From assembly GCF_000687715.1 (NCBI RefSeq), contig NZ_JHXD01000012.1:1-64000 (forward strand): a DNA stretch of 64,000 bases, in the 5' to 3' direction. Within the stretch, counting starts at the first letter, position 1. Each line of letters begins with the position of its first letter. Source of the DNA: Xylanibacter ruminicola Ga6B6 (lineage in GTDB: Bacteria > Bacteroidota > Bacteroidia > Bacteroidales > Bacteroidaceae). A program made the position numbers and the translations under genes. Shown piece by piece: positions 1 through 64,000 of this stretch. The notes under the pieces are model-generated. The model was not told the origin of the DNA. It made no database searches and worked only from the letters and a program-made list of their open reading frames with translations.

Positions 1-357
1 GCCACCGAGGGTCATAGCGTAGCACTGCCCGGTCTGGGTACTATGCGATTCGGATTGCGCGCCAAGAGCGTAGCCCAGGTTGACGAGGTGAAGGCCGGTC
101 TGATTTCGAGTCGACGCATTATCTTCACGCCCGACGTAGAGCTGAAGGAAGAGCTGGCCAAGACAGCGGTGCAGATTACCTGCTACGACCGCGATGGCAA
201 GGAGGTGAAGCGTGTGACCAGTACCGATGCAGGTACAGTTGAGGACAACGAGAACACCCAGCCAAGCAATCCTTCGACAGGTGGCAACACAGGTGGTAAC
301 ACCGGAGGCGGCAATCAGCCCAGCAACCCAGGTAGTGGCGGCTCAGACATGAACTAA
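1..357 (+). CDS. HU-related DNA-binding protein, 3' part
   Basis: The reading frame is open from base 1, so the start lies before the window; 118 codons are visible. The visible part begins with the end of an HU fold (GLGTMRFGLRAKS, then an ISSRRIIFTPD stretch) and matches what is known of the Bacteroidota 'HU-related, histone-like' family, which is longer than true HU. The protein then runs into a low-complexity tail rich in Gly, Asn, Thr, Ser and Pro, with GGNTGG-type repeats, and ends SGGSDMN. The tail is typical of this family and is probably disordered. A 33-codon smalltalk gene follows 15 bases downstream, the usual neighbour. Role inferred: nucleoid-associated DNA binding. It is distinct from the canonical 91-residue HU at 59895-60170. 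Confidence 0.85.
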   Translation, partial: ATEGHSVALPGLGTMRFGLRAKSVAQVDEVKAGLISSRRIIFTPDVELKEELAKTAVQITCYDRDGKEVKRVTSTDAGTVEDNENTQPSNPSTGGNTGGNTGGGNQPSNPGSGGSDMN

Positions 358-372
358 GCAAGGAGGTGAGTT

Positions 373-474
373 ATGAGCAAGAAAGAAACCCTGAAGTTCA
401 TCATCCAGATGATTGCGAGTATCGCAACTGCGATTGTAACGGCACTGGGAGCTACCAGTTGCATGGGACTCTAA
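373..474 (+). CDS. Smalltalk mini-protein
   Basis: This is a 33-residue ORF starting MSKKETLKFIIQMIAS, with a strong AGGAGG ribosome site just upstream. It has a short charged N-terminus, one hydrophobic segment (about residues 9-27) and ends SCMGL. This pattern and its place directly after an HU-related gene fit the Bacteroidota 'smalltalk' protein family, whose function is unknown. The Cys near the end follows Thr-Ser and could suggest a lipobox, but the protein would then have almost no mature part. A terminator follows at once, so it is the last gene of its transcript. Confidence 0.8.
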   Translation: MSKKETLKFIIQMIASIATAIVTALGATSCMGL

Positions 475-477
475 GAA

Positions 478-516
478 AAGCCCTCAGGTTTCAAAGCGAA
501 GCCTGAGGGTATTTTA
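478..516 (+). terminator. Intrinsic terminator after smalltalk gene
   Basis: An 11-base stem pairs 481-491 (CCCTCAGGTTT) with 499-509 (AAGCCTGAGGG), with one G-U pair, followed by ATTTTATAAT. It lies 6 bases after the smalltalk stop codon. Confidence 0.8.
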
Positions 517-542
517 TAATTAGAAAGTTTTTCTAAAAAATC

Positions 543-573
543 TTGCAAAGTTCAAATAATCTTTTTATCTTTG
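543..573 (+). promoter_or_regulatory. Promoter of toxin-antitoxin pair
   Basis: The -7 box TATCTTTG lies at 566-573, with TTG at 543-545 as the -33 element, about 20 bases upstream. This is the Bacteroidota consensus. The antitoxin start at 593 lies about 13 bases after the expected transcription start. Confidence 0.7.
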
Positions 574-592
574 CGCCATAAATTAAAACGTA

Positions 593-889
593 ATGGAAAA
601 AAAAAGATATCCAACAATCGAAGAGGAAAGCAATACCAACATGGCATGCGAACCTGCAACTGCGGCCGCAAGCGTTGCTTCGAACTCAGTAGATGGCATA
701 ACTGCCGTTCACGACTGGATTGACGACCTGTGTTGGGATCAGTATCCCATCATTGGCCCATCGTCGGAATCAGAGGCTATAGAGAGTATAGACAAGTTTG
801 AAGAGAACTTGAGAAACGGACAGGTACATTGGACTTCTTCTGAGGAGTTTGATAGACAGCTTTTTGAGGAATATCCATGGTTAAGATAG
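593..889 (+). CDS. Putative antitoxin of type II toxin-antitoxin pair
   Basis: This 98-residue acidic protein has an Ala/Ser-rich stretch around residues 20-33 and an acidic C-terminal half (SESEAIESIDKFEENL). I recognise no named DNA-binding domain. It is called an antitoxin because of its position: it precedes a RelE/ParE-like gene and overlaps it by 13 bases, the usual translationally coupled arrangement. Its own promoter lies 20 bases upstream. The acidic C-terminus would suit wrapping around a basic toxin. The family assignment is inference from context. Confidence 0.6.
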   Translation: MEKKRYPTIEEESNTNMACEPATAAASVASNSVDGITAVHDWIDDLCWDQYPIIGPSSESEAIESIDKFEENLRNGQVHWTSSEEFDRQLFEEYPWLR

Positions 890-1200
890 AATGGAGTGAC
901 GAGGCACGATTGGCCTTCAGAACACACTTAAGAAACGCGAAATTAGAATTCGGAGAATCAACCGCCAAAAGATGGCTTAAAGAGAGGAAAGATATAGAAT
1001 GGCGCCTACAGCGCTTCCCTGAATCGTATCCCCCCGAAGAATTATTGTTAGGCAGAACCATCCTATATCGGCGTTGCCACCTTATGAACAAGCGCTTCAA
1101 GTTCGTATATTTTTACGACGAAAAAGAAGACACTATTCGTATAGTAAACATCTGGGATACACGAATGAATCCCAAAACTCTAATCAAAAGTATTAGATAA
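877..1200 (+). CDS. RelE/ParE-family toxin
   Basis: This 107-residue basic protein has the RelE/ParE layout: an N-terminal strand and helix (KIEWSDEARLAFRTHL), a helix with WLKE and a W-R-L-Q-x-F-P segment typical of ParE-like proteins, a middle strand (LLLGRTILYRRCHL), then FKFVYFYDEKEDTIRIVNIWDTRMNP, the usual final strands with the WDTRMNP-type ending. Members are mRNA endonucleases or gyrase poisons; which one this is cannot be told from sequence. The start overlaps the antitoxin stop, implying coupled translation. A terminator follows. Confidence 0.82.
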   Translation: MVKIEWSDEARLAFRTHLRNAKLEFGESTAKRWLKERKDIEWRLQRFPESYPPEELLLGRTILYRRCHLMNKRFKFVYFYDEKEDTIRIVNIWDTRMNPKTLIKSIR

Positions 1201-1236
1201 TCGTTTAGCCGACAAACATTTTCTTTAGAAAATAAA

Positions 1237-1276
1237 CAGAGGATGCTCAAAAGCGGGCATCCTCTGATTATTATTT
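1237..1276 (+). terminator. Terminator after toxin gene
   Basis: A 10-base perfect stem pairs 1237-1246 (CAGAGGATGC) with 1257-1266 (GCATCCTCTG), followed by ATTATTATTT. It lies 36 bases after the toxin stop. The 170 bases after it, up to the PrsW gene, hold nothing I can name. Confidence 0.75.
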
Positions 1277-1440
1277 AGGGTTGTGATTTACTACTTTCCT
1301 GCAGCGCCTCTTATTTTACTTTGTAGTGTTGGGTAGACGGGTATCCGATTCGTTCATCACCATCCTCGGGAGTAATGATTTTTCCCTGTCTGTAAATGCT
1401 GAGTTTTTTTTATGTTGTACCTAACTATCTATTAGAACTT

Positions 1441-2139
1441 TTAATTTTTGTCTTTTTCGACAAGTGCTAACACCTTAGCTTGAGCACGCTTGTGCATCTT
1501 AATACAGAAATAAATCAGAACCACAAAGCCAATGCCTCCAACGTATGGATTGACCAGACTCGCCATAGCGAGGGCATCATAAACACCATGAGCCATAACT
1601 GGTGCTAATAACACACATATAGCAACCTTTGGCGAGCGATTAACGAAGTGATATACCGAGTAGTAATATCCCATCAGCACAGCAAAAGCATAATGTCCAG
1701 GTACAGCCAACAGCGCACGACTAATAGCTACAGATGCCCAATCATCATGACTGAACACGTATGATATGTTTTCAACCGCAGCAAAACCTAATCCCACACA
1801 GACTGCATAAACTATTCCATCAAAATGCTCATCAAAGAAAGGATTCTTCTTCAATACCATCCATAGCGCAAGCAACTTAAAGCTCTCCTCTGGTATGGCT
1901 GCCACCAGAAAAGCCATTGCCGTGGTATCAACGAGTGTAGTTGGCGAGCCATTCTCGCCAAACAGCATCAACCCTATTATTTTTTCTACCACTATCACTG
2001 GAATAATAATCCCAATTCCCCACGAAACAGCCTTCATCAACATATACGTGGGTTCTTTCTGTGTATCCTTCTTCCAGATATACAGCAGCAATAATACCGC
2101 TGGCAGAAGCGAAGCTATCAGCATTATGATTATATTCAT
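1441..2139 (-). CDS. PrsW-family intramembrane metalloprotease
   Basis: This 232-residue membrane protein has about seven hydrophobic segments. The PrsW/CAAX-protease-like motifs are visible: an EESFK pair of glutamates at about residue 84, FAAVENISYVF with conserved Glu and Asn, a His in VPGHYAF and a His in HGVYDAL. In the family these residues bind zinc in the membrane. Known members cleave anti-sigma factors or act on membrane substrates; the target here is unknown. The gene lies 61 bases downstream of the membrane protein gene at 2201-3457 on the same strand, so the two are probably co-transcribed and that neighbour may be functionally linked. Confidence 0.85.
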   Translation of the reverse strand: MNIIIMLIASLLPAVLLLLYIWKKDTQKEPTYMLMKAVSWGIGIIIPVIVVEKIIGLMLFGENGSPTTLVDTTAMAFLVAAIPEESFKLLALWMVLKKNPFFDEHFDGIVYAVCVGLGFAAVENISYVFSHDDWASVAISRALLAVPGHYAFAVLMGYYYSVYHFVNRSPKVAICVLLAPVMAHGVYDALAMASLVNPYVGGIGFVVLIYFCIKMHKRAQAKVLALVEKDKN

Positions 2140-2200
2140 TACCTAATTAGTGAAATTATACACGTTATCTTGCGAATAATCTCATGTATTGCAAAATTCC

Positions 2201-3457
2201 TTACGATTCATCTGTATCTTTATTGTTCTGAACATCCTCGTTAATCTTAACTATATCACAACATTCTTTTATATCTTCAGTATTGCCGTTATTAATTTCG
2301 CTTCTAATTCCATCAATTGTTTCACCATCATTTATTATGTTACCTTGTATTTTATTATGATTATCAGAAGACATATCGTCCCTTTGGAGAGATAGAGCTT
2401 GAGACTCTATATTTAAAGGAGCAGTGGAATTCCGTTCAATATTATTAAAGGTTTTATCCTTTCTTACAGAAATTCGCCTCCACCTCTTGCGCTTATATTT
2501 TCTATTCAAATTTCTTAATTTAATAACCAACTGAACAAACACGTCTAATCCAAAGGCTATTAATACCCCCATCCAGACATTGTCTCGTATCTCTTTTCTA
2601 CGATTATTATTAACAGCATCTAAATCCTCTGCATAGATGGTAAGTCCAGTGTTATAAATAGCACTTATTTTAGCCGAATCATAATATTGGATATAGCCTC
2701 CAATTAAAAAATCCGGAGTTGGAATAATAGTCTGATAAACAAATTGTTTTGTTGATACGGGTGGATTATAAGTATTATCGAGTGAGTCTAGAGAAATAAT
2801 CAATGAGCCTTGACGTGGAGTTACTCGTCCATAATTTTGATTTAGGCTCATTTTAATATTGTAATAAAAAACCTTGTCTGTCTCGTCACTTAAATCATTA
2901 CTGCAAAACTGCAAAGAAGATGCTTTAAAATCAGGAGGTATTGGCATTGTAATAATAGCATTTTGGAGAACTTCAACAGAAAACGCTCGTGCAGAATCAT
3001 ATAAAACCTCACATCGCTCAGACAATGTAGTCATTTTTGATTTATATGGAAACCTGTTAACTGTTACAATATATGCCGTATCAGGACTGCCTAAAGTATC
3101 ACAAATTTGCACACTAATTAAATCTTTGTACCTGTTATTAGTCCCACTTTTAACTCTCTCATCGTTAAGTTTTATTACAACATCGACACTTCCCGGTCTC
3201 CAAGATGAATTATAGTTATTATTCACCTGCGAAATATCAACTCCAATGTAATGTAAAACAATGTTCGTTTTCTCGAACATTGCCTGATACATAAACCATC
3301 CAATAACCAACAGAACTAATAAAAGCAATAAATGCAAACCGCCAAAAGATAACGATTTGCCCAGAATCTTAAAGAAGCTACATGTCAGCAGCCTCACGAT
3401 ATAATTATCGTAAAAACGCTTTATCTTAACGAGCATCCTTAATATTCTAACTTTCAT
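2201..3457 (-). CDS. Membrane protein of unknown function
   Basis: This 418-residue protein was not recognised. It has a basic cytoplasmic N-terminus, a transmembrane segment at about residues 39-61 (a Leu-rich run), a large extracytoplasmic region to about residue 290, a second transmembrane segment (MGVLIAFGLDVFVQLVI) and a basic, then acidic, hydrophilic tail that would be cytoplasmic. The coding region is clearly richer in A+T than most neighbours (many AAT, ATA, TTA codons), suggesting acquisition from elsewhere. A promoter (TATCTTTG on the minus strand at 3502-3495) lies 38 bases upstream. The PrsW-type protease follows in the same direction. Confidence 0.7.
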   Translation of the reverse strand: MKVRILRMLVKIKRFYDNYIVRLLTCSFFKILGKSLSFGGLHLLLLLVLLVIGWFMYQAMFEKTNIVLHYIGVDISQVNNNYNSSWRPGSVDVVIKLNDERVKSGTNNRYKDLISVQICDTLGSPDTAYIVTVNRFPYKSKMTTLSERCEVLYDSARAFSVEVLQNAIITMPIPPDFKASSLQFCSNDLSDETDKVFYYNIKMSLNQNYGRVTPRQGSLIISLDSLDNTYNPPVSTKQFVYQTIIPTPDFLIGGYIQYYDSAKISAIYNTGLTIYAEDLDAVNNNRRKEIRDNVWMGVLIAFGLDVFVQLVIKLRNLNRKYKRKRWRRISVRKDKTFNNIERNSTAPLNIESQALSLQRDDMSSDNHNKIQGNIINDGETIDGIRSEINNGNTEDIKECCDIVKINEDVQNNKDTDES

Positions 3458-3494
3458 AACACTCTATTTCGTCTTTCTACTATTTTTATGTCCG

Positions 3495-3502
3495 CAAAGA
3501 TA
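3495..3502 (-). promoter_or_regulatory. Promoter -7 box for membrane protein gene
   Basis: TATCTTTG read on the minus strand, with a TTTG at 3522-3519 as a candidate -33 element. It sits correctly for transcription of the gene that starts at 3457. Confidence 0.6.
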
Positions 3503-3642
3503 AACAAAAATTTCTTTCAAACAAGTATTTCTGGCATTTTTCGATCGATTTCTCTGAAAAAATTTGGTGGATTCAGGGAAAATATCTACATTTGCCCCCA
3601 GAAAACATAATTCTATCATAAAACAAATAATTTGAAGCAAAA

Positions 3643-3717
3643 ATGAAAAGAATGACAATGGTTGCAAACAGTTGCCGAGCGGTACTTATTTGTGCCTTGT
3701 CTCTCGTGCGTCTTTGA
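3643..3717 (+). CDS. Possible leader peptide, 24 residues
   Basis: ATG at 3643 opens a 24-codon ORF (MKRMTMVANSCRAVLICALS, then VRL) ending with TGA at 3715. It begins about 40 bases after the expected transcription start. The stop codon sits at the base of a stem-loop (8-base stem around 3713-3731, loop TAC). This geometry is what a leader peptide that tunes downstream expression would show. No conserved run of a single regulatory amino acid is present, so the signal is unknown. Confidence 0.4.
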   Translation: MKRMTMVANSCRAVLICALSLVRL

Positions 3718-3731
3718 GGCTACGCCTCGAA
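3713..3731 (+). promoter_or_regulatory. Stem-loop after leader ORF
   Basis: GAGGC pairs with GCCTC around a TAC loop, extended by three further pairs including one G-U. There is no T-run, so it is not a standard terminator. It overlaps the stop codon of the 24-codon ORF. Confidence 0.5.
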
Positions 3732-3920
3732 GTATGGCTCATGCGTTCTTTGACATTTTGCTACAATTGTTTGAATAATGTGATAGAGTGACCCCACAAA
3801 GGATGACTTTACATAAACTTAGGTGAGTACGCAAGCGTGCTTGCCTATAAACTCTTGCGCCCCATACCAAGGGGCTTATACCTTAGTTACCATTTTTATT
3901 TTAGAACCATTTTTATTCTT

Positions 3921-5582
3921 ATGAACCGTAATTTTAATAGACTTATCAACGATTTTAGAAATCAGACTTATCTTACTATCTGGAAGCACATGAACGCTAT
4001 GGCGGTAAACTATGCCGTCTACTCTAATCGGATAAAGGGCTTTGCCCCGTACTTAAACAACTGTGACATATATATTTATGCCGACTCGATGAACATGGTG
4101 GTGGTATGCGTTGACTGCAACAAGCACACCCAGAAGCAATGTTACGAAGAGACCCAGAACATCGACATGATGATATACGAACCAGGCTACGAACCTCGCG
4201 AAAGCACTGTGTGGAAGCTGAAGCAGACGATGGACATCATGAAGAGTCGACTGATAAAATCCCAGGCTAGTCTGAAGGTTTACGGCATTCTGCTGACGGA
4301 GGATGCCATCAATAACGCTTTCGAGCTGGAGGATGATTGGGAAAAGAACAACATCAAGGTGATTAGTAACTGCAGTAACCTGAAACTGCGCAGAGCTGGA
4401 GTGAACGATGACGACGACCTTGCTGGCAAGGTTTACTTCGACATTGTAACCGACGAAAGTATTGATGCCAAGCCCGATCCAAAACCCGAGAGCGAAGATG
4501 AGGAGTTTAACGAGTTTGAACAGATGCTCTACGACTTTGTGAACGACAAGCTAGAGGATAATGATGGTGTGTTTGGAGTGATGGCCAGAGACTGTGCAAC
4601 CGAGGACACAGAGGAATCTCCCGCAGAAGAACCAGAACCTCAGGAGCCACAGGAGCCTGAGACTCCTACGACCAAGAGCGAGACGATTGACCAGAATCTG
4701 GGGCTGAGCGTCGACATCGAGATACTCGACCCCATCGACAACCCTCGCGAGGAACTCGACAAGCTCATAGGCTGTGGTGATATCAAGCGACGTATGGACG
4801 AACTGGTGGCACTAACCACTTACAACAAGACCATGCAAGAGCTGTTCCCTAACAGCAAGCAGCACGAGGTTTCGCTGCATAGTGTGTTCCTAGGTCGTCC
4901 TGGTACTGGCAAGACTACCGTCTGCAAGATTTTCGGTTCGCTACTGCATCAGGCAGGCGCCTTGTCCAAGGGCCATGTGGTGCTTTGCGATCGCGGTACG
5001 TTTATCGGAACTCTGTGGGGTGATGAGGAGCGCTCTGTACGTCAGGTTCTGGAAAAAGCCAAAGGCGGTGTGCTGATGATCGACGAGGCCTATCTGCTGA
5101 ATAGCCGGAACGAAAACGACCCGGGAAGGCTGGTGCTGCAACTGCTGATGAACATACTGGCTGATGAGAGTCAGCGCGACATCGCAGTAGTGCTCTGTGG
5201 ATATAAAGACCAGATGCAGAAGCTGTTGGAAACGAATCCCGGCCTACAGTCGCGATTCCCCAACAAGTTTGAGTTTCAGGACTTTAGCGTGGATGAACTG
5301 CTAGAGATAACTCAGACACGCATCAGAGACTTCGAGTATCGTTTTACCGATCAGGCTTGGGAGAAGTATCGCGGCATGCTGAATCAGGCATATCAGGTTC
5401 GCGACCCACAGACATGGGGCAACGCCCGATTTGTGGCCAATCAGCTGGAGCGCATCTACATGCAACACGCCACAAGATGTGTGCTGCAAAAGCCAGAGGA
5501 CAAACAAGAATGGCGCCAGCTTACAGCTGACGACATCGTGCCCATTGAGGTGGCCCGCCCCAAAGCTAAGATTGGTTTTTAA
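3921..5582 (+). CDS. AAA+ ATPase, CbxX/SpoVK-like
   Basis: The start chosen is ATG at 3921, giving 553 residues beginning MNRNFNRLINDF; upstream in-frame codons back to 3837 fall in the leader and look non-coding. Residues 1-190 form a domain I do not recognise, followed by an acidic Glu/Pro-rich linker (about 190-265). The AAA+ domain follows: Walker A GRPGTGKTT near residue 325, Walker B VLMIDEAYLL near 383, sensor 1 around VVLCGYKDQM and an arginine-finger region LQSRFPNKFEF. This order matches the CbxX/CfqX/SpoVK group, ring ATPases that remodel other proteins. The stop is 7 bases from the stop of the convergent HlyD gene. Confidence 0.8.
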   Translation: MNRNFNRLINDFRNQTYLTIWKHMNAMAVNYAVYSNRIKGFAPYLNNCDIYIYADSMNMVVVCVDCNKHTQKQCYEETQNIDMMIYEPGYEPRESTVWKLKQTMDIMKSRLIKSQASLKVYGILLTEDAINNAFELEDDWEKNNIKVISNCSNLKLRRAGVNDDDDLAGKVYFDIVTDESIDAKPDPKPESEDEEFNEFEQMLYDFVNDKLEDNDGVFGVMARDCATEDTEESPAEEPEPQEPQEPETPTTKSETIDQNLGLSVDIEILDPIDNPREELDKLIGCGDIKRRMDELVALTTYNKTMQELFPNSKQHEVSLHSVFLGRPGTGKTTVCKIFGSLLHQAGALSKGHVVLCDRGTFIGTLWGDEERSVRQVLEKAKGGVLMIDEAYLLNSRNENDPGRLVLQLLMNILADESQRDIAVVLCGYKDQMQKLLETNPGLQSRFPNKFEFQDFSVDELLEITQTRIRDFEYRFTDQAWEKYRGMLNQAYQVRDPQTWGNARFVANQLERIYMQHATRCVLQKPEDKQEWRQLTADDIVPIEVARPKAKIGF

Positions 5583-5589
5583 ACCCACG

Positions 5590-6873
5590 TTATACGTTGT
5601 GATGGAAGATGTACTGCAGGGGCTGGATGATGCGGACGGCAAGGCTGATATCCTCGGTGATGACCTCGGCCTGACCGCTCAACTCGCCTGTGAAGCGCAG
5701 TTCACGGCCAACGGTGGTGTGCAGGCCCTGGGGCAGCGTGATGGTGGCCACATACACATCTTGATTGGCAACAGCCGAAAGACTGCTTACGGTGCCACGC
5801 AGATAGCCGAACTCGAGATAGGGATAGCCATCGAGCATGATGTTTACACGCTGGCCTTCCTTGACCTTACCAAAGCGTGTGGCTGGCAGAAGCACCTTGC
5901 CCACAAAGTGGGATTTGCGCGACTCGACAACGGAGAAGATATGCTGGCCCGTAGCGATATTCTGATTGACCGCCCACACATTGGTGTACGACAGCTTGCC
6001 CGAGGCGGGGGCCACGAGGGCGTAGAGATGCTCCCACTGACCAATGGACACCTTGAGGGTGTTGAGCGCCGACTGCAGCGTGGCGGTAACGTGCTGCATA
6101 TCCTGCTGGTACTGCACCTGAAGTTCGGCCAGACGATTATCGGTCTGGGCAATGCTAAGCTGGGTTTCGGATATGTCGGTACGAACCTGCTCGACAGAGA
6201 GCTGGGCCGAGATCAACGCGCGCTGACTCTCCTCCATTTCGGCATCGGAAGTGAGCTTGCGCTCGTGCAGGCTTTTCTCGCGGTCGCGATCGTGTTTCAC
6301 CAGATCGGCTTGCTGCTGACTCATTTCAAGCTGGCGCTTAAGATTACCTTCGTGGCGCAGCAACGAGGCGTATTCTTTCTGGGCCGACAGAATCTGCTGG
6401 CGGTAGATATTGAGGCGAACGGCCTGATTGTAGTTGACGACGGCATCGCAGAACTGATTATAGGCATCCTGCACCACACCCAGGCGCAACGACTGATCGG
6501 CAGCGAAGGGGATGGGCTCGCCACAAACCGACAGCTTGCCGACGGCTTGTTTCACGCTCACCACATCATCGGTATTGGCGGTATTCTCGATCACAGCGAT
6601 GATGGCACCTTTTGATACCTGCTGACCATCGGGCAGGCGAAGTTCCTGCAAGCGACCATCGGAACGGGCCACAATGCGATTGGGAGGGGTATCGCCCGTG
6701 ACAACCACCCTACCCTGCACCACGTCGGGATAACGGAAAATAAAACTGCCAATGATGACCAGCGCCACCACAGCGGCAATGACGGTAATACCATGTCGTA
6801 CCAACGACGAGGGCGGGCGTGAGATGATGTCCTGCACCTCCTCGCTATGTAATTCTATCTTATCCTCTTCCAT
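5590..6873 (-). CDS. HlyD-family adaptor of peptide exporter
   Basis: This 427-residue protein has a short cytoplasmic N-terminus, one transmembrane segment at about residues 30-48, a biotinyl-lipoyl-like half (VARSDGRLQELRLPDGQQVSKG), a long coiled-coil hairpin (about 165-275, rich in Gln, Glu, Leu, Lys), the second lipoyl half (ASGKLSY) and a beta-barrel region. This is the membrane-fusion-protein plan that links an inner-membrane ABC exporter to an outer-membrane channel. The gene starts 9 bases after the stop of the C39 ABC transporter and is surely its partner. No TolC-type channel is encoded next to it, so a shared one is presumably used. Confidence 0.9.
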   Translation of the reverse strand: MEEDKIELHSEEVQDIISRPPSSLVRHGITVIAAVVALVIIGSFIFRYPDVVQGRVVVTGDTPPNRIVARSDGRLQELRLPDGQQVSKGAIIAVIENTANTDDVVSVKQAVGKLSVCGEPIPFAADQSLRLGVVQDAYNQFCDAVVNYNQAVRLNIYRQQILSAQKEYASLLRHEGNLKRQLEMSQQQADLVKHDRDREKSLHERKLTSDAEMEESQRALISAQLSVEQVRTDISETQLSIAQTDNRLAELQVQYQQDMQHVTATLQSALNTLKVSIGQWEHLYALVAPASGKLSYTNVWAVNQNIATGQHIFSVVESRKSHFVGKVLLPATRFGKVKEGQRVNIMLDGYPYLEFGYLRGTVSSLSAVANQDVYVATITLPQGLHTTVGRELRFTGELSGQAEVITEDISLAVRIIQPLQYIFHHNV

Positions 6874-6882
6874 ATTTTTCTA

Positions 6883-9099
6883 CTAAACGTTAAGTTGGTT
6901 CTTTACCAGTTCGTAATAGATGCCGCGACGCTCTAACAGCTGGGCATGATTACCCGACTCGACAATGCGACCACCGCTCATCACCAGGATGTTATCGGCA
7001 TCAACCACCGTACTGAGGCGGTGAGCAATGATGAGCGACGTACGGTTATGCAGGAAGCCTGCCAGATTCTGGATGATGGCATGCTCGTTCTGCGCATCGA
7101 GCGAGTTGGTGGCCTCGTCGAAGAACACGTAGTCGGGGTTCTTATACACGGCACGGGCTATCAGTATGCGCTGCTTCTGACCCTGGCTCAAGCCATTGCC
7201 CTCGGTGCCAATCTTGGTGTTATAACCCAGCGGCAACTGGCGGATAAAACCGTCGATCTCGGCCACGCGGGCGGCCTGCACCAGGCGCTCGGTATCGATC
7301 ACCTCGAAACCGGCAGCGATATTGCGGGCGATGGTGTCGGAATAGATAAAGCCATCCTGCATTACCACACCACAATGCTTGCGCCACGAACGCTTGTCGT
7401 AGTTCTCCAGGCTAGACGAGCCAATCACCACCTCGCCGGCATCGGGCTTATAGAAACCGAGAATCATCTTGAGCAGCGTGGTCTTGCCACTACCGCTCAG
7501 TCCGACAATGGCCGTAGTCTTGCCGTGAGGTATCACCACATCAATATGGTCGAGTGTAGGTTTGTCGTTCAGTTTGTCGTAACGGTAGGTAAGATTCTTG
7601 ATCAGGATATCGCCATCGCCACTCACCTCGCTGATAAGCTGGCGATCGGCCACCACCTCGTCGTCATTCTCGTACACCTCCTGCAGACGCTCCAGACTGA
7701 GGCGGGCATCCTGATAGCGATGAATGAAATCGACCAGCTGATTGACAGGTCCATTCAGACTACCGATAATATACTGCACCGACAGCATCATACCGAGCGT
7801 CATATCGCCACGAAGCACCAATATGGCCACCAGCGCCGTGATAACCAGATTCTTCACCTCGTTGATGAGCGTAGCACCCGACTCCTGATACTGGTTCAGC
7901 GCCAGGCTCTTGATATTGAGACGGAAGATGCGCGCCTGCACACGCTCCCACTCCCAGCGTTTCTGCTGCTCGCAGGTGTTGAGTTTAATCTCCTGAATAC
8001 CGTCGATGAGTTGCACAATCTTACTCTGATTGGCCGCGTTCTGGGCGAACAACTTGGTATCGAGCTTGGCACGACGGCGCATGAACAGCAGTACCCAGAG
8101 CACATAGAGCGCACTGCCCAGCATGAAGATAAAGAAGATGCGCCAGTCGTAAATGAGGATAACGGCACCGAACACCACGATATTGAACAGCGAGAGTATC
8201 AGCGACAGGCTGCTACCCGTGAGGAACGTCTGGATACGGTCGTGATCGTCGATACGCTGCAGGATATCACCTGTAAGGCGCGTATCGAAATAGCTGAATG
8301 GCAAACGCATCAGCTTGGCCAGATAGTCGGACAAGAGCGACAGGTTTACGCGCGTAGAAACATGTAGCAGTATCCAACTCTGGATAAACTGTACCGAGGT
8401 GCTACCTATCATGAGCATCAGCTGCGCAATAAGCACCAGGACGATAAAACCAAGGTCCTGCCGCGAGATACCGAAATCGACGATAGCCTGCGTGAGGAAC
8501 GGCAGTACCAGTTGCAGCAGCGAGACCACCGTGAGCCCTAAGAACAGCTGCGCGATGAGTTTCTTATAAGGTCGCATATACGACAGCAACAGCATAAGAC
8601 TGCGCTTGCGGGCCTTGCGGTCGCTATCATCCTCGGCATACTCGTCGCGATTGAAATCGGGTGTCGGTTCCAGAATCAGGGCGATACCGGCGGGCTGTCC
8701 CTCTTCGGTATCCGAAGCCCAGCAACGCAAGAACTCGCGCTCGGTATAGGTGATACGCTGACCTACCGGATCGGCCACCTTGAACTGTAGTCCCTCTTTG
8801 GTTCGTTTCACCTCGTAGAGCACTACAAAATGCGCCTGATTCCAGTGCAGGATACACGGAAGCGGCACCTCGTCGACCAACTGTTGCAGCGTAGCTTTCA
8901 CGCCTGTGGTGTGCATGCCTAACTGCTCGGCAGCCTCAGCAACACCGAGTAGCGACACACCATCGCGCTGTATATGACACATATCGCGCAACCGTTCCAG
9001 CGGATAGTTGCACCCATAATAGGCCATCACCATGCGTAAGCAGGTTGGGCCACATTCCATCACATCGTGTTGAGTGAATATTGGGAATGGTTTATTCAT
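6883..9099 (-). CDS. C39 peptidase-containing ABC transporter
   Basis: This 738-residue protein has an N-terminal C39 cysteine peptidase domain: Cys in HDVMECGPTCLRM at residue 17, His in HWNQAHFVVLY near 90 and Asp in VADPVG near 110. Six transmembrane segments follow (about 165-440), then an ATP-binding domain with Walker A GLSGSGKTT, signature LSQGQKQR, Walker B VFFDEAT and a switch His (IIAHRLS). Such proteins cut the leader of a peptide after Gly-Gly and export the rest. A matching peptide gene is divergent at 9324. The minus-strand promoter -7 box TAACTTTG is at 9134-9127. Confidence 0.93.
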   Translation of the reverse strand: MNKPFPIFTQHDVMECGPTCLRMVMAYYGCNYPLERLRDMCHIQRDGVSLLGVAEAAEQLGMHTTGVKATLQQLVDEVPLPCILHWNQAHFVVLYEVKRTKEGLQFKVADPVGQRITYTEREFLRCWASDTEEGQPAGIALILEPTPDFNRDEYAEDDSDRKARKRSLMLLLSYMRPYKKLIAQLFLGLTVVSLLQLVLPFLTQAIVDFGISRQDLGFIVLVLIAQLMLMIGSTSVQFIQSWILLHVSTRVNLSLLSDYLAKLMRLPFSYFDTRLTGDILQRIDDHDRIQTFLTGSSLSLILSLFNIVVFGAVILIYDWRIFFIFMLGSALYVLWVLLFMRRRAKLDTKLFAQNAANQSKIVQLIDGIQEIKLNTCEQQKRWEWERVQARIFRLNIKSLALNQYQESGATLINEVKNLVITALVAILVLRGDMTLGMMLSVQYIIGSLNGPVNQLVDFIHRYQDARLSLERLQEVYENDDEVVADRQLISEVSGDGDILIKNLTYRYDKLNDKPTLDHIDVVIPHGKTTAIVGLSGSGKTTLLKMILGFYKPDAGEVVIGSSSLENYDKRSWRKHCGVVMQDGFIYSDTIARNIAAGFEVIDTERLVQAARVAEIDGFIRQLPLGYNTKIGTEGNGLSQGQKQRILIARAVYKNPDYVFFDEATNSLDAQNEHAIIQNLAGFLHNRTSLIIAHRLSTVVDADNILVMSGGRIVESGNHAQLLERRGIYYELVKNQLNV

Positions 9100-9126
9100 T
9101 TACCTTGTTTTTTAGCAATCTGGCTA

Positions 9127-9134
9127 CAAAGTTA
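9127..9134 (-). promoter_or_regulatory. Promoter -7 box for exporter operon
   Basis: TAACTTTG on the minus strand, 28 bases before the transporter start. The -33 element is not clear. Confidence 0.5.
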
Positions 9135-9247
9135 GCAAGAAAATGGCAAATAAAACAATAACTTCAAGTTTGTTAACGTTCAGGCAATATTTATTTAAAC
9201 TACGTTAATTAAAACAGCTATTATTATCGTCATCCAAATTATTTGCT

Positions 9248-9255
9248 TACATTTG
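9248..9255 (+). promoter_or_regulatory. Promoter -7 box for double-glycine peptide gene
   Basis: TACATTTG lies 69 bases before the start codon at 9324. The intergenic region 9135-9247 is very A+T rich and separates the two divergent promoters, so a common regulator could bind there. Confidence 0.55.
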
Positions 9256-9323
9256 CCAAGAAATTAAAAAACTATTATCAAATAATTCAAAAGTACAATT
9301 ACAAATTAATTAGATCAACAATT

Positions 9324-9530
9324 ATGAAACAATTAGAAAGAGCGCAGCTCAAGGCTGTTAAAGGTGGTGAAGGATGGTTGGATGTACCTGGTGGTATTAT
9401 GAATTTGATACCTAACACTACATTGATCACCGTAACTGGTACAAATGGTAATCAGAATACAAATACTTCTACATCTCTGCTTAATTCTCTGATTAATGCA
9501 ATCAAGAATAAGATGAATAACAAGAAGTAA
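9324..9530 (+). CDS. Double-glycine leader peptide, bacteriocin-like
   Basis: The start chosen is ATG at 9324, because codons upstream to 9243 overlap the promoter. The 68-residue product has a leader MKQLERAQLKAVKGG, with the hydrophobic spacing and Gly-Gly end required by C39 peptidases. Cleavage would release a 53-residue peptide starting EGWLDVPGG. That peptide has a Gly/Pro/Val N-terminal part, a Thr/Asn-rich middle and an amphipathic cationic C-terminus (LLNSLINAIKNKMNNKK). There is no Cys, so no disulfide or lanthionine. The C39 ABC transporter and HlyD adaptor are divergent and adjacent. An antimicrobial or signalling role is inference; no immunity gene is evident. Confidence 0.78.
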   Translation: MKQLERAQLKAVKGGEGWLDVPGGIMNLIPNTTLITVTGTNGNQNTNTSTSLLNSLINAIKNKMNNKK

Positions 9531-9558
9531 AGTAGAATGTAAAAAACGGCAAGAAAAC

Positions 9559-9597
9559 AAAGTGGCAGCGAGGTAATTCTCACTGCCACTTTATTTT
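9559..9597 (+). terminator. Bidirectional terminator between peptide gene and sensor kinase
   Basis: AAAGTGGCAG at 9559-9568 pairs with CTGCCACTTT at 9583-9592, followed by ATTTTT on the plus strand. On the minus strand the stem is followed by TTTGTTTT. It lies between two converging genes and can serve both. Confidence 0.8.
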
Positions 9598-9601
9598 TGG
9601 G

Positions 9602-11650
9602 TTATTTTCTCGGAAGTGTCATCACAAAGCGGGCACCTGCGGTATAAGTGGTGTCGAGCACCACATCACCACCCAAACGACGGGCAAAACTGCGGGCTAC
9701 CGTGAGTCCGATACCGGTACCATCATAATACTCATCGAGCTGTACAAACTCATCAAAGATGCGCTCCGCCTGATTGGCAGGAACGCCAATACCTGTATCT
9801 TCGACAACGAACTGTACAAACGCATCGGTCATGTTTACCTTCAAAACAGCACGCTGTTTCTTATCAGCAGCGTAGTGATGGCCATAGGCCTCGGCTGGTG
9901 CCGTGAACTTGCGTGCATTATCGAGCAACAGCGCGAGCGCACGAACAGCTGCACGCTTATTGGTGGCGATGCGCACCGACGAAGTCTCCGGGGCGGCCTG
10001 CGTTTCGAACGCCAGATGTTCGGCATCAGCTATGCCTGAAGCGTCGATGGCGTCGGTCGCTATCTGCTCAACAGATACCTGATCGGTAAGGTCGAGCACT
10101 GTACGACTGCTGACATCCGACAGCTCCAGCATCTTATTTACCAGGTTGGTAATGCGGTTGGTATTTTCGAGAATCTGCTGGTTAGCATCCTGACGCAAGC
10201 TCTCGTCGAGATAGGCATCCGAATCCGTGAGCACCTGAGCAAAACCCGAAAGTACATTCAGAGGCGTACGGAACTCGTGCGAAATCTGCTGGATAAACTT
10301 GGTCTTCATCCGCGATGCTTCCTCGGCACGGGCATTGGCAACCAACAGCTGTTCGTTCTTCTGGTTAAGACTGGCGGCCGCACGGCGACGAGTGTAAGCA
10401 TAAACAAAGAAGAACACCAAAAGCAGCACAATCACAATCAACAGTACAACGATGCGCATCTGGTTGATCTTAGCCTCTTTTTCGGCAATTTCGGCATCCT
10501 TCTTACTCATATCATAGATAGTAGCCAACTCGGCTGTCTTATCACGTTTTTCCCACACCTCAGCCGAATCGAGTCTGTCAAGAATACGCGTAGCTACAGC
10601 AAGGGCAGAATCGCGATGACCTGCACCCAAATGGGCATTGAATTTTTGCTTAACAACACCATTCAAGGTCTGCAAATCCATCTTCATCCCAAACCGGCCT
10701 ATCACAGTTTCAACATCATTGATATTACGCTCGGCCTCCTCATAGCGATGACTACTATTGAGATATGAAACCGAATTGATACGAGCAACCACCGATTTTG
10801 ACAAGGGGTTCTTCATAAATTCGTCATAAGCCTGAGCAGCCTCCTGATGATGGCCTGCCTTTTCGAGGATAAAGGATTTGACACAACTGACCTGATAGCA
10901 GAACATGGGGTAATTCGCCTTATCGACGCGAGGATTATCCGCCATATTCTGAAGATATTTTTCGGCACGATTCATCCAGGCCTCTGCCCCATCCCATTGG
11001 CGCATATTACAATAAGCAATCATAGCGGCAACAGCGAATTGCGGACGTTTAGCCGCCCAATTATGCTGTGCAACAGAGTCGTTTACAGACGTTTTCTCAA
11101 ACTGATCAATCAGCTTCATCACATGCTGCATGTACTTTTCACCCTCGGCTGAACGTTCCAGAAGGATATAGCAAAGTGCCAGATTGTTATAGGCCAACAG
11201 ATAGCCCGTTTGCAGCAGATAGTGGCGATTGATAAAACTGGTATCAACACTGTTGACCAACTGCTGAGCCCTACGCAAACCCGACTCGTAGTGACGACTT
11301 ACATAGTCAAGCTCACAGTTAGAGGCTGCTATCAGGAAGTGATAGATACGATCCTGCTCTGTGACGACTGGACGCGCCAAGGCGCTATCAGCAATCATAC
11401 ATGAACGATTTACATCACGGCTCATGTTATACGACATATTATAAAAGTCGGCACACATCTGACTGATTTCACCCAGCGCCATCAAGCTATCGACGGTACG
11501 AGGGATGGAATCAGAATATCGCATGATGTTATGCACACTATCAATATCCGAATTATGACTCTGCAGAGCTTTGTCACACGATGAGAGAGACATCACGGTT
11601 GCTACCAGGGCTATCCATGAAAAACAAAAAGTTTTTTTAAGTAACGACAT
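9602..11650 (-). CDS. TPR-containing sensor histidine kinase
   Basis: The start chosen is ATG complementary to 11648-11650, giving 682 residues; an in-frame extension back to 11944 runs through prfA and its promoter. The N-terminus is a signal sequence ending in a lipobox-like LSSC (near residue 23). Residues about 40-380 form TPR-like helices, expected in the periplasm. One transmembrane segment (IVVLLIVIVLLLVFFFV) follows near 395. The kinase core has the H box ISHEFRTPL (about 450), N box LLLDNARKF, and G boxes EDTGIGVP and GTGIGLT. No receiver domain is attached and no response regulator gene adjoins it, so its partner is encoded elsewhere. Confidence 0.88.
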   Translation of the reverse strand: MSLLKKTFCFSWIALVATVMSLSSCDKALQSHNSDIDSVHNIMRYSDSIPRTVDSLMALGEISQMCADFYNMSYNMSRDVNRSCMIADSALARPVVTEQDRIYHFLIAASNCELDYVSRHYESGLRRAQQLVNSVDTSFINRHYLLQTGYLLAYNNLALCYILLERSAEGEKYMQHVMKLIDQFEKTSVNDSVAQHNWAAKRPQFAVAAMIAYCNMRQWDGAEAWMNRAEKYLQNMADNPRVDKANYPMFCYQVSCVKSFILEKAGHHQEAAQAYDEFMKNPLSKSVVARINSVSYLNSSHRYEEAERNINDVETVIGRFGMKMDLQTLNGVVKQKFNAHLGAGHRDSALAVATRILDRLDSAEVWEKRDKTAELATIYDMSKKDAEIAEKEAKINQMRIVVLLIVIVLLLVFFFVYAYTRRRAAASLNQKNEQLLVANARAEEASRMKTKFIQQISHEFRTPLNVLSGFAQVLTDSDAYLDESLRQDANQQILENTNRITNLVNKMLELSDVSSRTVLDLTDQVSVEQIATDAIDASGIADAEHLAFETQAAPETSSVRIATNKRAAVRALALLLDNARKFTAPAEAYGHHYAADKKQRAVLKVNMTDAFVQFVVEDTGIGVPANQAERIFDEFVQLDEYYDGTGIGLTVARSFARRLGGDVVLDTTYTAGARFVMTLPRK

Positions 11651-11670
11651 AAAGTAGATAATTTTGGTTG

Positions 11671-11678
11671 CAAAGATA
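11671..11678 (-). promoter_or_regulatory. Promoter -7 box for sensor kinase
   Basis: TATCTTTG on the minus strand, 21 bases before the chosen kinase start. This supports the shorter reading frame. Confidence 0.65.
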
Positions 11679-11720
11679 GCGATAAAAAACAGAAAAACAG
11701 CATTAAAACCCAAAAATATT

Positions 11721-11750
11721 TTGAAATCTTCGCTTTTTTTTGTAACTTTG
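11721..11750 (+). promoter_or_regulatory. Promoter of prfA
   Basis: TTG at 11721-11723 and TAACTTTG at 11743-11750, with a 19-base spacer, a near-ideal Bacteroidota promoter. Transcription would start about 20 bases before prfA. Confidence 0.75.
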
Positions 11751-11777
11751 CCGCCCAAATATAATATAATATAAGAA

Positions 11778-12893
11778 ATGGCAGAAACAAGTAACAGCAT
11801 TCTACAAAAATTAGATGGACTGGAGGCACGTTTCGAGGAGGTTTCAACCCTGATTACCGACCCCGCCGTGATTGCCGACCAGCAGCGATTTGTTAAACTA
11901 ACAAAGGAATACAAGGACCTGGGCGATATTATGGACGCCCGCAAACGTTATATTGCGTGCCTGAACGGTATTAAGGAGGCTAAGGATATCCTGGCTAACG
12001 AGACCGACCCTGAGATGAAGGAGATGGCTCGCGAGGAGCTGGCTATGAACGAAGAGCTTCAGCCACAACTTGAGGAAGAGATTAAGATTGCGCTGATACC
12101 GAAAGACCCAGAAGATGCCAAGAACGTAGAAATGGAGATACGTGCAGGAACAGGTGGCGACGAGGCTGCCCTGTTTGCTGGCGACCTGTTTAAGATGTAC
12201 AAGAACTACTGCGAGTCGAAGGGCTGGCAGGTGTCGATTACCTACGTATCTGAGGGTGCCGTAGGCGGATTCAAGGAGGTTGACTTCTCGGTAACAGGTG
12301 CCGACGTTTACGGTACACTGAAATACGAGAGTGGCGTGCACCGCGTGCAGCGTGTGCCCGTGACCGAGAGTAACGGACGTATGCAGACCAGTGCTGCTAC
12401 CGTAGCCGTACTGCCCGAGGCCGACAAGTTTGAGGTACACGTGAACGAGGGTGAAATCAAGTGGGACACCTTCCGTTCGAGTGGTGCCGGTGGTCAGAAC
12501 GTGAACAAGGTGGAATCGGGTGTACGCTTGCGTTACATGTGGAAGAACCCTAACACAGGCGAGACCGAGGAGATTCTGATTGAGTGTACCGAGACCCGCG
12601 ACCAGCCTAAGAACAAGGAGCGCGCACTGAGCCGACTGTACACCTTTATTTATGACAAGGAGCACCAGAAGTACGTGGATGATATTGCTAACCGCCGTAA
12701 GAGTCTGGTTTCTACCGGCGACCGAAGCGCAAAAATCCGTACCTACAACTTCCCACAGGGTCGTGTAACCGATCACCGTATCGGCTATACCACACACGAT
12801 CTGCAGGGTTTCCTGGGTGGCGATATTCAGGCCATGATTGATGCGCTGACCGTAGCTGAGAATGCTGAGCGCATGAAGGAAAATGAACTTTAA
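11778..12893 (+). CDS. prfA: Peptide chain release factor 1
   Basis: The 371-residue length is normal for the family. The universal GGQ motif ([14 protein letters not shown]) near residue 238 reaches into the peptidyl transferase centre and releases the chain at UAA and UAG. The Lys/Arg-rich C-terminal region ([23 protein letters not shown], given here in two parts: [13 protein letters not shown] and [10 protein letters not shown]) is typical. The N-terminal helical hairpin and PCRF domain precede it. pyrF follows 11 bases downstream, probably in one transcript. Confidence 0.96.
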
Positions 12894-12904
12894 AAAACGA
12901 AAAT

Positions 12905-13768
12905 ATGACCAGAAAAGAACTGATTGAACAGATTCGCGAGAAGCAGAGTTTTCTGTGCGTGGGACTGGACACAGACCTGGACAAGATGCCCAAAGGCCTG
13001 AAGGAGATTGTGAAGAAAGAGTATGAGGAGGAAGAGATGACCTTCGGCATGCTGTTTGAGTTTAGCACCCGCATTATTGATGCTACTGCTCCCTACTGCG
13101 TGGCCTACAAGCCCAACCTGGCCTTCTACGAGGCTTACGGCATTGAGGGTATGGCCGCTTTCGAGGGCATTATCGAATATCTGCAGGAGAACTATCCCAA
13201 GCACCTGATCATCGCCGATGCCAAGCGCGGCGATATCGGTAACACATCGAAGATGTATGCCAAGACTTTCTTTGAGCAGTACGACGTAGATGCGCTGACC
13301 GTTGCACCTTACATGGGCGAGGATTCGGTGACACCATTCCTGGGCTACGACGGCAAATGGGTGGTACTGCTGGCTCTTACCAGCAATAAGGGCAGTCACG
13401 ACTTCCAGCTGATGAAGGACGAGAATGGCGAGCGCCTGTTCGAGAAGGTACTGAAGAAGAGTCAGGAATGGGGCAACGACGAGAACATGATGTACGTAGT
13501 TGGTGCCACACAGGGACAGATGTTTGAGGACATCCGTAAGCTGGCTCCTAACCACTTCCTGCTGGTTCCTGGCGTTGGTGCACAGGGCGGCAGTCTGGAA
13601 GAGGTTTGCAAGTACGGCATGATTAAGGACTGCGGTCTGCTGGTTAACTCTTCTCGCGGCATTATTTATGCCAGCAACGAGAAGGACTTTGACGAGGTGG
13701 CCGGACAGAAGGCCCAGGAGCTGCAACAGCAAATGGCCAAGATCCTGGCAGATGCTGGCATCTGCTAA
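12905..13768 (+). CDS. pyrF: Orotidine 5'-phosphate decarboxylase
   Basis: The 287-residue length fits the longer, type 2 branch of the family. The substrate-binding LCVGLDTD start and the catalytic [10 protein letters not shown] segment (Asp-x-Lys-x-x-Asp type, near residue 107) are clear, as is [14 protein letters not shown]. The enzyme makes UMP from OMP, the last step of pyrimidine synthesis. It sits between prfA and an HD hydrolase gene that follows 33 bases later. Confidence 0.95.
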
Positions 13769-13771
13769 AGA

Positions 13772-13801
13772 TCAAAGTTCAAACTTCAAAGTTCCAAGTT
13801 T
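13772..13801 (+). repeat. Short degenerate CAAAGTT-type repeat
   Basis: The gap between pyrF and the next gene is made of CAAAGTT-like units (CAAAGTT, CAAACTT, CAAAGTT, CCAAGTT). A cleaner array of the same unit lies before mnmE at 31236-31271. Confidence 0.6.
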
Positions 13802-15031
13802 GTGGGCGAGGTTAAGATCATTAACGACCCGGTTTTCGGGTTTATCAAGATACCACGCGGCATACTCTACGGGATTGTAGAGCACCCGCTTTTTCAGAGG
13901 CTGAACCGCATCAATCAGTTGGGGTTGGCCTCTGTGGTGTATCCTGGGGCCAGGCATACGCGATTCCAGCACTCGCTGGGTGCTTTCCACCTGATGAGCG
14001 AGGCTATACAGAACCTGCAACAGAAGGGGCAGTTCATCTTCGACTCGGAGGCCGAAGCGGTACAGGCCGCCATCCTGATGCACGACATCGGGCACGGTCC
14101 GTTCTCGCATGTACTGGAGAACACGCTGATTAGCGGCATCAGTCACGAGGAGATTTCGCTGATGATGATGGAGGAGATTAACCGCTCGCTGAACGGACAA
14201 CTGAACCTGGCCATCTCGATATTCAAAGGCGAGTATCCCAAGAACTTCCTGCACCAGCTGATATCCAGTCAGTTGGATATGGACCGACTGGACTACCTGC
14301 GACGCGACTCGTTCTACACGGGTGTGACCGAGGGTAACATTGGCAGCGCACGTATCATCAAGATGCTCAACGTGGTAGACGATAGTCTTGTAGTAGAACA
14401 AAAGGGTATCTACTCGCTGGAGAACTATCTGACTACCCGTCGACTGATGTACTGGCAGGTGTATCTGCACCGCACATGTGTGGCCTACGAAAAGGTACTG
14501 GTAAACATGCTGAACCGCGCCAAATGGCTGATACGTAACGGTGAGCAGGTGTTTGCATCGCCCGCCCTACTCTACTTCCTGGAGAACGATATCGATGCCG
14601 AGTGGTTTGCCACCCATGCCGAAGCGCTGCAGTACTACAGCGAGCTGGACGACAGCGATATCTGGAGCGCCATGAAGGCCTGGAAGCATCACAGCGATAA
14701 GATACTGGCCACACTGGCTACCGACATGTTGGACCGCCACATTTTCAAGGTGGAGGTGCTGGAGGAAGAGCCCACAACCGAACGCCTGGACGAACTGAAA
14801 CGCAGCATTGCCCAGCACATGGACATACCCTACGAGGACGCCCACTATCTGATGAGTCTGAACACCATCCAGAAGGATATGTACAACGTGGATGACGATA
14901 AGATACAAATACTTTACAAAAACGGCGAAATCAGAGACATATCGGAAGCCTCGGAACTGCTAAATGTTCAGTTACTTTCAAAAAAAATACGAAAATATTA
15001 TCTTTGTTATCAAAGATTTGAAGAAAAATAG
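13802..15031 (+). CDS. HD-domain phosphohydrolase
   Basis: The start is GTG at 13802 (409 residues, starting MGEVKIINDPVFGF). The HD fold is seen in TRFQHSLGAFHLM (first His), LMHDIGHGPFSH (His-Asp pair near residue 95) and LDMDRLDYLRRDSF (final Asp). The order matches the dGTPase/SamHD-like group of metal-dependent phosphohydrolases. The nucleotide substrate is not known. The start codon directly abuts a CAAAGTT-type repeat and there is no good ribosome site, which is common in this phylum. The lpxD promoter overlaps the end of this gene. Confidence 0.88.
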   Translation: MGEVKIINDPVFGFIKIPRGILYGIVEHPLFQRLNRINQLGLASVVYPGARHTRFQHSLGAFHLMSEAIQNLQQKGQFIFDSEAEAVQAAILMHDIGHGPFSHVLENTLISGISHEEISLMMMEEINRSLNGQLNLAISIFKGEYPKNFLHQLISSQLDMDRLDYLRRDSFYTGVTEGNIGSARIIKMLNVVDDSLVVEQKGIYSLENYLTTRRLMYWQVYLHRTCVAYEKVLVNMLNRAKWLIRNGEQVFASPALLYFLENDIDAEWFATHAEALQYYSELDDSDIWSAMKAWKHHSDKILATLATDMLDRHIFKVEVLEEEPTTERLDELKRSIAQHMDIPYEDAHYLMSLNTIQKDMYNVDDDKIQILYKNGEIRDISEASELLNVQLLSKKIRKYYLCYQRFEEK

Positions 15032-15032
15032 T

Positions 15033-15040
15033 TATCTTTG
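15033..15040 (+). promoter_or_regulatory. Promoter -7 box of the lpxD operon
   Basis: TATCTTTG just after the stop of the HD gene and 29 bases before lpxD, so the lipid A genes have their own promoter. Confidence 0.65.
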
Positions 15041-15068
15041 CACGGATTTTTAAATAATTGCAAACAAT

Positions 15069-16112
15069 ATGGAGTTTACAGCCAAACAAATTGCAGAATT
15101 GATACAGGGAAGAGTGGAAGGCAATGAGAATGCAGCCGTTCGCACCTTCGCTAAGATTGAAGAGGGCGTTGAGGGAGCCATTTCGTTCCTCTCGAACCCA
15201 AAATATACCCATTACATTTACGACACTAAGTCGAGCGTAGTACTGATTAACGAGGATGTAGAACTGGAGCGTCCAGTAAGCTGCACACTGATTCGCGTGA
15301 AAAACGCCTATGAGTGCGTGGCCAAGCTGTTGCAGTTCTACGAGAGCATGAAGCCTGCCAAGACGGGTATCGACCCACTGGCATCTATCTCGCCCAAGGC
15401 TAAGGTTGGCGAAAACGTGTATATCGGTGCATTCGCCGTGATTGGCGATGGCGCAGTGATCGGCGACGGTTGTCAGATTTATCCCCACACCGTGATTGGT
15501 GATGGCGTACAGGTAGGCCAGAAATGCTTGTTCTACCCCCATGTAACCATCTATCAGGGATGTAAGATTGGAAATAATGTTACAATACACGCAGGTAGCG
15601 TGGTAGGTGCCGACGGCTTCGGCTTTGCACCTAACACCGAGGGCTACGATAAGATTCCACAGATTGGTATCGTAGTGATCGAGGATAATGTTGAGATTGG
15701 TGCCAACACTTGTATCGACCGCAGCACCATGGGACAGACCACCATCCGCAAGGGTGTGAAGCTGGACAACCTGATTCAGGTGGCTCACAACTGCGAGATT
15801 GGCGAGAACACCGTGATGAGTGCTCAGGTAGGTCTGGCTGGCAGCACCAAGATTGGTGCCTGGTGTATGGTTGGCGGACAGGCTGGATTTGCAGGACATA
15901 TCCAGGTGGCCGACAAGACCTTTGTAGGTGCCCAGTGCGGCGTTATCAGCAACACCAAGGGTAATGGTGAGCAGTTGATCGGTTCGCCTGCCGTTAATCC
16001 AAAAATGTACTTCAAGGCACGCGCCATCGACGCCAAGCTGCCCGATATGTATCGCCAGGTAGCCGCTCTGCAGCGCGAAATCGATGCCCTGAAGGCCCAA
16101 ATCGAGAAATAA
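15069..16112 (+). CDS. lpxD: UDP-3-O-acylglucosamine N-acyltransferase
   Basis: This 347-residue protein has the LpxD N-terminal uridine-binding domain ([14 protein letters not shown]), then a left-handed beta-helix of hexapeptide repeats (about residues 105-310: [18 protein letters not shown] and so on) with the catalytic His in [11 protein letters not shown], and a C-terminal helix ([13 protein letters not shown]). It adds the second 3-hydroxyacyl chain in lipid A synthesis, after LpxC. It is first of a contiguous lpxD, lpxC-fabZ, lpxA set. Confidence 0.96.
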
Positions 16113-16149
16113 ATTGTAAATTGTAAATCGTCAAATTGTAAATTACACG
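16113..16149 (+). repeat. Short repeat AAATTGT between lpxD and lpxC-fabZ
   Basis: Three to four copies of an AAATTGT-like unit fill the 37-base gap and end about 10 bases before the lpxC-fabZ start codon. No other signal is seen. Confidence 0.6.
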
Positions 16150-17532
16150 ATGAAACAGAAAACACTGAAAGGCAGCTTTTCTTTGTTCGGAAAAGGTCTG
16201 CATACAGGTTTGAACCTGACCGTTACATTCAACCCTGCACCCGAGAATACAGGTTATAAGATTCAGCGAATCGACCTGGAGGGGCAGCCTATCATCGACG
16301 CCATTGCCGAGAACGTGATCGACACCCAGCGCGGTACTGTGCTAGCTAAGGGCGATGCGCGCGTTTCAACCGTTGAACATGGTTTGTCGGCCCTTTATGC
16401 ACTGGGCATCGACAACTGCTTGATTCAGGTTAACGGTCCCGAGTTCCCTATCCTCGACGGTTCGGCCATCCTCTACGTGAACAAGATTCAGGAGGTAGGT
16501 ATCGAGGAGCAGAACGCACCCAAGGATTACTATATCATCCGCAAGAAGATAGAGATTAAGGACGAGCAGACAGGATCGTGCATCACCATCCTGCCCGACG
16601 ATGCATTCACCATCACCGCCATGTGCTCGTTCGAGAGTAAGTTTATCAACTCGCAGTTTGCAACACTCGACGACCCCAAGAAGTATGCCGACGAGATTGC
16701 CAGCGCACGTACCTTTGTGTTCGTACGCGATATCGAGCCTCTGTTGCAGGCCAACCTGATTAAGGGCGGCGACCTGGATAACGCCATCGTTATCTACGAG
16801 CGTCAGACCACTCAGGAACGTCTGGATATGCTGGCTGATATGCTGCATGTTGAGCATCGTGATGCTACCGATCTGGGTTACATTCAGCACAAGCCCCTGC
16901 AGTGGGAGAACGAGTGCACACGTCACAAGCTGTTGGATATCATCGGCGATATGGCACTGATTGGTAAGCCCATCAAGGGTAGAATCATTGCTACACGTCC
17001 TGGCCACACCATTAATAATAAGTTCGCACGCATGATGCGCAAGGAGATTCGTAAGCACGAAATCCAGGCACCTATCTACGATCCGAACGAGGAGCCAATC
17101 ATGGACGTGAACCGTATTCGCGAACTGCTTCCACACCGCTACCCCATGCAGTTGGTTGACAAGGTGGTAGAGCTGGGCGCAACCACTATCGTAGGTATCA
17201 AGAACATCACCGCCAACGAGCCTTTCTTCCAGGGACACTTCCCACAGGAGCCCGTGATGCCAGGTGTGCTGCAGATTGAGGCTATGGCCCAGTGCGGCGG
17301 ACTGCTGGTACTGAACACACTGGAGGAGCCCGAGCGCTGGAGCACCTACTTTATGAAGATAGATGATGTAAAGTTCCGTCAGAAGGTAGTACCAGGCGAC
17401 ACCCTGATTTTCAAGGTTGAACTGTTGGCACCCGTACGTCACGGTATCTCATCGATGAAGGGCTACGTTTTCGTGGGTGATCACGTAGTATCAGAAGCAA
17501 CCTTCACTGCACAAATAGTAAAGAACAAGTAA
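16150..17532 (+). CDS. LpxC deacetylase fused to FabZ dehydratase
   Basis: This 460-residue protein carries two enzymes. Residues 1-300 are LpxC, the zinc deacetylase that commits the cell to lipid A: zinc ligands in VEHGLSALYAL and in HKLLDIIGDMAL, and the catalytic His in PGHTINN. Residues about 315-460 are FabZ, 3-hydroxyacyl-ACP dehydratase: HRYPMQLVD and GHFPQEPVMPGVLQIEAMAQ (catalytic His and Glu). The fusion is typical of Bacteroidota and links competing uses of 3-hydroxyacyl-ACP. It lies between lpxD and lpxA; lpxA follows 5 bases later. Confidence 0.97.
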   Translation: MKQKTLKGSFSLFGKGLHTGLNLTVTFNPAPENTGYKIQRIDLEGQPIIDAIAENVIDTQRGTVLAKGDARVSTVEHGLSALYALGIDNCLIQVNGPEFPILDGSAILYVNKIQEVGIEEQNAPKDYYIIRKKIEIKDEQTGSCITILPDDAFTITAMCSFESKFINSQFATLDDPKKYADEIASARTFVFVRDIEPLLQANLIKGGDLDNAIVIYERQTTQERLDMLADMLHVEHRDATDLGYIQHKPLQWENECTRHKLLDIIGDMALIGKPIKGRIIATRPGHTINNKFARMMRKEIRKHEIQAPIYDPNEEPIMDVNRIRELLPHRYPMQLVDKVVELGATTIVGIKNITANEPFFQGHFPQEPVMPGVLQIEAMAQCGGLLVLNTLEEPERWSTYFMKIDDVKFRQKVVPGDTLIFKVELLAPVRHGISSMKGYVFVGDHVVSEATFTAQIVKNK

Positions 17533-17537
17533 GAATT

Positions 17538-18311
17538 ATGGCAAATCAGATACATCCAATGGCTATTGTTGACCCAGAGGCAAAGCTGGGCGACAATAAT
17601 ATCATCGGCCCATTCTGCGTTATCGATAAGAACGTAGTTATTGGCGACAACAACAAGCTTTACAACAGTGTTACACTGCACTTCGGCACACGTCTGGGTA
17701 ACAACAACGAGATCTTCCCAGGTGCATCAATCTCTACCAAGCCACAGGACCTGAAGTTCGTGGGCGAAGAGACCACCTGCGAGATTGGCGATAACAACTC
17801 TATCCGCGAAAACGTAACCATCAGTCGTGGTACTGCCTCGAAGGGTAAGACCACCGTAGGTAATGGTAACCTGCTGATGGAGAATATGCATATCGGACAC
17901 GACTGTGAGATTGGTAACGGCTGTATCATCGGTAACTCAACCAAGTTTGCCGGCGAAGTAGTGGTTGACGACAACGCAATCATCTCGGCCTGCTGTCTGT
18001 TCCACCAGTTCCTGCACGTGGGTGGTTACATCATGTTCCAGGGTGGTAGCCGTACCAGTCAGGATATTCCTCCCTACGTCATCGCAGGTAAGGAGCCTAT
18101 CCGCTATGCTGGCGTGAACCTGATCGGACTGCGCCGTCGTGGTTTCTCTAACGAGACCATCGAGGCCATCCACGATGCCTACCGTATCATCTACTCAAAG
18201 GGTGTGATGAAGGAAGGTGTGGCCGAGGCCCGTGCTAAGTACCCCGACTCTAAGGAGGTAGATTATATCTGCTCGTTTATCGAAAATTCGAAGAGAGGTG
18301 TCATCCGCTAA
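17538..18311 (+). CDS. lpxA: Acyl-ACP--UDP-GlcNAc O-acyltransferase
   Basis: This 257-residue protein has an N-terminal hexapeptide-repeat beta-helix ([20 protein letters not shown] onward) and the C-terminal helical domain. The catalytic His lies in [13 protein letters not shown] near residue 120. It performs the first step of lipid A synthesis. The stop overlaps the miaA start by 14 bases. Confidence 0.96.
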
Positions 18312-19218
18312 GACGCTTATCGTGATCACAGGGCCAACGGCCGTAGGCAAAACAGCCTTGTGTCTCGACATAGCCCAGCACTTTGGCATACCTATCATCA
18401 ATGCCGATTCGAGGCAGATTTACAAGGAACTGAAGATTGGCACAGCCAGTCCCACTATCGAGCAAATGCGACGAGTGCCCCACTACTTCGTGGGTTCGCT
18501 CTCGCTGCACGATTACTACAGTGCTTCGCTCTTTGAACAACAGGTTCTGGAAATTCTGCAGCGCGAGTTTGAGCATAGCGACTATGCCCTGCTGACTGGC
18601 GGAAGTATGATGTATATTGATGCTGTGTGCAATGGTATCGACGACATACCGACAGTGGATGATGCAACCCGCGAATTGCTAAAATCCAGGTTATCTAGCG
18701 AAGGTCTAGAACCTCTAGTAGAAGAACTTAGAAGGCTTGACCCTGAGTACTACGAGATAGTTGACAAGCAGAACCCTCGCCGCGTGGTGCACGGACTGGA
18801 GATATGCCTGATGACAGGTAAGACCTACACCTCGTTCCGCAAACGTGAGAAAAAAGAACGTCCGTTCCGCATTGTAAAAATCGGACTGAACCGCGACCGC
18901 GAGGAACTGTACAACCGCATCAACCAACGCGTTGACCAGATGATGACCGACGGACTGCTGGACGAAGCACAACGTTTGTACCCGATGCGCCACATGAACG
19001 CACTCAACACGGTAGGTTATAAAGAGATGTTTGCCTATATCGATGGCACCTGGACACTGGAAGAGGCCGTTGAACGCATAAAGGGTAACACCAGGCGATA
19101 CGCACGCAAACAATTAACATGGTATAAGAAAGATGAACAGATAAGGTGGTTTCACCCCGAAGAAATAGAACAAATTTATAGTTACATATCTCAAGACTAT
19201 GAGCAACGAAACAACTGA
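18298..19218 (+). CDS. miaA: tRNA dimethylallyltransferase
   Basis: The start is GTG at 18298, inside the end of lpxA (306 residues). The P-loop [11 protein letters not shown], the DSRQIYKEL substrate motif and the later [25 protein letters not shown] and QLTWYKKD motifs are all MiaA hallmarks. It places a dimethylallyl group on A37 of tRNAs that read codons starting with U. The stretch at about 18690-18725 is unusually rich in CTAG but still codes for the normal helix. It overlaps the next gene by 20 bases. Confidence 0.95.
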
Positions 19219-21697
19219 AAAGATGATGGGCAGGCTGAATCTGGCTCTGCAGAAAATCAAAGGTTTCTGGCCTTGGTATAAAGGCTTGTATCAGGGACGT
19301 GCCTGGTACGTTAAGATACTGGTAGGCATTGCCTCGCTGGTAATAGCTTTCTTCCTGTATCTGGTAGCAGTCGATATCAACTTCCTGTGGCTGTTTGGTA
19401 AGAGCCCCTCGATGAGCACCATCAAGAACAAGCGCCCAGCCGAGGCTTCGATGATTTTCAGTGCCGATGGCAAACAGATTGGTAAGTTCTTTAGCGAGAA
19501 CCGCACACCTGTAGGCTACGACGATGTTAACCCCGCCTTCTGGAAGGCCCTGATTGATACCGAAGATGAGCGTTTTTACACTCATCATGGCATTGATTAT
19601 CAGGCTTTTGCAGCTGCCCTGAAGGATTACGCCCTGCATCACGATGCACGTGGCGCTTCAACCATCACACAGCAGTTGGCCAAGAACCTGTTCCGCACAC
19701 GTTCGGAGTATTCTACAGGTTTGCTGGGTAACATCCCTGGCATCAAGATGCTCATCCTGAAGAGTAAGGAGTGGATTACAGCCTACAAGCTGGAATTCTT
19801 CTTTACCAAGAACGAGATTCTGACACAGTATGCCAATACCGTTGATTTCGGTTCGAACGCATTCGGCATCAAGACAGCCTGCAAGACTTATTTCGGTTGC
19901 TCGCCAAAGGAGCTTACTACCGAGAATGCTGCAGTGCTGGTAGGTATGCTGAAGGCTACCACTTATTATAACCCGCTGATTAACCCCAACAACTCGCTGA
20001 AGCGCCGTAACATTGTGCTCGACCTGATGCACCAGCACGGCGACCTGACCAAGCAGGAGTGCGACTCGCTGAAACAGTTGGAGATTAAGCTGGATTACAG
20101 CGTGGAGAATGCCTACGACGGCGAGGCAAACTACTTCCGTGAGGCTGTGGCCGACTTTATGAAGAGCTGGTGTACCGACTACTACGGCGAGAACAACAAA
20201 TACGCCTACTACACCGAGGGTCTGAAGATTTACACCACACTCGACTCGCGCATGCAGAAGTATGCCGAAGAGGCTGCCGTTAAGCAGATGAAACAGGTGC
20301 AGAAGAGCTTTAACTCGCACTGGGGCAGCACAAACCCCTGGCAGGACGAGCGCCACATTGAGATTCCCCACTTTATCGAGGATCTGGCCAAGAAGACACC
20401 TTATTATAAATATCTGAGTCGTAAGTTCGAGGATAATCAGGATTCTATCGATTACTATCTGAACCTGCCTCATAAGGTACGCCTGTTCGACTACGACAGC
20501 GAGACCGGCTATATCGAGAAAGAGATTTCTACACTCGACTCGCTGCGCTATATGGAGCGCTTTATGCACTGCGGATTTGTGGCCATCGAGCCTCAGACCG
20601 GACATGTAAAGGCTTGGGTGGGCGACGTTGACTTCAAGACCTGGAAGTACGACAAGGTTACCGCTATGCGTCAGCCTGGTTCTACCTTCAAGCTGTTTGT
20701 TTACACCGAAGCCATGAATCAGGGTATCACCCCTTGTGACACCCGTAGAGACGAGTTCTTCTCGATGAAGGTGATGGATCACGGCGAGGAGGTGACATGG
20801 GCACCAACCAATGCCGACGGACGTTTCTCGAATGCCGACATCACCCTGAAGCAGGCTTTTGCCATGAGTATCAACTCGGTAGCCGTTCGCCTGGGCCAGG
20901 AGTGCGGTATCGACAATATCGTAAAAACGGCCCACGACATGGGTATCAAGAGCAAGCTCGACGCTACCCCAGCCCTGGCTCTGGGTTCGAGCGACGTAAA
21001 CCTGCTGGAGATGGTAAGCGCCTACTGCACACCTTGTAACGATGGTGTACAGCACGATCCCGTACTGGTAAGCAAGATTGAGGACCGCGACGGTAACGTG
21101 ATTTACGAGGCTCCCACACAAGGCAATCAGGCCATTCCTTATCGCAGTGCCTTCCTGGTACAACAGTTGCTGATGGGTGGTATGAGCGGTACCAGCTCAC
21201 GCCTGAGAGGTTTTGTGGGCTACGACGTAACCGACACCGACTTTGGTGGTAAGACAGGTACATCAAACAACCACTCTGACGCCTGGTTTATCGGCACCAC
21301 ACCTAACCTGGTATGTGGCGCTTGGGTAGGCGGTGAGTATCGTTGCATCCACTTCCGTTCGGGTATGCTGGGTCAGGGTAACCGTACGGCACTGCCCATC
21401 TGTGGTTACTTCCTGGGTAGCTTGCTCAAGGATCCTGCCTTCCAGAAGTATCACGCTAAGTTTGGTGCATCAAAGGACAACTCGCTCACACAGAACATGT
21501 ATGGTTGCGGCGGTTATCTGGCCATGCCTTCGGATTCTGACTCGATTGCAGTTGACTCGCTGCACGTTTCGGAGAGCGGCGAACTGATTGAGGTGCAGGG
21601 CGACGGCAGCATCAAGACCGGTGAGGCCGACCACGAGAACGCCAACACCACACCAACACCCAACAACAACGGCGAAGCTACTGAGAAAAAAGATTAA
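19199..21697 (+). CDS. Class A penicillin-binding protein (PBP1A-type)
   Basis: This 832-residue protein has one N-terminal transmembrane segment (about residues 38-60). The GT51 glycosyltransferase domain shows [12 protein letters not shown] with the catalytic Glu, and [14 protein letters not shown]. The transpeptidase domain shows QPGSTFK (SxxK serine), SIN, and [15 protein letters not shown]. It polymerises and cross-links peptidoglycan. The last 40 residues are a Thr/Asn/Glu-rich tail, probably disordered. It overlaps miaA by 20 bases and the helicase start by one base (TAATG). Confidence 0.95.
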
Positions 21698-23520
21698 TGC
21701 AAGCAGAACAGCAACTTGATTTGGACAACAAAGAGTGGCAAGACGCTCTCCAGATCATCAACTATACACGGCGCTCGCTTTTCCTAACCGGAAAAGCGGG
21801 CACTGGTAAATCTACCTTTCTGCGCTACGTTTCGAAGAACACCAAAAAGAAACATGTGATACTGGCACCTACCGGCATTGCGGCTATCAATGCTGGCGGT
21901 TCAACACTTCACAGCTTTTTCAAACTCCCCTTCCACCCGTTATTGCCCAACGATGTGCAGTACAGCTGGAAGAACCTGAAGAAAACCCTGAAATATAACG
22001 GCGCCCAGTGCAAACTGATACGCGAGGTGGAGCTGATTATCATCGACGAGATATCGATGGTGCGCGCCGATATCATCGACTTTATAGATAAGGTATTACG
22101 CGCGTACACGCGTAACCCCGAGCCGTTTGGTGGCAAACAGCTGTTGCTGGTGGGCGATATCTACCAGCTGGAGCCCGTGCTGAAGGACGACGATCGCCAG
22201 CTGTTGCAACCCTTCTACCCTTCGGCCTATTTCTTTAACGCCAAAGTATGGCAGACGATGCCGATTGTATCTATTGAGCTACGTAAGGTGTATCGCCAAA
22301 CCGACGATAAGTTTATCGCCATCCTGGATCGCATCCGCAACAACACCGCTACCCAAGCCGATCTGCAATCACTAAACAGCAGAGTTGCAAATCCATCTAG
22401 TTTATCTAGTCCATCTAGTTTATCTAGCAATTCTAGTTTATCTAGCACTTCTAGCTCATCTGGCTCACCGCTCTCCATCACCCTCGCTGCCCGCAGGGAT
22501 ACCGTTGATTTTATTAACGACCAACAGTTGGATGCGCTGGAGGGCGAAGTGAGCATGTTTAAGGGTGAGATAAAAGGCAACTTCCCCGAGAGCTCGTTGC
22601 CCACCCCTATGGAGCTGCACCTGAAACCAGGCGCACAGATTATCTTTATCAAGAACGATAAGGAGAAGCGCTGGGTGAACGGCACGCTGGGCACCATCGA
22701 GTATATCGACGAGGAAAGCGGCGTGATTGGCGTGATGACCGAAGATAACGAGGAGTTCGACGTGGAGCGCGACATCTGGGAGAACATGCGCTACACCTTT
22801 AACGAGAAGGAACAGAAGATTGAAGAAGAGTTGCTGGGCACCTATACCCAGTTCCCCTTACGCTTGGCATGGGCCATTACTGTACACAAGAGTCAGGGTT
22901 TGACATTCTCGCAAATCTCCATCGACTTTGGTGGCGGTGGCGCCTTTGCAGGCGGACAAACTTATGTGGCCCTTTCGCGCTGTACATCGCTCGAAGGTAT
23001 CACGCTGAAAGAACCCTTACGCCCCAGTGATATCTTTGTGCGCGCCGAGGTAGTCAGGTTTGCCAACCAGTACAACAACCAGCAGATTATCAACCAAGCC
23101 CTGCAGGAAGGTAAGGCCGACCGCGAGTACCACGATGCCGTAACCGCCTTTGACCGAGGCGATTTCAAGTCATTCCTCGACTCATTCTTCAAAGCCATCC
23201 ACCTGCGCTACGATATCGAGAAGCCGCATATCCGTCGCTATATCCGCCAGAAACTGGAGATTATCAATCGCCAGAAACGCGAGATAGAACGTCTGAAGTC
23301 CGACCACGAAGCTGAGATAGCCTTACTGAAGAACGAACTGGAAGCCAAGCGCGAGATGCTGAAACGTCTGGCAGCCGAATACACCATCCTGGGGCGTGAG
23401 TGCGAGCATGAACACATGCCCGAAGCCGCCATCCGCAACTATCAGAAAGCACTCGAACTTTATCCCGATGCCGGCGACGCTCAACGCCGACTGAAAAAAC
23501 TTCAGAAAAACAACAAATAA
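21697..23520 (+). CDS. PIF1-like helicase with internal Ser-rich repeat
   Basis: This 607-residue protein has Walker A GKAGTGKST near residue 30, motif Ia APTGIAAINAGG, Walker B IIDEISMV, GDIYQLEPV, and late motifs HKSQGLTF and YVALSRCTSLEG: the SF1B PIF1/RecD2-type helicase set. The C-terminal 130 residues form coiled coil and a TPR-like unit (AIRNYQKALELYPDAGDAQR). Residues about 232-256 are an insertion made of three-residue units (PSS, LSS, NSS, TSS), coded by eight 9-base repeats at 22393-22464. The insertion lies between two helicase motifs, in what should be a surface loop. Its effect is unknown. Confidence 0.9.
   Translation: MQAEQQLDLDNKEWQDALQIINYTRRSLFLTGKAGTGKSTFLRYVSKNTKKKHVILAPTGIAAINAGGSTLHSFFKLPFHPLLPNDVQYSWKNLKKTLKYNGAQCKLIREVELIIIDEISMVRADIIDFIDKVLRAYTRNPEPFGGKQLLLVGDIYQLEPVLKDDDRQLLQPFYPSAYFFNAKVWQTMPIVSIELRKVYRQTDDKFIAILDRIRNNTATQADLQSLNSRVANPSSLSSPSSLSSNSSLSSTSSSSGSPLSITLAARRDTVDFINDQQLDALEGEVSMFKGEIKGNFPESSLPTPMELHLKPGAQIIFIKNDKEKRWVNGTLGTIEYIDEESGVIGVMTEDNEEFDVERDIWENMRYTFNEKEQKIEEELLGTYTQFPLRLAWAITVHKSQGLTFSQISIDFGGGGAFAGGQTYVALSRCTSLEGITLKEPLRPSDIFVRAEVVRFANQYNNQQIINQALQEGKADREYHDAVTAFDRGDFKSFLDSFFKAIHLRYDIEKPHIRRYIRQKLEIINRQKREIERLKSDHEAEIALLKNELEAKREMLKRLAAEYTILGRECEHEHMPEAAIRNYQKALELYPDAGDAQRRLKKLQKNNK
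22393..22464 (+). repeat. Eight 9-base repeats inside helicase gene
   Basis: The units are CCATCTAGT, TTATCTAGT, CCATCTAGT, TTATCTAGC, AATTCTAGT, TTATCTAGC, ACTTCTAGC and TCATCTGGC. Because the unit is 9 bases, gain or loss keeps the reading frame and adds or removes three residues. Confidence 0.9.
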
Positions 23521-23600
23521 ATCAACCCGCCTCTTTGTTCTAAATTCTAAAAACTTAACTATCAAAATACCCCCGTTTTGCAATCGATTACATATCAATT

Positions 23601-23630
23601 TTTGTTAATTTTGTTTAAATAGTAACTTTG
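23601..23630 (+). promoter_or_regulatory. Promoter 1 in the rplU upstream region
   Basis: TTTG at 23601-23604 and TAACTTTG at 23623-23630, with an 18-base spacer. Just after it, TAGGC and GCCTA can pair (from 23633). Confidence 0.6.
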
Positions 23631-23675
23631 TGTAGGCACACAGAGCCTATTCGTCAAAAAAAAACGCGAAAAAAT

Positions 23676-23706
23676 TTGTGAGTTTCCAAAAAAAACCTTA
23701 CCTTTG
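23676..23706 (+). promoter_or_regulatory. Promoter 2, for a candidate small RNA
   Basis: TTG at 23676-23678 and TACCTTTG at 23699-23706, with a 20-base spacer. The expected start near 23713 is followed 90 bases later by an intrinsic terminator and no ORF. Confidence 0.65.
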
Positions 23707-23712
23707 CCACCG

Positions 23713-23802
23713 TTATCCTGAAAACAATCTTTTTACCTTAGAAGACTAATACCTATTGAAGATATGGAGCGATCGCTTGAGAAAGTCATTGCTCTTTTTT
23801 TT
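23713..23802 (+). ncRNA. Candidate small RNA, about 90 bases
   Basis: The segment is bounded by promoter 2 and by a terminator, with no convincing ORF between. The terminator stem pairs GAGCGAT (23767-23773) with ATTGCTC (23788-23794), including one G-U pair, followed by eight T. It lies upstream of rplU but is ended before the rplU promoter, so it should be a separate transcript and not a leader. I cannot name the family; Rfam families of Bacteroidales small RNAs are the comparison to make. Confidence 0.5.
23767..23802 (+). terminator. Intrinsic terminator of candidate small RNA
   Basis: A seven-base stem with a 14-base loop, followed by TTTTTTTT. It is well separated from the upstream helicase gene (246 bases). 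Confidence 0.7.
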
Positions 23803-23881
23803 GTACCTACCCAAATAGTTAAACTTTCATAAATCTTCGCCTTACTTTGACACTCAAAGTTCATAGTTCAAATAAAATTTG

Positions 23882-23889
23882 TACCTTTG
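23882..23889 (+). promoter_or_regulatory. Promoter -7 box for rplU-rpmA
   Basis: TACCTTTG, 90 bases before rplU. The resulting leader contains CCCC...GGGG pairing around 23892-23912 and may be a ribosomal-protein control site; that is inference. Confidence 0.6.
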
Positions 23890-23978
23890 CACCCCGTTAG
23901 AGTCCGTTGGGGCAGAGTTAAGTGTGTACGAACGTATGCCGCCTCGCGGAAAAACCCCTAAATACAAATAAAAGCAAA

Positions 23979-24296
23979 ATGTACGCAATTGTAGAAATTC
24001 AGGGTCAGCAGTTCAAGGCCGAGCAGGGCAAGAAGCTCTTCGTGCACCACATCAAGGATGTTGAGGCAGGCAAGACTGTTGAATTTGACAAGGTACTGCT
24101 CGTAGATGCTGACGGTGCAGTAAAGGTAGGCGCTCCCACCGTAGACGGAGCAAAAGTAGTGTGTGAAGTAGTGAACCCACTCGTAAAGGGTGACAAGGTC
24201 ATCGTTTTCAAGATGAAGCGTCGTAAGGACTATCGCGTTCGCAACGGTCATCGTGAGCAGTTCACAGAAGTAGTAATCAAGTCGGTAATCGCTTAA
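23979..24296 (+). CDS. rplU: 50S ribosomal protein L21
   Basis: The start chosen is ATG at 23979 (105 residues, [19 protein letters not shown]), because in-frame codons upstream to 23922 lie in the leader and add a stretch absent from L21 proteins. The [19 protein letters not shown] end contains the conserved rRNA-binding KxRRxYRxxxGHRxxxT pattern. L27 follows 21 bases later, the usual bacterial pairing. Confidence 0.97.
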
Positions 24297-24317
24297 AAAC
24301 GTAGGAGGAACAACATT

Positions 24318-24581
24318 ATGGCACATAAAAAAGGTGTAGGTAGTTCTAAGAACGGTCGTGAGAGCGCAGCTCAGCGACTTGGCATCAAGATCTTCGGTGG
24401 TCAGCAGTGCGTTGCTGGTAACATCATCGTTCGCCAGCGTGGTACAAAGCACAATCCTGGTAACAACGTTGCCATCGGTAAGGACGACACTCTCTACGCT
24501 CTCGTAGATGGTACCGTAAACTTCCACAAGGGCAAGTACAACAAGAGCGTTGTATCAGTAATTCCAAACGCTGAGGCCTAA
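24318..24581 (+). CDS. rpmA: 50S ribosomal protein L27
   Basis: The 87-residue protein starts [16 protein letters not shown], with the conserved GGQ...IIVRQRGTK segment. The N-terminal tail reaches the peptidyl transferase centre. There is no N-terminal cleavage extension of the Firmicutes type. It has a good ribosome site (AGGAGG) and a strong terminator 41 bases after the stop. Confidence 0.97.
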
Positions 24582-24621
24582 GAGAATTATTAAGAAACAC
24601 TTATTCCAAACAAACAACAGG

Positions 24622-24666
24622 ATCCCGCACTCCGCAAGGAGTAGCGGGATTTCTGCTTTTTTTCGC
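24622..24666 (+). terminator. Terminator of rplU-rpmA
   Basis: ATCCCGC pairs with GCGGGAT and, inside, ACTCC pairs with GGAGT around a GCAA loop (24622-24650); the T-run begins within 10 bases. Confidence 0.85.
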
Positions 24667-24673
24667 ACATTTC

Positions 24674-24705
24674 TTTGGCTATTTAACCGATTATTTGTAC
24701 CTTTG
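24674..24705 (+). promoter_or_regulatory. Promoter of serS
   Basis: TTTG at 24674-24677 and TACCTTTG at 24698-24705, with a 20-base spacer, 43 bases before serS. Confidence 0.7.
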
Positions 24706-24747
24706 CGCCTTAGATAAAGAATATAAACTAATAAATACGTATTTAAG

Positions 24748-26067
24748 ATGTTAACACTCAAACTCATCAATGAGGAAACAGAACGCGTAATTCGCGGATT
24801 GGAGAAGAAACACTTCGCCGGCGCCAAAGAGGCTATCGACAATGTACTGGCCGTTGACAAGCAGCGTCGCGAAGCTCAGCAGGAACTTGATAAATGTCTG
24901 AACGAGCAGAAGCAGCTCTCAGGACAGATAGGCCGACTGATGAAGGAAGGCAAGAAGGACGAGGCCGAGCAGGTAAAGGCTCAGGTAGCTCAGCTCAAAG
25001 AGAAATCAAAGGAGCTGGATGAGACCATGGCTAAGGCTCAGGAGGAGATGACCACTCTGCTGTGCCAGATTCCTAACATCCCTTACGACGAGGTGCCCGA
25101 GGGCCGCGTTGCTGAGGATAACCACGTAGTAAAGAGCAACCTGAAGGAGTGCACCGCTAACGACACCGTTGGCAACTGGGACGTTAACCCATCACTGGGT
25201 ATCGCTAATCCCCTGCCCCACTGGGAGCTCGCCAAGAAATACAACCTCATCGACTTTGATCTGGGCGTAAAGATTACAGGTGCCGGATTCCCCGTTTATA
25301 TCGGTAAGGGTGCCCGTCTGCAGCGTGCCCTCATCAACTTCTTCCTCGACGAGGCCCGCAAGAGCGGCTACACCGAGATCATGCCTCCTACAGTAGTTAA
25401 CGCTGCTTCGGGTTACGGCACAGGTCAGCTGCCCGACAAGGAGGGACAGATGTACCACTGCGAGGTTGATGATTTCTACCTGATTCCAACAGCCGAGGTA
25501 CCTGTTACCAACATCTATCGCGACGTGATTCTCGACGAGAAGGATCTGCCTATCAAGAACTGTGCTTACACAGAGTGCTTCCGTCGTGAGGCTGGCTCAT
25601 ACGGAAAGGACGTTCGCGGACTGAACCGTCTGCACGAGTTCTCGAAGATTGAGATTGTACGTATCGATAAGCCCGAGCACTCAAAGGAGAGCCACAAGGA
25701 GATGCTGGAGCACGTTGAGGGTCTGCTCAAGAAATTAGAGCTTCCCTATCGTATTCTGCTGCTTTGCGGTGGTGATCAGAGCTTTACAAGCGCTATCTGC
25801 TACGACTTCGAGGTTTACTCAGAGGCTCAGGGACGCTGGCTCGAGGTTTCGAGTGTATCTAACTTCGATACCTACCAGGCTAACCGCCTGAAGTGCCGCT
25901 ACCGTAACAGCGAGACCAAGAAGACCGAGTTGTGTCACACACTGAACGGATCGGCTTTGGCCCTGCCTCGTATCGTGGCTGCCCTGCTGGAGAACAATCA
26001 GACCGAAAACGGTATCAAGATTCCAGCAGCACTCGTACCCTACATGGGTTGCGACATGATTGATTAA
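24748..26067 (+). CDS. serS: Seryl-tRNA synthetase
   Basis: This 439-residue class II synthetase has the long N-terminal coiled-coil arm that binds the tRNA-Ser variable loop (about residues 30-110), motif 2 (FRREAGSYGKDVRGLNRLHE) and motif 3 (NGSALALPRIVAALLEN). It charges tRNA-Ser. It has its own promoter; the next gene begins 20 bases after the stop. Confidence 0.97.
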   Translation: MLTLKLINEETERVIRGLEKKHFAGAKEAIDNVLAVDKQRREAQQELDKCLNEQKQLSGQIGRLMKEGKKDEAEQVKAQVAQLKEKSKELDETMAKAQEEMTTLLCQIPNIPYDEVPEGRVAEDNHVVKSNLKECTANDTVGNWDVNPSLGIANPLPHWELAKKYNLIDFDLGVKITGAGFPVYIGKGARLQRALINFFLDEARKSGYTEIMPPTVVNAASGYGTGQLPDKEGQMYHCEVDDFYLIPTAEVPVTNIYRDVILDEKDLPIKNCAYTECFRREAGSYGKDVRGLNRLHEFSKIEIVRIDKPEHSKESHKEMLEHVEGLLKKLELPYRILLLCGGDQSFTSAICYDFEVYSEAQGRWLEVSSVSNFDTYQANRLKCRYRNSETKKTELCHTLNGSALALPRIVAALLENNQTENGIKIPAALVPYMGCDMID

Positions 26068-26087
26068 TCAACAACTTACAAATACTT

Positions 26088-28448
26088 ATGAACAAAATCG
26101 TTAGAAAAGAGCAGTTCTCCGAGAAAGTTTTTCTCTTCGAGATCGAAGCTCCACTGATTGCAAAGAGCCGTAAAGCCGGTAACTTTGTGATCGTGCGCGT
26201 AGGCAAGAAGGGTGAGCGCATGCCGCTTACCATCGCTGGCGCAGACATCGAAAAGGGAACCATCACACTGGTTGTACAGATGGTGGGACTCTCATCTAAG
26301 AAACTCTGTGCCCTGAATGTGGGCGACTATGTGACCGACGTGGTTGGTCCATTAGGTAACCCCACTAAGATTGAGAACTACGGTACTGTGGTTTGTGCAG
26401 GTGGTGGACTGGGCGTTGCTCCTATGCTGCCCATTATCCAGGCCCTGAAAGCTGCTGGTAACCGCGTGCTCTCGGTAATGGCAGGCCGTTCGAAAGACCT
26501 CATTATCCTTGAAGATAAGGTACGCGAGAGTTCTGACGAGGTAATTATTATGACCGATGATGGTAGCTACGGCGAAAAGGGCGTAGTAACCGTTGGTATT
26601 GAGAAGTTTATTGAACAGGAGCCACACGTTGACAAGGTTTTTGCCATCGGACCTCCAATCATGATGAAGTTCTCGAACCTCACAGCACAGAAGCACAACA
26701 TTCCTTGCGAGGTATCGCTCAACACCATTATGGTGGATGGAACTGGTATGTGCGGTGCTTGCCGACTGACCATCGGAGGCAAAACAAAGTTCGTATGTAT
26801 CGACGGTCCCGAGTTCGACGGTGCGCTGGTTGACTGGGACGAGATGTTTAAGCGTATGGGCACCTTTAAGCGCGAGGAGCAGGAGGAGCTGGCCCACTAC
26901 GAGGAGCATCTGGATAGCATGAACGCTGAGGAGAAAGCCGAGGTTAAAGGTACAGACATCAAGATGGACAGCAATCCTACCAACGATCCTATCGAGGTGC
27001 TGACCGACCGAAACGCCGCCTGGCGCGATGAGCTCAGAAAGAGCATGAAACCCAAGGAGCGCACACAGATTGAGCGCGTTGTCATGCCCGAGCTCGACCC
27101 CGTTTACCGTGCTACCACACGTACCGAGGAAGTAAACATCGGTCTGACCAAGGAGATGGCTATGACTGAGGCTAAGCGCTGTCTCGACTGCGCCAAACCA
27201 ACTTGTGTTGAGGGCTGTCCTGTAAACATCAATATCCCATCATTCATCAAGAACATCGAGCGCGGTCAGTTCCTGGCTGCAGCAAAGGTGCTGAAGAACA
27301 CCTCTGCCCTGCCCGCTGTGTGTGGACGTGTTTGTCCTCAGGAGAAGCAGTGCGAGAGCAAGTGTATCCACCTGAAGATGAACGAGCCCGCTGTAGCCAT
27401 CGGCTATCTGGAGCGTTTCGCTGCTGACTTTGAGCGCGAGAGCGGCAACATCAGCCTGCCCGAGATCGCACCAGCCAACGGTATGAAGATTGCCGTAGTA
27501 GGTTCTGGTCCTGCCGGACTTTCTTTTGCAGGCGACATGGTGAAGAAGGGCTACGATGTTTACGTGTTCGAAGCTCTGCACGAAATCGGCGGTGTGCTGA
27601 AGTATGGTATCCCCGAGTTCCGTCTGCCTAACAAGATTGTAGATGTAGAAATCGAGAATCTGGCCAAGATGGGCGTTCACTTCCAGACCGACGTGATTGT
27701 GGGTAAGACCATCAGCGTTGAGCAGCTTGAGGCTCAGGGCTTCAAGGGCATCTTCGTTGGTTCGGGAGCCGGACTGCCAAACTTCATGAATATCCCTGGC
27801 GAGAACAGTATCAACATCATGTCGTCAAACGAGTACCTTACTCGTGTGAACCTGATGGATGCTGCCAACCCCAAGACCGATACCCCACTGAACCCCGCCA
27901 AGAGCGTGCTGGTTGTTGGTGGTGGTAATACCGCTATGGACTCTTGTCGTACAGCCAAGCGTCTGGGTGCCGATGTAACATTGGTATATCGTCGCAGTGA
28001 GGTTGAAATGCCAGCCCGACTGGAAGAGGTGAAGCATGCTAAGGAAGAGGGCATTAAGTTCCTCACCCTGCATAATCCTATCGAGTATATTGCCGACGAG
28101 ACGGGCGCCGTAAAGCAGGCCGTTCTGCAGGTAATGGAGCTGGGCGAACCCGATGCATCAGGTCGCCGCAGTCCTGTTCCCGTTGAGGGCAAGACCGTAA
28201 CACTCGATGTTGATCAGGTGATTGTGGCCGTTGGCGTATCACCAAACCCACTGGTACCAAAGAGTATCGAGGGCTTGGAGCTGGGCCGCAAGAACACCAT
28301 CGCTGTGAGCGAGGAGATGCAGTCATCTCGTGCTGAGATCTTCGCTGGTGGCGACATCGTGCGTGGTGGTGCAACAGTCATCCTCGCTATGGGTGATGGC
28401 CGTCGTGCTGCATTGAATATGGATAAGCATCTGCGTGGAGAAGCTTAA
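26088..28448 (+). CDS. Fused NfnA-NfnB-type flavin oxidoreductase
   Basis: This 786-residue protein joins two subunits. Residues 1-260 resemble the DHODH B electron-transfer subunit PyrK/NfnA: a flavin-binding barrel, a nucleotide-binding part (VVCAGGGLGVAPMLPI) and a 2Fe-2S site with Cys in GMCGACRLT and KFVCIDG. Residues about 300-786 resemble the small subunit of glutamate synthase, GltD/NfnB: two 4Fe-4S motifs (CLDCAKPTCVEGCP; CGRVCPQEKQCESKC), an FAD site (VGSGPAGLSFAG, about 470) and an NADPH site (VVGGGNTAMDSC, about 608). Family knowledge suggests ferredoxin/NADH/NADPH transhydrogenation. No large glutamate synthase subunit is next to it. It overlaps the next gene by 14 bases. Confidence 0.9.
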   Translation: MNKIVRKEQFSEKVFLFEIEAPLIAKSRKAGNFVIVRVGKKGERMPLTIAGADIEKGTITLVVQMVGLSSKKLCALNVGDYVTDVVGPLGNPTKIENYGTVVCAGGGLGVAPMLPIIQALKAAGNRVLSVMAGRSKDLIILEDKVRESSDEVIIMTDDGSYGEKGVVTVGIEKFIEQEPHVDKVFAIGPPIMMKFSNLTAQKHNIPCEVSLNTIMVDGTGMCGACRLTIGGKTKFVCIDGPEFDGALVDWDEMFKRMGTFKREEQEELAHYEEHLDSMNAEEKAEVKGTDIKMDSNPTNDPIEVLTDRNAAWRDELRKSMKPKERTQIERVVMPELDPVYRATTRTEEVNIGLTKEMAMTEAKRCLDCAKPTCVEGCPVNINIPSFIKNIERGQFLAAAKVLKNTSALPAVCGRVCPQEKQCESKCIHLKMNEPAVAIGYLERFAADFERESGNISLPEIAPANGMKIAVVGSGPAGLSFAGDMVKKGYDVYVFEALHEIGGVLKYGIPEFRLPNKIVDVEIENLAKMGVHFQTDVIVGKTISVEQLEAQGFKGIFVGSGAGLPNFMNIPGENSINIMSSNEYLTRVNLMDAANPKTDTPLNPAKSVLVVGGGNTAMDSCRTAKRLGADVTLVYRRSEVEMPARLEEVKHAKEEGIKFLTLHNPIEYIADETGAVKQAVLQVMELGEPDASGRRSPVPVEGKTVTLDVDQVIVAVGVSPNPLVPKSIEGLELGRKNTIAVSEEMQSSRAEIFAGGDIVRGGATVILAMGDGRRAALNMDKHLRGEA

Positions 28449-29214
28449 TCTAGATAAAGAGAGCCATCGCCTCTGGCATCGCCTCAATGAGCGTTTTGTC
28501 AAGGCGATGGCTACTTATCATCTTATAGAAGATGATGACCACATACTCGTGGGCCTATCGGGCGGTAAGGATTCGCTCCTGTTGCTCGAAATGCTGGCCA
28601 AGCGTTCGCGCATCCAGCATCCACGATTCAAGGTAGAGGCCTTGCACGTTAGGATGGCCAACATCCATTACGAGACCGATACCAGCTACCTGCAGCAGTT
28701 CTGCGACAACCTGGGCGTAAAGCTCCACGTGCTAACAACAAGCTTCGAGGTTGACGCCACAGCCGAATCGGAACCTACCGATGCTGCCCGTCGCCGCAAG
28801 CAGAAAACGCCCTGTTTCCTGTGTTCATGGAACCGCCGCAAGCAAATGTTTAATCTGGCGCAGGAGTTAGGTTGCAACAAGATTGCATTAGGGCATCATC
28901 AGGACGACCTGCTGCATACGGCACTGATGAATCTCACCTTCCAAGGCAGATTCGACACCATGCCCGCCCTGCTGAAGATGCGCAAGATGCCACTCGCCAT
29001 CATCCGTCCGCTGTGTATGATCGAGGAGAAAGACATCAAGCAGTACGCTGAGTTGCAGGGGTATCAGAAACAGCAGAAACTCTGTCCCTACGAGACTCAC
29101 TCGCATCGCGCCGACATCAAGCACATCTACGATGCTATCGAGCTGATGAATCCAGAAGCCCGCTACAGCATGTGGAACGCGCTGAACGCTGACAACAAAC
29201 TAATAGAAGAATAA
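28435..29214 (+). CDS. TtcA-like tRNA thiolation protein
   Basis: The start is GTG at 28435 (259 residues), overlapping the previous gene by 14 bases. The PP-loop ATP-binding motif LVGLSGGKDSLLLLEML is near residue 41. Cys-x-x-Cys (TPCFLCSWNRRK, about 126) plus a third Cys in KLCPYETHSHR (about 217) could hold the 4Fe-4S cluster used by TtcA to make 2-thiocytidine at tRNA position 32. A target other than C32 cannot be excluded in this phylum. Confidence 0.85.
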   Translation: MEKLNLDKESHRLWHRLNERFVKAMATYHLIEDDDHILVGLSGGKDSLLLLEMLAKRSRIQHPRFKVEALHVRMANIHYETDTSYLQQFCDNLGVKLHVLTTSFEVDATAESEPTDAARRRKQKTPCFLCSWNRRKQMFNLAQELGCNKIALGHHQDDLLHTALMNLTFQGRFDTMPALLKMRKMPLAIIRPLCMIEEKDIKQYAELQGYQKQQKLCPYETHSHRADIKHIYDAIELMNPEARYSMWNALNADNKLIEE

Positions 29215-29217
29215 GAT

Positions 29218-30348
29218 ATGAACCTGAGAAAAATTACGATACTCGCATTGGCCGTACTACTGTCGCTCCCGATGGCAGCACAAAAACGTAAACGTGTAAA
29301 GCCCAAAGCTAAACCCGTGCCTGTGATTGAAGAGCCACAGGAGGATCCACGCATCACCAACATGCGCGAGATGACGCAGCAAATCGTTATCATCGACAGT
29401 ATCGTAACCGATAAGGAGCAGTTCTTGGCTTCTATCCGACTCTCGTCAGAATCGGGTAAGCTGATGCCTACGGGCACCTTCTTCAACAATCAGCAGCAAG
29501 GTTGCCTTTACATCAACGAGATGAGCAACAAGGTGTACTTCAGTCAGCCTGTCGACTCACTGCAGCAACTCTTCACATCCGACAAACTGGGTAACGAATG
29601 GAGTCGTCCGCAGCGCCTTACTGGTATCAGCGAGGGCATCAGCGAGACCTCCTACCCCTTTATGCTTGCCGATGGCGTAACCTTCTACTTTGCCGGAAAG
29701 GGCGAAGAGAGTATAGGTAACTACGACATCTTTGTGACGCGCTACGACTCACGTAGCGGTTCGTTCCTGAAGCCCGAGAATATCGGTATGCCTTTCAACT
29801 CTGAGGCCAACGACTACATGTACGCTATCGACGAAACCAACCGTATCGGTTACTTCGTCAGCGATCGTCGCCAGCCTGAGGGCAAGGTATGTATCTATAT
29901 CTTCGTGCCATCCGAAACACGTAAGACTTACGACGGTACCGTGTATTCAGAAGAGCAGATTCGTCACCTGGCCGATATCACCAGCATTGCTGATACCTGG
30001 GGCGACGGCACAGAACGCAAGGCTGCCCTCGAGCGTATCAAACAGAAATACGCCGCTGGCACATCTGCCGAGACAACAAATAACAAAGGTAAAGCGGCAG
30101 TAAACTTCCTATCGAAAGAGGCAAAATCGCTCTACCCTGAGCTGGTGGAACAGCAGAGCAAGCTCGATACCGCCAACTCGCGCCTAGCCCAGCTGCGCCA
30201 ACAATATCACGCAGCCAACAACAACGTCCGCAAAGTACTGAAGAACGAGATTCTGAAGCTTGAAGCCGAGGTTGTAGAGCTGAACGCCAACGTAAAACAG
30301 TTGGATAAAGCAATCCGTAATGCAGAAATTAAAAGTAAAATTCAATAA
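29218..30348 (+). CDS. Exported PD40 (WD40-like) repeat protein
   Basis: This 376-residue protein has a signal peptide (ITILALAVLLSLPMAAQ, residues 6-22), then a Lys/Pro-rich stretch, then beta-propeller-like PD40 units (YPFMLADGVTFYFAGKG; NDYMYAIDETNRIGYFVSD). The last 90 residues form a coiled coil (LAQLRQQYHAANNNVRKVL). Proteins of this type work in the periplasm or at the outer membrane of Bacteroidota, some in secretion or envelope complexes; the role here is unknown. It is 3 bases from the TtcA-like gene and 12 from the phosphorylase. Confidence 0.75.
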   Translation: MNLRKITILALAVLLSLPMAAQKRKRVKPKAKPVPVIEEPQEDPRITNMREMTQQIVIIDSIVTDKEQFLASIRLSSESGKLMPTGTFFNNQQQGCLYINEMSNKVYFSQPVDSLQQLFTSDKLGNEWSRPQRLTGISEGISETSYPFMLADGVTFYFAGKGEESIGNYDIFVTRYDSRSGSFLKPENIGMPFNSEANDYMYAIDETNRIGYFVSDRRQPEGKVCIYIFVPSETRKTYDGTVYSEEQIRHLADITSIADTWGDGTERKAALERIKQKYAAGTSAETTNNKGKAAVNFLSKEAKSLYPELVEQQSKLDTANSRLAQLRQQYHAANNNVRKVLKNEILKLEAEVVELNANVKQLDKAIRNAEIKSKIQ

Positions 30349-30360
30349 TACATACAGTCT

Positions 30361-31233
30361 ATGAAGAAGAATTTTCCAGAATCAGAACTGATTATCAATG
30401 CCGATGGTTCATGTTTCCATCTGCATCTGAAGCCAGAACAGCTAGCTGACAAGGTGGTGCTGGTAGGCGATCCAGCCCGAGTAGACACCGTTGCAGCTCA
30501 TTTCGACTCGAAAGAGTGCGAGGTTAGCAGCCGCGAGTTCCACACCATCACAGGTATGTATAAAGGCAAACGCATCACCGTACAGAGTCACGGTATCGGC
30601 TGTGACAATATTGATATCGTAGCCAACGAGCTCGACACGCTCGCCAACATCGATTATAACACCCGCGAGGAGAAAGCCGAACATCGCACTCTCACTATGG
30701 TACGTATCGGTACCTGTGGCGGTTTGCAGCCCAACACCCCTACCGGATGTTTTGTAGCAAGCGTAAAGAGCATTGGTTTTGATGGTTTGCTGAACTACTA
30801 TGCCGACCGTAACAAGGTGTGTGACCTGAAGCTTGAAGAGGCCTTTAAGCAGCACATGAATTGGAACCCCATCAAGGGTGCTCCTTACGTATCGGTAGCC
30901 GATGCTGAACTCATCGACCGCATTGCTAAAGATGATATGGTTCGTGGCTATACTATCTCGTGTGGTGGATTCTACGGCCCTCAGGGTCGCGTGCTGCGCG
31001 CCAACATCGAGGATCCCAAGCAGAACGAGAAGATTGAGAGCTTTGAGTATGACGGCTTGAAGATCTGCAACTTCGAGATGGAGTCATCAGCTCTCGCTGG
31101 TATGGCATCGCTGCTGGGTCATCGTGCTATGACCTGCTGCATGGTTATCGCCAACCGCTACGCCCAGAAAATGAACACTGAGTACAAGAACAGTATCGAT
31201 ACCCTCATCGAGAAAGTACTCGAACGTATCTAA
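30361..31233 (+). CDS. Nucleoside phosphorylase
   Basis: This 290-residue protein is of the PNP/UDP family: VVLVGDPARVDTVAAHF (phosphate-binding loop), QSHGIGCDNIDIVANEL, RIGTCGGLQPNTPTG and a late CNFEMESSALAGMASLLGH (ribose-binding Glu and Met). The GIGCDNI substitution of the usual GMG segment leaves the exact nucleoside open; uridine is the most likely substrate. It recycles nucleobases in the cytosol. Confidence 0.87.
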   Translation: MKKNFPESELIINADGSCFHLHLKPEQLADKVVLVGDPARVDTVAAHFDSKECEVSSREFHTITGMYKGKRITVQSHGIGCDNIDIVANELDTLANIDYNTREEKAEHRTLTMVRIGTCGGLQPNTPTGCFVASVKSIGFDGLLNYYADRNKVCDLKLEEAFKQHMNWNPIKGAPYVSVADAELIDRIAKDDMVRGYTISCGGFYGPQGRVLRANIEDPKQNEKIESFEYDGLKICNFEMESSALAGMASLLGHRAMTCCMVIANRYAQKMNTEYKNSIDTLIEKVLERI

Positions 31234-31235
31234 AG

Positions 31236-31271
31236 CTCAAAGTTCAAAGCTCAAAGTTCAAAGCTCAAAGT
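31236..31271 (+). repeat. Heptamer repeat CAAAGYT x5 before mnmE
   Basis: Five direct 7-base units, alternating CAAAGTT and CAAAGCT, occupy the 41-base gap. The last unit is about 4 bases from the mnmE start codon, so the array is where a ribosome site would be. Confidence 0.85.
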
Positions 31272-31274
31272 TAA

Positions 31275-32618
31275 ATGAACGAAACGATTTGCGCACTCGC
31301 TACCGCCCCAGGCGGAGCAATAGGAATCATAAGAATCTCAGGTACTCAAACACTTGAGATTCTTTCTCGTGTATTTACCAAGAATCTCACACAAGCCCAG
31401 CCCAACACCATTCATTATGGACATATCAAGAACGGCGAAGAGATTGTCGACGAGGTTCTAGTGAGCGTATTCCGTGCTCCCCACTCTTATACGGGCGAAG
31501 AGAGCGCAGAGATTTCGTGTCACGGCTCACGTTATATCCTGAATAAGGTATTAGCATTGTTGATAGCCAACGGTTGTCGCCAGGCTGGTCCAGGCGAATT
31601 TACCCAGCGTGCCTACCTGAACGGCAAGATGGACCTCTCGCAGGCAGAAGCTGTAGCCGACCTGATAGCCTCAACCAATCAGGCCACCCACCAGATTGCA
31701 ATAAGTCAGCTACGTGGTCATTTTTCGTCAAAACTGGCACAGCTGCGCGAACAACTGCTCAAGCTCACCTCACTATTAGAGTTGGAGCTTGATTTCTCCG
31801 ACCACGAGGATCTGGAGTTTGCCGACCGCAGCGAGCTAATGGATATAACGAAAACGATTGACAACCACATCACCCGTTTGGCCAAAAGTTTCGAAACAGG
31901 CCAGACACTTAAGCAAGGCATCCCTGTGGCCATTGTGGGTAAAACCAACGTGGGTAAATCTACCCTTCTAAATCGCCTTCTAAAAGACGATCGCGCCATT
32001 GTGAGCGACATTCATGGTACCACCCGTGATACCATCGAGGACACCATCGACATTAATGGCATCACCTTCCGCTTTATCGATACTGCAGGTATCCGTCAGA
32101 CCCAGGACGAGGTAGAACAGATAGGTATTACCCGTACTTACGCTGCTATCGACAAGGCCCGCATCGTACTTTGGTTGATTGACACAGAACCTTCAACAAA
32201 AGAAATTAACGATATTACACAACGCACTGAAAACAAAAAACTTATCGTTATTAAAAACAAAGCAGACAAAACAGATAACAATAGTTACAATCTGTTAAAT
32301 CTTCCATTTATCACCATCAGTGCCAAGTTTGGTACCGGTATCGAGGAATTAGAGCAAGCCATCTACGAGGCAGCCAATATTCCTGCCCTGACAGAAAACG
32401 ATATCATTGTTACCAACGCTCGTCATTACGACGCTTTGGTGCGTGCGCACGACAGCATTCAACGTGTGATTGACGGTCTCCAGATGCAACTTAGCGGCGA
32501 CCTCCTGAGTGAAGATCTCCGCCAAGCCCTTGACACCCTCGCCGAAATCACCGGCGGCCAAATCACCCCCAACGAAGTTTTAGGAAATATCTTTAAAAAC
32601 TTCTGCGTGGGAAAGTAG
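31275..32618 (+). CDS. mnmE: tRNA modification GTPase MnmE
   Basis: This 447-residue protein has the N-terminal folate-binding domain, helical domain and inserted G domain: G1 GKTNVGKST (about 222), G3 DTAGIRQT, G4 NKADK. It ends FCVGK, with the catalytic-region Cys of the family. With MnmG it modifies U34 in tRNAs. Its last 18 bases, 32601-32618, recur at 47882-47899 and 47901-47918. The 3' end is a known insertion site for SGI1-type islands in other bacteria. Confidence 0.97.
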   Translation: MNETICALATAPGGAIGIIRISGTQTLEILSRVFTKNLTQAQPNTIHYGHIKNGEEIVDEVLVSVFRAPHSYTGEESAEISCHGSRYILNKVLALLIANGCRQAGPGEFTQRAYLNGKMDLSQAEAVADLIASTNQATHQIAISQLRGHFSSKLAQLREQLLKLTSLLELELDFSDHEDLEFADRSELMDITKTIDNHITRLAKSFETGQTLKQGIPVAIVGKTNVGKSTLLNRLLKDDRAIVSDIHGTTRDTIEDTIDINGITFRFIDTAGIRQTQDEVEQIGITRTYAAIDKARIVLWLIDTEPSTKEINDITQRTENKKLIVIKNKADKTDNNSYNLLNLPFITISAKFGTGIEELEQAIYEAANIPALTENDIIVTNARHYDALVRAHDSIQRVIDGLQMQLSGDLLSEDLRQALDTLAEITGGQITPNEVLGNIFKNFCVGK

Positions 32619-32621
32619 ATT
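32598..32621 (+). other. Candidate attachment site, left (attL-like)
   Basis: The core TTCTGCGTGGGAAAGTAG (32601-32618) is the mnmE 3' end. With three flanking bases on each side it matches 47879-47902 at 23 of 24 positions. This is direct observation; calling it an att site is inference from the duplication and from SGI1 knowledge. Confidence 0.7.
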
Positions 32622-32973
32622 ACGACTAATTGATACACAGGCTTTACATCGTTTTGTTAGAGTATTTTAACAAGTAAGTAAGAATTAATCAAGATTAAAT
32701 GTAATTACCTATAGGTCAGCAGATTAACACATTTGCTAATCAAGTTTTATTATTACATTCTGCATAAGATTTCGTCAGAAGTGATGGAAAAAACATTCAA
32801 AAATCTGCAAATATCTGAGACTCATTTTCAGGGTTGTTTACACCCCATATTTGCAGATGTTTGCAGATTCTAAAATCGCATCAATTCATAGAATGCTCTT
32901 AGCGATATTTGTTAAACAATTTAACAAAATAGTACGTCTGTGCCATTTTTTCGTGACACGGACGTTACCAATC
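32619..32973 (+). other. Non-coding left end of mnmE island
   Basis: This A+T-rich stretch has no gene. It holds three copies of TTTGCAGAT or its complement (32803-32811 minus, 32850-32858 and 32860-32868 plus) and an imperfect 16-base inverted repeat formed by 32802-32817 and 32854-32869. A stem (ACGTCTGTG with CACGGACGT, about 32932-32967) just before the flavodoxin stop could end minus-strand transcription, though its T-run is poor. Confidence 0.6.
32803..32868 (+). repeat. TTTGCAGAT cluster, left end
   Basis: One inverted and two direct copies in 66 bases. The 16-base word TTTGCAGATGTTTGCA at 32850-32865 occurs again, in the same direction, at 47726-47741 near the right end. Confidence 0.8.
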
Positions 32974-33525
32974 TTACAATCCTTTCACCCAAGTTTCTAA
33001 TTCCTTCTTGCTTGTCCTGTTCAGGAGTTTACCCTCCTTCCATGTTATATCAGGATAGGCAGCCTTCAAATCCTCGCAAGCCTTCTTAATACTGCTGCCG
33101 CCAGAGGTGGCGAAAGGAATAACGGTCTTGCCCTTGAAGTCGTAAGACTCCATAAAGGTGTTGATGATGGTCGGAGCGGTATACCACCAAATGGGGAAAC
33201 CAACATAGACCACATCATAGTCTTGCATATTCTTCAACTTATCGGTGATGGCAGGACGAGAGTTCTTGTCCTTCATTTCTACTGAAGAACGGCTTTGTTT
33301 GTCACGCCAATCGAGGTCTGCATCTGTGTATGGATATTCAGGCTTGATCTTATGCAAGTCAGCACCTACCACTGCTGCCAGTTGCTCAGCTACTCCCTTG
33401 GTCACACCAGATGCTGAGAAATAAGCTACTAATAAGTTCTTCATCTCTTTCTTTTCTTGTTTCTGCGCACAGGCCGTGAGGCTGAATGCCATTAATGCCG
33501 TGCAAATAACTGTAATCAGTTTCAT
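32974..33525 (-). CDS. Exported flavodoxin-like lipoprotein
   Basis: This 183-residue protein begins with a signal sequence and a lipobox-like LTACAQ (Cys near residue 19), followed by a flavodoxin fold: [20 protein letters not shown] (FMN phosphate loop, written here as a 20-residue motif), [17 protein letters not shown] with the flavin-stacking Trp, and [11 protein letters not shown]. Flavodoxin-type folds are normally cytosolic, so the signal is notable. It is the last gene of the seven-gene operon. Confidence 0.82.
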
Positions 33526-33537
33526 ATTGTCTTCTAT

Positions 33538-34572
33538 TTACTTGTTCTTTGCTGCCTTTACCCATACAGGCTCTTCACTCATGGCTGGCTTATTGACTGC
33601 CATCACACCTGAGAGGTTGTGGGGCACGTATGGCTCTTCTATATAGCGGATGTCATCGGCGGTCAGACGGACATCAAGCGACTTTACGGCACCTTCGATA
33701 TGGTGCAGCTTGGTGGCTCCCACAATGGGTGACTCCACCTTGGTCAGCAACCAGGCAAGGGAAATCTGAGTCATCTCCACATCATAGCGATTGGCCAGTT
33801 CCACTACGCGATTCACGATGCGGTTGTCCTGCTCAGCGGTGGCATCGTATTTGAAGTGCATGAACGAGTCTTCGGCCTGGCGCTTCGAGGTCTCACCTGG
33901 GCGCTTGGCCAGTTTGCCTGATGCCAGAGCGCTGTAGGGTGTCTGTGCGATGTTGTCTTCACGGCATAAGGGCTGCATCTCGCGCTCCTCCTCACGCATG
34001 ATCAGGTTGTAGTGGTTCTGCACACTGATAAATTTTGCCCAGTCGTGTTTCTCTGCCAGTGCATTCATCTTCGCCAACTGATAGGCATAGACGTTGGCGA
34101 TGCCGATGTAGCGTACTTTGCCTTGGCGCACGGCCTCATTCATGCCTTCAAGAATCTCCTCGGCAGGCGTCTTGTAGTCCCAGATGTGGTAGATGTACAA
34201 GTCCACATAGTCCATGCCGAGGTGCTGCAGGCTGCTGTCGATGTTGCTCAGTACATGCTGCCGACCATCGATGCCGTTCGTGATTTCCTCCTCTGTGCGA
34301 GGCAGGAACTTCGTGGCCACCACCACGTCTTCGCGGCGTGCCATATCCTTCAGCGCCCTGCCCACGAACTGCTCCGAAGTGCCCAGCTGATAGGCTATCG
34401 CCGTGTCGAAGAAGTTCACGCCGAGGTCGAGTGACCGACGAATGATTTCGCGTGTCGGCTCTTCGTCAATCGTCCACGAGTGCTGTCCGATACTGGCATC
34501 TCCAAAGCCCATGCAGCCGAGGCAAATGCGCGACACATTGAGGTCTGAGTTTCCAAGTTTTACGTATTCCAT
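33538..34572 (-). CDS. Aldo/keto reductase
   Basis: This 344-residue TIM-barrel enzyme has Asp and Tyr of the catalytic tetrad in NFFDTAIAYQLGTSE, Lys in VVATKF and His in LYIYHIWDY. The C-terminal LTKVESPIVGATKLHHIEG binds NADPH. It reduces aldehydes or ketones; the substrate is unknown. There is no signal peptide, so it acts in the cytosol, unlike several operon partners. It is in the same family as the gene at 38381-39316 but not a recent duplicate. Confidence 0.9.
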   Translation of the reverse strand: MEYVKLGNSDLNVSRICLGCMGFGDASIGQHSWTIDEEPTREIIRRSLDLGVNFFDTAIAYQLGTSEQFVGRALKDMARREDVVVATKFLPRTEEEITNGIDGRQHVLSNIDSSLQHLGMDYVDLYIYHIWDYKTPAEEILEGMNEAVRQGKVRYIGIANVYAYQLAKMNALAEKHDWAKFISVQNHYNLIMREEEREMQPLCREDNIAQTPYSALASGKLAKRPGETSKRQAEDSFMHFKYDATAEQDNRIVNRVVELANRYDVEMTQISLAWLLTKVESPIVGATKLHHIEGAVKSLDVRLTADDIRYIEEPYVPHNLSGVMAVNKPAMSEEPVWVKAAKNK

Positions 34573-34585
34573 ATTGTTGCTTAAG

Positions 34586-35152
34586 TTATTTCAAAGTTTC
34601 ACCATACGCCTTACCCATCTTCACGCAGTCACCAATAATGTCGCCTGTGCGCAGGTATTTATAGGTGGGCATCTCGAAAAGCACGGGTTTCAGTTTTGTG
34701 TAGTCAGGCTTTCCCTTCTCGTCGAGCATTGTTTCTTCGACGTAGGTATTGAGAATAGTGCAGATGTAGTTCTTAAAGCCGTCAATCTCGTATGTATCAA
34801 TGACCTCGCACTCCATTACCAGTGGCGATTGTTCGATGACGGGCATACCAGCCTCGCCCAGATGATAAGGCAGCACGCCCGACTTGTCCGTTTTTGCCCC
34901 GCTTACTGTTCCCGTATAGTCTGCAGCAGCCACAAACTGCTCGTCGATTATGTTCACCGACAGGCGTTTGGTCTCGTCGATGGCCTTGATGCTATGGTGT
35001 GAAGAATGGATGCTCAGCAGCATTTTCGAGTGGCTGACGATACCGATGTGAGCCACCAACAGCCAGTTTACTTTCCCTCCTTCTCCTATGGTTCCTACAA
35101 CCGTGGCTGGCGTGGGATAGAGAGCCAGTTTCTGTCCGATGTTCTGTTTCAT
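34586..35152 (-). CDS. Flavin reductase-like protein
   Basis: This 188-residue protein has the FMN-binding split-barrel pattern of flavin reductases: LYPTPATVVGTIGEGGKVNW, then LSIHSSHHSIKAIDETKRLSVNI, then the C-terminal MPTYKYLRTGD. The family reduces flavin or binds it as an electron carrier. The 13-base gap to the next gene supports co-transcription. It could supply reduced flavin to operon partners; inference. Confidence 0.83.
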   Translation of the reverse strand: MKQNIGQKLALYPTPATVVGTIGEGGKVNWLLVAHIGIVSHSKMLLSIHSSHHSIKAIDETKRLSVNIIDEQFVAAADYTGTVSGAKTDKSGVLPYHLGEAGMPVIEQSPLVMECEVIDTYEIDGFKNYICTILNTYVEETMLDEKGKPDYTKLKPVLFEMPTYKYLRTGDIIGDCVKMGKAYGETLK

Positions 35153-35161
35153 ATCATTCCT

Positions 35162-36166
35162 TTATTTCAGTTTGTTATACACTTCGTCAGTCACAGGCTC
35201 AAGCCACTCATTCGAGGCTCCTTCCTGAGCATCACGGTGATAAGTAAGGTGTTGGAACCATGAATCTTTTGCGGCTCCGTGCCAGTGTTTTACCTCTGCA
35301 GGAATGGCGATGACTATGCCAGGAGTCATCTCGACGGCATCCTTGCCCCATTCCTGATACCAGCCACGACCACTGACACAGATGAGTACTTGTACTGCTT
35401 TGTGGTGGATATGCCAGTTGTTACGGCAGCGAGGCTCGAAGGTAACGTTTATAACACCACCGCCAACGTCAGCCAGATAACTCCGACCGATGAAATACTT
35501 GCCGTAAGGGTTCGGTTCGCCTTTCGGCCATTTGCTACGCAAGGTATACCCCTCGCTGTCGAGCCAGGCACAGAGTTCATCAACCAGTTCCTGACTATTG
35601 CCCATGTTCACGGCTCCCTGCTTGTGGGCAGCCAGTTGTGGAGCAACACCTTCGAGACCACTCAGGGCAGCAACGGTCACTATCTCGCGGTCGGCAGCAG
35701 AGAGTTGGTCGCTGGCGAAGATGTCACCGAAGAGGTGCGACTTTAGATAGTAGTCATCCTGCGGACAGAAGTGGTAATCGAAAGAACGGCCAGAGAGTTT
35801 CGTCTGCACCTCTGTACCTTGCTTCAGAGCTTTTGCAGCGTCATCCCATATTTCAGGACGTTTCCAAGGCTTTCCTTCCTGCCATGAGGGCTGTTTGTTA
35901 TCCAACACCTTATTTAGAACGCCTAATGCATTCAGCGAGCGTGGAAAGCCCGTGTAGGCATAGAGCTGTGAAAAAGCCTCCTTCAGCTCATTGATAGTCA
36001 CGCCGTTGTCGAGTGCCATCTTCACAGCAGGCTCCAACCGTTCTAAATCACCCTGTGCCATCAGGCAGGCACATGCTGCCAATCCCTTTTGTCTTTCGGT
36101 CATCGTCTGACCTTGTATTGTCGCCATAGTCATTACTGCTATTATAAATGTTACTATTCTTTTCAT
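35162..36166 (-). CDS. Exported CMD-cupin fusion protein
   Basis: This 334-residue protein starts with a signal peptide (residues 1-19). Two carboxymuconolactone-decarboxylase-like halves follow (about 22-100, with ITINELKEAFSQLYAYTGFP; and about 130-195, with LSAADREIVTVAALSGLEG). The C-terminal cupin (about 225-310) has His residues HIHHKAVQ and VKHWHGAA that would bind metal. The classic CxxC of AhpD is absent, so a peroxidase role is unlikely. The same fusion is frequent in Bacteroidota operons with aldo/keto reductases and flavodoxins. Confidence 0.83.
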   Translation of the reverse strand: MKRIVTFIIAVMTMATIQGQTMTERQKGLAACACLMAQGDLERLEPAVKMALDNGVTINELKEAFSQLYAYTGFPRSLNALGVLNKVLDNKQPSWQEGKPWKRPEIWDDAAKALKQGTEVQTKLSGRSFDYHFCPQDDYYLKSHLFGDIFASDQLSAADREIVTVAALSGLEGVAPQLAAHKQGAVNMGNSQELVDELCAWLDSEGYTLRSKWPKGEPNPYGKYFIGRSYLADVGGGVINVTFEPRCRNNWHIHHKAVQVLICVSGRGWYQEWGKDAVEMTPGIVIAIPAEVKHWHGAAKDSWFQHLTYHRDAQEGASNEWLEPVTDEVYNKLK

Positions 36167-36229
36167 CTGATAATCTTAACTTTGTTGAACTTGCTCACGT
36201 TCGGAAATTAAAATGAATTTTCATTTCTC

Positions 36230-36970
36230 TCACTTAATCGCAACTTTTTTCCCATCTTTAATCACAATCCCCTTTTGTCCTACCAGAGCGAGAGTGCCCT
36301 GCAGCGTATAGACCTTTGACTTTTTTACGTCAGACTTAACATGGCTGATTCCTGTCGTAGATGAATGAAAGTTCTGTGTCGGCAGCCAGTTCTCAATCAG
36401 CGAATTGCGGTTGGAATGGTTGCTGGCATTAATCCCAAGCGCATCACCTGCCCATGTCACATTGGGGAGCAATCGCTGGGCATCTGCCACTACGCCGCTG
36501 ATACCACTCGAATGACTCGACACAATCATCGCCACCGTCTTGCCAGCCAATTTTGTTCTGTTCTGGAAGAGGAAGGTCTGCATAATAGCCGCCATCTGGC
36601 TCCACCAGAGCGGAGTCACGATGATGATATTTTGATAATCATCGATACTGACAGTCACGGGGTCGATGGCTGGATAACTGCTTGCATCGTTGGGATTCGC
36701 CTTAATGGCGTTCAGCAGTTGCGTACCCAAGGCATAGTTGTTCGCCTCATACCTAAGTCCTTTCTCTGCGGGTTGAATCTCCAATTGGTCAGCCGTAATC
36801 TGACTGGCAAGGCTGTTCACTATCGCCTTGCAGTTGCCCGTGTAGCTGTAATACACAATTAGCGTCTTGGCCATGTGGGCCTGATACTGATTTGTCTCTG
36901 CCTTCACCTCGCTGTCCGACGAACAGCAGGTCAGCAGCAAAGCTGTCATAAATAGTAAAAAAAGTCTCAT
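36230..36970 (-). CDS. Exported flavodoxin with Prevotella-style C-terminal tail
   Basis: This 246-residue protein has a lipoprotein-like signal (LLLTCCSSDSE, Cys near residue 15-16). The flavodoxin domain follows: TLIVYYSYTGNCKAIV (phosphate loop), IIIVTPLWWSQMAAIM (aromatic flavin contact) and VAMIVSSHSSG. After about residue 215 comes the tail KVYTLQGTLALVGQKGIVIK, then DGKKVAIK, a form seen at the ends of many exported Prevotella proteins. Signal plus tail argue that this protein leaves the cytosol, unusual for a flavodoxin. It is 10 bases downstream of the amidohydrolase gene. Confidence 0.82.
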   Translation of the reverse strand: MRLFLLFMTALLLTCCSSDSEVKAETNQYQAHMAKTLIVYYSYTGNCKAIVNSLASQITADQLEIQPAEKGLRYEANNYALGTQLLNAIKANPNDASSYPAIDPVTVSIDDYQNIIIVTPLWWSQMAAIMQTFLFQNRTKLAGKTVAMIVSSHSSGISGVVADAQRLLPNVTWAGDALGINASNHSNRNSLIENWLPTQNFHSSTTGISHVKSDVKKSKVYTLQGTLALVGQKGIVIKDGKKVAIK

Positions 36971-36980
36971 ATATTACGTA

Positions 36981-38327
36981 TTATTTAACTCTCTTGAAAA
37001 TTCTGCTCATCGTCTCAGTGGCGAGCGGTATGAGGTCTTGCAGTTTCAGTGACTTCACCATGTGGAGTGTGCCCTGCTTGTATTTCTGGAAGTGCGCGGT
37101 CTGGATGTGGTGCTGATAAGCCTGTTGCGAAGCGTAGATTTCAAGGATTCTTATTTGAGTGCTGTCCTCCTTCATCTGATTTGGGAAGAGACAGAGCACA
37201 CCGGGCTCTTCGGCCAAGCTCTTCTGCTGAATCTCTATTGCAGCAGTGAGATAGGCTTCGAGGTGTTCAGGATGTACTTCTATCTCGGCAATGCGAACGA
37301 GCATCGTATCTTTATGCTTTTTCGCTGTCGGTTTGTCGGAGGACAGTCCCAACAGCCATTCGGCATTCTTGTGGAGAATCATCTCGCGATACGCTGCAAG
37401 GTCTGGCTCAGTATTCAGGTACTGTTGCATGCGCTGGAGGCTCTGGGTGAGCACCTGCGGGGCGACGTAGGGATAGTCGGAACCATAGAGCAGATGGTCG
37501 GGCGTGGTGATGGTGAGCAACATGCGGATGACCTCTGGCGAGTGGGCACCGGCGAGGTCGTAGTAAAGGGCTGCGAGGTTGGCATCCCAGTCGATATCGC
37601 CCACGAGTTTATTAGCTTGCATCACGGGAGTTAGCGACTGCATGCGCGACACCATCAGCGGCAGATAGGCTCCGCAATGCGGCACTACCACCTTGACGTT
37701 GGGGTAGCGAGCCAGCACATTACGACTGATCATATTCGACACGGCACGGGTGGTCTCTGAGAGATATTCCTGCATGGCGAGGGGTGTCTGCTGCATCACC
37801 TGTTTGTTGACGGGGTCTGGACGATGTGGATGCAGGATGACGAATGCCTTACGTTCATTGAGGAACGAGAAGAGGGTGTCGAGTTCTGGGGCACCCAAAT
37901 ACTGACCATTGACGTTAGTGGCCAGTTTGATACCGTCGGCACTCAGTACATCCAGAGCATAGCGGGCTTCCTCGATGGCTGCATCTACATCGGGTAGTGG
38001 CAGAGCTGCACAGAAGCGGAATCTGTCAGGGTGCTCGTATTTCAGTTTGGCTGCTGCCTCGTTGGTGGCACGTACAACCTTCGCAGATGTCGGCTGAGGA
38101 GCCGCTAATGTCAAGACTGATGTATGAATACCCGCTTCGTCCATCCACTTTAGTTGCGCCTCTGCATCCCACTTCGGAAGAGGAAAGCCCTCGTCCAACA
38201 GCCTTCCCTCCTTGTCGAGGGCAGACATAAACTCAGGTGTGATGATATGCGAGTGCATATCAATCACGCCCTGAGCCTGCATCATCGTTGCAAACAGCGT
38301 TGCTATAATCGTTGTCCTTATTCTCAT
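36981..38327 (-). CDS. Amidohydrolase fused to ABM monooxygenase-like domain
   Basis: This 448-residue protein has a signal peptide (residues 1-19), then an amidohydrolase-2 barrel: metal-binding DMHSHI near residue 23, FVILHPHRPD, VVVPHCGAYLP and LLYGSDYPY. Such enzymes hydrolyse or decarboxylate ring acids. From about residue 345 an ABM/YgiN-like domain follows (MLVRIAEIEVHPEHLEAYL; AEEPGVLCLFPNQ), the fold of quinol and antibiotic-biosynthesis monooxygenases. The joining of the two in one exported protein is unusual. The region between the domains (about 335-344) is a short Lys-rich linker. Confidence 0.8.
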   Translation of the reverse strand: MRIRTTIIATLFATMMQAQGVIDMHSHIITPEFMSALDKEGRLLDEGFPLPKWDAEAQLKWMDEAGIHTSVLTLAAPQPTSAKVVRATNEAAAKLKYEHPDRFRFCAALPLPDVDAAIEEARYALDVLSADGIKLATNVNGQYLGAPELDTLFSFLNERKAFVILHPHRPDPVNKQVMQQTPLAMQEYLSETTRAVSNMISRNVLARYPNVKVVVPHCGAYLPLMVSRMQSLTPVMQANKLVGDIDWDANLAALYYDLAGAHSPEVIRMLLTITTPDHLLYGSDYPYVAPQVLTQSLQRMQQYLNTEPDLAAYREMILHKNAEWLLGLSSDKPTAKKHKDTMLVRIAEIEVHPEHLEAYLTAAIEIQQKSLAEEPGVLCLFPNQMKEDSTQIRILEIYASQQAYQHHIQTAHFQKYKQGTLHMVKSLKLQDLIPLATETMSRIFKRVK

Positions 38328-38351
38328 AAAAGTACTATCTTATTTTATTTC

Positions 38352-38380
38352 TCATCTCCCTTTGGAGGGGTTGGGGGAGG
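38352..38380 (-). repeat. Short G+C-rich interspersed repeat
   Basis: CTCCCTTTGGAGGG forms a hairpin and is followed by GTTGGGGGAGG. It ends exactly at the stop codon of the aldo/keto reductase gene. I have seen similar sequence between Prevotella genes; that recollection is unverified. Confidence 0.5.
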
Positions 38381-39316
38381 CTATTCCATTGAGTGTTCCC
38401 AACCTCCGCGAGTATCAATACCTGTAGCATCTGCGAGAGCTTCGAGGCGTGCAACTTCCTCTGAGGTCAACTGAATCTTAGCGGCCTCGGCAGCCTCGAT
38501 GACGTGACGCTCTTTGGTGGCTCCGATAATGGGCTGTGTTCCCTTGGCGATAGCCCAGGCGATGCCGATCTGCGAGCACGATGCACCGTACTTCTTACCG
38601 ATGGTGGTCATCTCATTAGTGAGGGCTTCAAGCTGTTCTAGCACGGGGTTATACTTCTTGCCTCGGTCGCTCTCTGCGGGCAACGGGTTCTCCTTATTAT
38701 ACTTACCAGAGAGTGCGCCCTGTTCCAGTACCATGTAGGCCCAGAACTCAATGCCGTTCTCCTTGCAGTAGTCCAGCACACCACCTTTCTCACTCGAACG
38801 GTAGAGCAGTGAGAAGTGGTTCTGCACGGCACTCACCTTAAAACCTGCCTCGCCCAGAATCTCGTTGGCACGACGTATCTCAGCGATGTTATGGTTCGAC
38901 ACGCCTACGCGCTTCACCTTGCCTGACTGCAGCAGGGGAATCAGTCCTGGTGTCCAACGCTCCACGTCCATCGGGTTGTGAATCCAATACATGTCGATAT
39001 AGTCGATGCCCATGCGATCAATTGAAGCGAGAGCCATTTTCTCAACGCTATTTTCATAAACCTCTGCCAGCTGCGGGGTAAACTTAGTTGAAACCTCCAC
39101 ATCCTCGCGCTTCTCGCCAGCCACAAACGAGCCAAGAATCTTCTCCGACTCGCCCATGCCATACACGGTAGCCGTGTCCCAGAGGTTTAGTCCGTTCTTC
39201 ATAGCCGCGTCGAATACGGGCTTCAAGTTCTCTACGTCGGTCTTGCTGCCGAATACTGCGTCTCCTCCAAATGCTCCTGCGCCCCAGGCCCAGGTTCCTA
39301 ATGCGATCTTTGCCAT
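38381..39316 (-). CDS. Aldo/keto reductase, first operon gene
   Basis: This 311-residue AKR has GLNLWDTATVYGMGESE (Asp, Tyr), VSTKF (Lys) and DMYWIHNPMD (His). The C-terminal IAWAIAKGTQPIIGATKERH is the NADPH site. It is preceded by a minus-strand promoter (TACCTTTG at 39353-39346) facing away from the AraC-type gene at 39467. It is the first gene of an operon that runs to 32974, so the regulator probably controls it. Confidence 0.9.
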   Translation of the reverse strand: MAKIALGTWAWGAGAFGGDAVFGSKTDVENLKPVFDAAMKNGLNLWDTATVYGMGESEKILGSFVAGEKREDVEVSTKFTPQLAEVYENSVEKMALASIDRMGIDYIDMYWIHNPMDVERWTPGLIPLLQSGKVKRVGVSNHNIAEIRRANEILGEAGFKVSAVQNHFSLLYRSSEKGGVLDYCKENGIEFWAYMVLEQGALSGKYNKENPLPAESDRGKKYNPVLEQLEALTNEMTTIGKKYGASCSQIGIAWAIAKGTQPIIGATKERHVIEAAEAAKIQLTSEEVARLEALADATGIDTRGGWEHSME

Positions 39317-39345
39317 AATTTTCTAATTGTTTTGATTTGATGGTG

Positions 39346-39353
39346 CAAAGGTA
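39346..39353 (-). promoter_or_regulatory. Promoter -7 box of the redox operon
   Basis: TACCTTTG on the minus strand, 30 bases before the first aldo/keto reductase gene. The 150-base divergent gap with the AraC-type gene is the likely operator region. Confidence 0.65.
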
Positions 39354-39450
39354 CGGGGATTTTTGCAACTTCTGCCTAACTGATTTACTGATAAATCAAC
39401 CCAAATTACGGATTCTACCAATTTTACATCTTTGTCTCGCAAAAAATGTG

Positions 39451-39458
39451 TACCTTTG
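39451..39458 (+). promoter_or_regulatory. Promoter -7 box of AraC-type gene
   Basis: TACCTTTG only 8 bases before the start codon at 39467. If correct, the transcript would be nearly leaderless. Confidence 0.55.
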
Positions 39459-39466
39459 TACCCGAA

Positions 39467-40360
39467 ATGAAGCAAAGTTTGAATGTTGAATCAGTTAACG
39501 ACTACGCCCGCTATGTCGGAGCAGAGGAGTTGCATCCGCTCGTCTCGATTATACATTACGACGAGCTGGAGCACTGTCGCCATTCGCTGAACAACTATCA
39601 GGTGTACGGTGTGTTCTTGTTGCAGGAAAGCCCTTACACCATTACATACGGGCAGGGTCACTATAGCCACAGTTCTGGTTCGTTGCTCTGTGTGGCTCCA
39701 GGGCAGACGGGAGGTGTGAGCGACAATGGTGAAATTATACATATTAAAGGATGGGTACTACTGTTCTCGCCTGAACTGCTTCACGGCACAGACCTCGGAC
39801 GACGCATAGATGACTATCATTTCTTCTCCTACTATGAAAGCGAGTCGTTGCATCCTACGCCAGAAGAACAAAGAACGATAGAAGTATGCTTTAAGATGAT
39901 TCGCAATGAACTGCGTTCTAAACCAGACAACGAGCATCTGCGCCGCATCATCATCGCCTACCTCGAACTGATACTGGAGTATTGCGCTGGATTCTATGAG
40001 CGTCAATTCAAGACTGAGATTACAGCAGACAACGACCTTCTGAAACGCTTAGATGATTTACTGAAACACTATTACAGCGAAGGACGGCAGCGCAAGCTCG
40101 GCCTGCCCACCGTCCGCTATTGTGCTCAGGAGCTGTTCCTTTCGCCTAACTACTTCGGCGACCTTATCCGTCAGGCTACAGGCGAGACAGCCACAGCCAT
40201 CATCCGCAACTTCGTGATGCAACGAGCCACCGCCTATCTGCACGACGGAAAAACCATCTCAGAAACTTCTGAAATCCTCGGTTTTGAATATCCACAACAT
40301 TTTACTCGTGTATTCAAAAAAAACTTCGGTCTCACTCCCAGCGAGTTTTTAAGGAAGTAA
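39467..40360 (+). CDS. AraC-family regulator of redox operon
   Basis: The start chosen is ATG at 39467 (297 residues, MKQSLNVESVNDYARYVG); the alternative ATG at 39446 lies in the promoter. An N-terminal cupin-like sensor domain (about 30-120) is followed by two helix-turn-helix units (about 200-297): TVRYCAQELFLSPNYFGDLI and ISETSEILGFEYPQHFTRVF, then KKNFGLTPSEFLRK. This is the AraC/XylS design. Divergent placement from the AKR operon suggests direct control of it. In E. coli, YqhC, an AraC-type protein, controls yqhD and dkgA in aldehyde stress; the parallel is suggestive only. Confidence 0.9.
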   Translation: MKQSLNVESVNDYARYVGAEELHPLVSIIHYDELEHCRHSLNNYQVYGVFLLQESPYTITYGQGHYSHSSGSLLCVAPGQTGGVSDNGEIIHIKGWVLLFSPELLHGTDLGRRIDDYHFFSYYESESLHPTPEEQRTIEVCFKMIRNELRSKPDNEHLRRIIIAYLELILEYCAGFYERQFKTEITADNDLLKRLDDLLKHYYSEGRQRKLGLPTVRYCAQELFLSPNYFGDLIRQATGETATAIIRNFVMQRATAYLHDGKTISETSEILGFEYPQHFTRVFKKNFGLTPSEFLRK

Positions 40361-40802
40361 GTCATTCCAATTGCTTTTCTTTTTAAAAGGCACAAAACTG
40401 AATGCACACATTTGAGTATATTATATAACCTTGCACTAAAGCAGGTTGGATAATATGCAATACAATTTCAAAAAACACTACTACGATCCATACGATAGTT
40501 TGGACGCAGCATGGAAAGCAAGAATCTCACACGATTGGCTTTCCGTAGGAAAAGCGGCTCTCCTTTCTGGATTCAGCCGCCAGGACATTAACAGAACTAT
40601 GCCAAGATGACTTCAAGGAAAATGATTGAGGCTATTGTGAAGATCGAATAGTACAATTCTGAGAAAAATCGGCGGTAATTTTAGTTTACTGCCGATTATA
40701 TAATCCAGAAATACAGAACACATTAGCGTTCAGTGGAGATTCACACATGCCAAGACATCTACATAGAACAAATAATTGTCACAAAGATCTACGGCATCGA
40801 CC
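40361..40802 (+). other. Gap between the two island modules
   Basis: The 442 bases hold a 51-codon ORF that looks like a gene remnant, and a stem-loop at 40668-40696 (ATCGGCGGTAA with TTACTGCCGAT, loop TTTTAGT). No complete gene is visible. The stem-loop lacks a T-run on the plus strand. Confidence 0.5.
40455..40610 (+). pseudogene. 51-codon gene remnant
   Basis: The ORF begins MQYNFKKHYYDPYDSLDAAW, and the part after it, SVGKAALLSGFSRQD, looks like helix-turn-helix-like protein sequence. In a neighbouring frame the sequence goes on with LTELCQDDFKEND before a stop, suggesting a frameshift. I do not recognise the parent family. It lies between the AraC-type gene and the efflux operon, with no clear promoter. 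Confidence 0.35.
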
Positions 40803-41840
40803 TTATGAATTCTTTTTGTAGCTCTGTACGGCCCAACAACCCATCAGCGTACCGATGCCAGCAAGGGCTAAGACCTGATGGGCAGTTTCGTGCAGCCCAC
40901 CACCACGGATGAAGACGGTGCGGATGGCATCAATGAAGTAGTGCATGGGGTTGATATAGGTGGTCAGATAAGCCCACTGGGGCATGGATCGCGTAGGGGT
41001 GAAAAGTCCCGACAGCAACATGATGCTCACCACAAAGAACCACATCACGAACATGGCCTGCTGCATGGTGTCGGAGTAGTTGGACACGATGAGTCCGAAA
41101 GAAGAGAAGAACAGCGCCAGCAGCATAGCAAGCACGTAGATGAGCCACACGGGACCAGCAGGTGTGATGCCATAAACGAACCACGCCAACAACAAGCACA
41201 CGGTGATGACAAACAGCGCAATGAGCCAGTAAGGGATAAGTTTGGCGAGGATGAACGACCACTTGGAAACGGGCGTAACGTTGATCTGTTCGATGGTACC
41301 AGCCTCCTTCTCACCAACGATATTGAGTGTGGGCAGGAAGCCTGTCATCAGCATCATCACAATGGCAAAGAGGGCCGGAATCATGAAGAGTTTGTAGTTC
41401 TGTTGTTTATTGTAGAGGGTAAGCACGGAAGCGGCTGAGAGCGTTGAGACAGGAGCACTGACTATCTGCGAGAGATAGGCGCTGCCCATTGACCCCTTGG
41501 TGCCGTTGACGGCATTGGCTGCGATGAGATACTGGCCATCGCGAATCTCTAGAATAACATCAGCCCTACCCTTCTCGATATCCTTCATCGCCTCAGCATA
41601 GGTAGCCTTCTGTCCACCAAAAATAAAGTAGTTAGAGGCAGCAATTTTCTGTACTACCCGCTGCGACTCCATAGTATGGTCGATGTCAACCACATCAACC
41701 ACGATGTTCTTCACTTCCATCTGCATCACCCACGGCATCACGCACATGATGACAATTGGGAACATGACAATGAGTTTGGGCAGAAACGCATTACGACGTA
41801 TCTGCAGGAACTCTTTTTGTATGAGATATTTCAGTGTCAT
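40803..41840 (-). CDS. ABC-2 type permease, second subunit
   Basis: This 345-residue protein has one N-terminal transmembrane segment (about 22-40), a periplasmic loop (about 45-170) and five C-terminal transmembrane segments. The signature GEKEAGTIEQINVTPVSKW sits in the middle, as in ABC-2 exporter subunits of the YhhJ/YbhR type. It is the last gene of the efflux operon, beginning 5 bases after the previous stop. Confidence 0.9.
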   Translation of the reverse strand: MTLKYLIQKEFLQIRRNAFLPKLIVMFPIVIMCVMPWVMQMEVKNIVVDVVDIDHTMESQRVVQKIAASNYFIFGGQKATYAEAMKDIEKGRADVILEIRDGQYLIAANAVNGTKGSMGSAYLSQIVSAPVSTLSAASVLTLYNKQQNYKLFMIPALFAIVMMLMTGFLPTLNIVGEKEAGTIEQINVTPVSKWSFILAKLIPYWLIALFVITVCLLLAWFVYGITPAGPVWLIYVLAMLLALFFSSFGLIVSNYSDTMQQAMFVMWFFVVSIMLLSGLFTPTRSMPQWAYLTTYINPMHYFIDAIRTVFIRGGGLHETAHQVLALAGIGTLMGCWAVQSYKKNS

Positions 41841-41845
41841 ATCAG

Positions 41846-42889
41846 TTACTCCAATCTTACATTAAACTTCTTCAGCGCTATGGCCAGCAGCACCACCGTT
41901 ATACCCGCCAGTACAGCTACCTCGTGAGCCACTTCGCCAATGCCCACGCCCATAATCATCAGCTTGCGCATAGCCTCGATATAATAACGTGGTGGAACCA
42001 CAGCAGATATCCATTGCAGAATCGTAGGCATCGATTCAACAGGAAACAGCATGCCCGACAACATGACCACAGGCATGAGTAACACCATAGCTGATAGCAG
42101 CAGGGCCACAAGTTGCGTCTGTGCCATGTTAGAGATGAGCAGTCCCAGCGAGAGCGCCAGCAGGATATAGAGGGTGCTCACAGCCAGAATCCAGAACAGC
42201 GAACCAGCCAAGGGTACTCCCAACACGAAACGTGCCATCAACAAGATGGTAATAAGGATGCCGAAGGCTAGTACCAGATAAGGCACTGCCTTAGCGATAA
42301 TCACCATCAAGGGGCGCACGGGCGATACCAACAGCACCTCCATAGTACCTTTCTCTTTCTCGCGCACGATGGATATCGAGGTCATCATGGCACAGATGAG
42401 CATCAACAACATACCCATGATGGCAGGCACGAAATTATAAGCAGACTTCATCTGGGGGTTGTATAACAGTTGAGAGTGAATCGTGGAAAGTGAAGAGTTG
42501 GCAATAGTCTGTCGGGCGTAGGTGGTCCATTGCTGCGCCATATTAGGGTCGCTGCCGTCAACCATCATCTGCACGCCACGACCCTGTGCAAACACCAGTG
42601 CCATATCGGCCTTTTGGCTGCGGATGAGCTGTTCGGCATCCTGCGGGGTATTCACCATCTGAGTGATAACGAAGTATTCCGATTGTGCCAGTCGTTCTAC
42701 AGCCTGCTGCGTACGGGGCGACATTTCAGAGGTGATTACCACCGTGCGCACATTCTTCACATCAGTGGTGATGGCGAAGCCGAAGAGCAGCATCATCACT
42801 ACGGGCATACCAAAGAGTATCAGCATCGTGCGCTTGTCACGCAGAATATGTTTGGTTTCCTTGATTACAAATGCTATAAACTGTTTCAT
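41846..42889 (-). CDS. ABC-2 type permease, first subunit
   Basis: The start chosen is ATG complementary to 42887-42889 (347 residues, MKQFIAFVIKETKHILRDKR); an upstream in-frame start at 42940 overlaps the ATPase gene and is less likely. The layout equals that of the following gene: an N-terminal segment, a periplasmic loop to about 175 and five transmembrane segments, with VREKEKGTMEVLLVSPVRPL as the ABC-2 signature. The two subunits should form a heterodimer. Confidence 0.9.
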   Translation of the reverse strand: MKQFIAFVIKETKHILRDKRTMLILFGMPVVMMLLFGFAITTDVKNVRTVVITSEMSPRTQQAVERLAQSEYFVITQMVNTPQDAEQLIRSQKADMALVFAQGRGVQMMVDGSDPNMAQQWTTYARQTIANSSLSTIHSQLLYNPQMKSAYNFVPAIMGMLLMLICAMMTSISIVREKEKGTMEVLLVSPVRPLMVIIAKAVPYLVLAFGILITILLMARFVLGVPLAGSLFWILAVSTLYILLALSLGLLISNMAQTQLVALLLSAMVLLMPVVMLSGMLFPVESMPTILQWISAVVPPRYYIEAMRKLMIMGVGIGEVAHEVAVLAGITVVLLAIALKKFNVRLE

Positions 42890-42893
42890 ACAC

Positions 42894-44354
42894 TTAATCG
42901 CTTGAACGGGTGGCCTGACGGGCCAGATAGGTAAACACATGGTCCATATCAGGTTGGTGGAAACGCTGTTTCAGTTCGTCGGGTGTACCTAGTGCACTGA
43001 TCTTGCCGTCCACCATGATTGAGATGCGGTCACAATACTCCGCCTCGTCCATATAATGGGTGGTCACAAAGACCGTGATGCCACGATGGGCTGCGTCGTA
43101 GATGAGCTTCCAGAACTGGCGGCGCGTAGCGGGATCAACACCACCCGTGGGTTCGTCGAGGAACACCACACCTGGGTCGTGGAATATCGAGACAGAGAAG
43201 GCCAGCTTCTGCTTCCAACCTAAGGGCAACGAACCCACCAAGTCATCGCGATGGTCTTCAAACTTCAACTGCCGCAGCACCTCGTCCATCTTACGCTTCA
43301 CCTCGTCGGGTTTCATGCCGTAGATACCAGCAAAGAGACGAATATTCTCGGCAACAGTCAAGTCTTCGTAGAGCGAGAACCGCTGCGACATATAACCGAT
43401 ATGCTTCTTTATCTGCTCATATTCCGTGCGGATGTCAAAGCCTACCACCCTACCCGTTCCGCTGGTGGGCTGGTTCAGGCCTGTCAGCATGTGCATAGCC
43501 GTCGTCTTGCCGGCACCGTTGGCACCCAGGAATCCGAATATCTCGCCCCTCTTTACACTGAACGAGATGTCGTCAACTGCATGGAAATCGCCAAAGGCTT
43601 TAACCAGATGTTCTACTTCGATGACGTTATCTTCTTTCACTTCTGCAATCTTCTCGTGTTCAATGCCTGACGGATTGAAGATACTGGCAAACTGGGTGAG
43701 AATATCATCGGGAGTACCAATGCCGCGCACCTTACCCTGATCCAGAAAAGCGACACGCTCACAGCAGCGCACTTCATCAAGATAAGGCGTTGAAGCCAAG
43801 ATAGTTATTCCCCGTTCCTTCAACAAGAGCAGCATCTCCCATAACTCCTTGCGGCTCACAGGATCGACACCCGTGGTGGGCTCGTCGAGGAAGAGTACAC
43901 TCGGCTGGTGTACCAATGCACATGAGAGCGCCAGCTTCTGCTTCATACCTCCCGAGAGAGCCCCTGCCTTACGGTCTTTGAAGCGTTCTATCTGCGAGTA
44001 GATGGCTTTGATGGAGTCGTAGCCTTCGTCAACAGTGGTGCCGAAAAGCGTGGCAAAGAAGTTCAAGTTCTCCTCGATAGTGAGATCCTGATAGAGCGAG
44101 AACTTGCCTGGCATATACCCTACCCGACTACGTACCTCACGCATCTGCTTCACCACATCGTGGCCATCTACCGCCGCCGTACCAGCATCAGGCAGCAACA
44201 GCGAACAGAGGATGCGAAACATCGACGTCTTGCCGGCTCCATCGGGGCCTATCAGTCCGAAGACCTCACCCTGGCCGACAGAAAACGACACATCGCTGAG
44301 CGCCAGCACCTTGCCGTACGATTTACTGATGTTCTTTACCTCTATTGCGTTCAT
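42894..44354 (-). CDS. Double ABC ATPase of efflux system
   Basis: This 486-residue protein has two ATP-binding domains in one chain: Walker A GPDGAGKTS (about 37) and GANGAGKTT (about 280), signature motifs LSGGMKQK and, in the second half, SLPLGWKQK (degenerate), and Walker B VLFLDEPTTGVDP and VVFLDEPTGGVDP. This plan is that of the YhiH/YbhF-type drug exporters that pair with two ABC-2 permeases and a HlyD. It overlaps the HlyD gene by 4 bases (ATGA). Confidence 0.93.
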   Translation of the reverse strand: MNAIEVKNISKSYGKVLALSDVSFSVGQGEVFGLIGPDGAGKTSMFRILCSLLLPDAGTAAVDGHDVVKQMREVRSRVGYMPGKFSLYQDLTIEENLNFFATLFGTTVDEGYDSIKAIYSQIERFKDRKAGALSGGMKQKLALSCALVHQPSVLFLDEPTTGVDPVSRKELWEMLLLLKERGITILASTPYLDEVRCCERVAFLDQGKVRGIGTPDDILTQFASIFNPSGIEHEKIAEVKEDNVIEVEHLVKAFGDFHAVDDISFSVKRGEIFGFLGANGAGKTTAMHMLTGLNQPTSGTGRVVGFDIRTEYEQIKKHIGYMSQRFSLYEDLTVAENIRLFAGIYGMKPDEVKRKMDEVLRQLKFEDHRDDLVGSLPLGWKQKLAFSVSIFHDPGVVFLDEPTGGVDPATRRQFWKLIYDAAHRGITVFVTTHYMDEAEYCDRISIMVDGKISALGTPDELKQRFHQPDMDHVFTYLARQATRSSD

Positions 44355-45241
44355 AGCTTCAGTTCGCCATACATACCAATCTTCACGAAACCGTCGTTTT
44401 TAATAGCCACCTTGACAGCATACACCAGGTCGGCACGTTCGTCATCAGTAAGGATAGTTTTGGGTGTAAACTCCGAACGAGACGATATCCAACTGATGGT
44501 GCCTGCATACTCTTTGCGTTGACCATCACCGTAGTCGGCAAACACCTTTACCTGTTGACCAATCTTGATGTTCTGCAACTGGGCAGAAGTGACGTAGGCA
44601 CGCAGGTGCATTGACTCAGTATCGGCTATCTTAAACAACGGTTTACCCACACTCACAAATTCACCACGCTCCACATATTTCTCGAGCACAGTACCCTTTG
44701 TGGGAGTCATGATGTGACACTTTCGTAACATATCCTGCAACTGTGCCTTCTGCACATCGGCAGCAGCCGTCTGCTTGTCGAGGGCTTGCGTGCTGGTGTT
44801 CAGCGATGATATCAGCGCATCCAGTTGCTTCTGCAGCACCTTCACCTGACTCGTGGCATCGTCGAGCATCTTCGAGGGAGCTGCCCCGTCAGCCACCAAC
44901 TCACGGTAGCGCTGCTCGTCTTGCTGAGCCTTAGCCAACTGCTGGCGCGTAGCTGCTATCTGGCGTTCCATATCGGGCTTCTGACTCTGATAAACCGCCT
45001 TCGTAGCATCCGTCTGCTGGATCTTCAGCCACGTCTGTGTGGTATCAATGAGTCCCACCTCTCGGGCTGCCTCCATCTTGTCGCCCTCGTTCACATCAAA
45101 CGACAGCAATGCCCCACTCTGTTCGGCAAACACGGTCGTCTCGGTAGCCTCGAACGTACCCGTTGCATCGTATTCTTTCTCGTTGTTTCCGCAGGCTGTC
45201 ATCATCAGCGCCACACCTGCCAATACATATATCTTTTTCAT
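44351..45241 (-). CDS. HlyD-family efflux adaptor lipoprotein
   Basis: This 296-residue protein has a signal with lipobox MMTACGNN (Cys near residue 17), a first lipoyl half (FAEQSGALLSFDVNEGD), a coiled-coil hairpin (about 70-175), a second lipoyl half (TPTKGTVLEKYVERGEFV) and a beta-barrel. It links the ABC permease to the TolC-type channel coded just before it. It overlaps the ATPase gene. Confidence 0.92.
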   Translation of the reverse strand: MKKIYVLAGVALMMTACGNNEKEYDATGTFEATETTVFAEQSGALLSFDVNEGDKMEAAREVGLIDTTQTWLKIQQTDATKAVYQSQKPDMERQIAATRQQLAKAQQDEQRYRELVADGAAPSKMLDDATSQVKVLQKQLDALISSLNTSTQALDKQTAAADVQKAQLQDMLRKCHIMTPTKGTVLEKYVERGEFVSVGKPLFKIADTESMHLRAYVTSAQLQNIKIGQQVKVFADYGDGQRKEYAGTISWISSRSEFTPKTILTDDERADLVYAVKVAIKNDGFVKIGMYGELKL

Positions 45242-45245
45242 ATGC

Positions 45246-46520
45246 TTAATTATTTGTCGTGTATTTGTTGTCGTATATCTCTTTCAGCATCTCTATCTCG
45301 TGCATGGATTGTTGCACACAAGCCGCATTCTCCTGATTAATCTCGCGCACTAAGTCGTTCACGTCGATGATGCCATGTGCCAGCTTCGATTCTGCCGCCT
45401 TTCTCACAGCCTGTCGCAGCGAGATAATCTCCCCGTCGTGAGCCATCAGTTTCTGGTAGCGCTCTATATTCTCGTTCTGCTGAATCTGTTCCAAGTTATT
45501 ATTGAAGAGGAACACCTCGCGACTGCTCTCCGTCATATCACGCTGCAACTGCAGTTTGGCCTTGTCGTTCTTGCGGGTATAGAGGGCACCGATAGTCCAT
45601 GTCACCCTTGCACCGACGAGGCCATTCAGGCTCCATTTGTGGCGCATCATGTCTTCGAACATATTCAGCCCCGGATAACCATAGAAGCCCTGTGCAAACA
45701 CACCCACCTTCGGCATCAGTGCTGCGTTGAGTGCCTTCTCCTGAGCATTCAGCACACTGATCTGTGCATCAAGCACCTTCAGTTCTGGTCTCTGGTTTCC
45801 TGTCGCCAGATTTCTGCCATCAGACTTCACTTGTGGCTTCTGTATGTTGTTGATCTCGATACCACAAAAAGTGCTCAGCATGCGTTGTAGCATCTGTTTC
45901 TGCGATACCAGCTCAGTGCCCTTCTGCACCGCATTCAGTCTCTCTGCCTTCACACTCTGCAGGTCGCTTTCGGCTGCTGTTCCGCGCTTGGTCATCGACT
46001 CCAGTTTGCGTTCGTTGCCTGCCAACAATGTCTGCAGGTCAGTGTTCAACTTGATTTGTTCGTCAATCAGCAACAGCCCGAAATACATCTCATTCACACG
46101 CTTGCGAACATTATAAATATTGACTTCGTTCTGTGCCGCCTGCACCTTGCCCTGTTCACGGGCTATACGCTTCTGACTGCCTATGACACCACCGTCGTAG
46201 ATAGTCTGCTGCACATCGATACCCACTCGGTACTGATCCTTCGTCAGTCCTCTCATGTCGATGCTCATACCGCTCATCATCGCTTTCATCTCACTGGGCC
46301 ACGCCGTCACATCACTCTGATACGTGGCCTGTGCCTGAGCCGACACTTGCGGTAGCCACCCCTTCTGGATGTTGGCAACCGTCAACTGGGTGGTCTTCTC
46401 GATGAGACCATACTGCTGTATCAACGGGTAATTCTTCTCAGCAGCCTGCTGACAATCGTCCAATGTCTGTCCCTGGGCCAGCATCGGCAACATTGTCAAA
46501 CTTAAAACTAATTTCTTCAT
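45246..46520 (-). CDS. TolC-family outer-membrane channel
   Basis: The start chosen is ATG complementary to 46518-46520 (424 residues, MKKLVLSLTMLPMLAQGQ), which begins a clean signal peptide; an upstream start at 46550 is in the promoter region. The sequence is mostly alpha-helical with two repeats, as in outer-membrane efflux proteins (TLDDCQQAAEKNYPLIQQYG; RVNEMYFGLLLIDEQIKLN; LGARVTWTIGALYT-like strand). With the HlyD and ABC genes it forms a complete tripartite efflux pump. It is the first gene of the operon. Confidence 0.9.
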   Translation of the reverse strand: MKKLVLSLTMLPMLAQGQTLDDCQQAAEKNYPLIQQYGLIEKTTQLTVANIQKGWLPQVSAQAQATYQSDVTAWPSEMKAMMSGMSIDMRGLTKDQYRVGIDVQQTIYDGGVIGSQKRIAREQGKVQAAQNEVNIYNVRKRVNEMYFGLLLIDEQIKLNTDLQTLLAGNERKLESMTKRGTAAESDLQSVKAERLNAVQKGTELVSQKQMLQRMLSTFCGIEINNIQKPQVKSDGRNLATGNQRPELKVLDAQISVLNAQEKALNAALMPKVGVFAQGFYGYPGLNMFEDMMRHKWSLNGLVGARVTWTIGALYTRKNDKAKLQLQRDMTESSREVFLFNNNLEQIQQNENIERYQKLMAHDGEIISLRQAVRKAAESKLAHGIIDVNDLVREINQENAACVQQSMHEIEMLKEIYDNKYTTNN

Positions 46521-46547
46521 ATTTTTATTGTCATTGAATTCTGGGTG

Positions 46548-46555
46548 CAAAAGTA
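46548..46555 (-). promoter_or_regulatory. Promoter -7 box of efflux operon
   Basis: TACTTTTG on the minus strand, 28 bases before the TolC-type gene. It is divergent from the promoter of the second AraC-type gene. Confidence 0.6.
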
Positions 46556-46652
46556 CGATATTAATTTCATCTGGCCGTTATCTGCAGGAATGCAAAAATG
46601 TTCTTTTTGTTCGATTTATACATAAACAGAGCATTATTTCGCGGAAAATGAT

Positions 46653-46660
46653 TATCTTTG
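46653..46660 (+). promoter_or_regulatory. Promoter -7 box of second AraC-type gene
   Basis: TATCTTTG, 19 bases before the start at 46679. The 97 bases between the two -7 boxes probably carry the operator of the efflux operon. Confidence 0.65.
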
Positions 46661-46678
46661 CCAACAAAAAAGGGACGT

Positions 46679-47587
46679 ATGATAAATAAACAACCGCAAC
46701 TCATGGACGTCACACGAATGCGTGACATCCTGATACCACACCTCTCGCAAATTCGCGAGCATATATTCATGAATAGTGAACTGGCAATGGTTCGCGGCGA
46801 CAGCACGGTGTTCAGTCTGCTGATGCGTCAAAAGCCACCTTTCACTATCAATGATCACCGTTTGGGCATCATCATGAACGGCGAGGCTGAAATTACCATC
46901 AACCTGCAAGACCGCCACCTCACGAGTGGCACACTCGTCTATATCGGTCCTGGCACCATCATCCACCCCCAACGGCTTTCCTCAGACCTCCGCATCTTCG
47001 GAATGGGACTTTTTTCAAACTTCCCCATGCCTTTTGCACAGGGACAGATGCCGTCGGTCTTCAACGGTCAGGTGCGCGACTTCCAGTTGTCCGCCAACGA
47101 AGAGGATATCGCTACCGCCACACATATTATGGACGCCATCTGGCAAACGGTTCATGCCACGGACGACTATCATCGTCCCACCGTCACAGCACTCGTAGCT
47201 GCCCAGATGCACCACTACGACCAGCTGTTCCATCGGCAGACTGACCAGCTGGCCAGCAGTCGTTCACGCGAACAGACCATCTTCGACCGCTTCCTCCAAC
47301 TGGTCACCCAGCATTGTGCTGAACAACACCAGATAGGCTACTATGCCGAGCGTATGTGCCTCACTGAGCGCTACCTGACCACTGTCATCCGTCAAACCAG
47401 CGGCACCACCGCCAAGGACTGGATAGACCGTGCCCTCATCACCCGCATTAAAATAGAACTGCGACACACAGACAAGCCGGCAGCGCAGATAGCCGATGAG
47501 ATGCACTTTGCAAATCCCTCGTTCTTCTCAAAATACTTCCGTCGCATTACAGGCATGACACCTGGGGAGTATAAATCTATCAGTTGA
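46679..47587 (+). CDS. AraC-family regulator of efflux operon
   Basis: The start chosen is ATG at 46679 (302 residues, MINKQPQLMDVTRMRDIL); a TTG at 46658 lies inside the promoter. An N-terminal cupin sensor domain (about 25-145, with LTSGTLVYIGPGTII) is followed by a C-terminal pair of helix-turn-helix units: IGYYAERMCLTERYLTTVIR and AAQIADEMHFANPSFFSKYF, then RRITGMTPGEYKS. It is divergent from, and probably controls, the tripartite efflux operon. It repeats the layout of the first module (39467). Confidence 0.9.
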   Translation: MINKQPQLMDVTRMRDILIPHLSQIREHIFMNSELAMVRGDSTVFSLLMRQKPPFTINDHRLGIIMNGEAEITINLQDRHLTSGTLVYIGPGTIIHPQRLSSDLRIFGMGLFSNFPMPFAQGQMPSVFNGQVRDFQLSANEEDIATATHIMDAIWQTVHATDDYHRPTVTALVAAQMHHYDQLFHRQTDQLASSRSREQTIFDRFLQLVTQHCAEQHQIGYYAERMCLTERYLTTVIRQTSGTTAKDWIDRALITRIKIELRHTDKPAAQIADEMHFANPSFFSKYFRRITGMTPGEYKSIS

Positions 47588-47725
47588 GTAAATTTTGTAT
47601 TGAAAAGCAAGTGTGACTCGCTTCGCCCAGAAAAGGCATAAATGAAGAAGTCGGAATAAGAACAATCCAGTAACAGATATATCTGCGTTAAAAAGTGTAA
47701 ACGTGCAAAGAACTGAAAAATCGAT

Positions 47726-47875
47726 TTTGCAGATGTTTGCATTTTCTTTTTTTGACGGCAGCTTCATTTGCAGATTTTTGTATATTTTACGTCCCTCCTC
47801 CGTCCCTCGGAGTCACTTTAGACACCCTAGAACAAAGGCATTTACATTGATTATCAGCCATTTATATTTGCAGAT
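47726..47875 (+). repeat. TTTGCAGAT cluster, right end
   Basis: Three direct copies at 47726-47734, 47767-47775 and 47867-47875, all on the plus strand. The first is part of the 16-base word shared with 32850-32865. Confidence 0.8.
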
Positions 47876-47881
47876 AGTAAC

Positions 47882-47899
47882 TTCTGCGTCGGAAAGTAG
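47882..47899 (+). other. Candidate attachment site, right copy 1
   Basis: TTCTGCGTCGGAAAGTAG differs from the mnmE end at one base (C for G). Flanking bases AAC and ATT are also shared with the left site. Confidence 0.7.
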
Positions 47900-47900
47900 A

Positions 47901-47918
47901 TTCTGCGTGGGCAAGTAA
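47901..47918 (+). other. Candidate attachment site, right copy 2
   Basis: TTCTGCGTGGGCAAGTAA differs from the mnmE end at two bases and still reads Phe-Cys-Val-Gly-Lys-stop. It is separated from copy 1 by a single A, so two sites lie in tandem. Confidence 0.7.
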
Positions 47919-48128
47919 CCTCATCATTAATTTTGGACATTTTTTTCTACCCTATTTCTACCTTCTAGAAAGTTTTTATTTTCAAAAAACAACCCAAAAT
48001 CGAAGCCAAAAGCATTAAAAACGGCCATAAAACACAATTTTTCACAATAATCATCGACCCAGTTCCTACTCAATTTAGCCCTTGTGGACTCATTTTATTA
48101 ATGTCACACTAAGGTGACTAAAATTATT

Positions 48129-48197
48129 ATGAGTACCTTGAAAGAGGACTCGCGGGGAATCTCAGCAATTGAGTTCCTCGTTCTTGTCAAGTGTTGA
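48129..48197 (+). CDS. Possible 22-residue ORF before a terminator
   Basis: ATG at 48129 opens an ORF (MSTLKEDSRGISAIEFLVLV, then KC) that stops at 48195 inside the terminator stem. GAGGA...TCCTC and CTCA...TGAG pairings also lie within the ORF. It may be a leader peptide or simply part of a structured RNA. I do not recognise it. Confidence 0.3.
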   Translation: MSTLKEDSRGISAIEFLVLVKC

Positions 48198-48209
48198 CAA
48201 TATTTTTTA
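48184..48209 (+). terminator. Intrinsic terminator in island flank
   Basis: TTGTCAA (48184-48190) pairs with TTGACAA (48194-48200), loop GTG, then TATTTTTT. With no full gene before it, it may end a small RNA or the 22-codon ORF. Confidence 0.65.
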
Positions 48210-48256
48210 CTCGCGGATGGGGCGGTTTTGGGGATTTCGTAGCAAGGTCGTTGGTA

Positions 48257-48298
48257 GGGGCAAGCAAGGGGGAAGCGAGGGGGAAGGAAGGGACAGGG
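48257..48298 (+). other. G-tract cluster, possible G-quadruplex
   Basis: G runs of 4, 5, 5, 3 and 3 lie at 48257, 48268, 48279, 48290 and 48296, with loops of 7, 6, 6 and 3 bases, in a polypurine stretch. This meets the usual loop rule for a quadruplex on the plus strand. Confidence 0.5.
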
Positions 48299-48498
48299 CT
48301 TTTGTAATAAAAACGGAATTATACTGAAAAACTTGACATCTTGACGAACCTGGTTGAAAAGAGATAATATGAAATATACTTTGACAGACAGGCTGATGAA
48401 GCCTTTTTTCGCAGCAAGAAAAATGCAATTTCTTTAGAATTATATTCAGTCAAGAAAAAAAACATTTGCAAGGATGCAACTCTTTGAAATAAAAGTTG

Positions 48499-48506
48499 TA
48501 CCTTTG
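48499..48506 (+). promoter_or_regulatory. Promoter -7 box of 48596 gene
   Basis: TACCTTTG, 90 bases before the start codon. Confidence 0.6.
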
Positions 48507-48595
48507 CAACTGACAAAAGCGATGGTATATCTGATTATCAGCAAGTTGAGTTTTCTGTGCGGACAAATAGGATATTTGAAAAAGGAAAAATAACA

Positions 48596-49123
48596 ATGGA
48601 TAATTTTGAAGAACATTTAAAGAAAGACCTGCACCAGTTTTTGCAGAGTATCAACGAAGTAGATGAACGTATGCCCGAATGCCCCGACGTAGAGGATAAG
48701 TGGGAAGAGTTGGCTAAGGCTTATATCCCCGACGGCATCCGCGAGTTTCAGGCTTTCCCATCAGCCTCGCTCGGCTGGATGATGTATATCGGCATGGCCG
48801 TTGCCAAGATGTGGGATACCGAATGGGAGATTTACGCGAAGGTTGAAGACCTGTATGCCTATATGCGCGACAAGCGCGGCTACGATGCGATGGACGAATA
48901 CATCCGCGAAAAAGTATTGCTGTTGCAGGGCGATGATTATACCGCATTGGAGAAGGTTACGGGCGAATGTGCCTCACGCGTGTATAACGCCCTGATGCAC
49001 CAGCGACTCGAACCAGGTACCAAGGAGGCATTCAACGGTTACATTGCCTGCTTACATCAGCTATACCTGATGGGAGCCGCTATGCAATTAAAGCGCATGG
49101 GGTATCACATGACAAAGATGTGA
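48596..49123 (+). CDS. Conserved hypothetical protein
   Basis: The start chosen is ATG at 48596 (175 residues, MDNFEEHLKKDLHQFLQSIN), after an AAGGAAA site; the in-frame start at 48557 adds 13 residues with no good site. The protein is soluble and mostly helical, with Trp- and Tyr-rich stretches (LGWMMYIGMAVAKMWDTEW; YAKVEDLYAYMRDKRGYDAM). No catalytic motif is visible and I do not recognise the family. A strong stem-loop overlaps its stop codon. Confidence 0.75.
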   Translation: MDNFEEHLKKDLHQFLQSINEVDERMPECPDVEDKWEELAKAYIPDGIREFQAFPSASLGWMMYIGMAVAKMWDTEWEIYAKVEDLYAYMRDKRGYDAMDEYIREKVLLLQGDDYTALEKVTGECASRVYNALMHQRLEPGTKEAFNGYIACLHQLYLMGAAMQLKRMGYHMTKM

Positions 49124-49149
49124 TACCCCATGTTGCTTGCCTAAGCAAG
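49095..49149. terminator. Stem-loop over the stop codon, between convergent genes
   Basis: GCATGGGGTATCACAT (49095-49110) pairs with the region ATGTGATACCCCATG (49118-49132), loop GACAAAG. A second small stem (TTGCTT with AAGCAA) follows to 49149. There is no long T-run, but the hairpin is strong and lies between converging genes. Confidence 0.6.
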
Positions 49150-49155
49150 ACTTAC

Positions 49156-50487
49156 TTATTGTTTCTTTTCTTTACCGTGAACGCTCTTAATCTTCATGCC
49201 TAACTTACCAGGCAGAATAGCGTTAAGACCTACACCTACGATTGCAGAGAGGGCTAAGCCTGAGAAGTGGATAGGGCCGAAGCTTACGTTATCGTCGGCA
49301 CCGTACTTAACACCGATAGCGATAACCAGAATCAAAGCAGCCACAAACACATTACGCGAAGAATTGAAATCTACGCAATCCTCTACCAGGTTGCGAACAC
49401 CCACAGCCGAAATCATACCATAAAGAATAAGGCTTACACCACCGATAGTAGCGGCTGGCATCAAGCCAATCAAGCAAGCGAACTTAGGACAGAACGACAG
49501 CAGGATGGCAAAGATAGCTGCCAGACGAATCACAGCGGGGTCGAACACCTTAGTAAGATTCAGCACACCGGTATTCTCGCCGTAAGTGGTATTAGCAGGC
49601 GCGCCAAACAGCGATGCAAAAGCAGTAGCCAGTCCGTCGCCCATCAGCGTACGGTGCAAACCGGGCTCCTTCAGGAAGTCCTTACCTACAGTTGATGAGA
49701 TAGCACACATATCACCGATGTGCTCCATGATGGTAGCGATGGCGATAGGCATGATGGCAATAATGGTAGAAACCAGGAACGAGGTATCCATATTATCCCA
49801 TACAGCCAGCGCAGTCTGCTCCTTGTTGAAAGGCAAACCAATCCAGTCGGCCTCACCCAGCGAAGTAAAATCAACCTCACCCATCGCAACGGCAACGCTA
49901 TAGCTCACTACCACACCCAGCAGGATAGGGATAATCTTGATGATGCCCTTACCACACACGCTGGCAATAATCACCGTTGCCAAAGCCACGATAGCCAAAG
50001 TCCAGTTGGTAGTACAGTTCTGGATAGCGCTACCCGAGAGCACCAGACCGATGGCGATAATCATCGGGCCTGTTACCAGAGGTGGGAAGAAATGCAGAAT
50101 CTTCTCGAGACCGAACGTCTTGATAAGTCCAGCCATCACGAAGTAGCACAAGCCAGCAAAGAATACGCCGATACAGGCATAATCCAAAGCCAGCGTCTCG
50201 CTCATGCCCTGCTCTACGCCCAGTGCCTTTACCGATATATATCCGCCCAGGAAGGCGAACGATGAGCCGAGGAAAGCAGGCACCTTAAACTTGCTGACAG
50301 CATGGAACACCAATGTGCCGATACCTGCAAACAGCAGGGTTGATGACACAGAAAGACCAGTTAACACGGGTACCAACACGGTGGCACCAAACATGGCAAA
50401 CAAATGCTGGACACCCAAAATGGTAAATTTTGGCATGCCCAGTTCTCTGGCATCGAAGATGCCCTCTTTTTCTACAATCTGATTCAT
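49156..50487 (-). CDS. Uracil/xanthine permease
   Basis: This 443-residue membrane protein of the NCS2 family has about 14 transmembrane or half-membrane segments. Typical motifs are FTILGVQHLFAMFGATVLVP near the N-terminus, and later AIMPIAIATIMEHIGDMCAI, with the Glu-His pair, and FGAPANTTYGENTGVLNLT. It takes up uracil, or possibly xanthine, by proton symport. It lies 15 bases after the ettA stop on the same strand, so the pair may be co-transcribed. Confidence 0.92.
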   Translation of the reverse strand: MNQIVEKEGIFDARELGMPKFTILGVQHLFAMFGATVLVPVLTGLSVSSTLLFAGIGTLVFHAVSKFKVPAFLGSSFAFLGGYISVKALGVEQGMSETLALDYACIGVFFAGLCYFVMAGLIKTFGLEKILHFFPPLVTGPMIIAIGLVLSGSAIQNCTTNWTLAIVALATVIIASVCGKGIIKIIPILLGVVVSYSVAVAMGEVDFTSLGEADWIGLPFNKEQTALAVWDNMDTSFLVSTIIAIMPIAIATIMEHIGDMCAISSTVGKDFLKEPGLHRTLMGDGLATAFASLFGAPANTTYGENTGVLNLTKVFDPAVIRLAAIFAILLSFCPKFACLIGLMPAATIGGVSLILYGMISAVGVRNLVEDCVDFNSSRNVFVAALILVIAIGVKYGADDNVSFGPIHFSGLALSAIVGVGLNAILPGKLGMKIKSVHGKEKKQ

Positions 50488-50502
50488 TTTATTTTTTAAG
50501 TT

Positions 50503-52200
50503 TTACTCTTCCATCAACTTACGATAACGGGCGCGTTTGGGCTCTTCCAAACCTAAGCGCTGGGCCTTGTTGCTCTCGTACTCGCTGTAGTTTCCCTCGA
50601 AATAGAACACGTTTCCTTCTCCCTCGAAAGCGAGAATGTGTGTACAGATACGATCGAGGAACCAACGGTCGTGACTGATGATAACAGCACAACCGGCAAA
50701 GGCCTCCAGACCTTCCTCGAGTGCGCGCAGGGTGTTTACGTCGATATCGTTGGTAGGCTCATCGAGCAACAGCACGTTGCCTTCCTGCTTCAGGGCGATA
50801 GCCAAATGCAGACGGTTACGCTCACCACCTGAGAGCACGCCACATTTCTTTTCCTGATCAGCACCGCTGAAGTTAAAGCGACTCAGGTAAGCACGCACGT
50901 TTACATCCTTACCGCCCATACGGATAGTCTCGTTACCCTGACTCACCACCTCGTAAACCGATTTGGTGGGGTCGATATCCTTATGCTGCTGATCTACATA
51001 ACTCAGCTTTACGGTCTCTCCTACGGCAAACGAACCGGCATCGGGCTTATCCAAGCCCATAATCAGACGGAACAAAGTTGTTTTACCTGCACCGTTAGGA
51101 CCAATCACACCCACAATACCGTTTGGTGGCAAGTTGAAGTTCAGGTCGGTAAACAGCGTCTTCTCGGGGAACGACTTGGCTACATGCTCGGCCTCGATGA
51201 CCTTATTACCCAAGCGAGGTCCGTTAGGAATGAAAATCTCCAGTTTCTCTTCCTTCTGTTTCTGCTCCTCGTTCAGCATCATCTCGTACGAGTTCAGACG
51301 GGCCTTACCCTTAGCGTGACGGGCCTTGGGCGCCATACGTACCCACTCCAACTCACGCTCCAGAGTCTTACGACGCTTCGAAGCCGATTTCTCTTCCTGT
51401 GCCAAACGCTGACTCTTCTGCTCCAGCCAGCTTGAGTAGTTACCCTTCCAGGGGATACCCTCACCGCGATCCAGTTCCAGAATCCACTCAGCCACATCGT
51501 CCAGGAAGTAACGGTCGTGCGTTACGGCAATCACCGTACCCTCGTATTGCTGCAGGTGCTGCTCCAGCCAGTCGATACTCTCAGCATCCAAATGGTTGGT
51601 AGGCTCATCGAGCAGCAACACATCGGGCTTCTGCAGCAACAAGCGGCACAAAGCCACACGGCGGCGCTCACCACCCGAGAGGTTCTTCACGCTCCAATCA
51701 CCAGGAGGACAGTTCAACGCTGCCATCGCGCGATCAAGCTTCGAGTCCATGTTCCAGGCATCGGTAGCGTCGATGATATCCTGCAGTTCTGCCTGTCGCT
51801 GCATCAGCTTATCCATCTTGTCGACATCCTCGTAATATTCTGGTAATCCGAACTTTACGTTTATCTCATCGTATTCGGCCAGCGCATCGTACACGTGCTG
51901 CACGCCTTCCATCACGTTCTCCTTCACCGTTTTCTCCTCGTTCAGCGGTGGTTCCTGTGGCAGATATCCCACGCTGTAGCCGGGGCTCCACACCACATTA
52001 CCCTGATACTGCTGATCCAGTCCGGCGATAATCTTCATCAACGTAGATTTACCGGCACCATTCAAACCGATGATACCGATCTTAGCGCCATAGAAAAAGC
52101 TCAGGTAGATGTTTTTGAGTACTTGTTTCTGATTTTGCTGGATAGTTTTGCTCACGCCAACCATCGAGAAAATCACTTTCTTGTCGTCAACTGTTGCCAT
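50503..52200 (-). CDS. ettA: ABC-F translational factor EttA
   Basis: This 565-residue protein has two ATP-binding domains (Walker A GLNGAGKST about 43 and GPNGAGKTT about 360; signatures LSGGERRRVAL and LSGGERNRLHL; DEPTNHLD and DEPTNDID) and no membrane part. The arm and linker (RKTLERELEWVRMAPKARHA) and the overall length fit EttA, which gates ribosome entry into elongation in response to the ATP/ADP ratio. The promoter TAAATTTG is on the minus strand at 52237-52230. Confidence 0.93.
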   Translation of the reverse strand: MATVDDKKVIFSMVGVSKTIQQNQKQVLKNIYLSFFYGAKIGIIGLNGAGKSTLMKIIAGLDQQYQGNVVWSPGYSVGYLPQEPPLNEEKTVKENVMEGVQHVYDALAEYDEINVKFGLPEYYEDVDKMDKLMQRQAELQDIIDATDAWNMDSKLDRAMAALNCPPGDWSVKNLSGGERRRVALCRLLLQKPDVLLLDEPTNHLDAESIDWLEQHLQQYEGTVIAVTHDRYFLDDVAEWILELDRGEGIPWKGNYSSWLEQKSQRLAQEEKSASKRRKTLERELEWVRMAPKARHAKGKARLNSYEMMLNEEQKQKEEKLEIFIPNGPRLGNKVIEAEHVAKSFPEKTLFTDLNFNLPPNGIVGVIGPNGAGKTTLFRLIMGLDKPDAGSFAVGETVKLSYVDQQHKDIDPTKSVYEVVSQGNETIRMGGKDVNVRAYLSRFNFSGADQEKKCGVLSGGERNRLHLAIALKQEGNVLLLDEPTNDIDVNTLRALEEGLEAFAGCAVIISHDRWFLDRICTHILAFEGEGNVFYFEGNYSEYESNKAQRLGLEEPKRARYRKLMEE

Positions 52201-52277
52201 ATTGATTTATTGATTTTTGTTATTTGGCGCAAATTTACTAAAAATCCTTGAATTGTGCTTTGTTTTCGCCAAATTTC

Positions 52278-52308
52278 TTTGCCAAACAGATTATTTTGCC
52301 TATTTTTG
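52278..52308 (+). promoter_or_regulatory. Promoter of Dabb-protein gene
   Basis: TTTG at 52278-52281 and TATTTTTG at 52301-52308 with a 19-base spacer, a good match. It is divergent from the ettA promoter 60 bases away. Confidence 0.65.
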
Positions 52309-52337
52309 CACCTAACAAACATTAAATACTTAAGGTT

Positions 52338-52643
52338 ATGGTAAAGCATATTATTCTTTGGACATTGAATCCAGAACTCAGTGAAGAGGAGAAGCAGACC
52401 GTTAAGGCAGGAATCAAGGCTGGTCTTGAGGGATTAGTAGGTAAAGTACCCGGACTACTTGATGTTAAGGTTCATATCGATGGCCGTCTGGCTTCATCAA
52501 ATGCCGACGTGATGCTCGACAGCACGCTCGAAAGCGAAGAAGCGCTGAAGGGCTATGCCGTTCACCCCGAGCATGTAGCCGTAGCCAACGGTAAGGTTCG
52601 TCCTTACACCGTTCAGCGCTCCTGCCTCGATTTCGAGATTTAA
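52338..52643 (+). CDS. Dabb (stress-responsive A/B barrel) protein
   Basis: The 101-residue single-domain protein begins MVKHIILWTLNPELSEEEKQ, and goes on with the DVKVHIDGRLASSNADVMLDS and LKGYAVHPEHVAVA segments, all typical of the Dabb family (dimeric alpha-beta barrel). Its function is unknown in bacteria. The stop overlaps the stop of the convergent dehydrogenase by 4 bases. Confidence 0.88.
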   Translation: MVKHIILWTLNPELSEEEKQTVKAGIKAGLEGLVGKVPGLLDVKVHIDGRLASSNADVMLDSTLESEEALKGYAVHPEHVAVANGKVRPYTVQRSCLDFEI

Positions 52644-53584
52644 ATCACGTTCTGTGGTTTTCCGCTTATAAAGCAACGTACATTTTCGGTTGCTACCTGT
52701 ATCAGTCGCACTCTTGCTTCGGTGCTTGCCCAAGCAATGTGCGGCGTGATATAAGCGTTGGGCTGCTTCTGCAGTTTATTATCGGCAGCAGGTGGTTCAA
52801 CTGTCATCACATCGGCGCAGAAGGCACCCAGTCGTCCTTCAGCCAATGCCTCAGCCACAGCATCGTCATCAATCAGCGGTCCACGACCGGTATTTATCAG
52901 GATAGCCGATGACTTCATCTTCTTAAGGCTCTCTTTATTAATAAGGTGACGCGTGCTATCGGTAAGCGGACAGTGCAGCGATAGCACATCGGTGGTAGCC
53001 AGCAGCTCATCCATCCCCACTTTCTCGATACCGGCAGGCAGTACCTCTTTACTGCTAAAGGCCTTTACCTTCATGCCGAAGGCCAGCGCAATCTGGGCCA
53101 CACGCATACCGATATTTCCCAAGCCTACAATGCCGAATGTCTTTCCGGCCAGCTCTGTGAGCGGAGCATCCCAATAACAGAAGTCCTTACTCCTACTCCA
53201 CTTGCCCTCACGGTTCTGCTGGGCATAATGCTCTGTGCGGTTAGTCACCGTCAGCAGGTGCGAGAACACCATCTGTGCCACGCTCTCGGTGCTGTAAGCG
53301 GGCACGTTGGTTACCACAATGCCGCGCTCGTGCGCTGCCTCGATATCCACCACGTTGTAGCCCGTTGCCAGCACGCCGATATACTTCAGCTGGGGCAACT
53401 GTGCGATTACCTCGCGTGTCATCAGCACCTTGTTGGTTAACACCACGTCGGCCTCGGCCGCACGCACTACTGTCTCCTGGGGCGCTGTACGTTCATACAC
53501 CGTTACATCGCCCAACTTCTCCAGCTCGTTCCACGACAAATCGCCAGGATTAGCTGTATACCCGTCAAGAATTACTATTTTCAT
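52640..53584 (-). CDS. D-2-hydroxyacid dehydrogenase
   Basis: This 314-residue protein has the NAD-binding motif KTFGIVGLGNIGMRVAQIAL (about 142-162), substrate-binding residues in LATGYNVVD and catalytic Arg (NTGRGPLIDD), Glu (MTVEPPAAD) and His (ITPHIAWAS). It fits glycerate/hydroxypyruvate reductases. The exact 2-ketoacid is unknown. The promoter TATCTTTG is on the minus strand at 53612-53605. Confidence 0.9.
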   Translation of the reverse strand: MKIVILDGYTANPGDLSWNELEKLGDVTVYERTAPQETVVRAAEADVVLTNKVLMTREVIAQLPQLKYIGVLATGYNVVDIEAAHERGIVVTNVPAYSTESVAQMVFSHLLTVTNRTEHYAQQNREGKWSRSKDFCYWDAPLTELAGKTFGIVGLGNIGMRVAQIALAFGMKVKAFSSKEVLPAGIEKVGMDELLATTDVLSLHCPLTDSTRHLINKESLKKMKSSAILINTGRGPLIDDDAVAEALAEGRLGAFCADVMTVEPPAADNKLQKQPNAYITPHIAWASTEARVRLIQVATENVRCFISGKPQNVI

Positions 53585-53604
53585 TGTTGTGTTAGAATTT
53601 GGTG

Positions 53605-53612
53605 CAAAGATA
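53605..53612 (-). promoter_or_regulatory. Promoter -7 box of dehydrogenase gene
   Basis: TATCTTTG on the minus strand, 21 bases before the start. A plus-strand TATCTTTG for the next gene lies at 53655-53662. Confidence 0.65.
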
Positions 53613-53654
53613 CATTTTTTATTTTAAATATGTACGTGAATTCAAATAAAGTTG

Positions 53655-53662
53655 TATCTTTG
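53655..53662 (+). promoter_or_regulatory. Promoter -7 box of small membrane protein gene
   Basis: TATCTTTG, 35 bases before the start at 53697. The -33 element is not clear. Confidence 0.6.
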
Positions 53663-53696
53663 CACGAAATTAAGTAACAATTAAATAAAAATCGTC

Positions 53697-54224
53697 ATGG
53701 AACTTAACGAACTTATTAAAGACTGCTCATGCAGACAGAAAAAAGGACTACACTTTATCTTGGCATCAATCGTGATATGGCTGCTGATACTGGGTGTTCA
53801 TTTAACCAACCTGCCAATAGAGCAGAAGGACATTTTTACATTCTGCTGTTCGGCCGTATTATTCCCTTTGGCATGGATGCTGTCAAAAGCCCTGAAGATT
53901 GATTTTGAAGGGAAGGGCAATCCACTCACCAAGGCAGGCATTCTGTTCAGCGTTAACCAGATGCTCTACATTCTGATTGCCATGTGGACACTTGCTGCTG
54001 TGCCCCAGAAAATGCTGATGGTCTATGCCATGATTTTCGGCGCACACCTGATGCCGTTTTCTTGGCTCTACCAGTCGAAAAGCTACCTGGTATTCTCTAT
54101 TGTCGTGCCCATCCTGTCGCTTATCGTCGGACTGCTTTATCCGCCTTATGTGTTGGCTGCTATCATGGTTATCATCGAAGCGGTGTTCTCCTTGTGTTTG
54201 TATATGGAATGTAAAAGGTTATAA
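53697..54224 (+). CDS. Small membrane protein, DUF7010-like
   Basis: This 175-residue protein has five to six hydrophobic segments (from about residue 18 to 170) after a short N-terminus with a Cys pair (KDCSCRQKKGL). The QKKGLHFILASIVIWLLI start resembles the uncharacterised DUF7010 family; that match is from memory. A terminator follows 7 bases after the stop. The gene is alone in its transcript. Confidence 0.7.
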   Translation: MELNELIKDCSCRQKKGLHFILASIVIWLLILGVHLTNLPIEQKDIFTFCCSAVLFPLAWMLSKALKIDFEGKGNPLTKAGILFSVNQMLYILIAMWTLAAVPQKMLMVYAMIFGAHLMPFSWLYQSKSYLVFSIVVPILSLIVGLLYPPYVLAAIMVIIEAVFSLCLYMECKRL

Positions 54225-54231
54225 AAAAATA

Positions 54232-54260
54232 AGCCCCGCCGATTGGCGAGGCTTTTTTTA
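54232..54260 (+). terminator. Terminator between convergent genes
   Basis: AGCCCCGCC pairs with GGCGAGGCT (one mismatch, loop GATT) at 54232-54253, followed by seven T. On the minus strand the stem is followed by TTATTTTTTT, so it can also serve the GGGtGRT gene. Confidence 0.85.
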
Positions 54261-54279
54261 TAATATCGCTCTGCGAAAA

Positions 54280-55296
54280 TTACTTTTTGTTCAGGGCGAG
54301 GTCGATAGCAACTGCTACAGAAACAGTAGCACCTACCATTGGGTTGTTACCCATACCCAGGAATCCCATCATCTCAACGTGAGCAGGAACAGAAGAAGAA
54401 CCTGCGAACTGAGCGTCAGAGTGCATACGACCCATGGTGTCGGTCATACCGTAAGAAGCAGGACCAGCAGCCATGTTATCTGGGTGCAGAGTACGACCGG
54501 TACCACCACCAGAAGCTACTGAGAAGTAAGGCTTACCAGCGAGTACGCGCTCCTTCTTGTAAGTACCAGCTACTGGGTGCTGGAAACGTGTTGGGTTTGT
54601 AGAGTTACCAGTGATAGATACATCTACGTTCTCCTTCCACAGGATAGCAACACCCTCACGTACGTCGTCAGCGCCATAGCACTTAACCTTCAGACGGCTA
54701 GGATTGTTACCGTAAGGAACCTCCTTAACCACGTTCAGATCACCAGTGAAGTAATCGAACTTAGTCTGTACGTATGTGAAACCGTTGATACGGCTGATGA
54801 TCTGAGCAGCGTCCTTACCAAGACCGTTCAGGATAACGCGCAGAGGATTCTTACGAACCTTGTTAGCCATCTCAGCAATCTTGATAGCACCCTCAGCAGC
54901 AGCGAAACTCTCGTGACCAGCGAGGAATGCGAAGCACTCAGTCTCCTCGCGGAGCAGACGAGCGGCGAGGTTACCGTGACCGATACCTACCTTACGATCG
55001 TCAGCTACTGATCCGGGGATACAGAAGCTCTGCAGACCGATACCGATAGCCTCAGCAGCCTCGGCAGCTGTCTTAACACCCTTCTTGATGGCGATAGCAG
55101 CACCACAAACATATGCCCATTTAGCGTTCTCGAAGCAGATCAGCTGTGTGTCCTCACACATCTGATATGGGTCGATACCAGCCTTTTCACAAATCTCATT
55201 GGCCTCCTCGATAGAGTTGATGCCATTCTCCTTCAGAGCAGCAAGAACCTGGTTGATACGGCGCTCCTGACTCTCAAACTGTACTTTTCTAATCAT
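54280..55296 (-). CDS. GGGtGRT protein
   Basis: The 338-residue protein contains the name-giving motif GGGTGRT (ASGGGTGRTLHPDNMAAG near residue 267). Other features are a helical N-terminus (RRINQVLAALKENGINSIEE), HGNLAARLLREETECF and an ending with GFLGMGNNPMVGATVSVAVA. The family is named for its motif only; biochemical role unknown. It always seems to accompany an IscU-like gene, as here 15 bases upstream. It may act on, or receive, a metal centre. That role is inference. Confidence 0.88.
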   Translation of the reverse strand: MIRKVQFESQERRINQVLAALKENGINSIEEANEICEKAGIDPYQMCEDTQLICFENAKWAYVCGAAIAIKKGVKTAAEAAEAIGIGLQSFCIPGSVADDRKVGIGHGNLAARLLREETECFAFLAGHESFAAAEGAIKIAEMANKVRKNPLRVILNGLGKDAAQIISRINGFTYVQTKFDYFTGDLNVVKEVPYGNNPSRLKVKCYGADDVREGVAILWKENVDVSITGNSTNPTRFQHPVAGTYKKERVLAGKPYFSVASGGGTGRTLHPDNMAAGPASYGMTDTMGRMHSDAQFAGSSSVPAHVEMMGFLGMGNNPMVGATVSVAVAIDLALNKK

Positions 55297-55311
55297 TGTC
55301 GTATCCTCCTA

Positions 55312-56013
55312 TTATTCTTTACGTGGATCAATAGCCTTAACTGCACCCTGCTCCTCGGTTGTACGACCGTAAGAACCAGTGAACTTCTTCATAGCCTCGT
55401 TGGCGTCCATACCGTTCTTGATGGCCTCCATCATCTTGCCGAGGTGTACATACTCGTAACCGCAAACCTCGTTGTTAGCATCGAGGTACTGCTTTGTGAT
55501 GTAACCCTCAGTGAGCTCGAGGTAACGTGTACCCTTAGCAACGGTGCCATAAAGTGTACCAGTCTGTGAACGAAGACCCTTACCCAGGTCCTCAAGACCA
55601 GCGCCGATAGCCAGACCGCCCTCAGAGAAAGCACTCTGTGTACGTCCGTAAACAATCTGCAGGAAGAGCTCGCGCATAGCGGTGTTGATAGCATCGCAAA
55701 CGAGGTCGGTGTTCAGAGCCTCGAGGATGGTCTTACCAGGCAGAATCTCAGAAGCCATAGCAGCTGAGTGAGTCATACCAGTACATCCGATGGTCTCAAC
55801 AAGAGCCTCCTGGATTACACCGTCCTTAACGTTCAGGCTCAGCTTGCAGGCACCCTGCTGAGGTGCGCACCAGCCAATACCGTGGGTGTAACCAGAAATT
55901 TCCTTGATTTCCTTTACTGCTACCCATTTGCCCTCCTCGGGGATAGGTGCAGGTCCATGGTAAGCGCCCTTACAAACGCTACACATGTTCTCCACTTCTT
56001 TTGAATAAATCAT
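55312..56013 (-). CDS. IscU-like Fe-S scaffold protein
   Basis: This 233-residue protein has a scaffold domain with Cys residues in HGIGWCAPQQGACKLSL and VETIGCTGMTHSAAM, plus CSVCKGAYHG at the N-terminus. These are the Cys positions expected to hold a Fe-S cluster, though the order is not the canonical IscU one. The C-terminal region (LGKMMEAIKNGMDANEAMKK) is extra. It precedes the GGGtGRT gene in one transcript; the minus-strand -7 box TAATTTTG is at 56076-56069. Confidence 0.85.
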   Translation of the reverse strand: MIYSKEVENMCSVCKGAYHGPAPIPEEGKWVAVKEIKEISGYTHGIGWCAPQQGACKLSLNVKDGVIQEALVETIGCTGMTHSAAMASEILPGKTILEALNTDLVCDAINTAMRELFLQIVYGRTQSAFSEGGLAIGAGLEDLGKGLRSQTGTLYGTVAKGTRYLELTEGYITKQYLDANNEVCGYEYVHLGKMMEAIKNGMDANEAMKKFTGSYGRTTEEQGAVKAIDPRKE

Positions 56014-56068
56014 TGATAATAAAACATTTAAATGTTAAACAACTTAATATATCCTTCGTTTTGACCTA

Positions 56069-56076
56069 CAAAATTA
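56069..56076 (-). promoter_or_regulatory. Promoter -7 box of scaffold-GGGtGRT operon
   Basis: TAATTTTG on the minus strand, 56 bases before the scaffold gene start. Confidence 0.55.
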
Positions 56077-56142
56077 CTCCAATTATTTGATATTACCATT
56101 TTTAGGGTCTATCATTTAGGAATTATTAACCAACCAGCAGGT

Positions 56143-58233
56143 TTACAGACCTCTATACTTCAGGAAACCAGAAGCGTCGGGGTTCTTCATGCCGGTAAAG
56201 TCGGTAAACATCTCCATCTGGTCCTTGGTGTTACCGCGACTCAGCACCTTCTGACGGAAGGCATCGCCAGTCTCGGGTTTCAAGGCGCCCAGTTTCTCAA
56301 AGGTATCGGCCACGTTGCAGGCCAGCACCTCAGTCCACAGATAGCTGTAGTAGCCGGCAGCATAGCCCCCACCCCAAACGTGATTGAAGTAAGATGTGCT
56401 GTAGCGTGGTGGAATCTGGGTATCGTAAAGACCGATCTTCTTCAGCGCGTCGATTTCGAACTGCGCAGCGTCGTCGGCTGTAGGTATCTCGTTTGATGAA
56501 AGATGGTGCCAAGCCAGATCCAGACAAGTAGCAGCCAGGTTCTCGCCCAAGGCGTAGGCTGTCTGAAAGTTAATGCTCTTCAGCATCTTCTCCTTCAGGT
56601 CGGCAGGCATAGGCTCACCGGTAACAGTGTGCTTTGCGTAGTGGTCGAAGATCTCAGGAATCGAGGCGAAGCTCTCGTTGAACTGCGATGGCATCTCCAC
56701 AAAGTCGCGAGCCACAGCGGTACCGCTCAGAGTGTTGTAGTAACAGTTAGAGAGCATACCGTGCAGGGCGTGACCGAACTCATGGAACAGCGTTGTTACC
56801 TCGTCCCAGGTAATCAGCGTGGGCTGACCCTCGGGTGCCTTGGCATAATTGGTCACATTATATATAATAGGCAACTGCTGGCGCAGACCGCTCTGCTTAG
56901 CAAAAGCGCTCATCCAGGCACCACCGCGCTTTGTTGGACGACGATAGGGATCGCTGTAGAACAAAGCCAGCATCTTGCCGTTCTTATCGCGTACCTCAAA
57001 CACCTTCATGTCGGGGTGATAAGTAGGCACATCCTTACGCTGTACGAAGTTCAGACCGTAAACACGATGAGCGGCGTAGAACACACCGTTCACAATCACG
57101 CTGTCGATATTAAAGTAGGGCTTTACCTCGTCGTCGCTCAGACTCAGCATCTCCTGCTTCATCTTAGCCGAATAGTAGAAACGGTCGTAAGGCTGAAGCT
57201 TGAAGTTGGGGCCCATCTCCTTGCGGGCGTACTCCTCGATGGCCTTGGTCTCGGCCTGGGCCTTTGGTGTGTACTCAGCAATCAGCTGCTTCAGGAAGTT
57301 GTACACATTGTCAGAGTTTTTAGCCATCGTGCGCTCCAGCGAGTACGAGGCGTAGTTCTTATAACCCATCAGCTCAGCCTTCTCGGCGCGCAGCTTGGCA
57401 ATCTCCACAACCAAAGGGAAGGTATTGTACTGATCTGATCCGTCGGCACGATGACGTGAAGCCTCGAACACACGGCGACGCAGATCGCGGTTAGCCAGAC
57501 TGCTCAGGATAGCCTGCTGGGTGGTGTTTACAATCACGATAGCGTAAGGAGCCTTACCACCAAGGTTCTCGGCATCCTTCTTGCACTGGGCGATATCAGC
57601 ATCGCTCAAGCCGTTCAGCTCGTCCTTGCTGTACACCCAAACCACAGCGTTGTTGGTAGCAGCGGGCAGCATGTCGCCCCACTGCTGCTGCAGCTCCGAG
57701 ATACGCATGTTAATCTGCATCATGCGCTCCATCTTGGCATCGTCCAGCAGCGCACCCGAACGTACAAAGTCCTTATAAACCACCTCGGTCAGGCGCTTGT
57801 CCTCACCCTTCAGGTTCTTGTACTCGTTGTCGTAAACATATTTCACGCGCTTAAACAAAGCCTTGTTGAACGAGATCTCGTTCTCCAGCTCAGTCAGCAG
57901 CGGTGTTGACTTCTTTTCGGCCTCGGCAATGGCGGGCGTCTTATGTGCGCTGGCCAGCCCCTCGGCTACGTTCAGCCATTTGTCCAACTCCAGTCCGCTC
58001 TTCTCCAACGCCAGAATGGTGTTCTTGAAGGTAGGCTTCTGCTTGTTGCTTACAATCTTGTTGATCTCCTGTCGCTTCAGCTTGACAGCCTTCTCGATAG
58101 CAGGCAGGTAATCGGTTTCTTTAATCTTGCTGAAATCGGGCGCGCCCTTAGGCAGTCCGTCAGCGGCAAAGGTGGGCAGCATCACAGCTGCGATACTCAT
58201 CGTCATGAGCGTTCTCTTAAAATCCATATTCAT
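56143..58233 (-). CDS. M3-family peptidyl-dipeptidase
   Basis: This 696-residue protein has an N-terminal signal peptide (RTLMTMSIAAVMLPTFA) and the zinc motif HEFGHALHG near residue 479, plus a Glu-rich downstream segment (MPSQFNESFASIPEIF). The length matches Dcp-type oligopeptidases, which remove dipeptides from the C-terminus of peptides. An alternative start two codons later is possible (MDFKRTL). The start is 23 bases after the pyk stop on the same strand, so the two may share a transcript. Confidence 0.92.
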   Translation of the reverse strand: MNMDFKRTLMTMSIAAVMLPTFAADGLPKGAPDFSKIKETDYLPAIEKAVKLKRQEINKIVSNKQKPTFKNTILALEKSGLELDKWLNVAEGLASAHKTPAIAEAEKKSTPLLTELENEISFNKALFKRVKYVYDNEYKNLKGEDKRLTEVVYKDFVRSGALLDDAKMERMMQINMRISELQQQWGDMLPAATNNAVVWVYSKDELNGLSDADIAQCKKDAENLGGKAPYAIVIVNTTQQAILSSLANRDLRRRVFEASRHRADGSDQYNTFPLVVEIAKLRAEKAELMGYKNYASYSLERTMAKNSDNVYNFLKQLIAEYTPKAQAETKAIEEYARKEMGPNFKLQPYDRFYYSAKMKQEMLSLSDDEVKPYFNIDSVIVNGVFYAAHRVYGLNFVQRKDVPTYHPDMKVFEVRDKNGKMLALFYSDPYRRPTKRGGAWMSAFAKQSGLRQQLPIIYNVTNYAKAPEGQPTLITWDEVTTLFHEFGHALHGMLSNCYYNTLSGTAVARDFVEMPSQFNESFASIPEIFDHYAKHTVTGEPMPADLKEKMLKSINFQTAYALGENLAATCLDLAWHHLSSNEIPTADDAAQFEIDALKKIGLYDTQIPPRYSTSYFNHVWGGGYAAGYYSYLWTEVLACNVADTFEKLGALKPETGDAFRQKVLSRGNTKDQMEMFTDFTGMKNPDASGFLKYRGL

Positions 58234-58255
58234 TAATGCTAGTTTAAAGTAAAGT

Positions 58256-59701
58256 CTATTTATTTGAGTGTGGCAGGTGGAACTTATACTGATTAGTCAT
58301 CACCTCCTTCACGGTGTTAATCTCCAGGAACTTGGTACCGCCGCCCTCGCCTACGTTTCCGCTCAGGTAGGCAATCTTATCAGCATCCTGTACGTAACCC
58401 TTCTGGCGCAGCATGCGTACAGCCGCATGGAACAGCACCTCGTTGTCGATGTGCTCCTTCTGGAATACAGGGATAACACCGTATGAAAGATTCAGCAGAC
58501 GCTGCAGTTTATCATTGTAGCAGATAGCCAGCACGGGGTTAGGTCCACGGAAGGCAGCCAGGTTACGAGCGGTGTCGCCCGAGCTAGCATCGGTGATGAT
58601 ACCCTTTACACCCAGTTTTTCGGTAGCCTCGATAGCCGAGTGCGCCATAAACTCGCGGATGTCGCAGTTGGCCGACAGGGGCACCTCGATGTCGTTCTCG
58701 CGCATCTTGTCCTTCTCAGCCTGTTCGGCGATAGCGGCCATGGTGCGAACGGCCTCTACAGGATATTTTCCGCTGGCAGTCTCGCCCGAAAGCATCAGTG
58801 CATCGGTGCGATAGTAGATAGCATTAGCAATATCAGTAACCTCAGCGCGTGTGGGACGTGGGTTATTAATCATGGTGTGCAGCATCTGTGTAGCAACGAT
58901 TACGGGCTTCTTAGCGCGTACGCACTTGCGGATAATCTGTCGCTGGATACCAGGAATACGCTCGATGGGCACCTCGATACCCAGGTCGCCACGGGCAATC
59001 ATGATACCGTACGAAGCCTCGATAATCTCGTCGATATTGTCCACACCCTCCTGATTCTCGATCTTCGAGATAATCTTGATGTCGCTGTTGTAGGCATCCA
59101 GGATAGCCTGCACGGCACGCACATCGGCAGCCGAGCGCACAAAGCTGTGAGCAATAAAGTCGATGTCCTGGTCGATGGCCAGTTTGATGTTCTTGCGGTC
59201 CTTCTCGGTCAGCGTAGGCAGTGCGATGTGAACACCAGGTACGTTCACGCTCTTGTGCGAACCCAGCACACCGTCGTTCAGTACCTGAGCGATCACAGCT
59301 GGACCGTTGATACCGATCACCTGCATGTCGAGTGCACCGTCGTCGAACAGGATATGACAACCCTCGTGTACGTCGGCAGCAAAGTCGGCATACGACAGGT
59401 TAATGATGTCGTGCGTGGTATCCATTTCCGGGCGACCGAAAATCTTCACCACATCACCTGTTTTATAGGGGATGGGCTCAGCGCATCCGGTGGTACGCAC
59501 CTCCGGACCCTTGGTATCGATCAAGATACCAATGTGGTGGCTCACGCTACGCACATTATTAATAATGTTTTTAATACCCTGTTCATCGGCATGCGCCGTG
59601 TTCATTCTCACTACATTCATGCCTGCCTCGAAGAGACTGCGGATGAAATCCTGATCACATCTTCTGTCACTAATGCTAGCTACAATTTTTGTCTGCTTCA
59701 T
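58256..59701 (-). CDS. pyk: Pyruvate kinase
   Basis: This 481-residue protein has the family motifs: TKIVASISDRRCDQDFIRSL, GILIDTKGPEVRT, the catalytic Lys in IKIISKIENQEGVDNIDEI, MIARGDLGIEVP and MLSGETASGKYPVEAV. It makes ATP and pyruvate in glycolysis. It has its own minus-strand promoter (TATCTTTG at 59734-59727). Confidence 0.96.
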   Translation of the reverse strand: MKQTKIVASISDRRCDQDFIRSLFEAGMNVVRMNTAHADEQGIKNIINNVRSVSHHIGILIDTKGPEVRTTGCAEPIPYKTGDVVKIFGRPEMDTTHDIINLSYADFAADVHEGCHILFDDGALDMQVIGINGPAVIAQVLNDGVLGSHKSVNVPGVHIALPTLTEKDRKNIKLAIDQDIDFIAHSFVRSAADVRAVQAILDAYNSDIKIISKIENQEGVDNIDEIIEASYGIMIARGDLGIEVPIERIPGIQRQIIRKCVRAKKPVIVATQMLHTMINNPRPTRAEVTDIANAIYYRTDALMLSGETASGKYPVEAVRTMAAIAEQAEKDKMRENDIEVPLSANCDIREFMAHSAIEATEKLGVKGIITDASSGDTARNLAAFRGPNPVLAICYNDKLQRLLNLSYGVIPVFQKEHIDNEVLFHAAVRMLRQKGYVQDADKIAYLSGNVGEGGGTKFLEINTVKEVMTNQYKFHLPHSNK

Positions 59702-59726
59702 GTTATTTTTCCTTCATTTTGTGGTG

Positions 59727-59734
59727 CAAAGATA
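59727..59734 (-). promoter_or_regulatory. Promoter -7 box of pyk
   Basis: TATCTTTG on the minus strand, 26 bases before pyk. A plus-strand TAACTTTG for the HU gene lies at 59818-59825. Confidence 0.65.
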
Positions 59735-59817
59735 CAAAAAAACGGCCAAAAAGTGGTGATTTTTGTGATTTTTTGAAAAAAAAACGAGAAATATTTTCGT
59801 AATCGGCTGAAAATTAG

Positions 59818-59825
59818 TAACTTTG
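59818..59825 (+). promoter_or_regulatory. Promoter -7 box of HU gene
   Basis: TAACTTTG, 70 bases before the HU start at 59895. Confidence 0.6.
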
Positions 59826-59894
59826 CAGTCCGAAATCGAAGAATTTCGAGTTTACACATTATTAATATATAAAGAGAAAAGAAACAGATAAGAA

Positions 59895-60170
59895 ATGACA
59901 AAGGCAGAAATCATCAACAGAATTGCTGAAGAGACCGGCCTGGCTAAGAAAGATGTAGCCATCTCAGTAGAGGCATTCATGGAGTGCATCCGCGAGAGTC
60001 TCGCTGATGAGAAGGAGAATGTATATCTGCGTGGCTTCGGTACTTTCGTAGTTAAGCGTCGTGCTCAGAAGACCGCCCGCAACATCTCTAAGAATACCAC
60101 ATTGGTAATCGAGGCTCACGACTATCCAGCCTTCAAGCCTTCGAAGAGCTTTATTGAAAAAATGAAGTAA
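59895..60170 (+). CDS. HU-family DNA-binding protein
   Basis: The 91-residue protein has the HU start MTKAEIINRIAEETGLAKKD and the DNA-contacting arm LRGFGTFVVKRRAQKTARNI, with PAFKPSKSF at the end. It bends DNA and organises the nucleoid, as HU does. This is the canonical HU, unlike the tailed protein at the window start. A 29-codon gene follows 23 bases downstream. Confidence 0.95.
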   Translation: MTKAEIINRIAEETGLAKKDVAISVEAFMECIRESLADEKENVYLRGFGTFVVKRRAQKTARNISKNTTLVIEAHDYPAFKPSKSFIEKMK

Positions 60171-60193
60171 TTAACATTATAAATTTAAGTATT

Positions 60194-60283
60194 ATGCCAA
60201 ACGGAAAGAAAAAGAAGGGCCACAAGATGGCTACTCACAAGCGTAAGAAGCGCCTGCGCAAGAATCGTCATAAGAGCAAGTAA
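60194..60283 (+). CDS. AURKAIP1/COX24-like mini ribosomal protein
   Basis: The 29-residue, extremely basic protein (MPNGKKKKGHKMATHKRKKR, then LRKNRHKSK) matches the AURKAIP1/COX24 pattern of small ribosome-associated proteins (Lys/Arg-rich, HKRKKRLRKNRHK core). Its position after HU and before the RNase G gene is regular in Bacteroidales as far as I recall. Confidence 0.75.
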   Translation: MPNGKKKKGHKMATHKRKKRLRKNRHKSK

Positions 60284-60317
60284 ATCTTGATCCTCTGTGA
60301 CCAATAGTAAAGAAATG

Positions 60318-60365
60318 AAAGGAGTGTGTCTTGCTAATCCCCAAGGATAGCGGCACACCCTTTTT
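60318..60365 (+). promoter_or_regulatory. Terminator-like hairpin in front of RNase G gene
   Basis: AAAGG-GTGTG pairs with CACAC-CCTTT and inner GCTA with TAGC, followed by a T-run (CCCTTTTTAG). It lies between the mini-gene and the RNase G start at 60424. It can act as a terminator or attenuator, so only part of the transcripts would reach the RNase gene. Confidence 0.6.
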
Positions 60366-60423
60366 AGTGCAAACGAGACATTCCCTCAAGAAGAAAAACG
60401 GAAAACAATTAAGGAGAAAGACA

Positions 60424-61998
60424 ATGACAAGTGAAGTTATCATTGATGTTCAGCCAAAGGACATAAGCATTGCCCTGCTCGAGGATAAGCAGCTGGTAGA
60501 ATACCAGCAGGAGCAGCGCACCGCATCGTTCTCGGTGGGCAACATTTATGTGGCAAAGGTCAAGAAACTGATGCCAGGACTTAACGCTTGTTTCGTTGAT
60601 GTCGGAGCCGAACGTGTTGCATTCCTGCATTATCTTGATCTGGGAACTCAATTTAACTCTTACGAGAAATATCTGAAACAGGTAGTGAGCGACCGCAAGA
60701 AGCTCTACCCTATCCAGAAAGCCCACATCCAGCCAGAACTTAAAAAGGATGGCAGCATTGCCAACACCTTGAAGGTTGGTCAGGAAATACTGGTACAAAT
60801 TGTAAAGGAACCTATTAACACCAAGGGTCCACGCCTCACCTGCGAGTTGAGTTTTGCTGGCCGTTATCTGGTGCTCATTCCTTTCGAGGACGGTGTTTCT
60901 GTTTCGACCAAAATCAAGAAGGGCGAAGAACGTAGCCGACTGAAACAGCTTATTCAGAGCATCAAGCCAAAGAATTTCGGTGTTATTGTACGTACAGTAG
61001 CCGAGGGAAAGCGCGCAGCTGAACTTGATGCCGAGCTGAAGATCCTGTTGAAGCGTTGGGAAGACGTGATTAGCAAAGTACAGAAGACTACAGAGCGACC
61101 ACAACTCTGCTTCGAGGAGGAAAGCAGGGCCGTAGCACTGTTGCGCGATCTCTTCAATCCCACTTACGACGGCATCCATGTAAACGACAGCGGCATCTAC
61201 GACGAAATCAAGAACTATCTGGGACTCATCGCACCCGAAAAGAAGGAAATCGTGAAGCTCTATAACGGCACGGTACCCATTTTCGACAATTTCGATGTAA
61301 CCAAGCAACTCAAGTCGGGCTTTGGAAAAACGGTAAACTACAAACATGGTGCTTATCTGATTATCGAACACACAGAGGCCATGCATGTAGTGGATGTTAA
61401 CAGCGGTACGCGAATCAAGAAAGAGAACAACCAGGAGGCCAACGCCCTCGAAACCAACCTCGGAGCTGCCGATGAGCTGGCACGCCAGCTGCGACTCCGC
61501 GATATGGGTGGTATCATCATTGTCGACTTTATCGACATGAAGTTACCCGAGGACCGCCAGCTGCTCTACGAGCGCATGTGTAAGAACATGCAGAAGGATA
61601 GAGCCAAGCACAATATCCTGCCCCTTTCTAAGTTCGGCCTTATGCAGATTACCCGTCAGCGCGTTCGCCCTGCTATGAATGTGAACGTCGAGGAAACCTG
61701 CCCCACTTGTTTCGGTAAAGGCACTATCAAGTCGAGCATCCTGTTCACTGATACCCTCGAGAGTAAGATTGACACCCTAGTAAATAAGATAGGTATGCGC
61801 AAGTTCTATCTGCATGTTCACCCCTACGTTGCCGCCTACATTAACCAAGGCCTGTTCAGCCTCAAGATGAAGTGGCAAATGAAGTACGGACTGGGCATAC
61901 GGGTCATCCCCTCGCAGAAGCTGGCGTTCCTTCAGTACGAGTTCTATGATGCCGACAAGCAATTCATAGACATGAAGGAAGAAATCGAAACAAAGTAA
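60424..61998 (+). CDS. Rne/Rng family ribonuclease
   Basis: The start chosen is ATG at 60424 (524 residues, MTSEVIIDVQPKDISIALLE), after an AAGGAGAAAG site; a longer frame back to 60331 overlaps the hairpin. An S1-like RNA-binding part (NIYVAKVKKLMPGLNACFVDVGAERVAFLH, in two halves under 20: NIYVAKVKKLMPGL and NACFVDVGAERVAFLH) precedes the DNase I-like catalytic part, with metal-binding Asp residues in HVVDVNSGTR and IIIVDFIDMK. The zinc-link Cys pair CPTCFGKG comes near residue 425. It processes 16S rRNA and decays mRNA. No long C-terminal scaffold is present, so it is RNase G-like. Confidence 0.92.
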   Translation: MTSEVIIDVQPKDISIALLEDKQLVEYQQEQRTASFSVGNIYVAKVKKLMPGLNACFVDVGAERVAFLHYLDLGTQFNSYEKYLKQVVSDRKKLYPIQKAHIQPELKKDGSIANTLKVGQEILVQIVKEPINTKGPRLTCELSFAGRYLVLIPFEDGVSVSTKIKKGEERSRLKQLIQSIKPKNFGVIVRTVAEGKRAAELDAELKILLKRWEDVISKVQKTTERPQLCFEEESRAVALLRDLFNPTYDGIHVNDSGIYDEIKNYLGLIAPEKKEIVKLYNGTVPIFDNFDVTKQLKSGFGKTVNYKHGAYLIIEHTEAMHVVDVNSGTRIKKENNQEANALETNLGAADELARQLRLRDMGGIIIVDFIDMKLPEDRQLLYERMCKNMQKDRAKHNILPLSKFGLMQITRQRVRPAMNVNVEETCPTCFGKGTIKSSILFTDTLESKIDTLVNKIGMRKFYLHVHPYVAAYINQGLFSLKMKWQMKYGLGIRVIPSQKLAFLQYEFYDADKQFIDMKEEIETK

Positions 61999-62021
61999 TA
62001 AAACTCTTATATCGAAAATCT

Positions 62022-63206
62022 ATGCTCACACTAAAAATCCTATTCTGGGCCATGTTGCTCATAGTATTCTACACCTATTTAGGTTATGGAATTCTATTAT
62101 ACATCATCCTCAGGCTAAAACGGCTTTTTGCGGGCGCTCCCCGCAAGGCCGTCGTGCCTGCCGATGAACAGCTGCCCACCATCACCCTGCTTATTTGTGC
62201 TTATAACGAAGAAGAAGTGGTGGCCGAGAAGATGACCAACACCCTGGCTATCGATTACCCCCGCGAAAAGTTCCGTATCATGTGGGTAACAGATGGTAGC
62301 ACCGACGGCACCAACGAACTGCTCAAGGCCTACCCCGAGGTTGATATCGTGTTCAGCCCCGAGCGCCGCGGTAAGTCGGCAGCCCTCAAGCACGGCTTGC
62401 AGGCACTGAAGACCCGCTATGTGGCCTTTACCGATGCCAATACCATGATTAACCCAGGCGCCATGAAGGAGATTGCCCGTCTGTTTACCGACCCCACCGT
62501 GGGCTGCGTATCGGGCGAGAAACGTGTAGCCGCCCGCAAGGAGGGTCAGATGGCCGCCGAGGGCGAAGGACTTTACTGGCGTTACGAGAGCACCTTGAAA
62601 CGTTGGGACAGCGAACTCTTCTCGGCCATGGGCGCCGCAGGCGAGCTTTACGCCATGGATCCCCAGCTGGTACGCGAGGTGCCTGATAATGCACTGTTAG
62701 ACGATTTCATGATGTCGATGTACGTCGTACAGGACGGCAAGCGCATCGCCTACACCCCCGACGCTTACGCTCAGGAATACGGCTCTGCCAACATTTTTGA
62801 AGAGAGCAAGCGCAAGCGCCGTATCGCTGCCGGCGGACTTCAAAGCATCTGGTGGTTGCGCAGCTTGCTCAACCCCATCAAATACCCACTGGTAAGCTTC
62901 CAGTACATCAGTCACCGCGTGCTCCGTTGGAGCATTACTCCAATTGCGATGGTTATCTTACTGGGTATCAGCGTGTTGCTTTCCATAATGCGCGCAGGTT
63001 TATTCTATGATTTGATGTTAGCGGCTCAGATTCTGTTCTATCTGGGCGCCTTTGCCGGCTGGGTTTTGGCCCGTCACGGCGTTAAGAACAAGCTGCTTTA
63101 CACCGCCTACTACTTTGTGTTTATGAACCTCAATGTTTTTCGCGGAATGGCCTACCTCCGCAGCCATAATCACAGTGGTGCGTGGGAAAAAGCAAAAAGA
63201 AGTTGA
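62022..63206 (+). CDS. GT2 glycosyltransferase, membrane-bound
   Basis: This 394-residue protein has an N-terminal transmembrane segment (about 4-30), a GT2 domain with VTDGSTDGTNELL and VAFTDANTMI (metal-binding Asp-x-Asp-like) and a catalytic LLDDFMMSMYV region, plus KRKRRIAAGGLQSIWW that resembles the processive QxxRW site. Three C-terminal transmembrane segments follow (about 300-370). This layout fits polysaccharide synthases or transferases acting on lipid-linked sugars. Substrate is unknown. It begins 23 bases after the RNase G stop. Confidence 0.85.
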   Translation: MLTLKILFWAMLLIVFYTYLGYGILLYIILRLKRLFAGAPRKAVVPADEQLPTITLLICAYNEEEVVAEKMTNTLAIDYPREKFRIMWVTDGSTDGTNELLKAYPEVDIVFSPERRGKSAALKHGLQALKTRYVAFTDANTMINPGAMKEIARLFTDPTVGCVSGEKRVAARKEGQMAAEGEGLYWRYESTLKRWDSELFSAMGAAGELYAMDPQLVREVPDNALLDDFMMSMYVVQDGKRIAYTPDAYAQEYGSANIFEESKRKRRIAAGGLQSIWWLRSLLNPIKYPLVSFQYISHRVLRWSITPIAMVILLGISVLLSIMRAGLFYDLMLAAQILFYLGAFAGWVLARHGVKNKLLYTAYYFVFMNLNVFRGMAYLRSHNHSGAWEKAKRS

Positions 63207-63234
63207 AATTTTTGTTATTTTCTTGCATTTTTCT

Positions 63235-63264
63235 TTTGTGTTTACAAAAAAAGCATTACCTTTG
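63235..63264 (+). promoter_or_regulatory. Promoter of the last sensor kinase
   Basis: TTTG at 63235-63238 and TACCTTTG at 63257-63264, spacer 18 bases, 27 bases before the start codon. Confidence 0.7.
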
Positions 63265-63291
63265 TAGCCAAATAGTGATTTTTGACGACAA

Positions 63292-64000
63292 ATGGAATAT
63301 AGCGAGAAGGAATTAATGCTTCAGAAGTACGCCGAGGCCAACCGCAAATTATCCCTTGCGCAAGAACAGCTGGCCATCGCTACACAGAAGCTGAAAGAAT
63401 ACGAAGAAAAGGCCCAAAAGGCAGAAAAAGCAAGCAAGATGAAGTCGCTTTTTCTGGCCAATATGAGCCACGAAATCCGTACCCCCTTGAATGCCATCGA
63501 GGGCTTTTCTCGCGTCTTGGTCGAGACCGATTCACAGGACGACCGCATGAAGTTCTTCGAAATCATTGAAAGCAACAACAACCGTTTGATGAGCCTGGTA
63601 AACGAGATTCTCGACCTGTCACGTGTAGAGTCGGGCGAGATCGTGATGAAGAAGTCGAGCACCGACCTCAACCAGCTCTGTGACAGTATCAAGAATCTGT
63701 TTAAGTTCCGTTGCCCCGAGACGGTAAAGCTCAGTTGGAAGAAGCCCAATATGGCCGTTACCTTCAATACTGACGCCAACCGTATCACACAGGTATTCTC
63801 AAACCTTATCAGCAACGCCTTGAAACATACTTCGGCCGGCAGCATCACCTATGGTTACCGCATGCTCGACGAAGGCTCAAACATCGAATTTTTTGTGCAA
63901 GACACCGGTACGGGTATTGCCCCCGAGGATCTTCAGCATATCTTTAACACCTACGTTTCTCGCGATGCCGAGACCAACAACAACGGCTACGGCCTTGGTT
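63292..64000 (+). CDS. Sensor histidine kinase, 5' part
   Basis: ATG at 63292 begins a frame open to the window end; 236 codons are seen and the stop is outside. A coiled-coil start (MEYSEKELMLQKYAEANRKL, then QKLKEYEEKAQKAEKASKM) leads into the HisKA domain with the phosphorylated His in LFLANMSHEIRTPLNAIEG near residue 66, then N-box NLISNALKHT and G1 VQDTGTGIAPEDL. The soluble N-terminus has no membrane segment, so it is probably a cytosolic kinase or its sensor lies elsewhere. A promoter precedes it. Confidence 0.9.
   Translation, partial: MEYSEKELMLQKYAEANRKLSLAQEQLAIATQKLKEYEEKAQKAEKASKMKSLFLANMSHEIRTPLNAIEGFSRVLVETDSQDDRMKFFEIIESNNNRLMSLVNEILDLSRVESGEIVMKKSSTDLNQLCDSIKNLFKFRCPETVKLSWKKPNMAVTFNTDANRITQVFSNLISNALKHTSAGSITYGYRMLDEGSNIEFFVQDTGTGIAPEDLQHIFNTYVSRDAETNNNGYGLG

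Follow-up and report, generated by a model that had tools for sequence, protein, structure and literature searches.

A probably decayed integrative island at the 3' end of mnmE in Xylanibacter ruminicola Ga6B6

Genes and repeated cores downstream of mnmE

The DNA analyzed here (the window) is a stretch of 64,000 nucleotides from contig NZ_JHXD01000012.1 of Xylanibacter ruminicola Ga6B6. The host gene mnmE (31275..32618, + strand) was recognized by its MnmE_helical, TrmE_N and MMR_HSR1 domains and by its relatives; the nearest among the mnmE genes fetched is that of X. ruminicola D31d (97% amino acid identity). The last codons of mnmE (FCVGK-stop) form an attachment core, which was revealed in three copies on the + strand. 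Core 1, the left attachment core (attL), has the sequence AACTTCTGCGTGGGAAAGTAGATT and is located at 32598..32621. Core 2 (core a, 47879..47902), identical to core 1 at 23 of 24 bases, is part of the right end, and core 3 (core b, TTCTGCGTGGGCAAGTAA, 47901..47918) lies 19 bases past core 2. A first-pass annotation of the same DNA had reported that the mnmE end recurs near 47.9 kb with one mismatch, which we confirmed. It had also described a direct repeat of two copies and an island ending at 47918; the pair stands, but the third copy at 47901–47918 had been missed, and 47918 is where this third core ends.

The pattern TTCTGCGTNGGNAAGTA has exactly three perfect matches in the strain's own genome (3.47 Mb, 52 contigs), namely cores 1–3, and five more sites each require two mismatches. 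By arithmetic with equal base frequencies, 64 kb should contain about 3e-8 further 24-mers that differ from the mnmE end at no more than one base. When a 17-base core pattern was allowed up to three mismatches, four matches were found in the window versus 1.6 expected, the sole one besides cores 1–3 being located at 46539. At least four matches were reached in nine of 100 shuffles, and therefore loose core matches carry little weight while exact ones do.

The repeat copies enclose 14 protein genes and no core gene. As the earlier annotation had stated for these 15.3 kb, they form two accessory modules with one AraC-type regulator each. The redox module comprises, on the − strand, a flavodoxin (Flavodoxin_4; 32974..33525), aldo/keto reductase 1 (33538..34572), a flavin-reductase-like protein (34586..35152), a carboxymuconolactone decarboxylase-like protein with a cupin (35162..36166), flavodoxin-like protein 2 (36230..36970), an amidohydrolase (Amidohydro_2) fused to an ABM domain (36981..38327) and aldo/keto reductase 2 (38381..39316), and on the + strand AraC-type regulator 1 (39446..40360). 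The efflux module contains ABC-2 permease 1 (40803..41840), ABC-2 permease 2 (41846..42940), an ABC transporter ATPase with two nucleotide-binding domains (42894..44354), an HlyD-type adaptor (44351..45241) and a TolC-type outer-membrane efflux protein (45246..46550), all on the − strand, and AraC-type regulator 2 (46658..47587, + strand). In plain terms, the cargo is a pump plus detoxification-like enzymes. No relaxase or conjugation family was found among the 14 genes with Pfam, and a six-frame profile search of the island found no recombinase. Neither GC content, which resembles that of the flanks, nor tRNA genes marked an island boundary.

Arms, integrase scar and a second element

Both ends of the island bear what appear from their sequence to be arms of the tyrosine-recombinase type. 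The left arm (32619..32889, + strand) contains TTTGCAGAT-type sites at 32803 (inverse), 32850 and 32860, and the right arm (47680..47881, + strand) contains TTTGCAGAT sites at 47726, 47767 and 47867. This 9-mer, picked after the arms had been seen, is present in six copies in the window, three per arm and none elsewhere; its background is five copies in the 817,766 bases to the left of the mnmE end in 80 fetched loci. The left arm from 32653 to 32889 aligns with positions +39 to +241 past mnmE in locus L081, and G245, G203 and G051 are similar, with a likeness that is partial (85.7% over 70 bp, gaps elsewhere). The right arm including the core is 86–92% identical over 222–239 bp in G245, G044, G031, G213 and G008. 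Among the 19 other right ends counted, seven have all three TTTGCAGAT copies, at distances of about 15, 115 and 156 bases from the core, seven have two copies and five have fewer or displaced ones (one of them without any). Two cores 19 bases apart are found at right ends, the core counts omitting those whose core could not be read (G020, one of G248, and G203). Each end of the 15.3 kb island thus keeps att-like sequences, i.e., a core with three candidate arm sites. The recombinase would bind TTTGCAGAT as arm sites and exchange strands in the core.

Two directly joined gene fragments were revealed between the modules. The first (40403..40593, + strand) consists of the promoter region and the first ~49 codons of a type-I helix-turn-helix (HTH) gene (HTH_17) and aligns with positions +228 to +418 of L081 (86% DNA identity over 190 bp; 71% amino acid identity over 49 residues). 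The second (40591..40653, + strand) consists of the last ~20 codons of a type-I tyrosine recombinase, with 86–89% DNA identity to the integrase 3' end in L081 and G245 and 84% amino acid identity over the last 19 residues. About 1.5 kb is missing between them. Intact HTH–integrase pairs follow mnmE immediately in L081, G051 (94%) and G203 (99%); the intact gene adjoins the same core in these relatives, and the scar is 7.8 kb away from the left end of the island. In L081 coordinates, the left-arm block runs up to +241 and the scar block begins at +228; the two are therefore contiguous in the intact element. As judged from these remains, the integrase operon of the island was deleted, not merely unseen. 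The earlier statement that no integrase is visible is correct in that none is intact, but the scar at 40403–40653 had been overlooked. Decay or mobilization in trans had also been proposed; decay is borne out by the scar, and present trans-mobilization is possible, though unproven. The scar further argues against a never-autonomous cassette as the origin of this unit.

The type-I recombinase belongs to PF00589, and its sequence shows the R, HxxR and Y motifs. The recombinases found at mnmE combine PF00589 with Phage_int_SAM_5, often also with Arm-DNA-bind_5, and fall into at least three groups that are 28–37% identical to one another. Viral contigs contained recombinase relatives at only ten loci, with 31–39% identity; searches for a circular form or attP of the island gave 0 matches in viral contigs and none in plasmids.

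To the right of core 3 lies another left arm (47942..48135, + strand), which belongs to a different, second element (type II) and is 86–87% identical to the left arms following mnmE in L040 and L061. No HTH_II/INT_II scar was detected in 47918–49156; the second element is a remnant that lacks its HTH and integrase genes. A small open reading frame of unknown family (48557..49123, + strand), with no Pfam match and not found at the site in RUG295, is probably the rest of this element. It is followed by a uraA-like permease gene (49156..50487, − strand), which adjoins mnmE in RUG295 (L033) and is on the mnmE contig in D31d, P6B1 and SIG140; this gene is likely the old right-hand neighbor of mnmE. 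The island is the first unit of a short tandem array, with the second-element remnant after core 3.

The mnmE site in relatives and the origin of the island

An empty site was found in RUG295, a metagenome-assembled relative of another species (mnmE 83% identical at the DNA level), in which 7 bases separate the stop codons of mnmE and uraA. The distance between these genes is 41.4 kb in D31d, 56.5 kb in P6B1 and 55.7 kb in SIG140. Relatives of both cargo modules are located between mnmE and uraA in D31d and SIG140, in other order or orientation, and none were detected there in P6B1 and RUG295. Therefore, such cargo may represent rearranged old residents rather than fresh imports. The first-pass annotation had suggested looking for an empty site and for integrases beside the repeats in related genomes, and had named the same 15 kb in all relatives as a counter-indication. 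The empty site exists, though in another species, integrases beside the repeat were found, and D31d, P6B1 and SIG140 are arranged otherwise at that place. Its proposal of an island inserted at the mnmE 3' end of a Bacteroidales genome, with att-like flanks, is thus supported.

Many related bacteria have trains of such islands at this landing site. For example, in the nearly closed genome G245 exact cores extend to +125 kb from mnmE, and a degenerate core was found at +148 kb. Left ends were clustered for 78 of the 80 loci (the contigs of L057 and L109 do not extend past the mnmE stop) and last codons were counted in 77 (L059, with an odd mnmE end, was also left out); L043 and G213, as well as L088 and G241, are the same records and each was counted once.

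Both cargo modules were also found away from mnmE arrays within the genus. The efflux genes have 86.6–97.5% DNA identity to those of L064 (khp7), versus 76.6% in mnmE (903 alignable bases), which suggests that the cargo moved between species. HlyD had 12 matches with at least 89% identity in other genomes, two of them partial; four are on the mnmE contig, 4–140 kb downstream (G241, G133, G177 and G245), and eight on other contigs, so the efflux module is frequent, yet not exclusive, at mnmE. In G227 (546 kb contig), where the match is off the mnmE contig, the 16 kb of surrounding sequence fetched contained no core. The redox module is 94–100% identical in G217 and G155, with no core seen in the 18.9 kb and 4.1 kb fetched, respectively.

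We consider it highly probable (about 0.9) that the 15.3 kb are a decayed site-specific integrative element of a Bacteroidota tyrosine-recombinase family (type I) in the last 18 bases of mnmE. This reading draws on the arms, the cores, the scar, their order, the empty site in a relative and the intact relatives at the same site. Weighing against it are the partial likeness of the left arm, the flank-like GC content, the cargo relatives found away from mnmE arrays or rearranged in D31d and SIG140, and the lack of matches to a circular form or attP in viral contigs and plasmids. A type-I element would have integrated in the last 18 bases of mnmE, with the gene end rebuilt. Its backbone is still readable in the order core 1, left arm, HTH 5' end, recombinase 3' end, efflux cargo, right arm, and cores 2 and 3. 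Two changes would have altered it: the 7.5 kb redox module entered between the left arm and the HTH gene, and a deletion of ~1.5 kb took nearly all of the HTH and recombinase genes. The island is presumably no longer self-mobile, but keeps both ends and may be movable by an incoming recombinase, as a cis-mobilizable element (CIME). Like a CIME, it has no integration or transfer genes (Pfam and six-frame profile search); element II beside it is itself a remnant.

It is also conceivable, although we rather doubt it, that the island is a cassette without its own recombinase, moved via shared arms by the type-I recombinase of other elements. The deletion junction is common to G245, a different species (mnmE 66% identical at the amino acid level among the matches listed), within a 7.2 kb stretch of 86% identity that starts at the scar. 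However, the scar was found in just this one other genome, its scar–efflux unit there has no core or left arm directly to the left and no right arm after it, and homologous recombination or a larger element could have spread the shared junction. Fifteen of 17 stretches that begin at a core or left arm and reach a right arm, the one in the window included, lack a recombinase (six-frame profile search); of these 17, G044 has no exact left core, G248 no exact right core, the contig ends within the right arm of G203 and G019_a probably comprises two units, and five further, unbounded stretches were kept out. The right-arm query matched over at least 65 bases in 25 of 199 other genomes of the genus and the type-I recombinase was present at 80% identity or more in only four of 200, but many of the genomes are incomplete. 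Moreover, the strain's own genome contains no close type-I recombinase that could act as a helper, its three matches having 24–30% identity.

An unlikely origin, in our judgment, is the fusion of two islands once in tandem, one with the redox genes and one with the efflux genes and an integrase of its own, by loss of the ends between them. Each module has a separate AraC-type regulator, and the modules do occur apart: the efflux module is flush with a core, with no redox module directly before it, in L064, G001 and D31d (degenerate core), redox genes adjoin mnmE without efflux genes in L070 (5.9 kb covered), and in SIG140 redox genes lie in the first 5 kb after mnmE with the efflux genes 43 kb further. 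Nevertheless, inspection of 40321–40920 by eye gave no relic of a core or arm between the modules, and one inserted module is the simpler explanation for a left arm and HTH scar that are contiguous in the intact element.

Finally, a repeat that arose by chance in a normal, variable stretch between genes, with native modules, would agree with the flank-like GC content and with modules that are common in the genus and have relatives in the same interval of D31d and SIG140, but it is hardly credible given three genome-unique cores, six arm sites that occur at the two ends and nowhere else in the window, the integrase scar and relatives whose sites are empty or differently filled.

Comparison with known systems

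Integron arrays consist of serial cassettes at a fixed site, most of them recombinase-less, each with a like recombination site at its end. Here, in contrast, the units are several kb long and have their own regulators and lambda-type att-like ends with arms, and the type-I recombinase scored 60.6 bits with the integron-integrase model (cut-off 265). By these traits, the island is not an integron cassette array.

SGI1 of Gammaproteobacteria is an integrative mobilizable element that needs IncA/C plasmids; its backbone includes int/xis and mobilization genes, and its relatives at mnmE form tandem arrays. It integrates into the last 18 bases of trmE/thdF (= mnmE) (PMC2297512). The use of these 18 bases as a site and the tandem arrays are thus alike. 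However, no SGI1-type backbone gene was found among the 14 genes of the island (Pfam), and the recombinases here belong to Bacteroidota groups. The link to SGI1 suggested in the first-pass annotation is one of analogy only, through the same coding end of mnmE.

CIMEs and the tandem accretion of ICESt1-related elements were reportedly treated by Pavlovic in 2004. Transfer of CIME–ICE tandems related to ICESt1 in streptococci is reported in a later account (PMC5704250). As described there, these CIMEs resemble the island in the loss of integration genes, the retention of attL/attR and the adjoining same-site element; transfer is reported for them, whereas the island is known from sequence alone. 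In Dehalococcoides, ssrA islands lie in tandem downstream of one gene, each bounded by a 20-base repeat of the gene end; 16 have an integration module and 15 lack it, the latter being proposed as possible cis-mobilizable elements, and cargo and integration module have different histories (PMC3146451). On this description, tandem accretion at a conserved gene end and integrase-less units are common to both, but the target there is the tmRNA gene ssrA with a serine recombinase of the CcrB kind, and here mnmE with tyrosine recombinases in Bacteroidota. Integrase-less units in tandem accretion have thus been described before, in ssrA islands of Dehalococcoides and in streptococcal CIMEs. Our literature search found no description of mnmE islands in Bacteroidota.

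The SGI1 landing site of Gammaproteobacteria is also a heavily used site in abundant rumen Bacteroidota. The 18-base core together with the candidate arm sites lets one predict where accessory genes (defence, efflux, glycosidase) turn over in Prevotella/Xylanibacter, and in our opinion the recombinases could become site-specific integration tools where genetic tools are scarce. It can tentatively be hypothesized that cassette arrays are anchored at the mnmE 3' end in Xylanibacter/Prevotella, and that within them a small number of autonomous HTH–recombinase elements might move many recombinase-less cassettes in trans via shared arm sites, the window being one array with one cassette frozen by recombinase loss. 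If so, the use of one core or the other at excision would mean that 19-base units stay behind mnmE, from which past residents could be counted. Cargo of such cassettes would comprise defence genes, glycosidase-like genes, and efflux and redox modules.

Core repeats, arms and a recombinase scar in the island

The mnmE gene ends at position 32618, and its last bases with the flank form core 1 (32598-32621; AACTTCTGCGTGGGAAAGTAGATT). The repeat of this gene end reported downstream in the first-pass annotation was confirmed: core 2, a copy of AACTTCTGCGTGGGAAAGTAGATT with one mismatch, lies at 47879-47902, and we revealed a third copy, core 3 (TTCTGCGTGGGCAAGTAA), at 47901-47918, 19 bases beyond core 2. 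In the strain's own genome (3.47 Mb searched) exactly three perfect matches to the pattern TTCTGCGTNGGNAAGTA were found, namely cores 1-3, and the five next-best sites require two mismatches. The view that the island consists of two accessory modules, each with its own AraC regulator, was borne out by the 14 genes between cores 1 and 2, among which there is no core gene; a tRNA search of this interval found none. The redox module encodes two flavodoxin-like proteins, two aldo/keto reductases, flavin-reductase-like, carboxymuconolactone-decarboxylase/cupin and amidohydrolase-ABM proteins and AraC, and the ABC-2 efflux module two permeases, a double ATPase, HlyD, TolC and AraC. On the other side of mnmE, the gap separating it from a nucleoside phosphorylase gene contains a 14-base unit, AAAGCTCAAAGTTC, in three tandem copies (31232-31275).

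The left arm of the island (32653-32889) aligns with type-I left arms, those of its own group, in the locus L081, whose element is intact, and in genomes G245, G203 and G051. Near counterparts of the right arm (47680-47881) occur in many genomes: a query including the core matched 46 of 200 genomes, own genome counted, and matches of at least 65 bases were found in 25 of the 199 others. The 9-mer TTTGCAGAT (both strands) is present at six sites in the window, three per arm (32803, 32850 and 32860; 47726, 47767 and 47867) and none outside the arms. This motif was chosen after inspection of the arms, with background, other families and distances as controls. The background is five copies per 817,766 bases left of the mnmE end (80 loci). 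Within the first 250 bases or less, every locus of left-end families I and III contains one to three copies, and none was found in the other families. Among 19 other right ends, seven carry three copies at about 15, 115 and 156 bases from the core, seven have two of these three positions, and in five the copies are fewer or displaced (none in G055).

A scar of an HTH-recombinase gene pair lies inside the island. Positions 40403-40593 align with the start (first ~49 codons) and promoter region of the type-I HTH gene and 40591-40653 with the final ~20 codons of the type-I recombinase gene; they are joined directly, with ~1.5 kb lost between them. Projected onto L081, the left-arm block runs as far as +241 and the scar block starts from +228. 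Arm and HTH gene are thus neighbours in the intact element, and the redox module (7.5 kb) came to lie between the two. In the simplest history, a type-I element with efflux cargo would have gained the redox module and lost the HTH and recombinase genes, in either order. The deletion junction is common to the window and G245, within a 7,197-base stretch (86% identity) that begins at the scar and takes in the efflux module; thus, the deletion predates the split of these two copies. Among efflux loci with the upstream side read, no further scar was found.

Recombinases and arrays in relatives

We compared mnmE and its flanks in the best 80 contigs of a longer match list and clustered the sequence directly after the mnmE stop codon for 78 of these loci. 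Nine left-end families, each common to at least two loci, comprise 55 of the 78 and often span species whose MnmE is only 65-80% identical to our strain's; in two of them what is common is the beginning of cargo genes, not an arm. A search for integrases beside the same repeat in relatives had been proposed, and they were found: several families contain, reading away from mnmE, an HTH gene and then a tyrosine recombinase, or the recombinase alone. The recombinases have PF00589 and Phage_int_SAM_5 domains and, in most of those scanned, Arm-DNA-bind_5. Relatives of the type-I enzyme (E 1e-60 or better) occur in 46 of 200 genus genomes, and in at least 17 of these 46 the gene follows mnmE at a distance of 0.9-2.1 kb on the same strand (distances by subtraction). 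Eight aligned recombinases form three groups, I/II (47% identity), A/F (52%) and III/X (57%), with 28-37% identity between groups.

In total, 17 stretches reaching from a core or left arm to a right arm were collected. A profile search revealed a recombinase in two, and an HTH search only those two and the window's scar. An array in G245 (two contigs) opens after mnmE with a core and a type-III recombinase, followed by ~95 kb and two cores. Next come an intact 10 kb type-I element and three cores, then a unit of 4.85 kb that carries a GIY-YIG gene, and another two cores. A 14.9 kb unit leads to a core at +125 kb, beyond which lie the scar-efflux unit, a degenerate core (+148 kb) and redox genes. 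The ~95 kb stretch (L226-L230, G245:C1:850100-931999; L176), which separates mnmE from the first cassette and begins with the type-III recombinase, is of a size suggestive of a conjugative element. In G245, G170 and L056 the start of the GIY-YIG unit falls on the identical base behind the core (97% identity over 1.5-1.9 kb).

A second core 19 bases on is present in 22 of 24 right ends read with core (single in G008 and G248); three of the 22 pairs (the last of G245 and those of G148 and G177) include a degenerate copy. Tandem cores were likewise found immediately after the mnmE gene of L064, L075, L085, L094, L096 and G051. These may be footprints of excision. Runs at 19-base spacing reach four cores in G158:C5:527-600 (L190) and three in G245:C1:955206-955260 (L177), perhaps a record of repeated excision. 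In the titles and abstract openings searched, a scope outside which most subscription journals fall, SGI1-type islands at trmE are published from Gammaproteobacteria, tandem accretion is described as well, and no Bacteroidota island at mnmE appears. The main texts of PMC4755523 (Prevotella intermedia mobile elements) and PMC6907783 (gut Bacteroidota mobile elements) contain no mention of mnmE, trmE or thdF.

An empty site, filled sites and the end of mnmE

An empty site, predicted for closely related strains, was found in the relative RUG295, where the mnmE and uraA stop codons are 7 bases apart and an ABC-F gene follows; the same uraA-ABC-F order is seen beyond the island in the window. RUG295 is a different species, so the empty site is that of a relative, not of a sister strain. 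In other relatives mnmE and uraA are separated on one contig by 41.4 kb (D31d), 56.5 kb (P6B1) and 55.7 kb (SIG140). The intervals of D31d and SIG140 contain relatives of the efflux module and several redox genes at other places (in D31d the redox genes in opposite orientation); none was detected in that of P6B1. Such cargo may therefore be a long-standing resident of this interval in the clade, reshuffled as well as imported. Adjacency of mnmE and uraA is not universal, since P. communis lacks it.

Lambda-type integrases recognise both arm sites and core and carry out strand exchange within the core. By analogy, the recombinase would do the same here, and the mnmE end would be restored with element-derived codons; its last codons and stop codon (32601-32618 in the window) may have been rewritten by integration. 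The protein ends offer a hint of this: MnmE ends in FCVGK in 53 of 55 loci of known left-end family and in FCIGK at RUG295 and four more among 22 other loci. For all loci (L031-L110, 77 counted) FCVGK was found in 70, and FCIGK in the remaining seven, RUG295 with its empty site among them; TGC encodes the Cys in 70/70 V-ended and 4/7 I-ended genes. This pattern could instead result from common descent.

Cargo and a second element

Horizontal transfer of the efflux cargo would fit comparisons at the DNA level: the efflux genes of the window are 86.6-97.5% identical to those of Prevotella sp. khp7 (L064), whereas mnmE is 76.6% identical over 903 aligned bases; for the closer D31d the values are 80.9-91.2% (efflux genes) and 92% (mnmE and uraA). 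The module ends 1-2 bases from a core in L064, G001 and D31d (degenerate core), and it also occurs outside mnmE sites, its HlyD gene being found at E 1e-90 in 96 of 200 genomes. G217 (L255) and G155 (L254), whose MnmE is 68-72% identical to that of our strain, have the redox genes at 94-100% identity; no core was seen near these genes in the DNA fetched there. Judged by sequence, they would be a gene cluster spread recently.

After core 3, positions 47942-48135 form the left arm of a second element and share 86-87% identity with the left arm behind mnmE in L040 and L061, and a piece of it (89% over 70 bases) occupies the same place after D31d's first element. The type-II recombinase is absent from the window's second element, though seen in L040. 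A 188-aa ORF adjoining uraA (48557-49123; no Pfam match) is probably cargo of this second, remnant element.

A defence-family scan of 20 proteins, including two of L101, a locus not among the 17 stretches, gave nine matches, some weak, including AbiEi, AbiEii, GmrSD-like, PifA-like and Fic-like proteins; 11 had no match. Pfam also revealed a glycosidase-like protein among the array cargo. The mnmE gene looks like a defence-island site in the genus. AbiEi/AbiEii, GmrSD-like, PifA-like and Fic-like proteins and a ResIII-type helicase were observed in mnmE-array units of D31d (L137), G044 (L181), G148 (L239) and G177 (L240).
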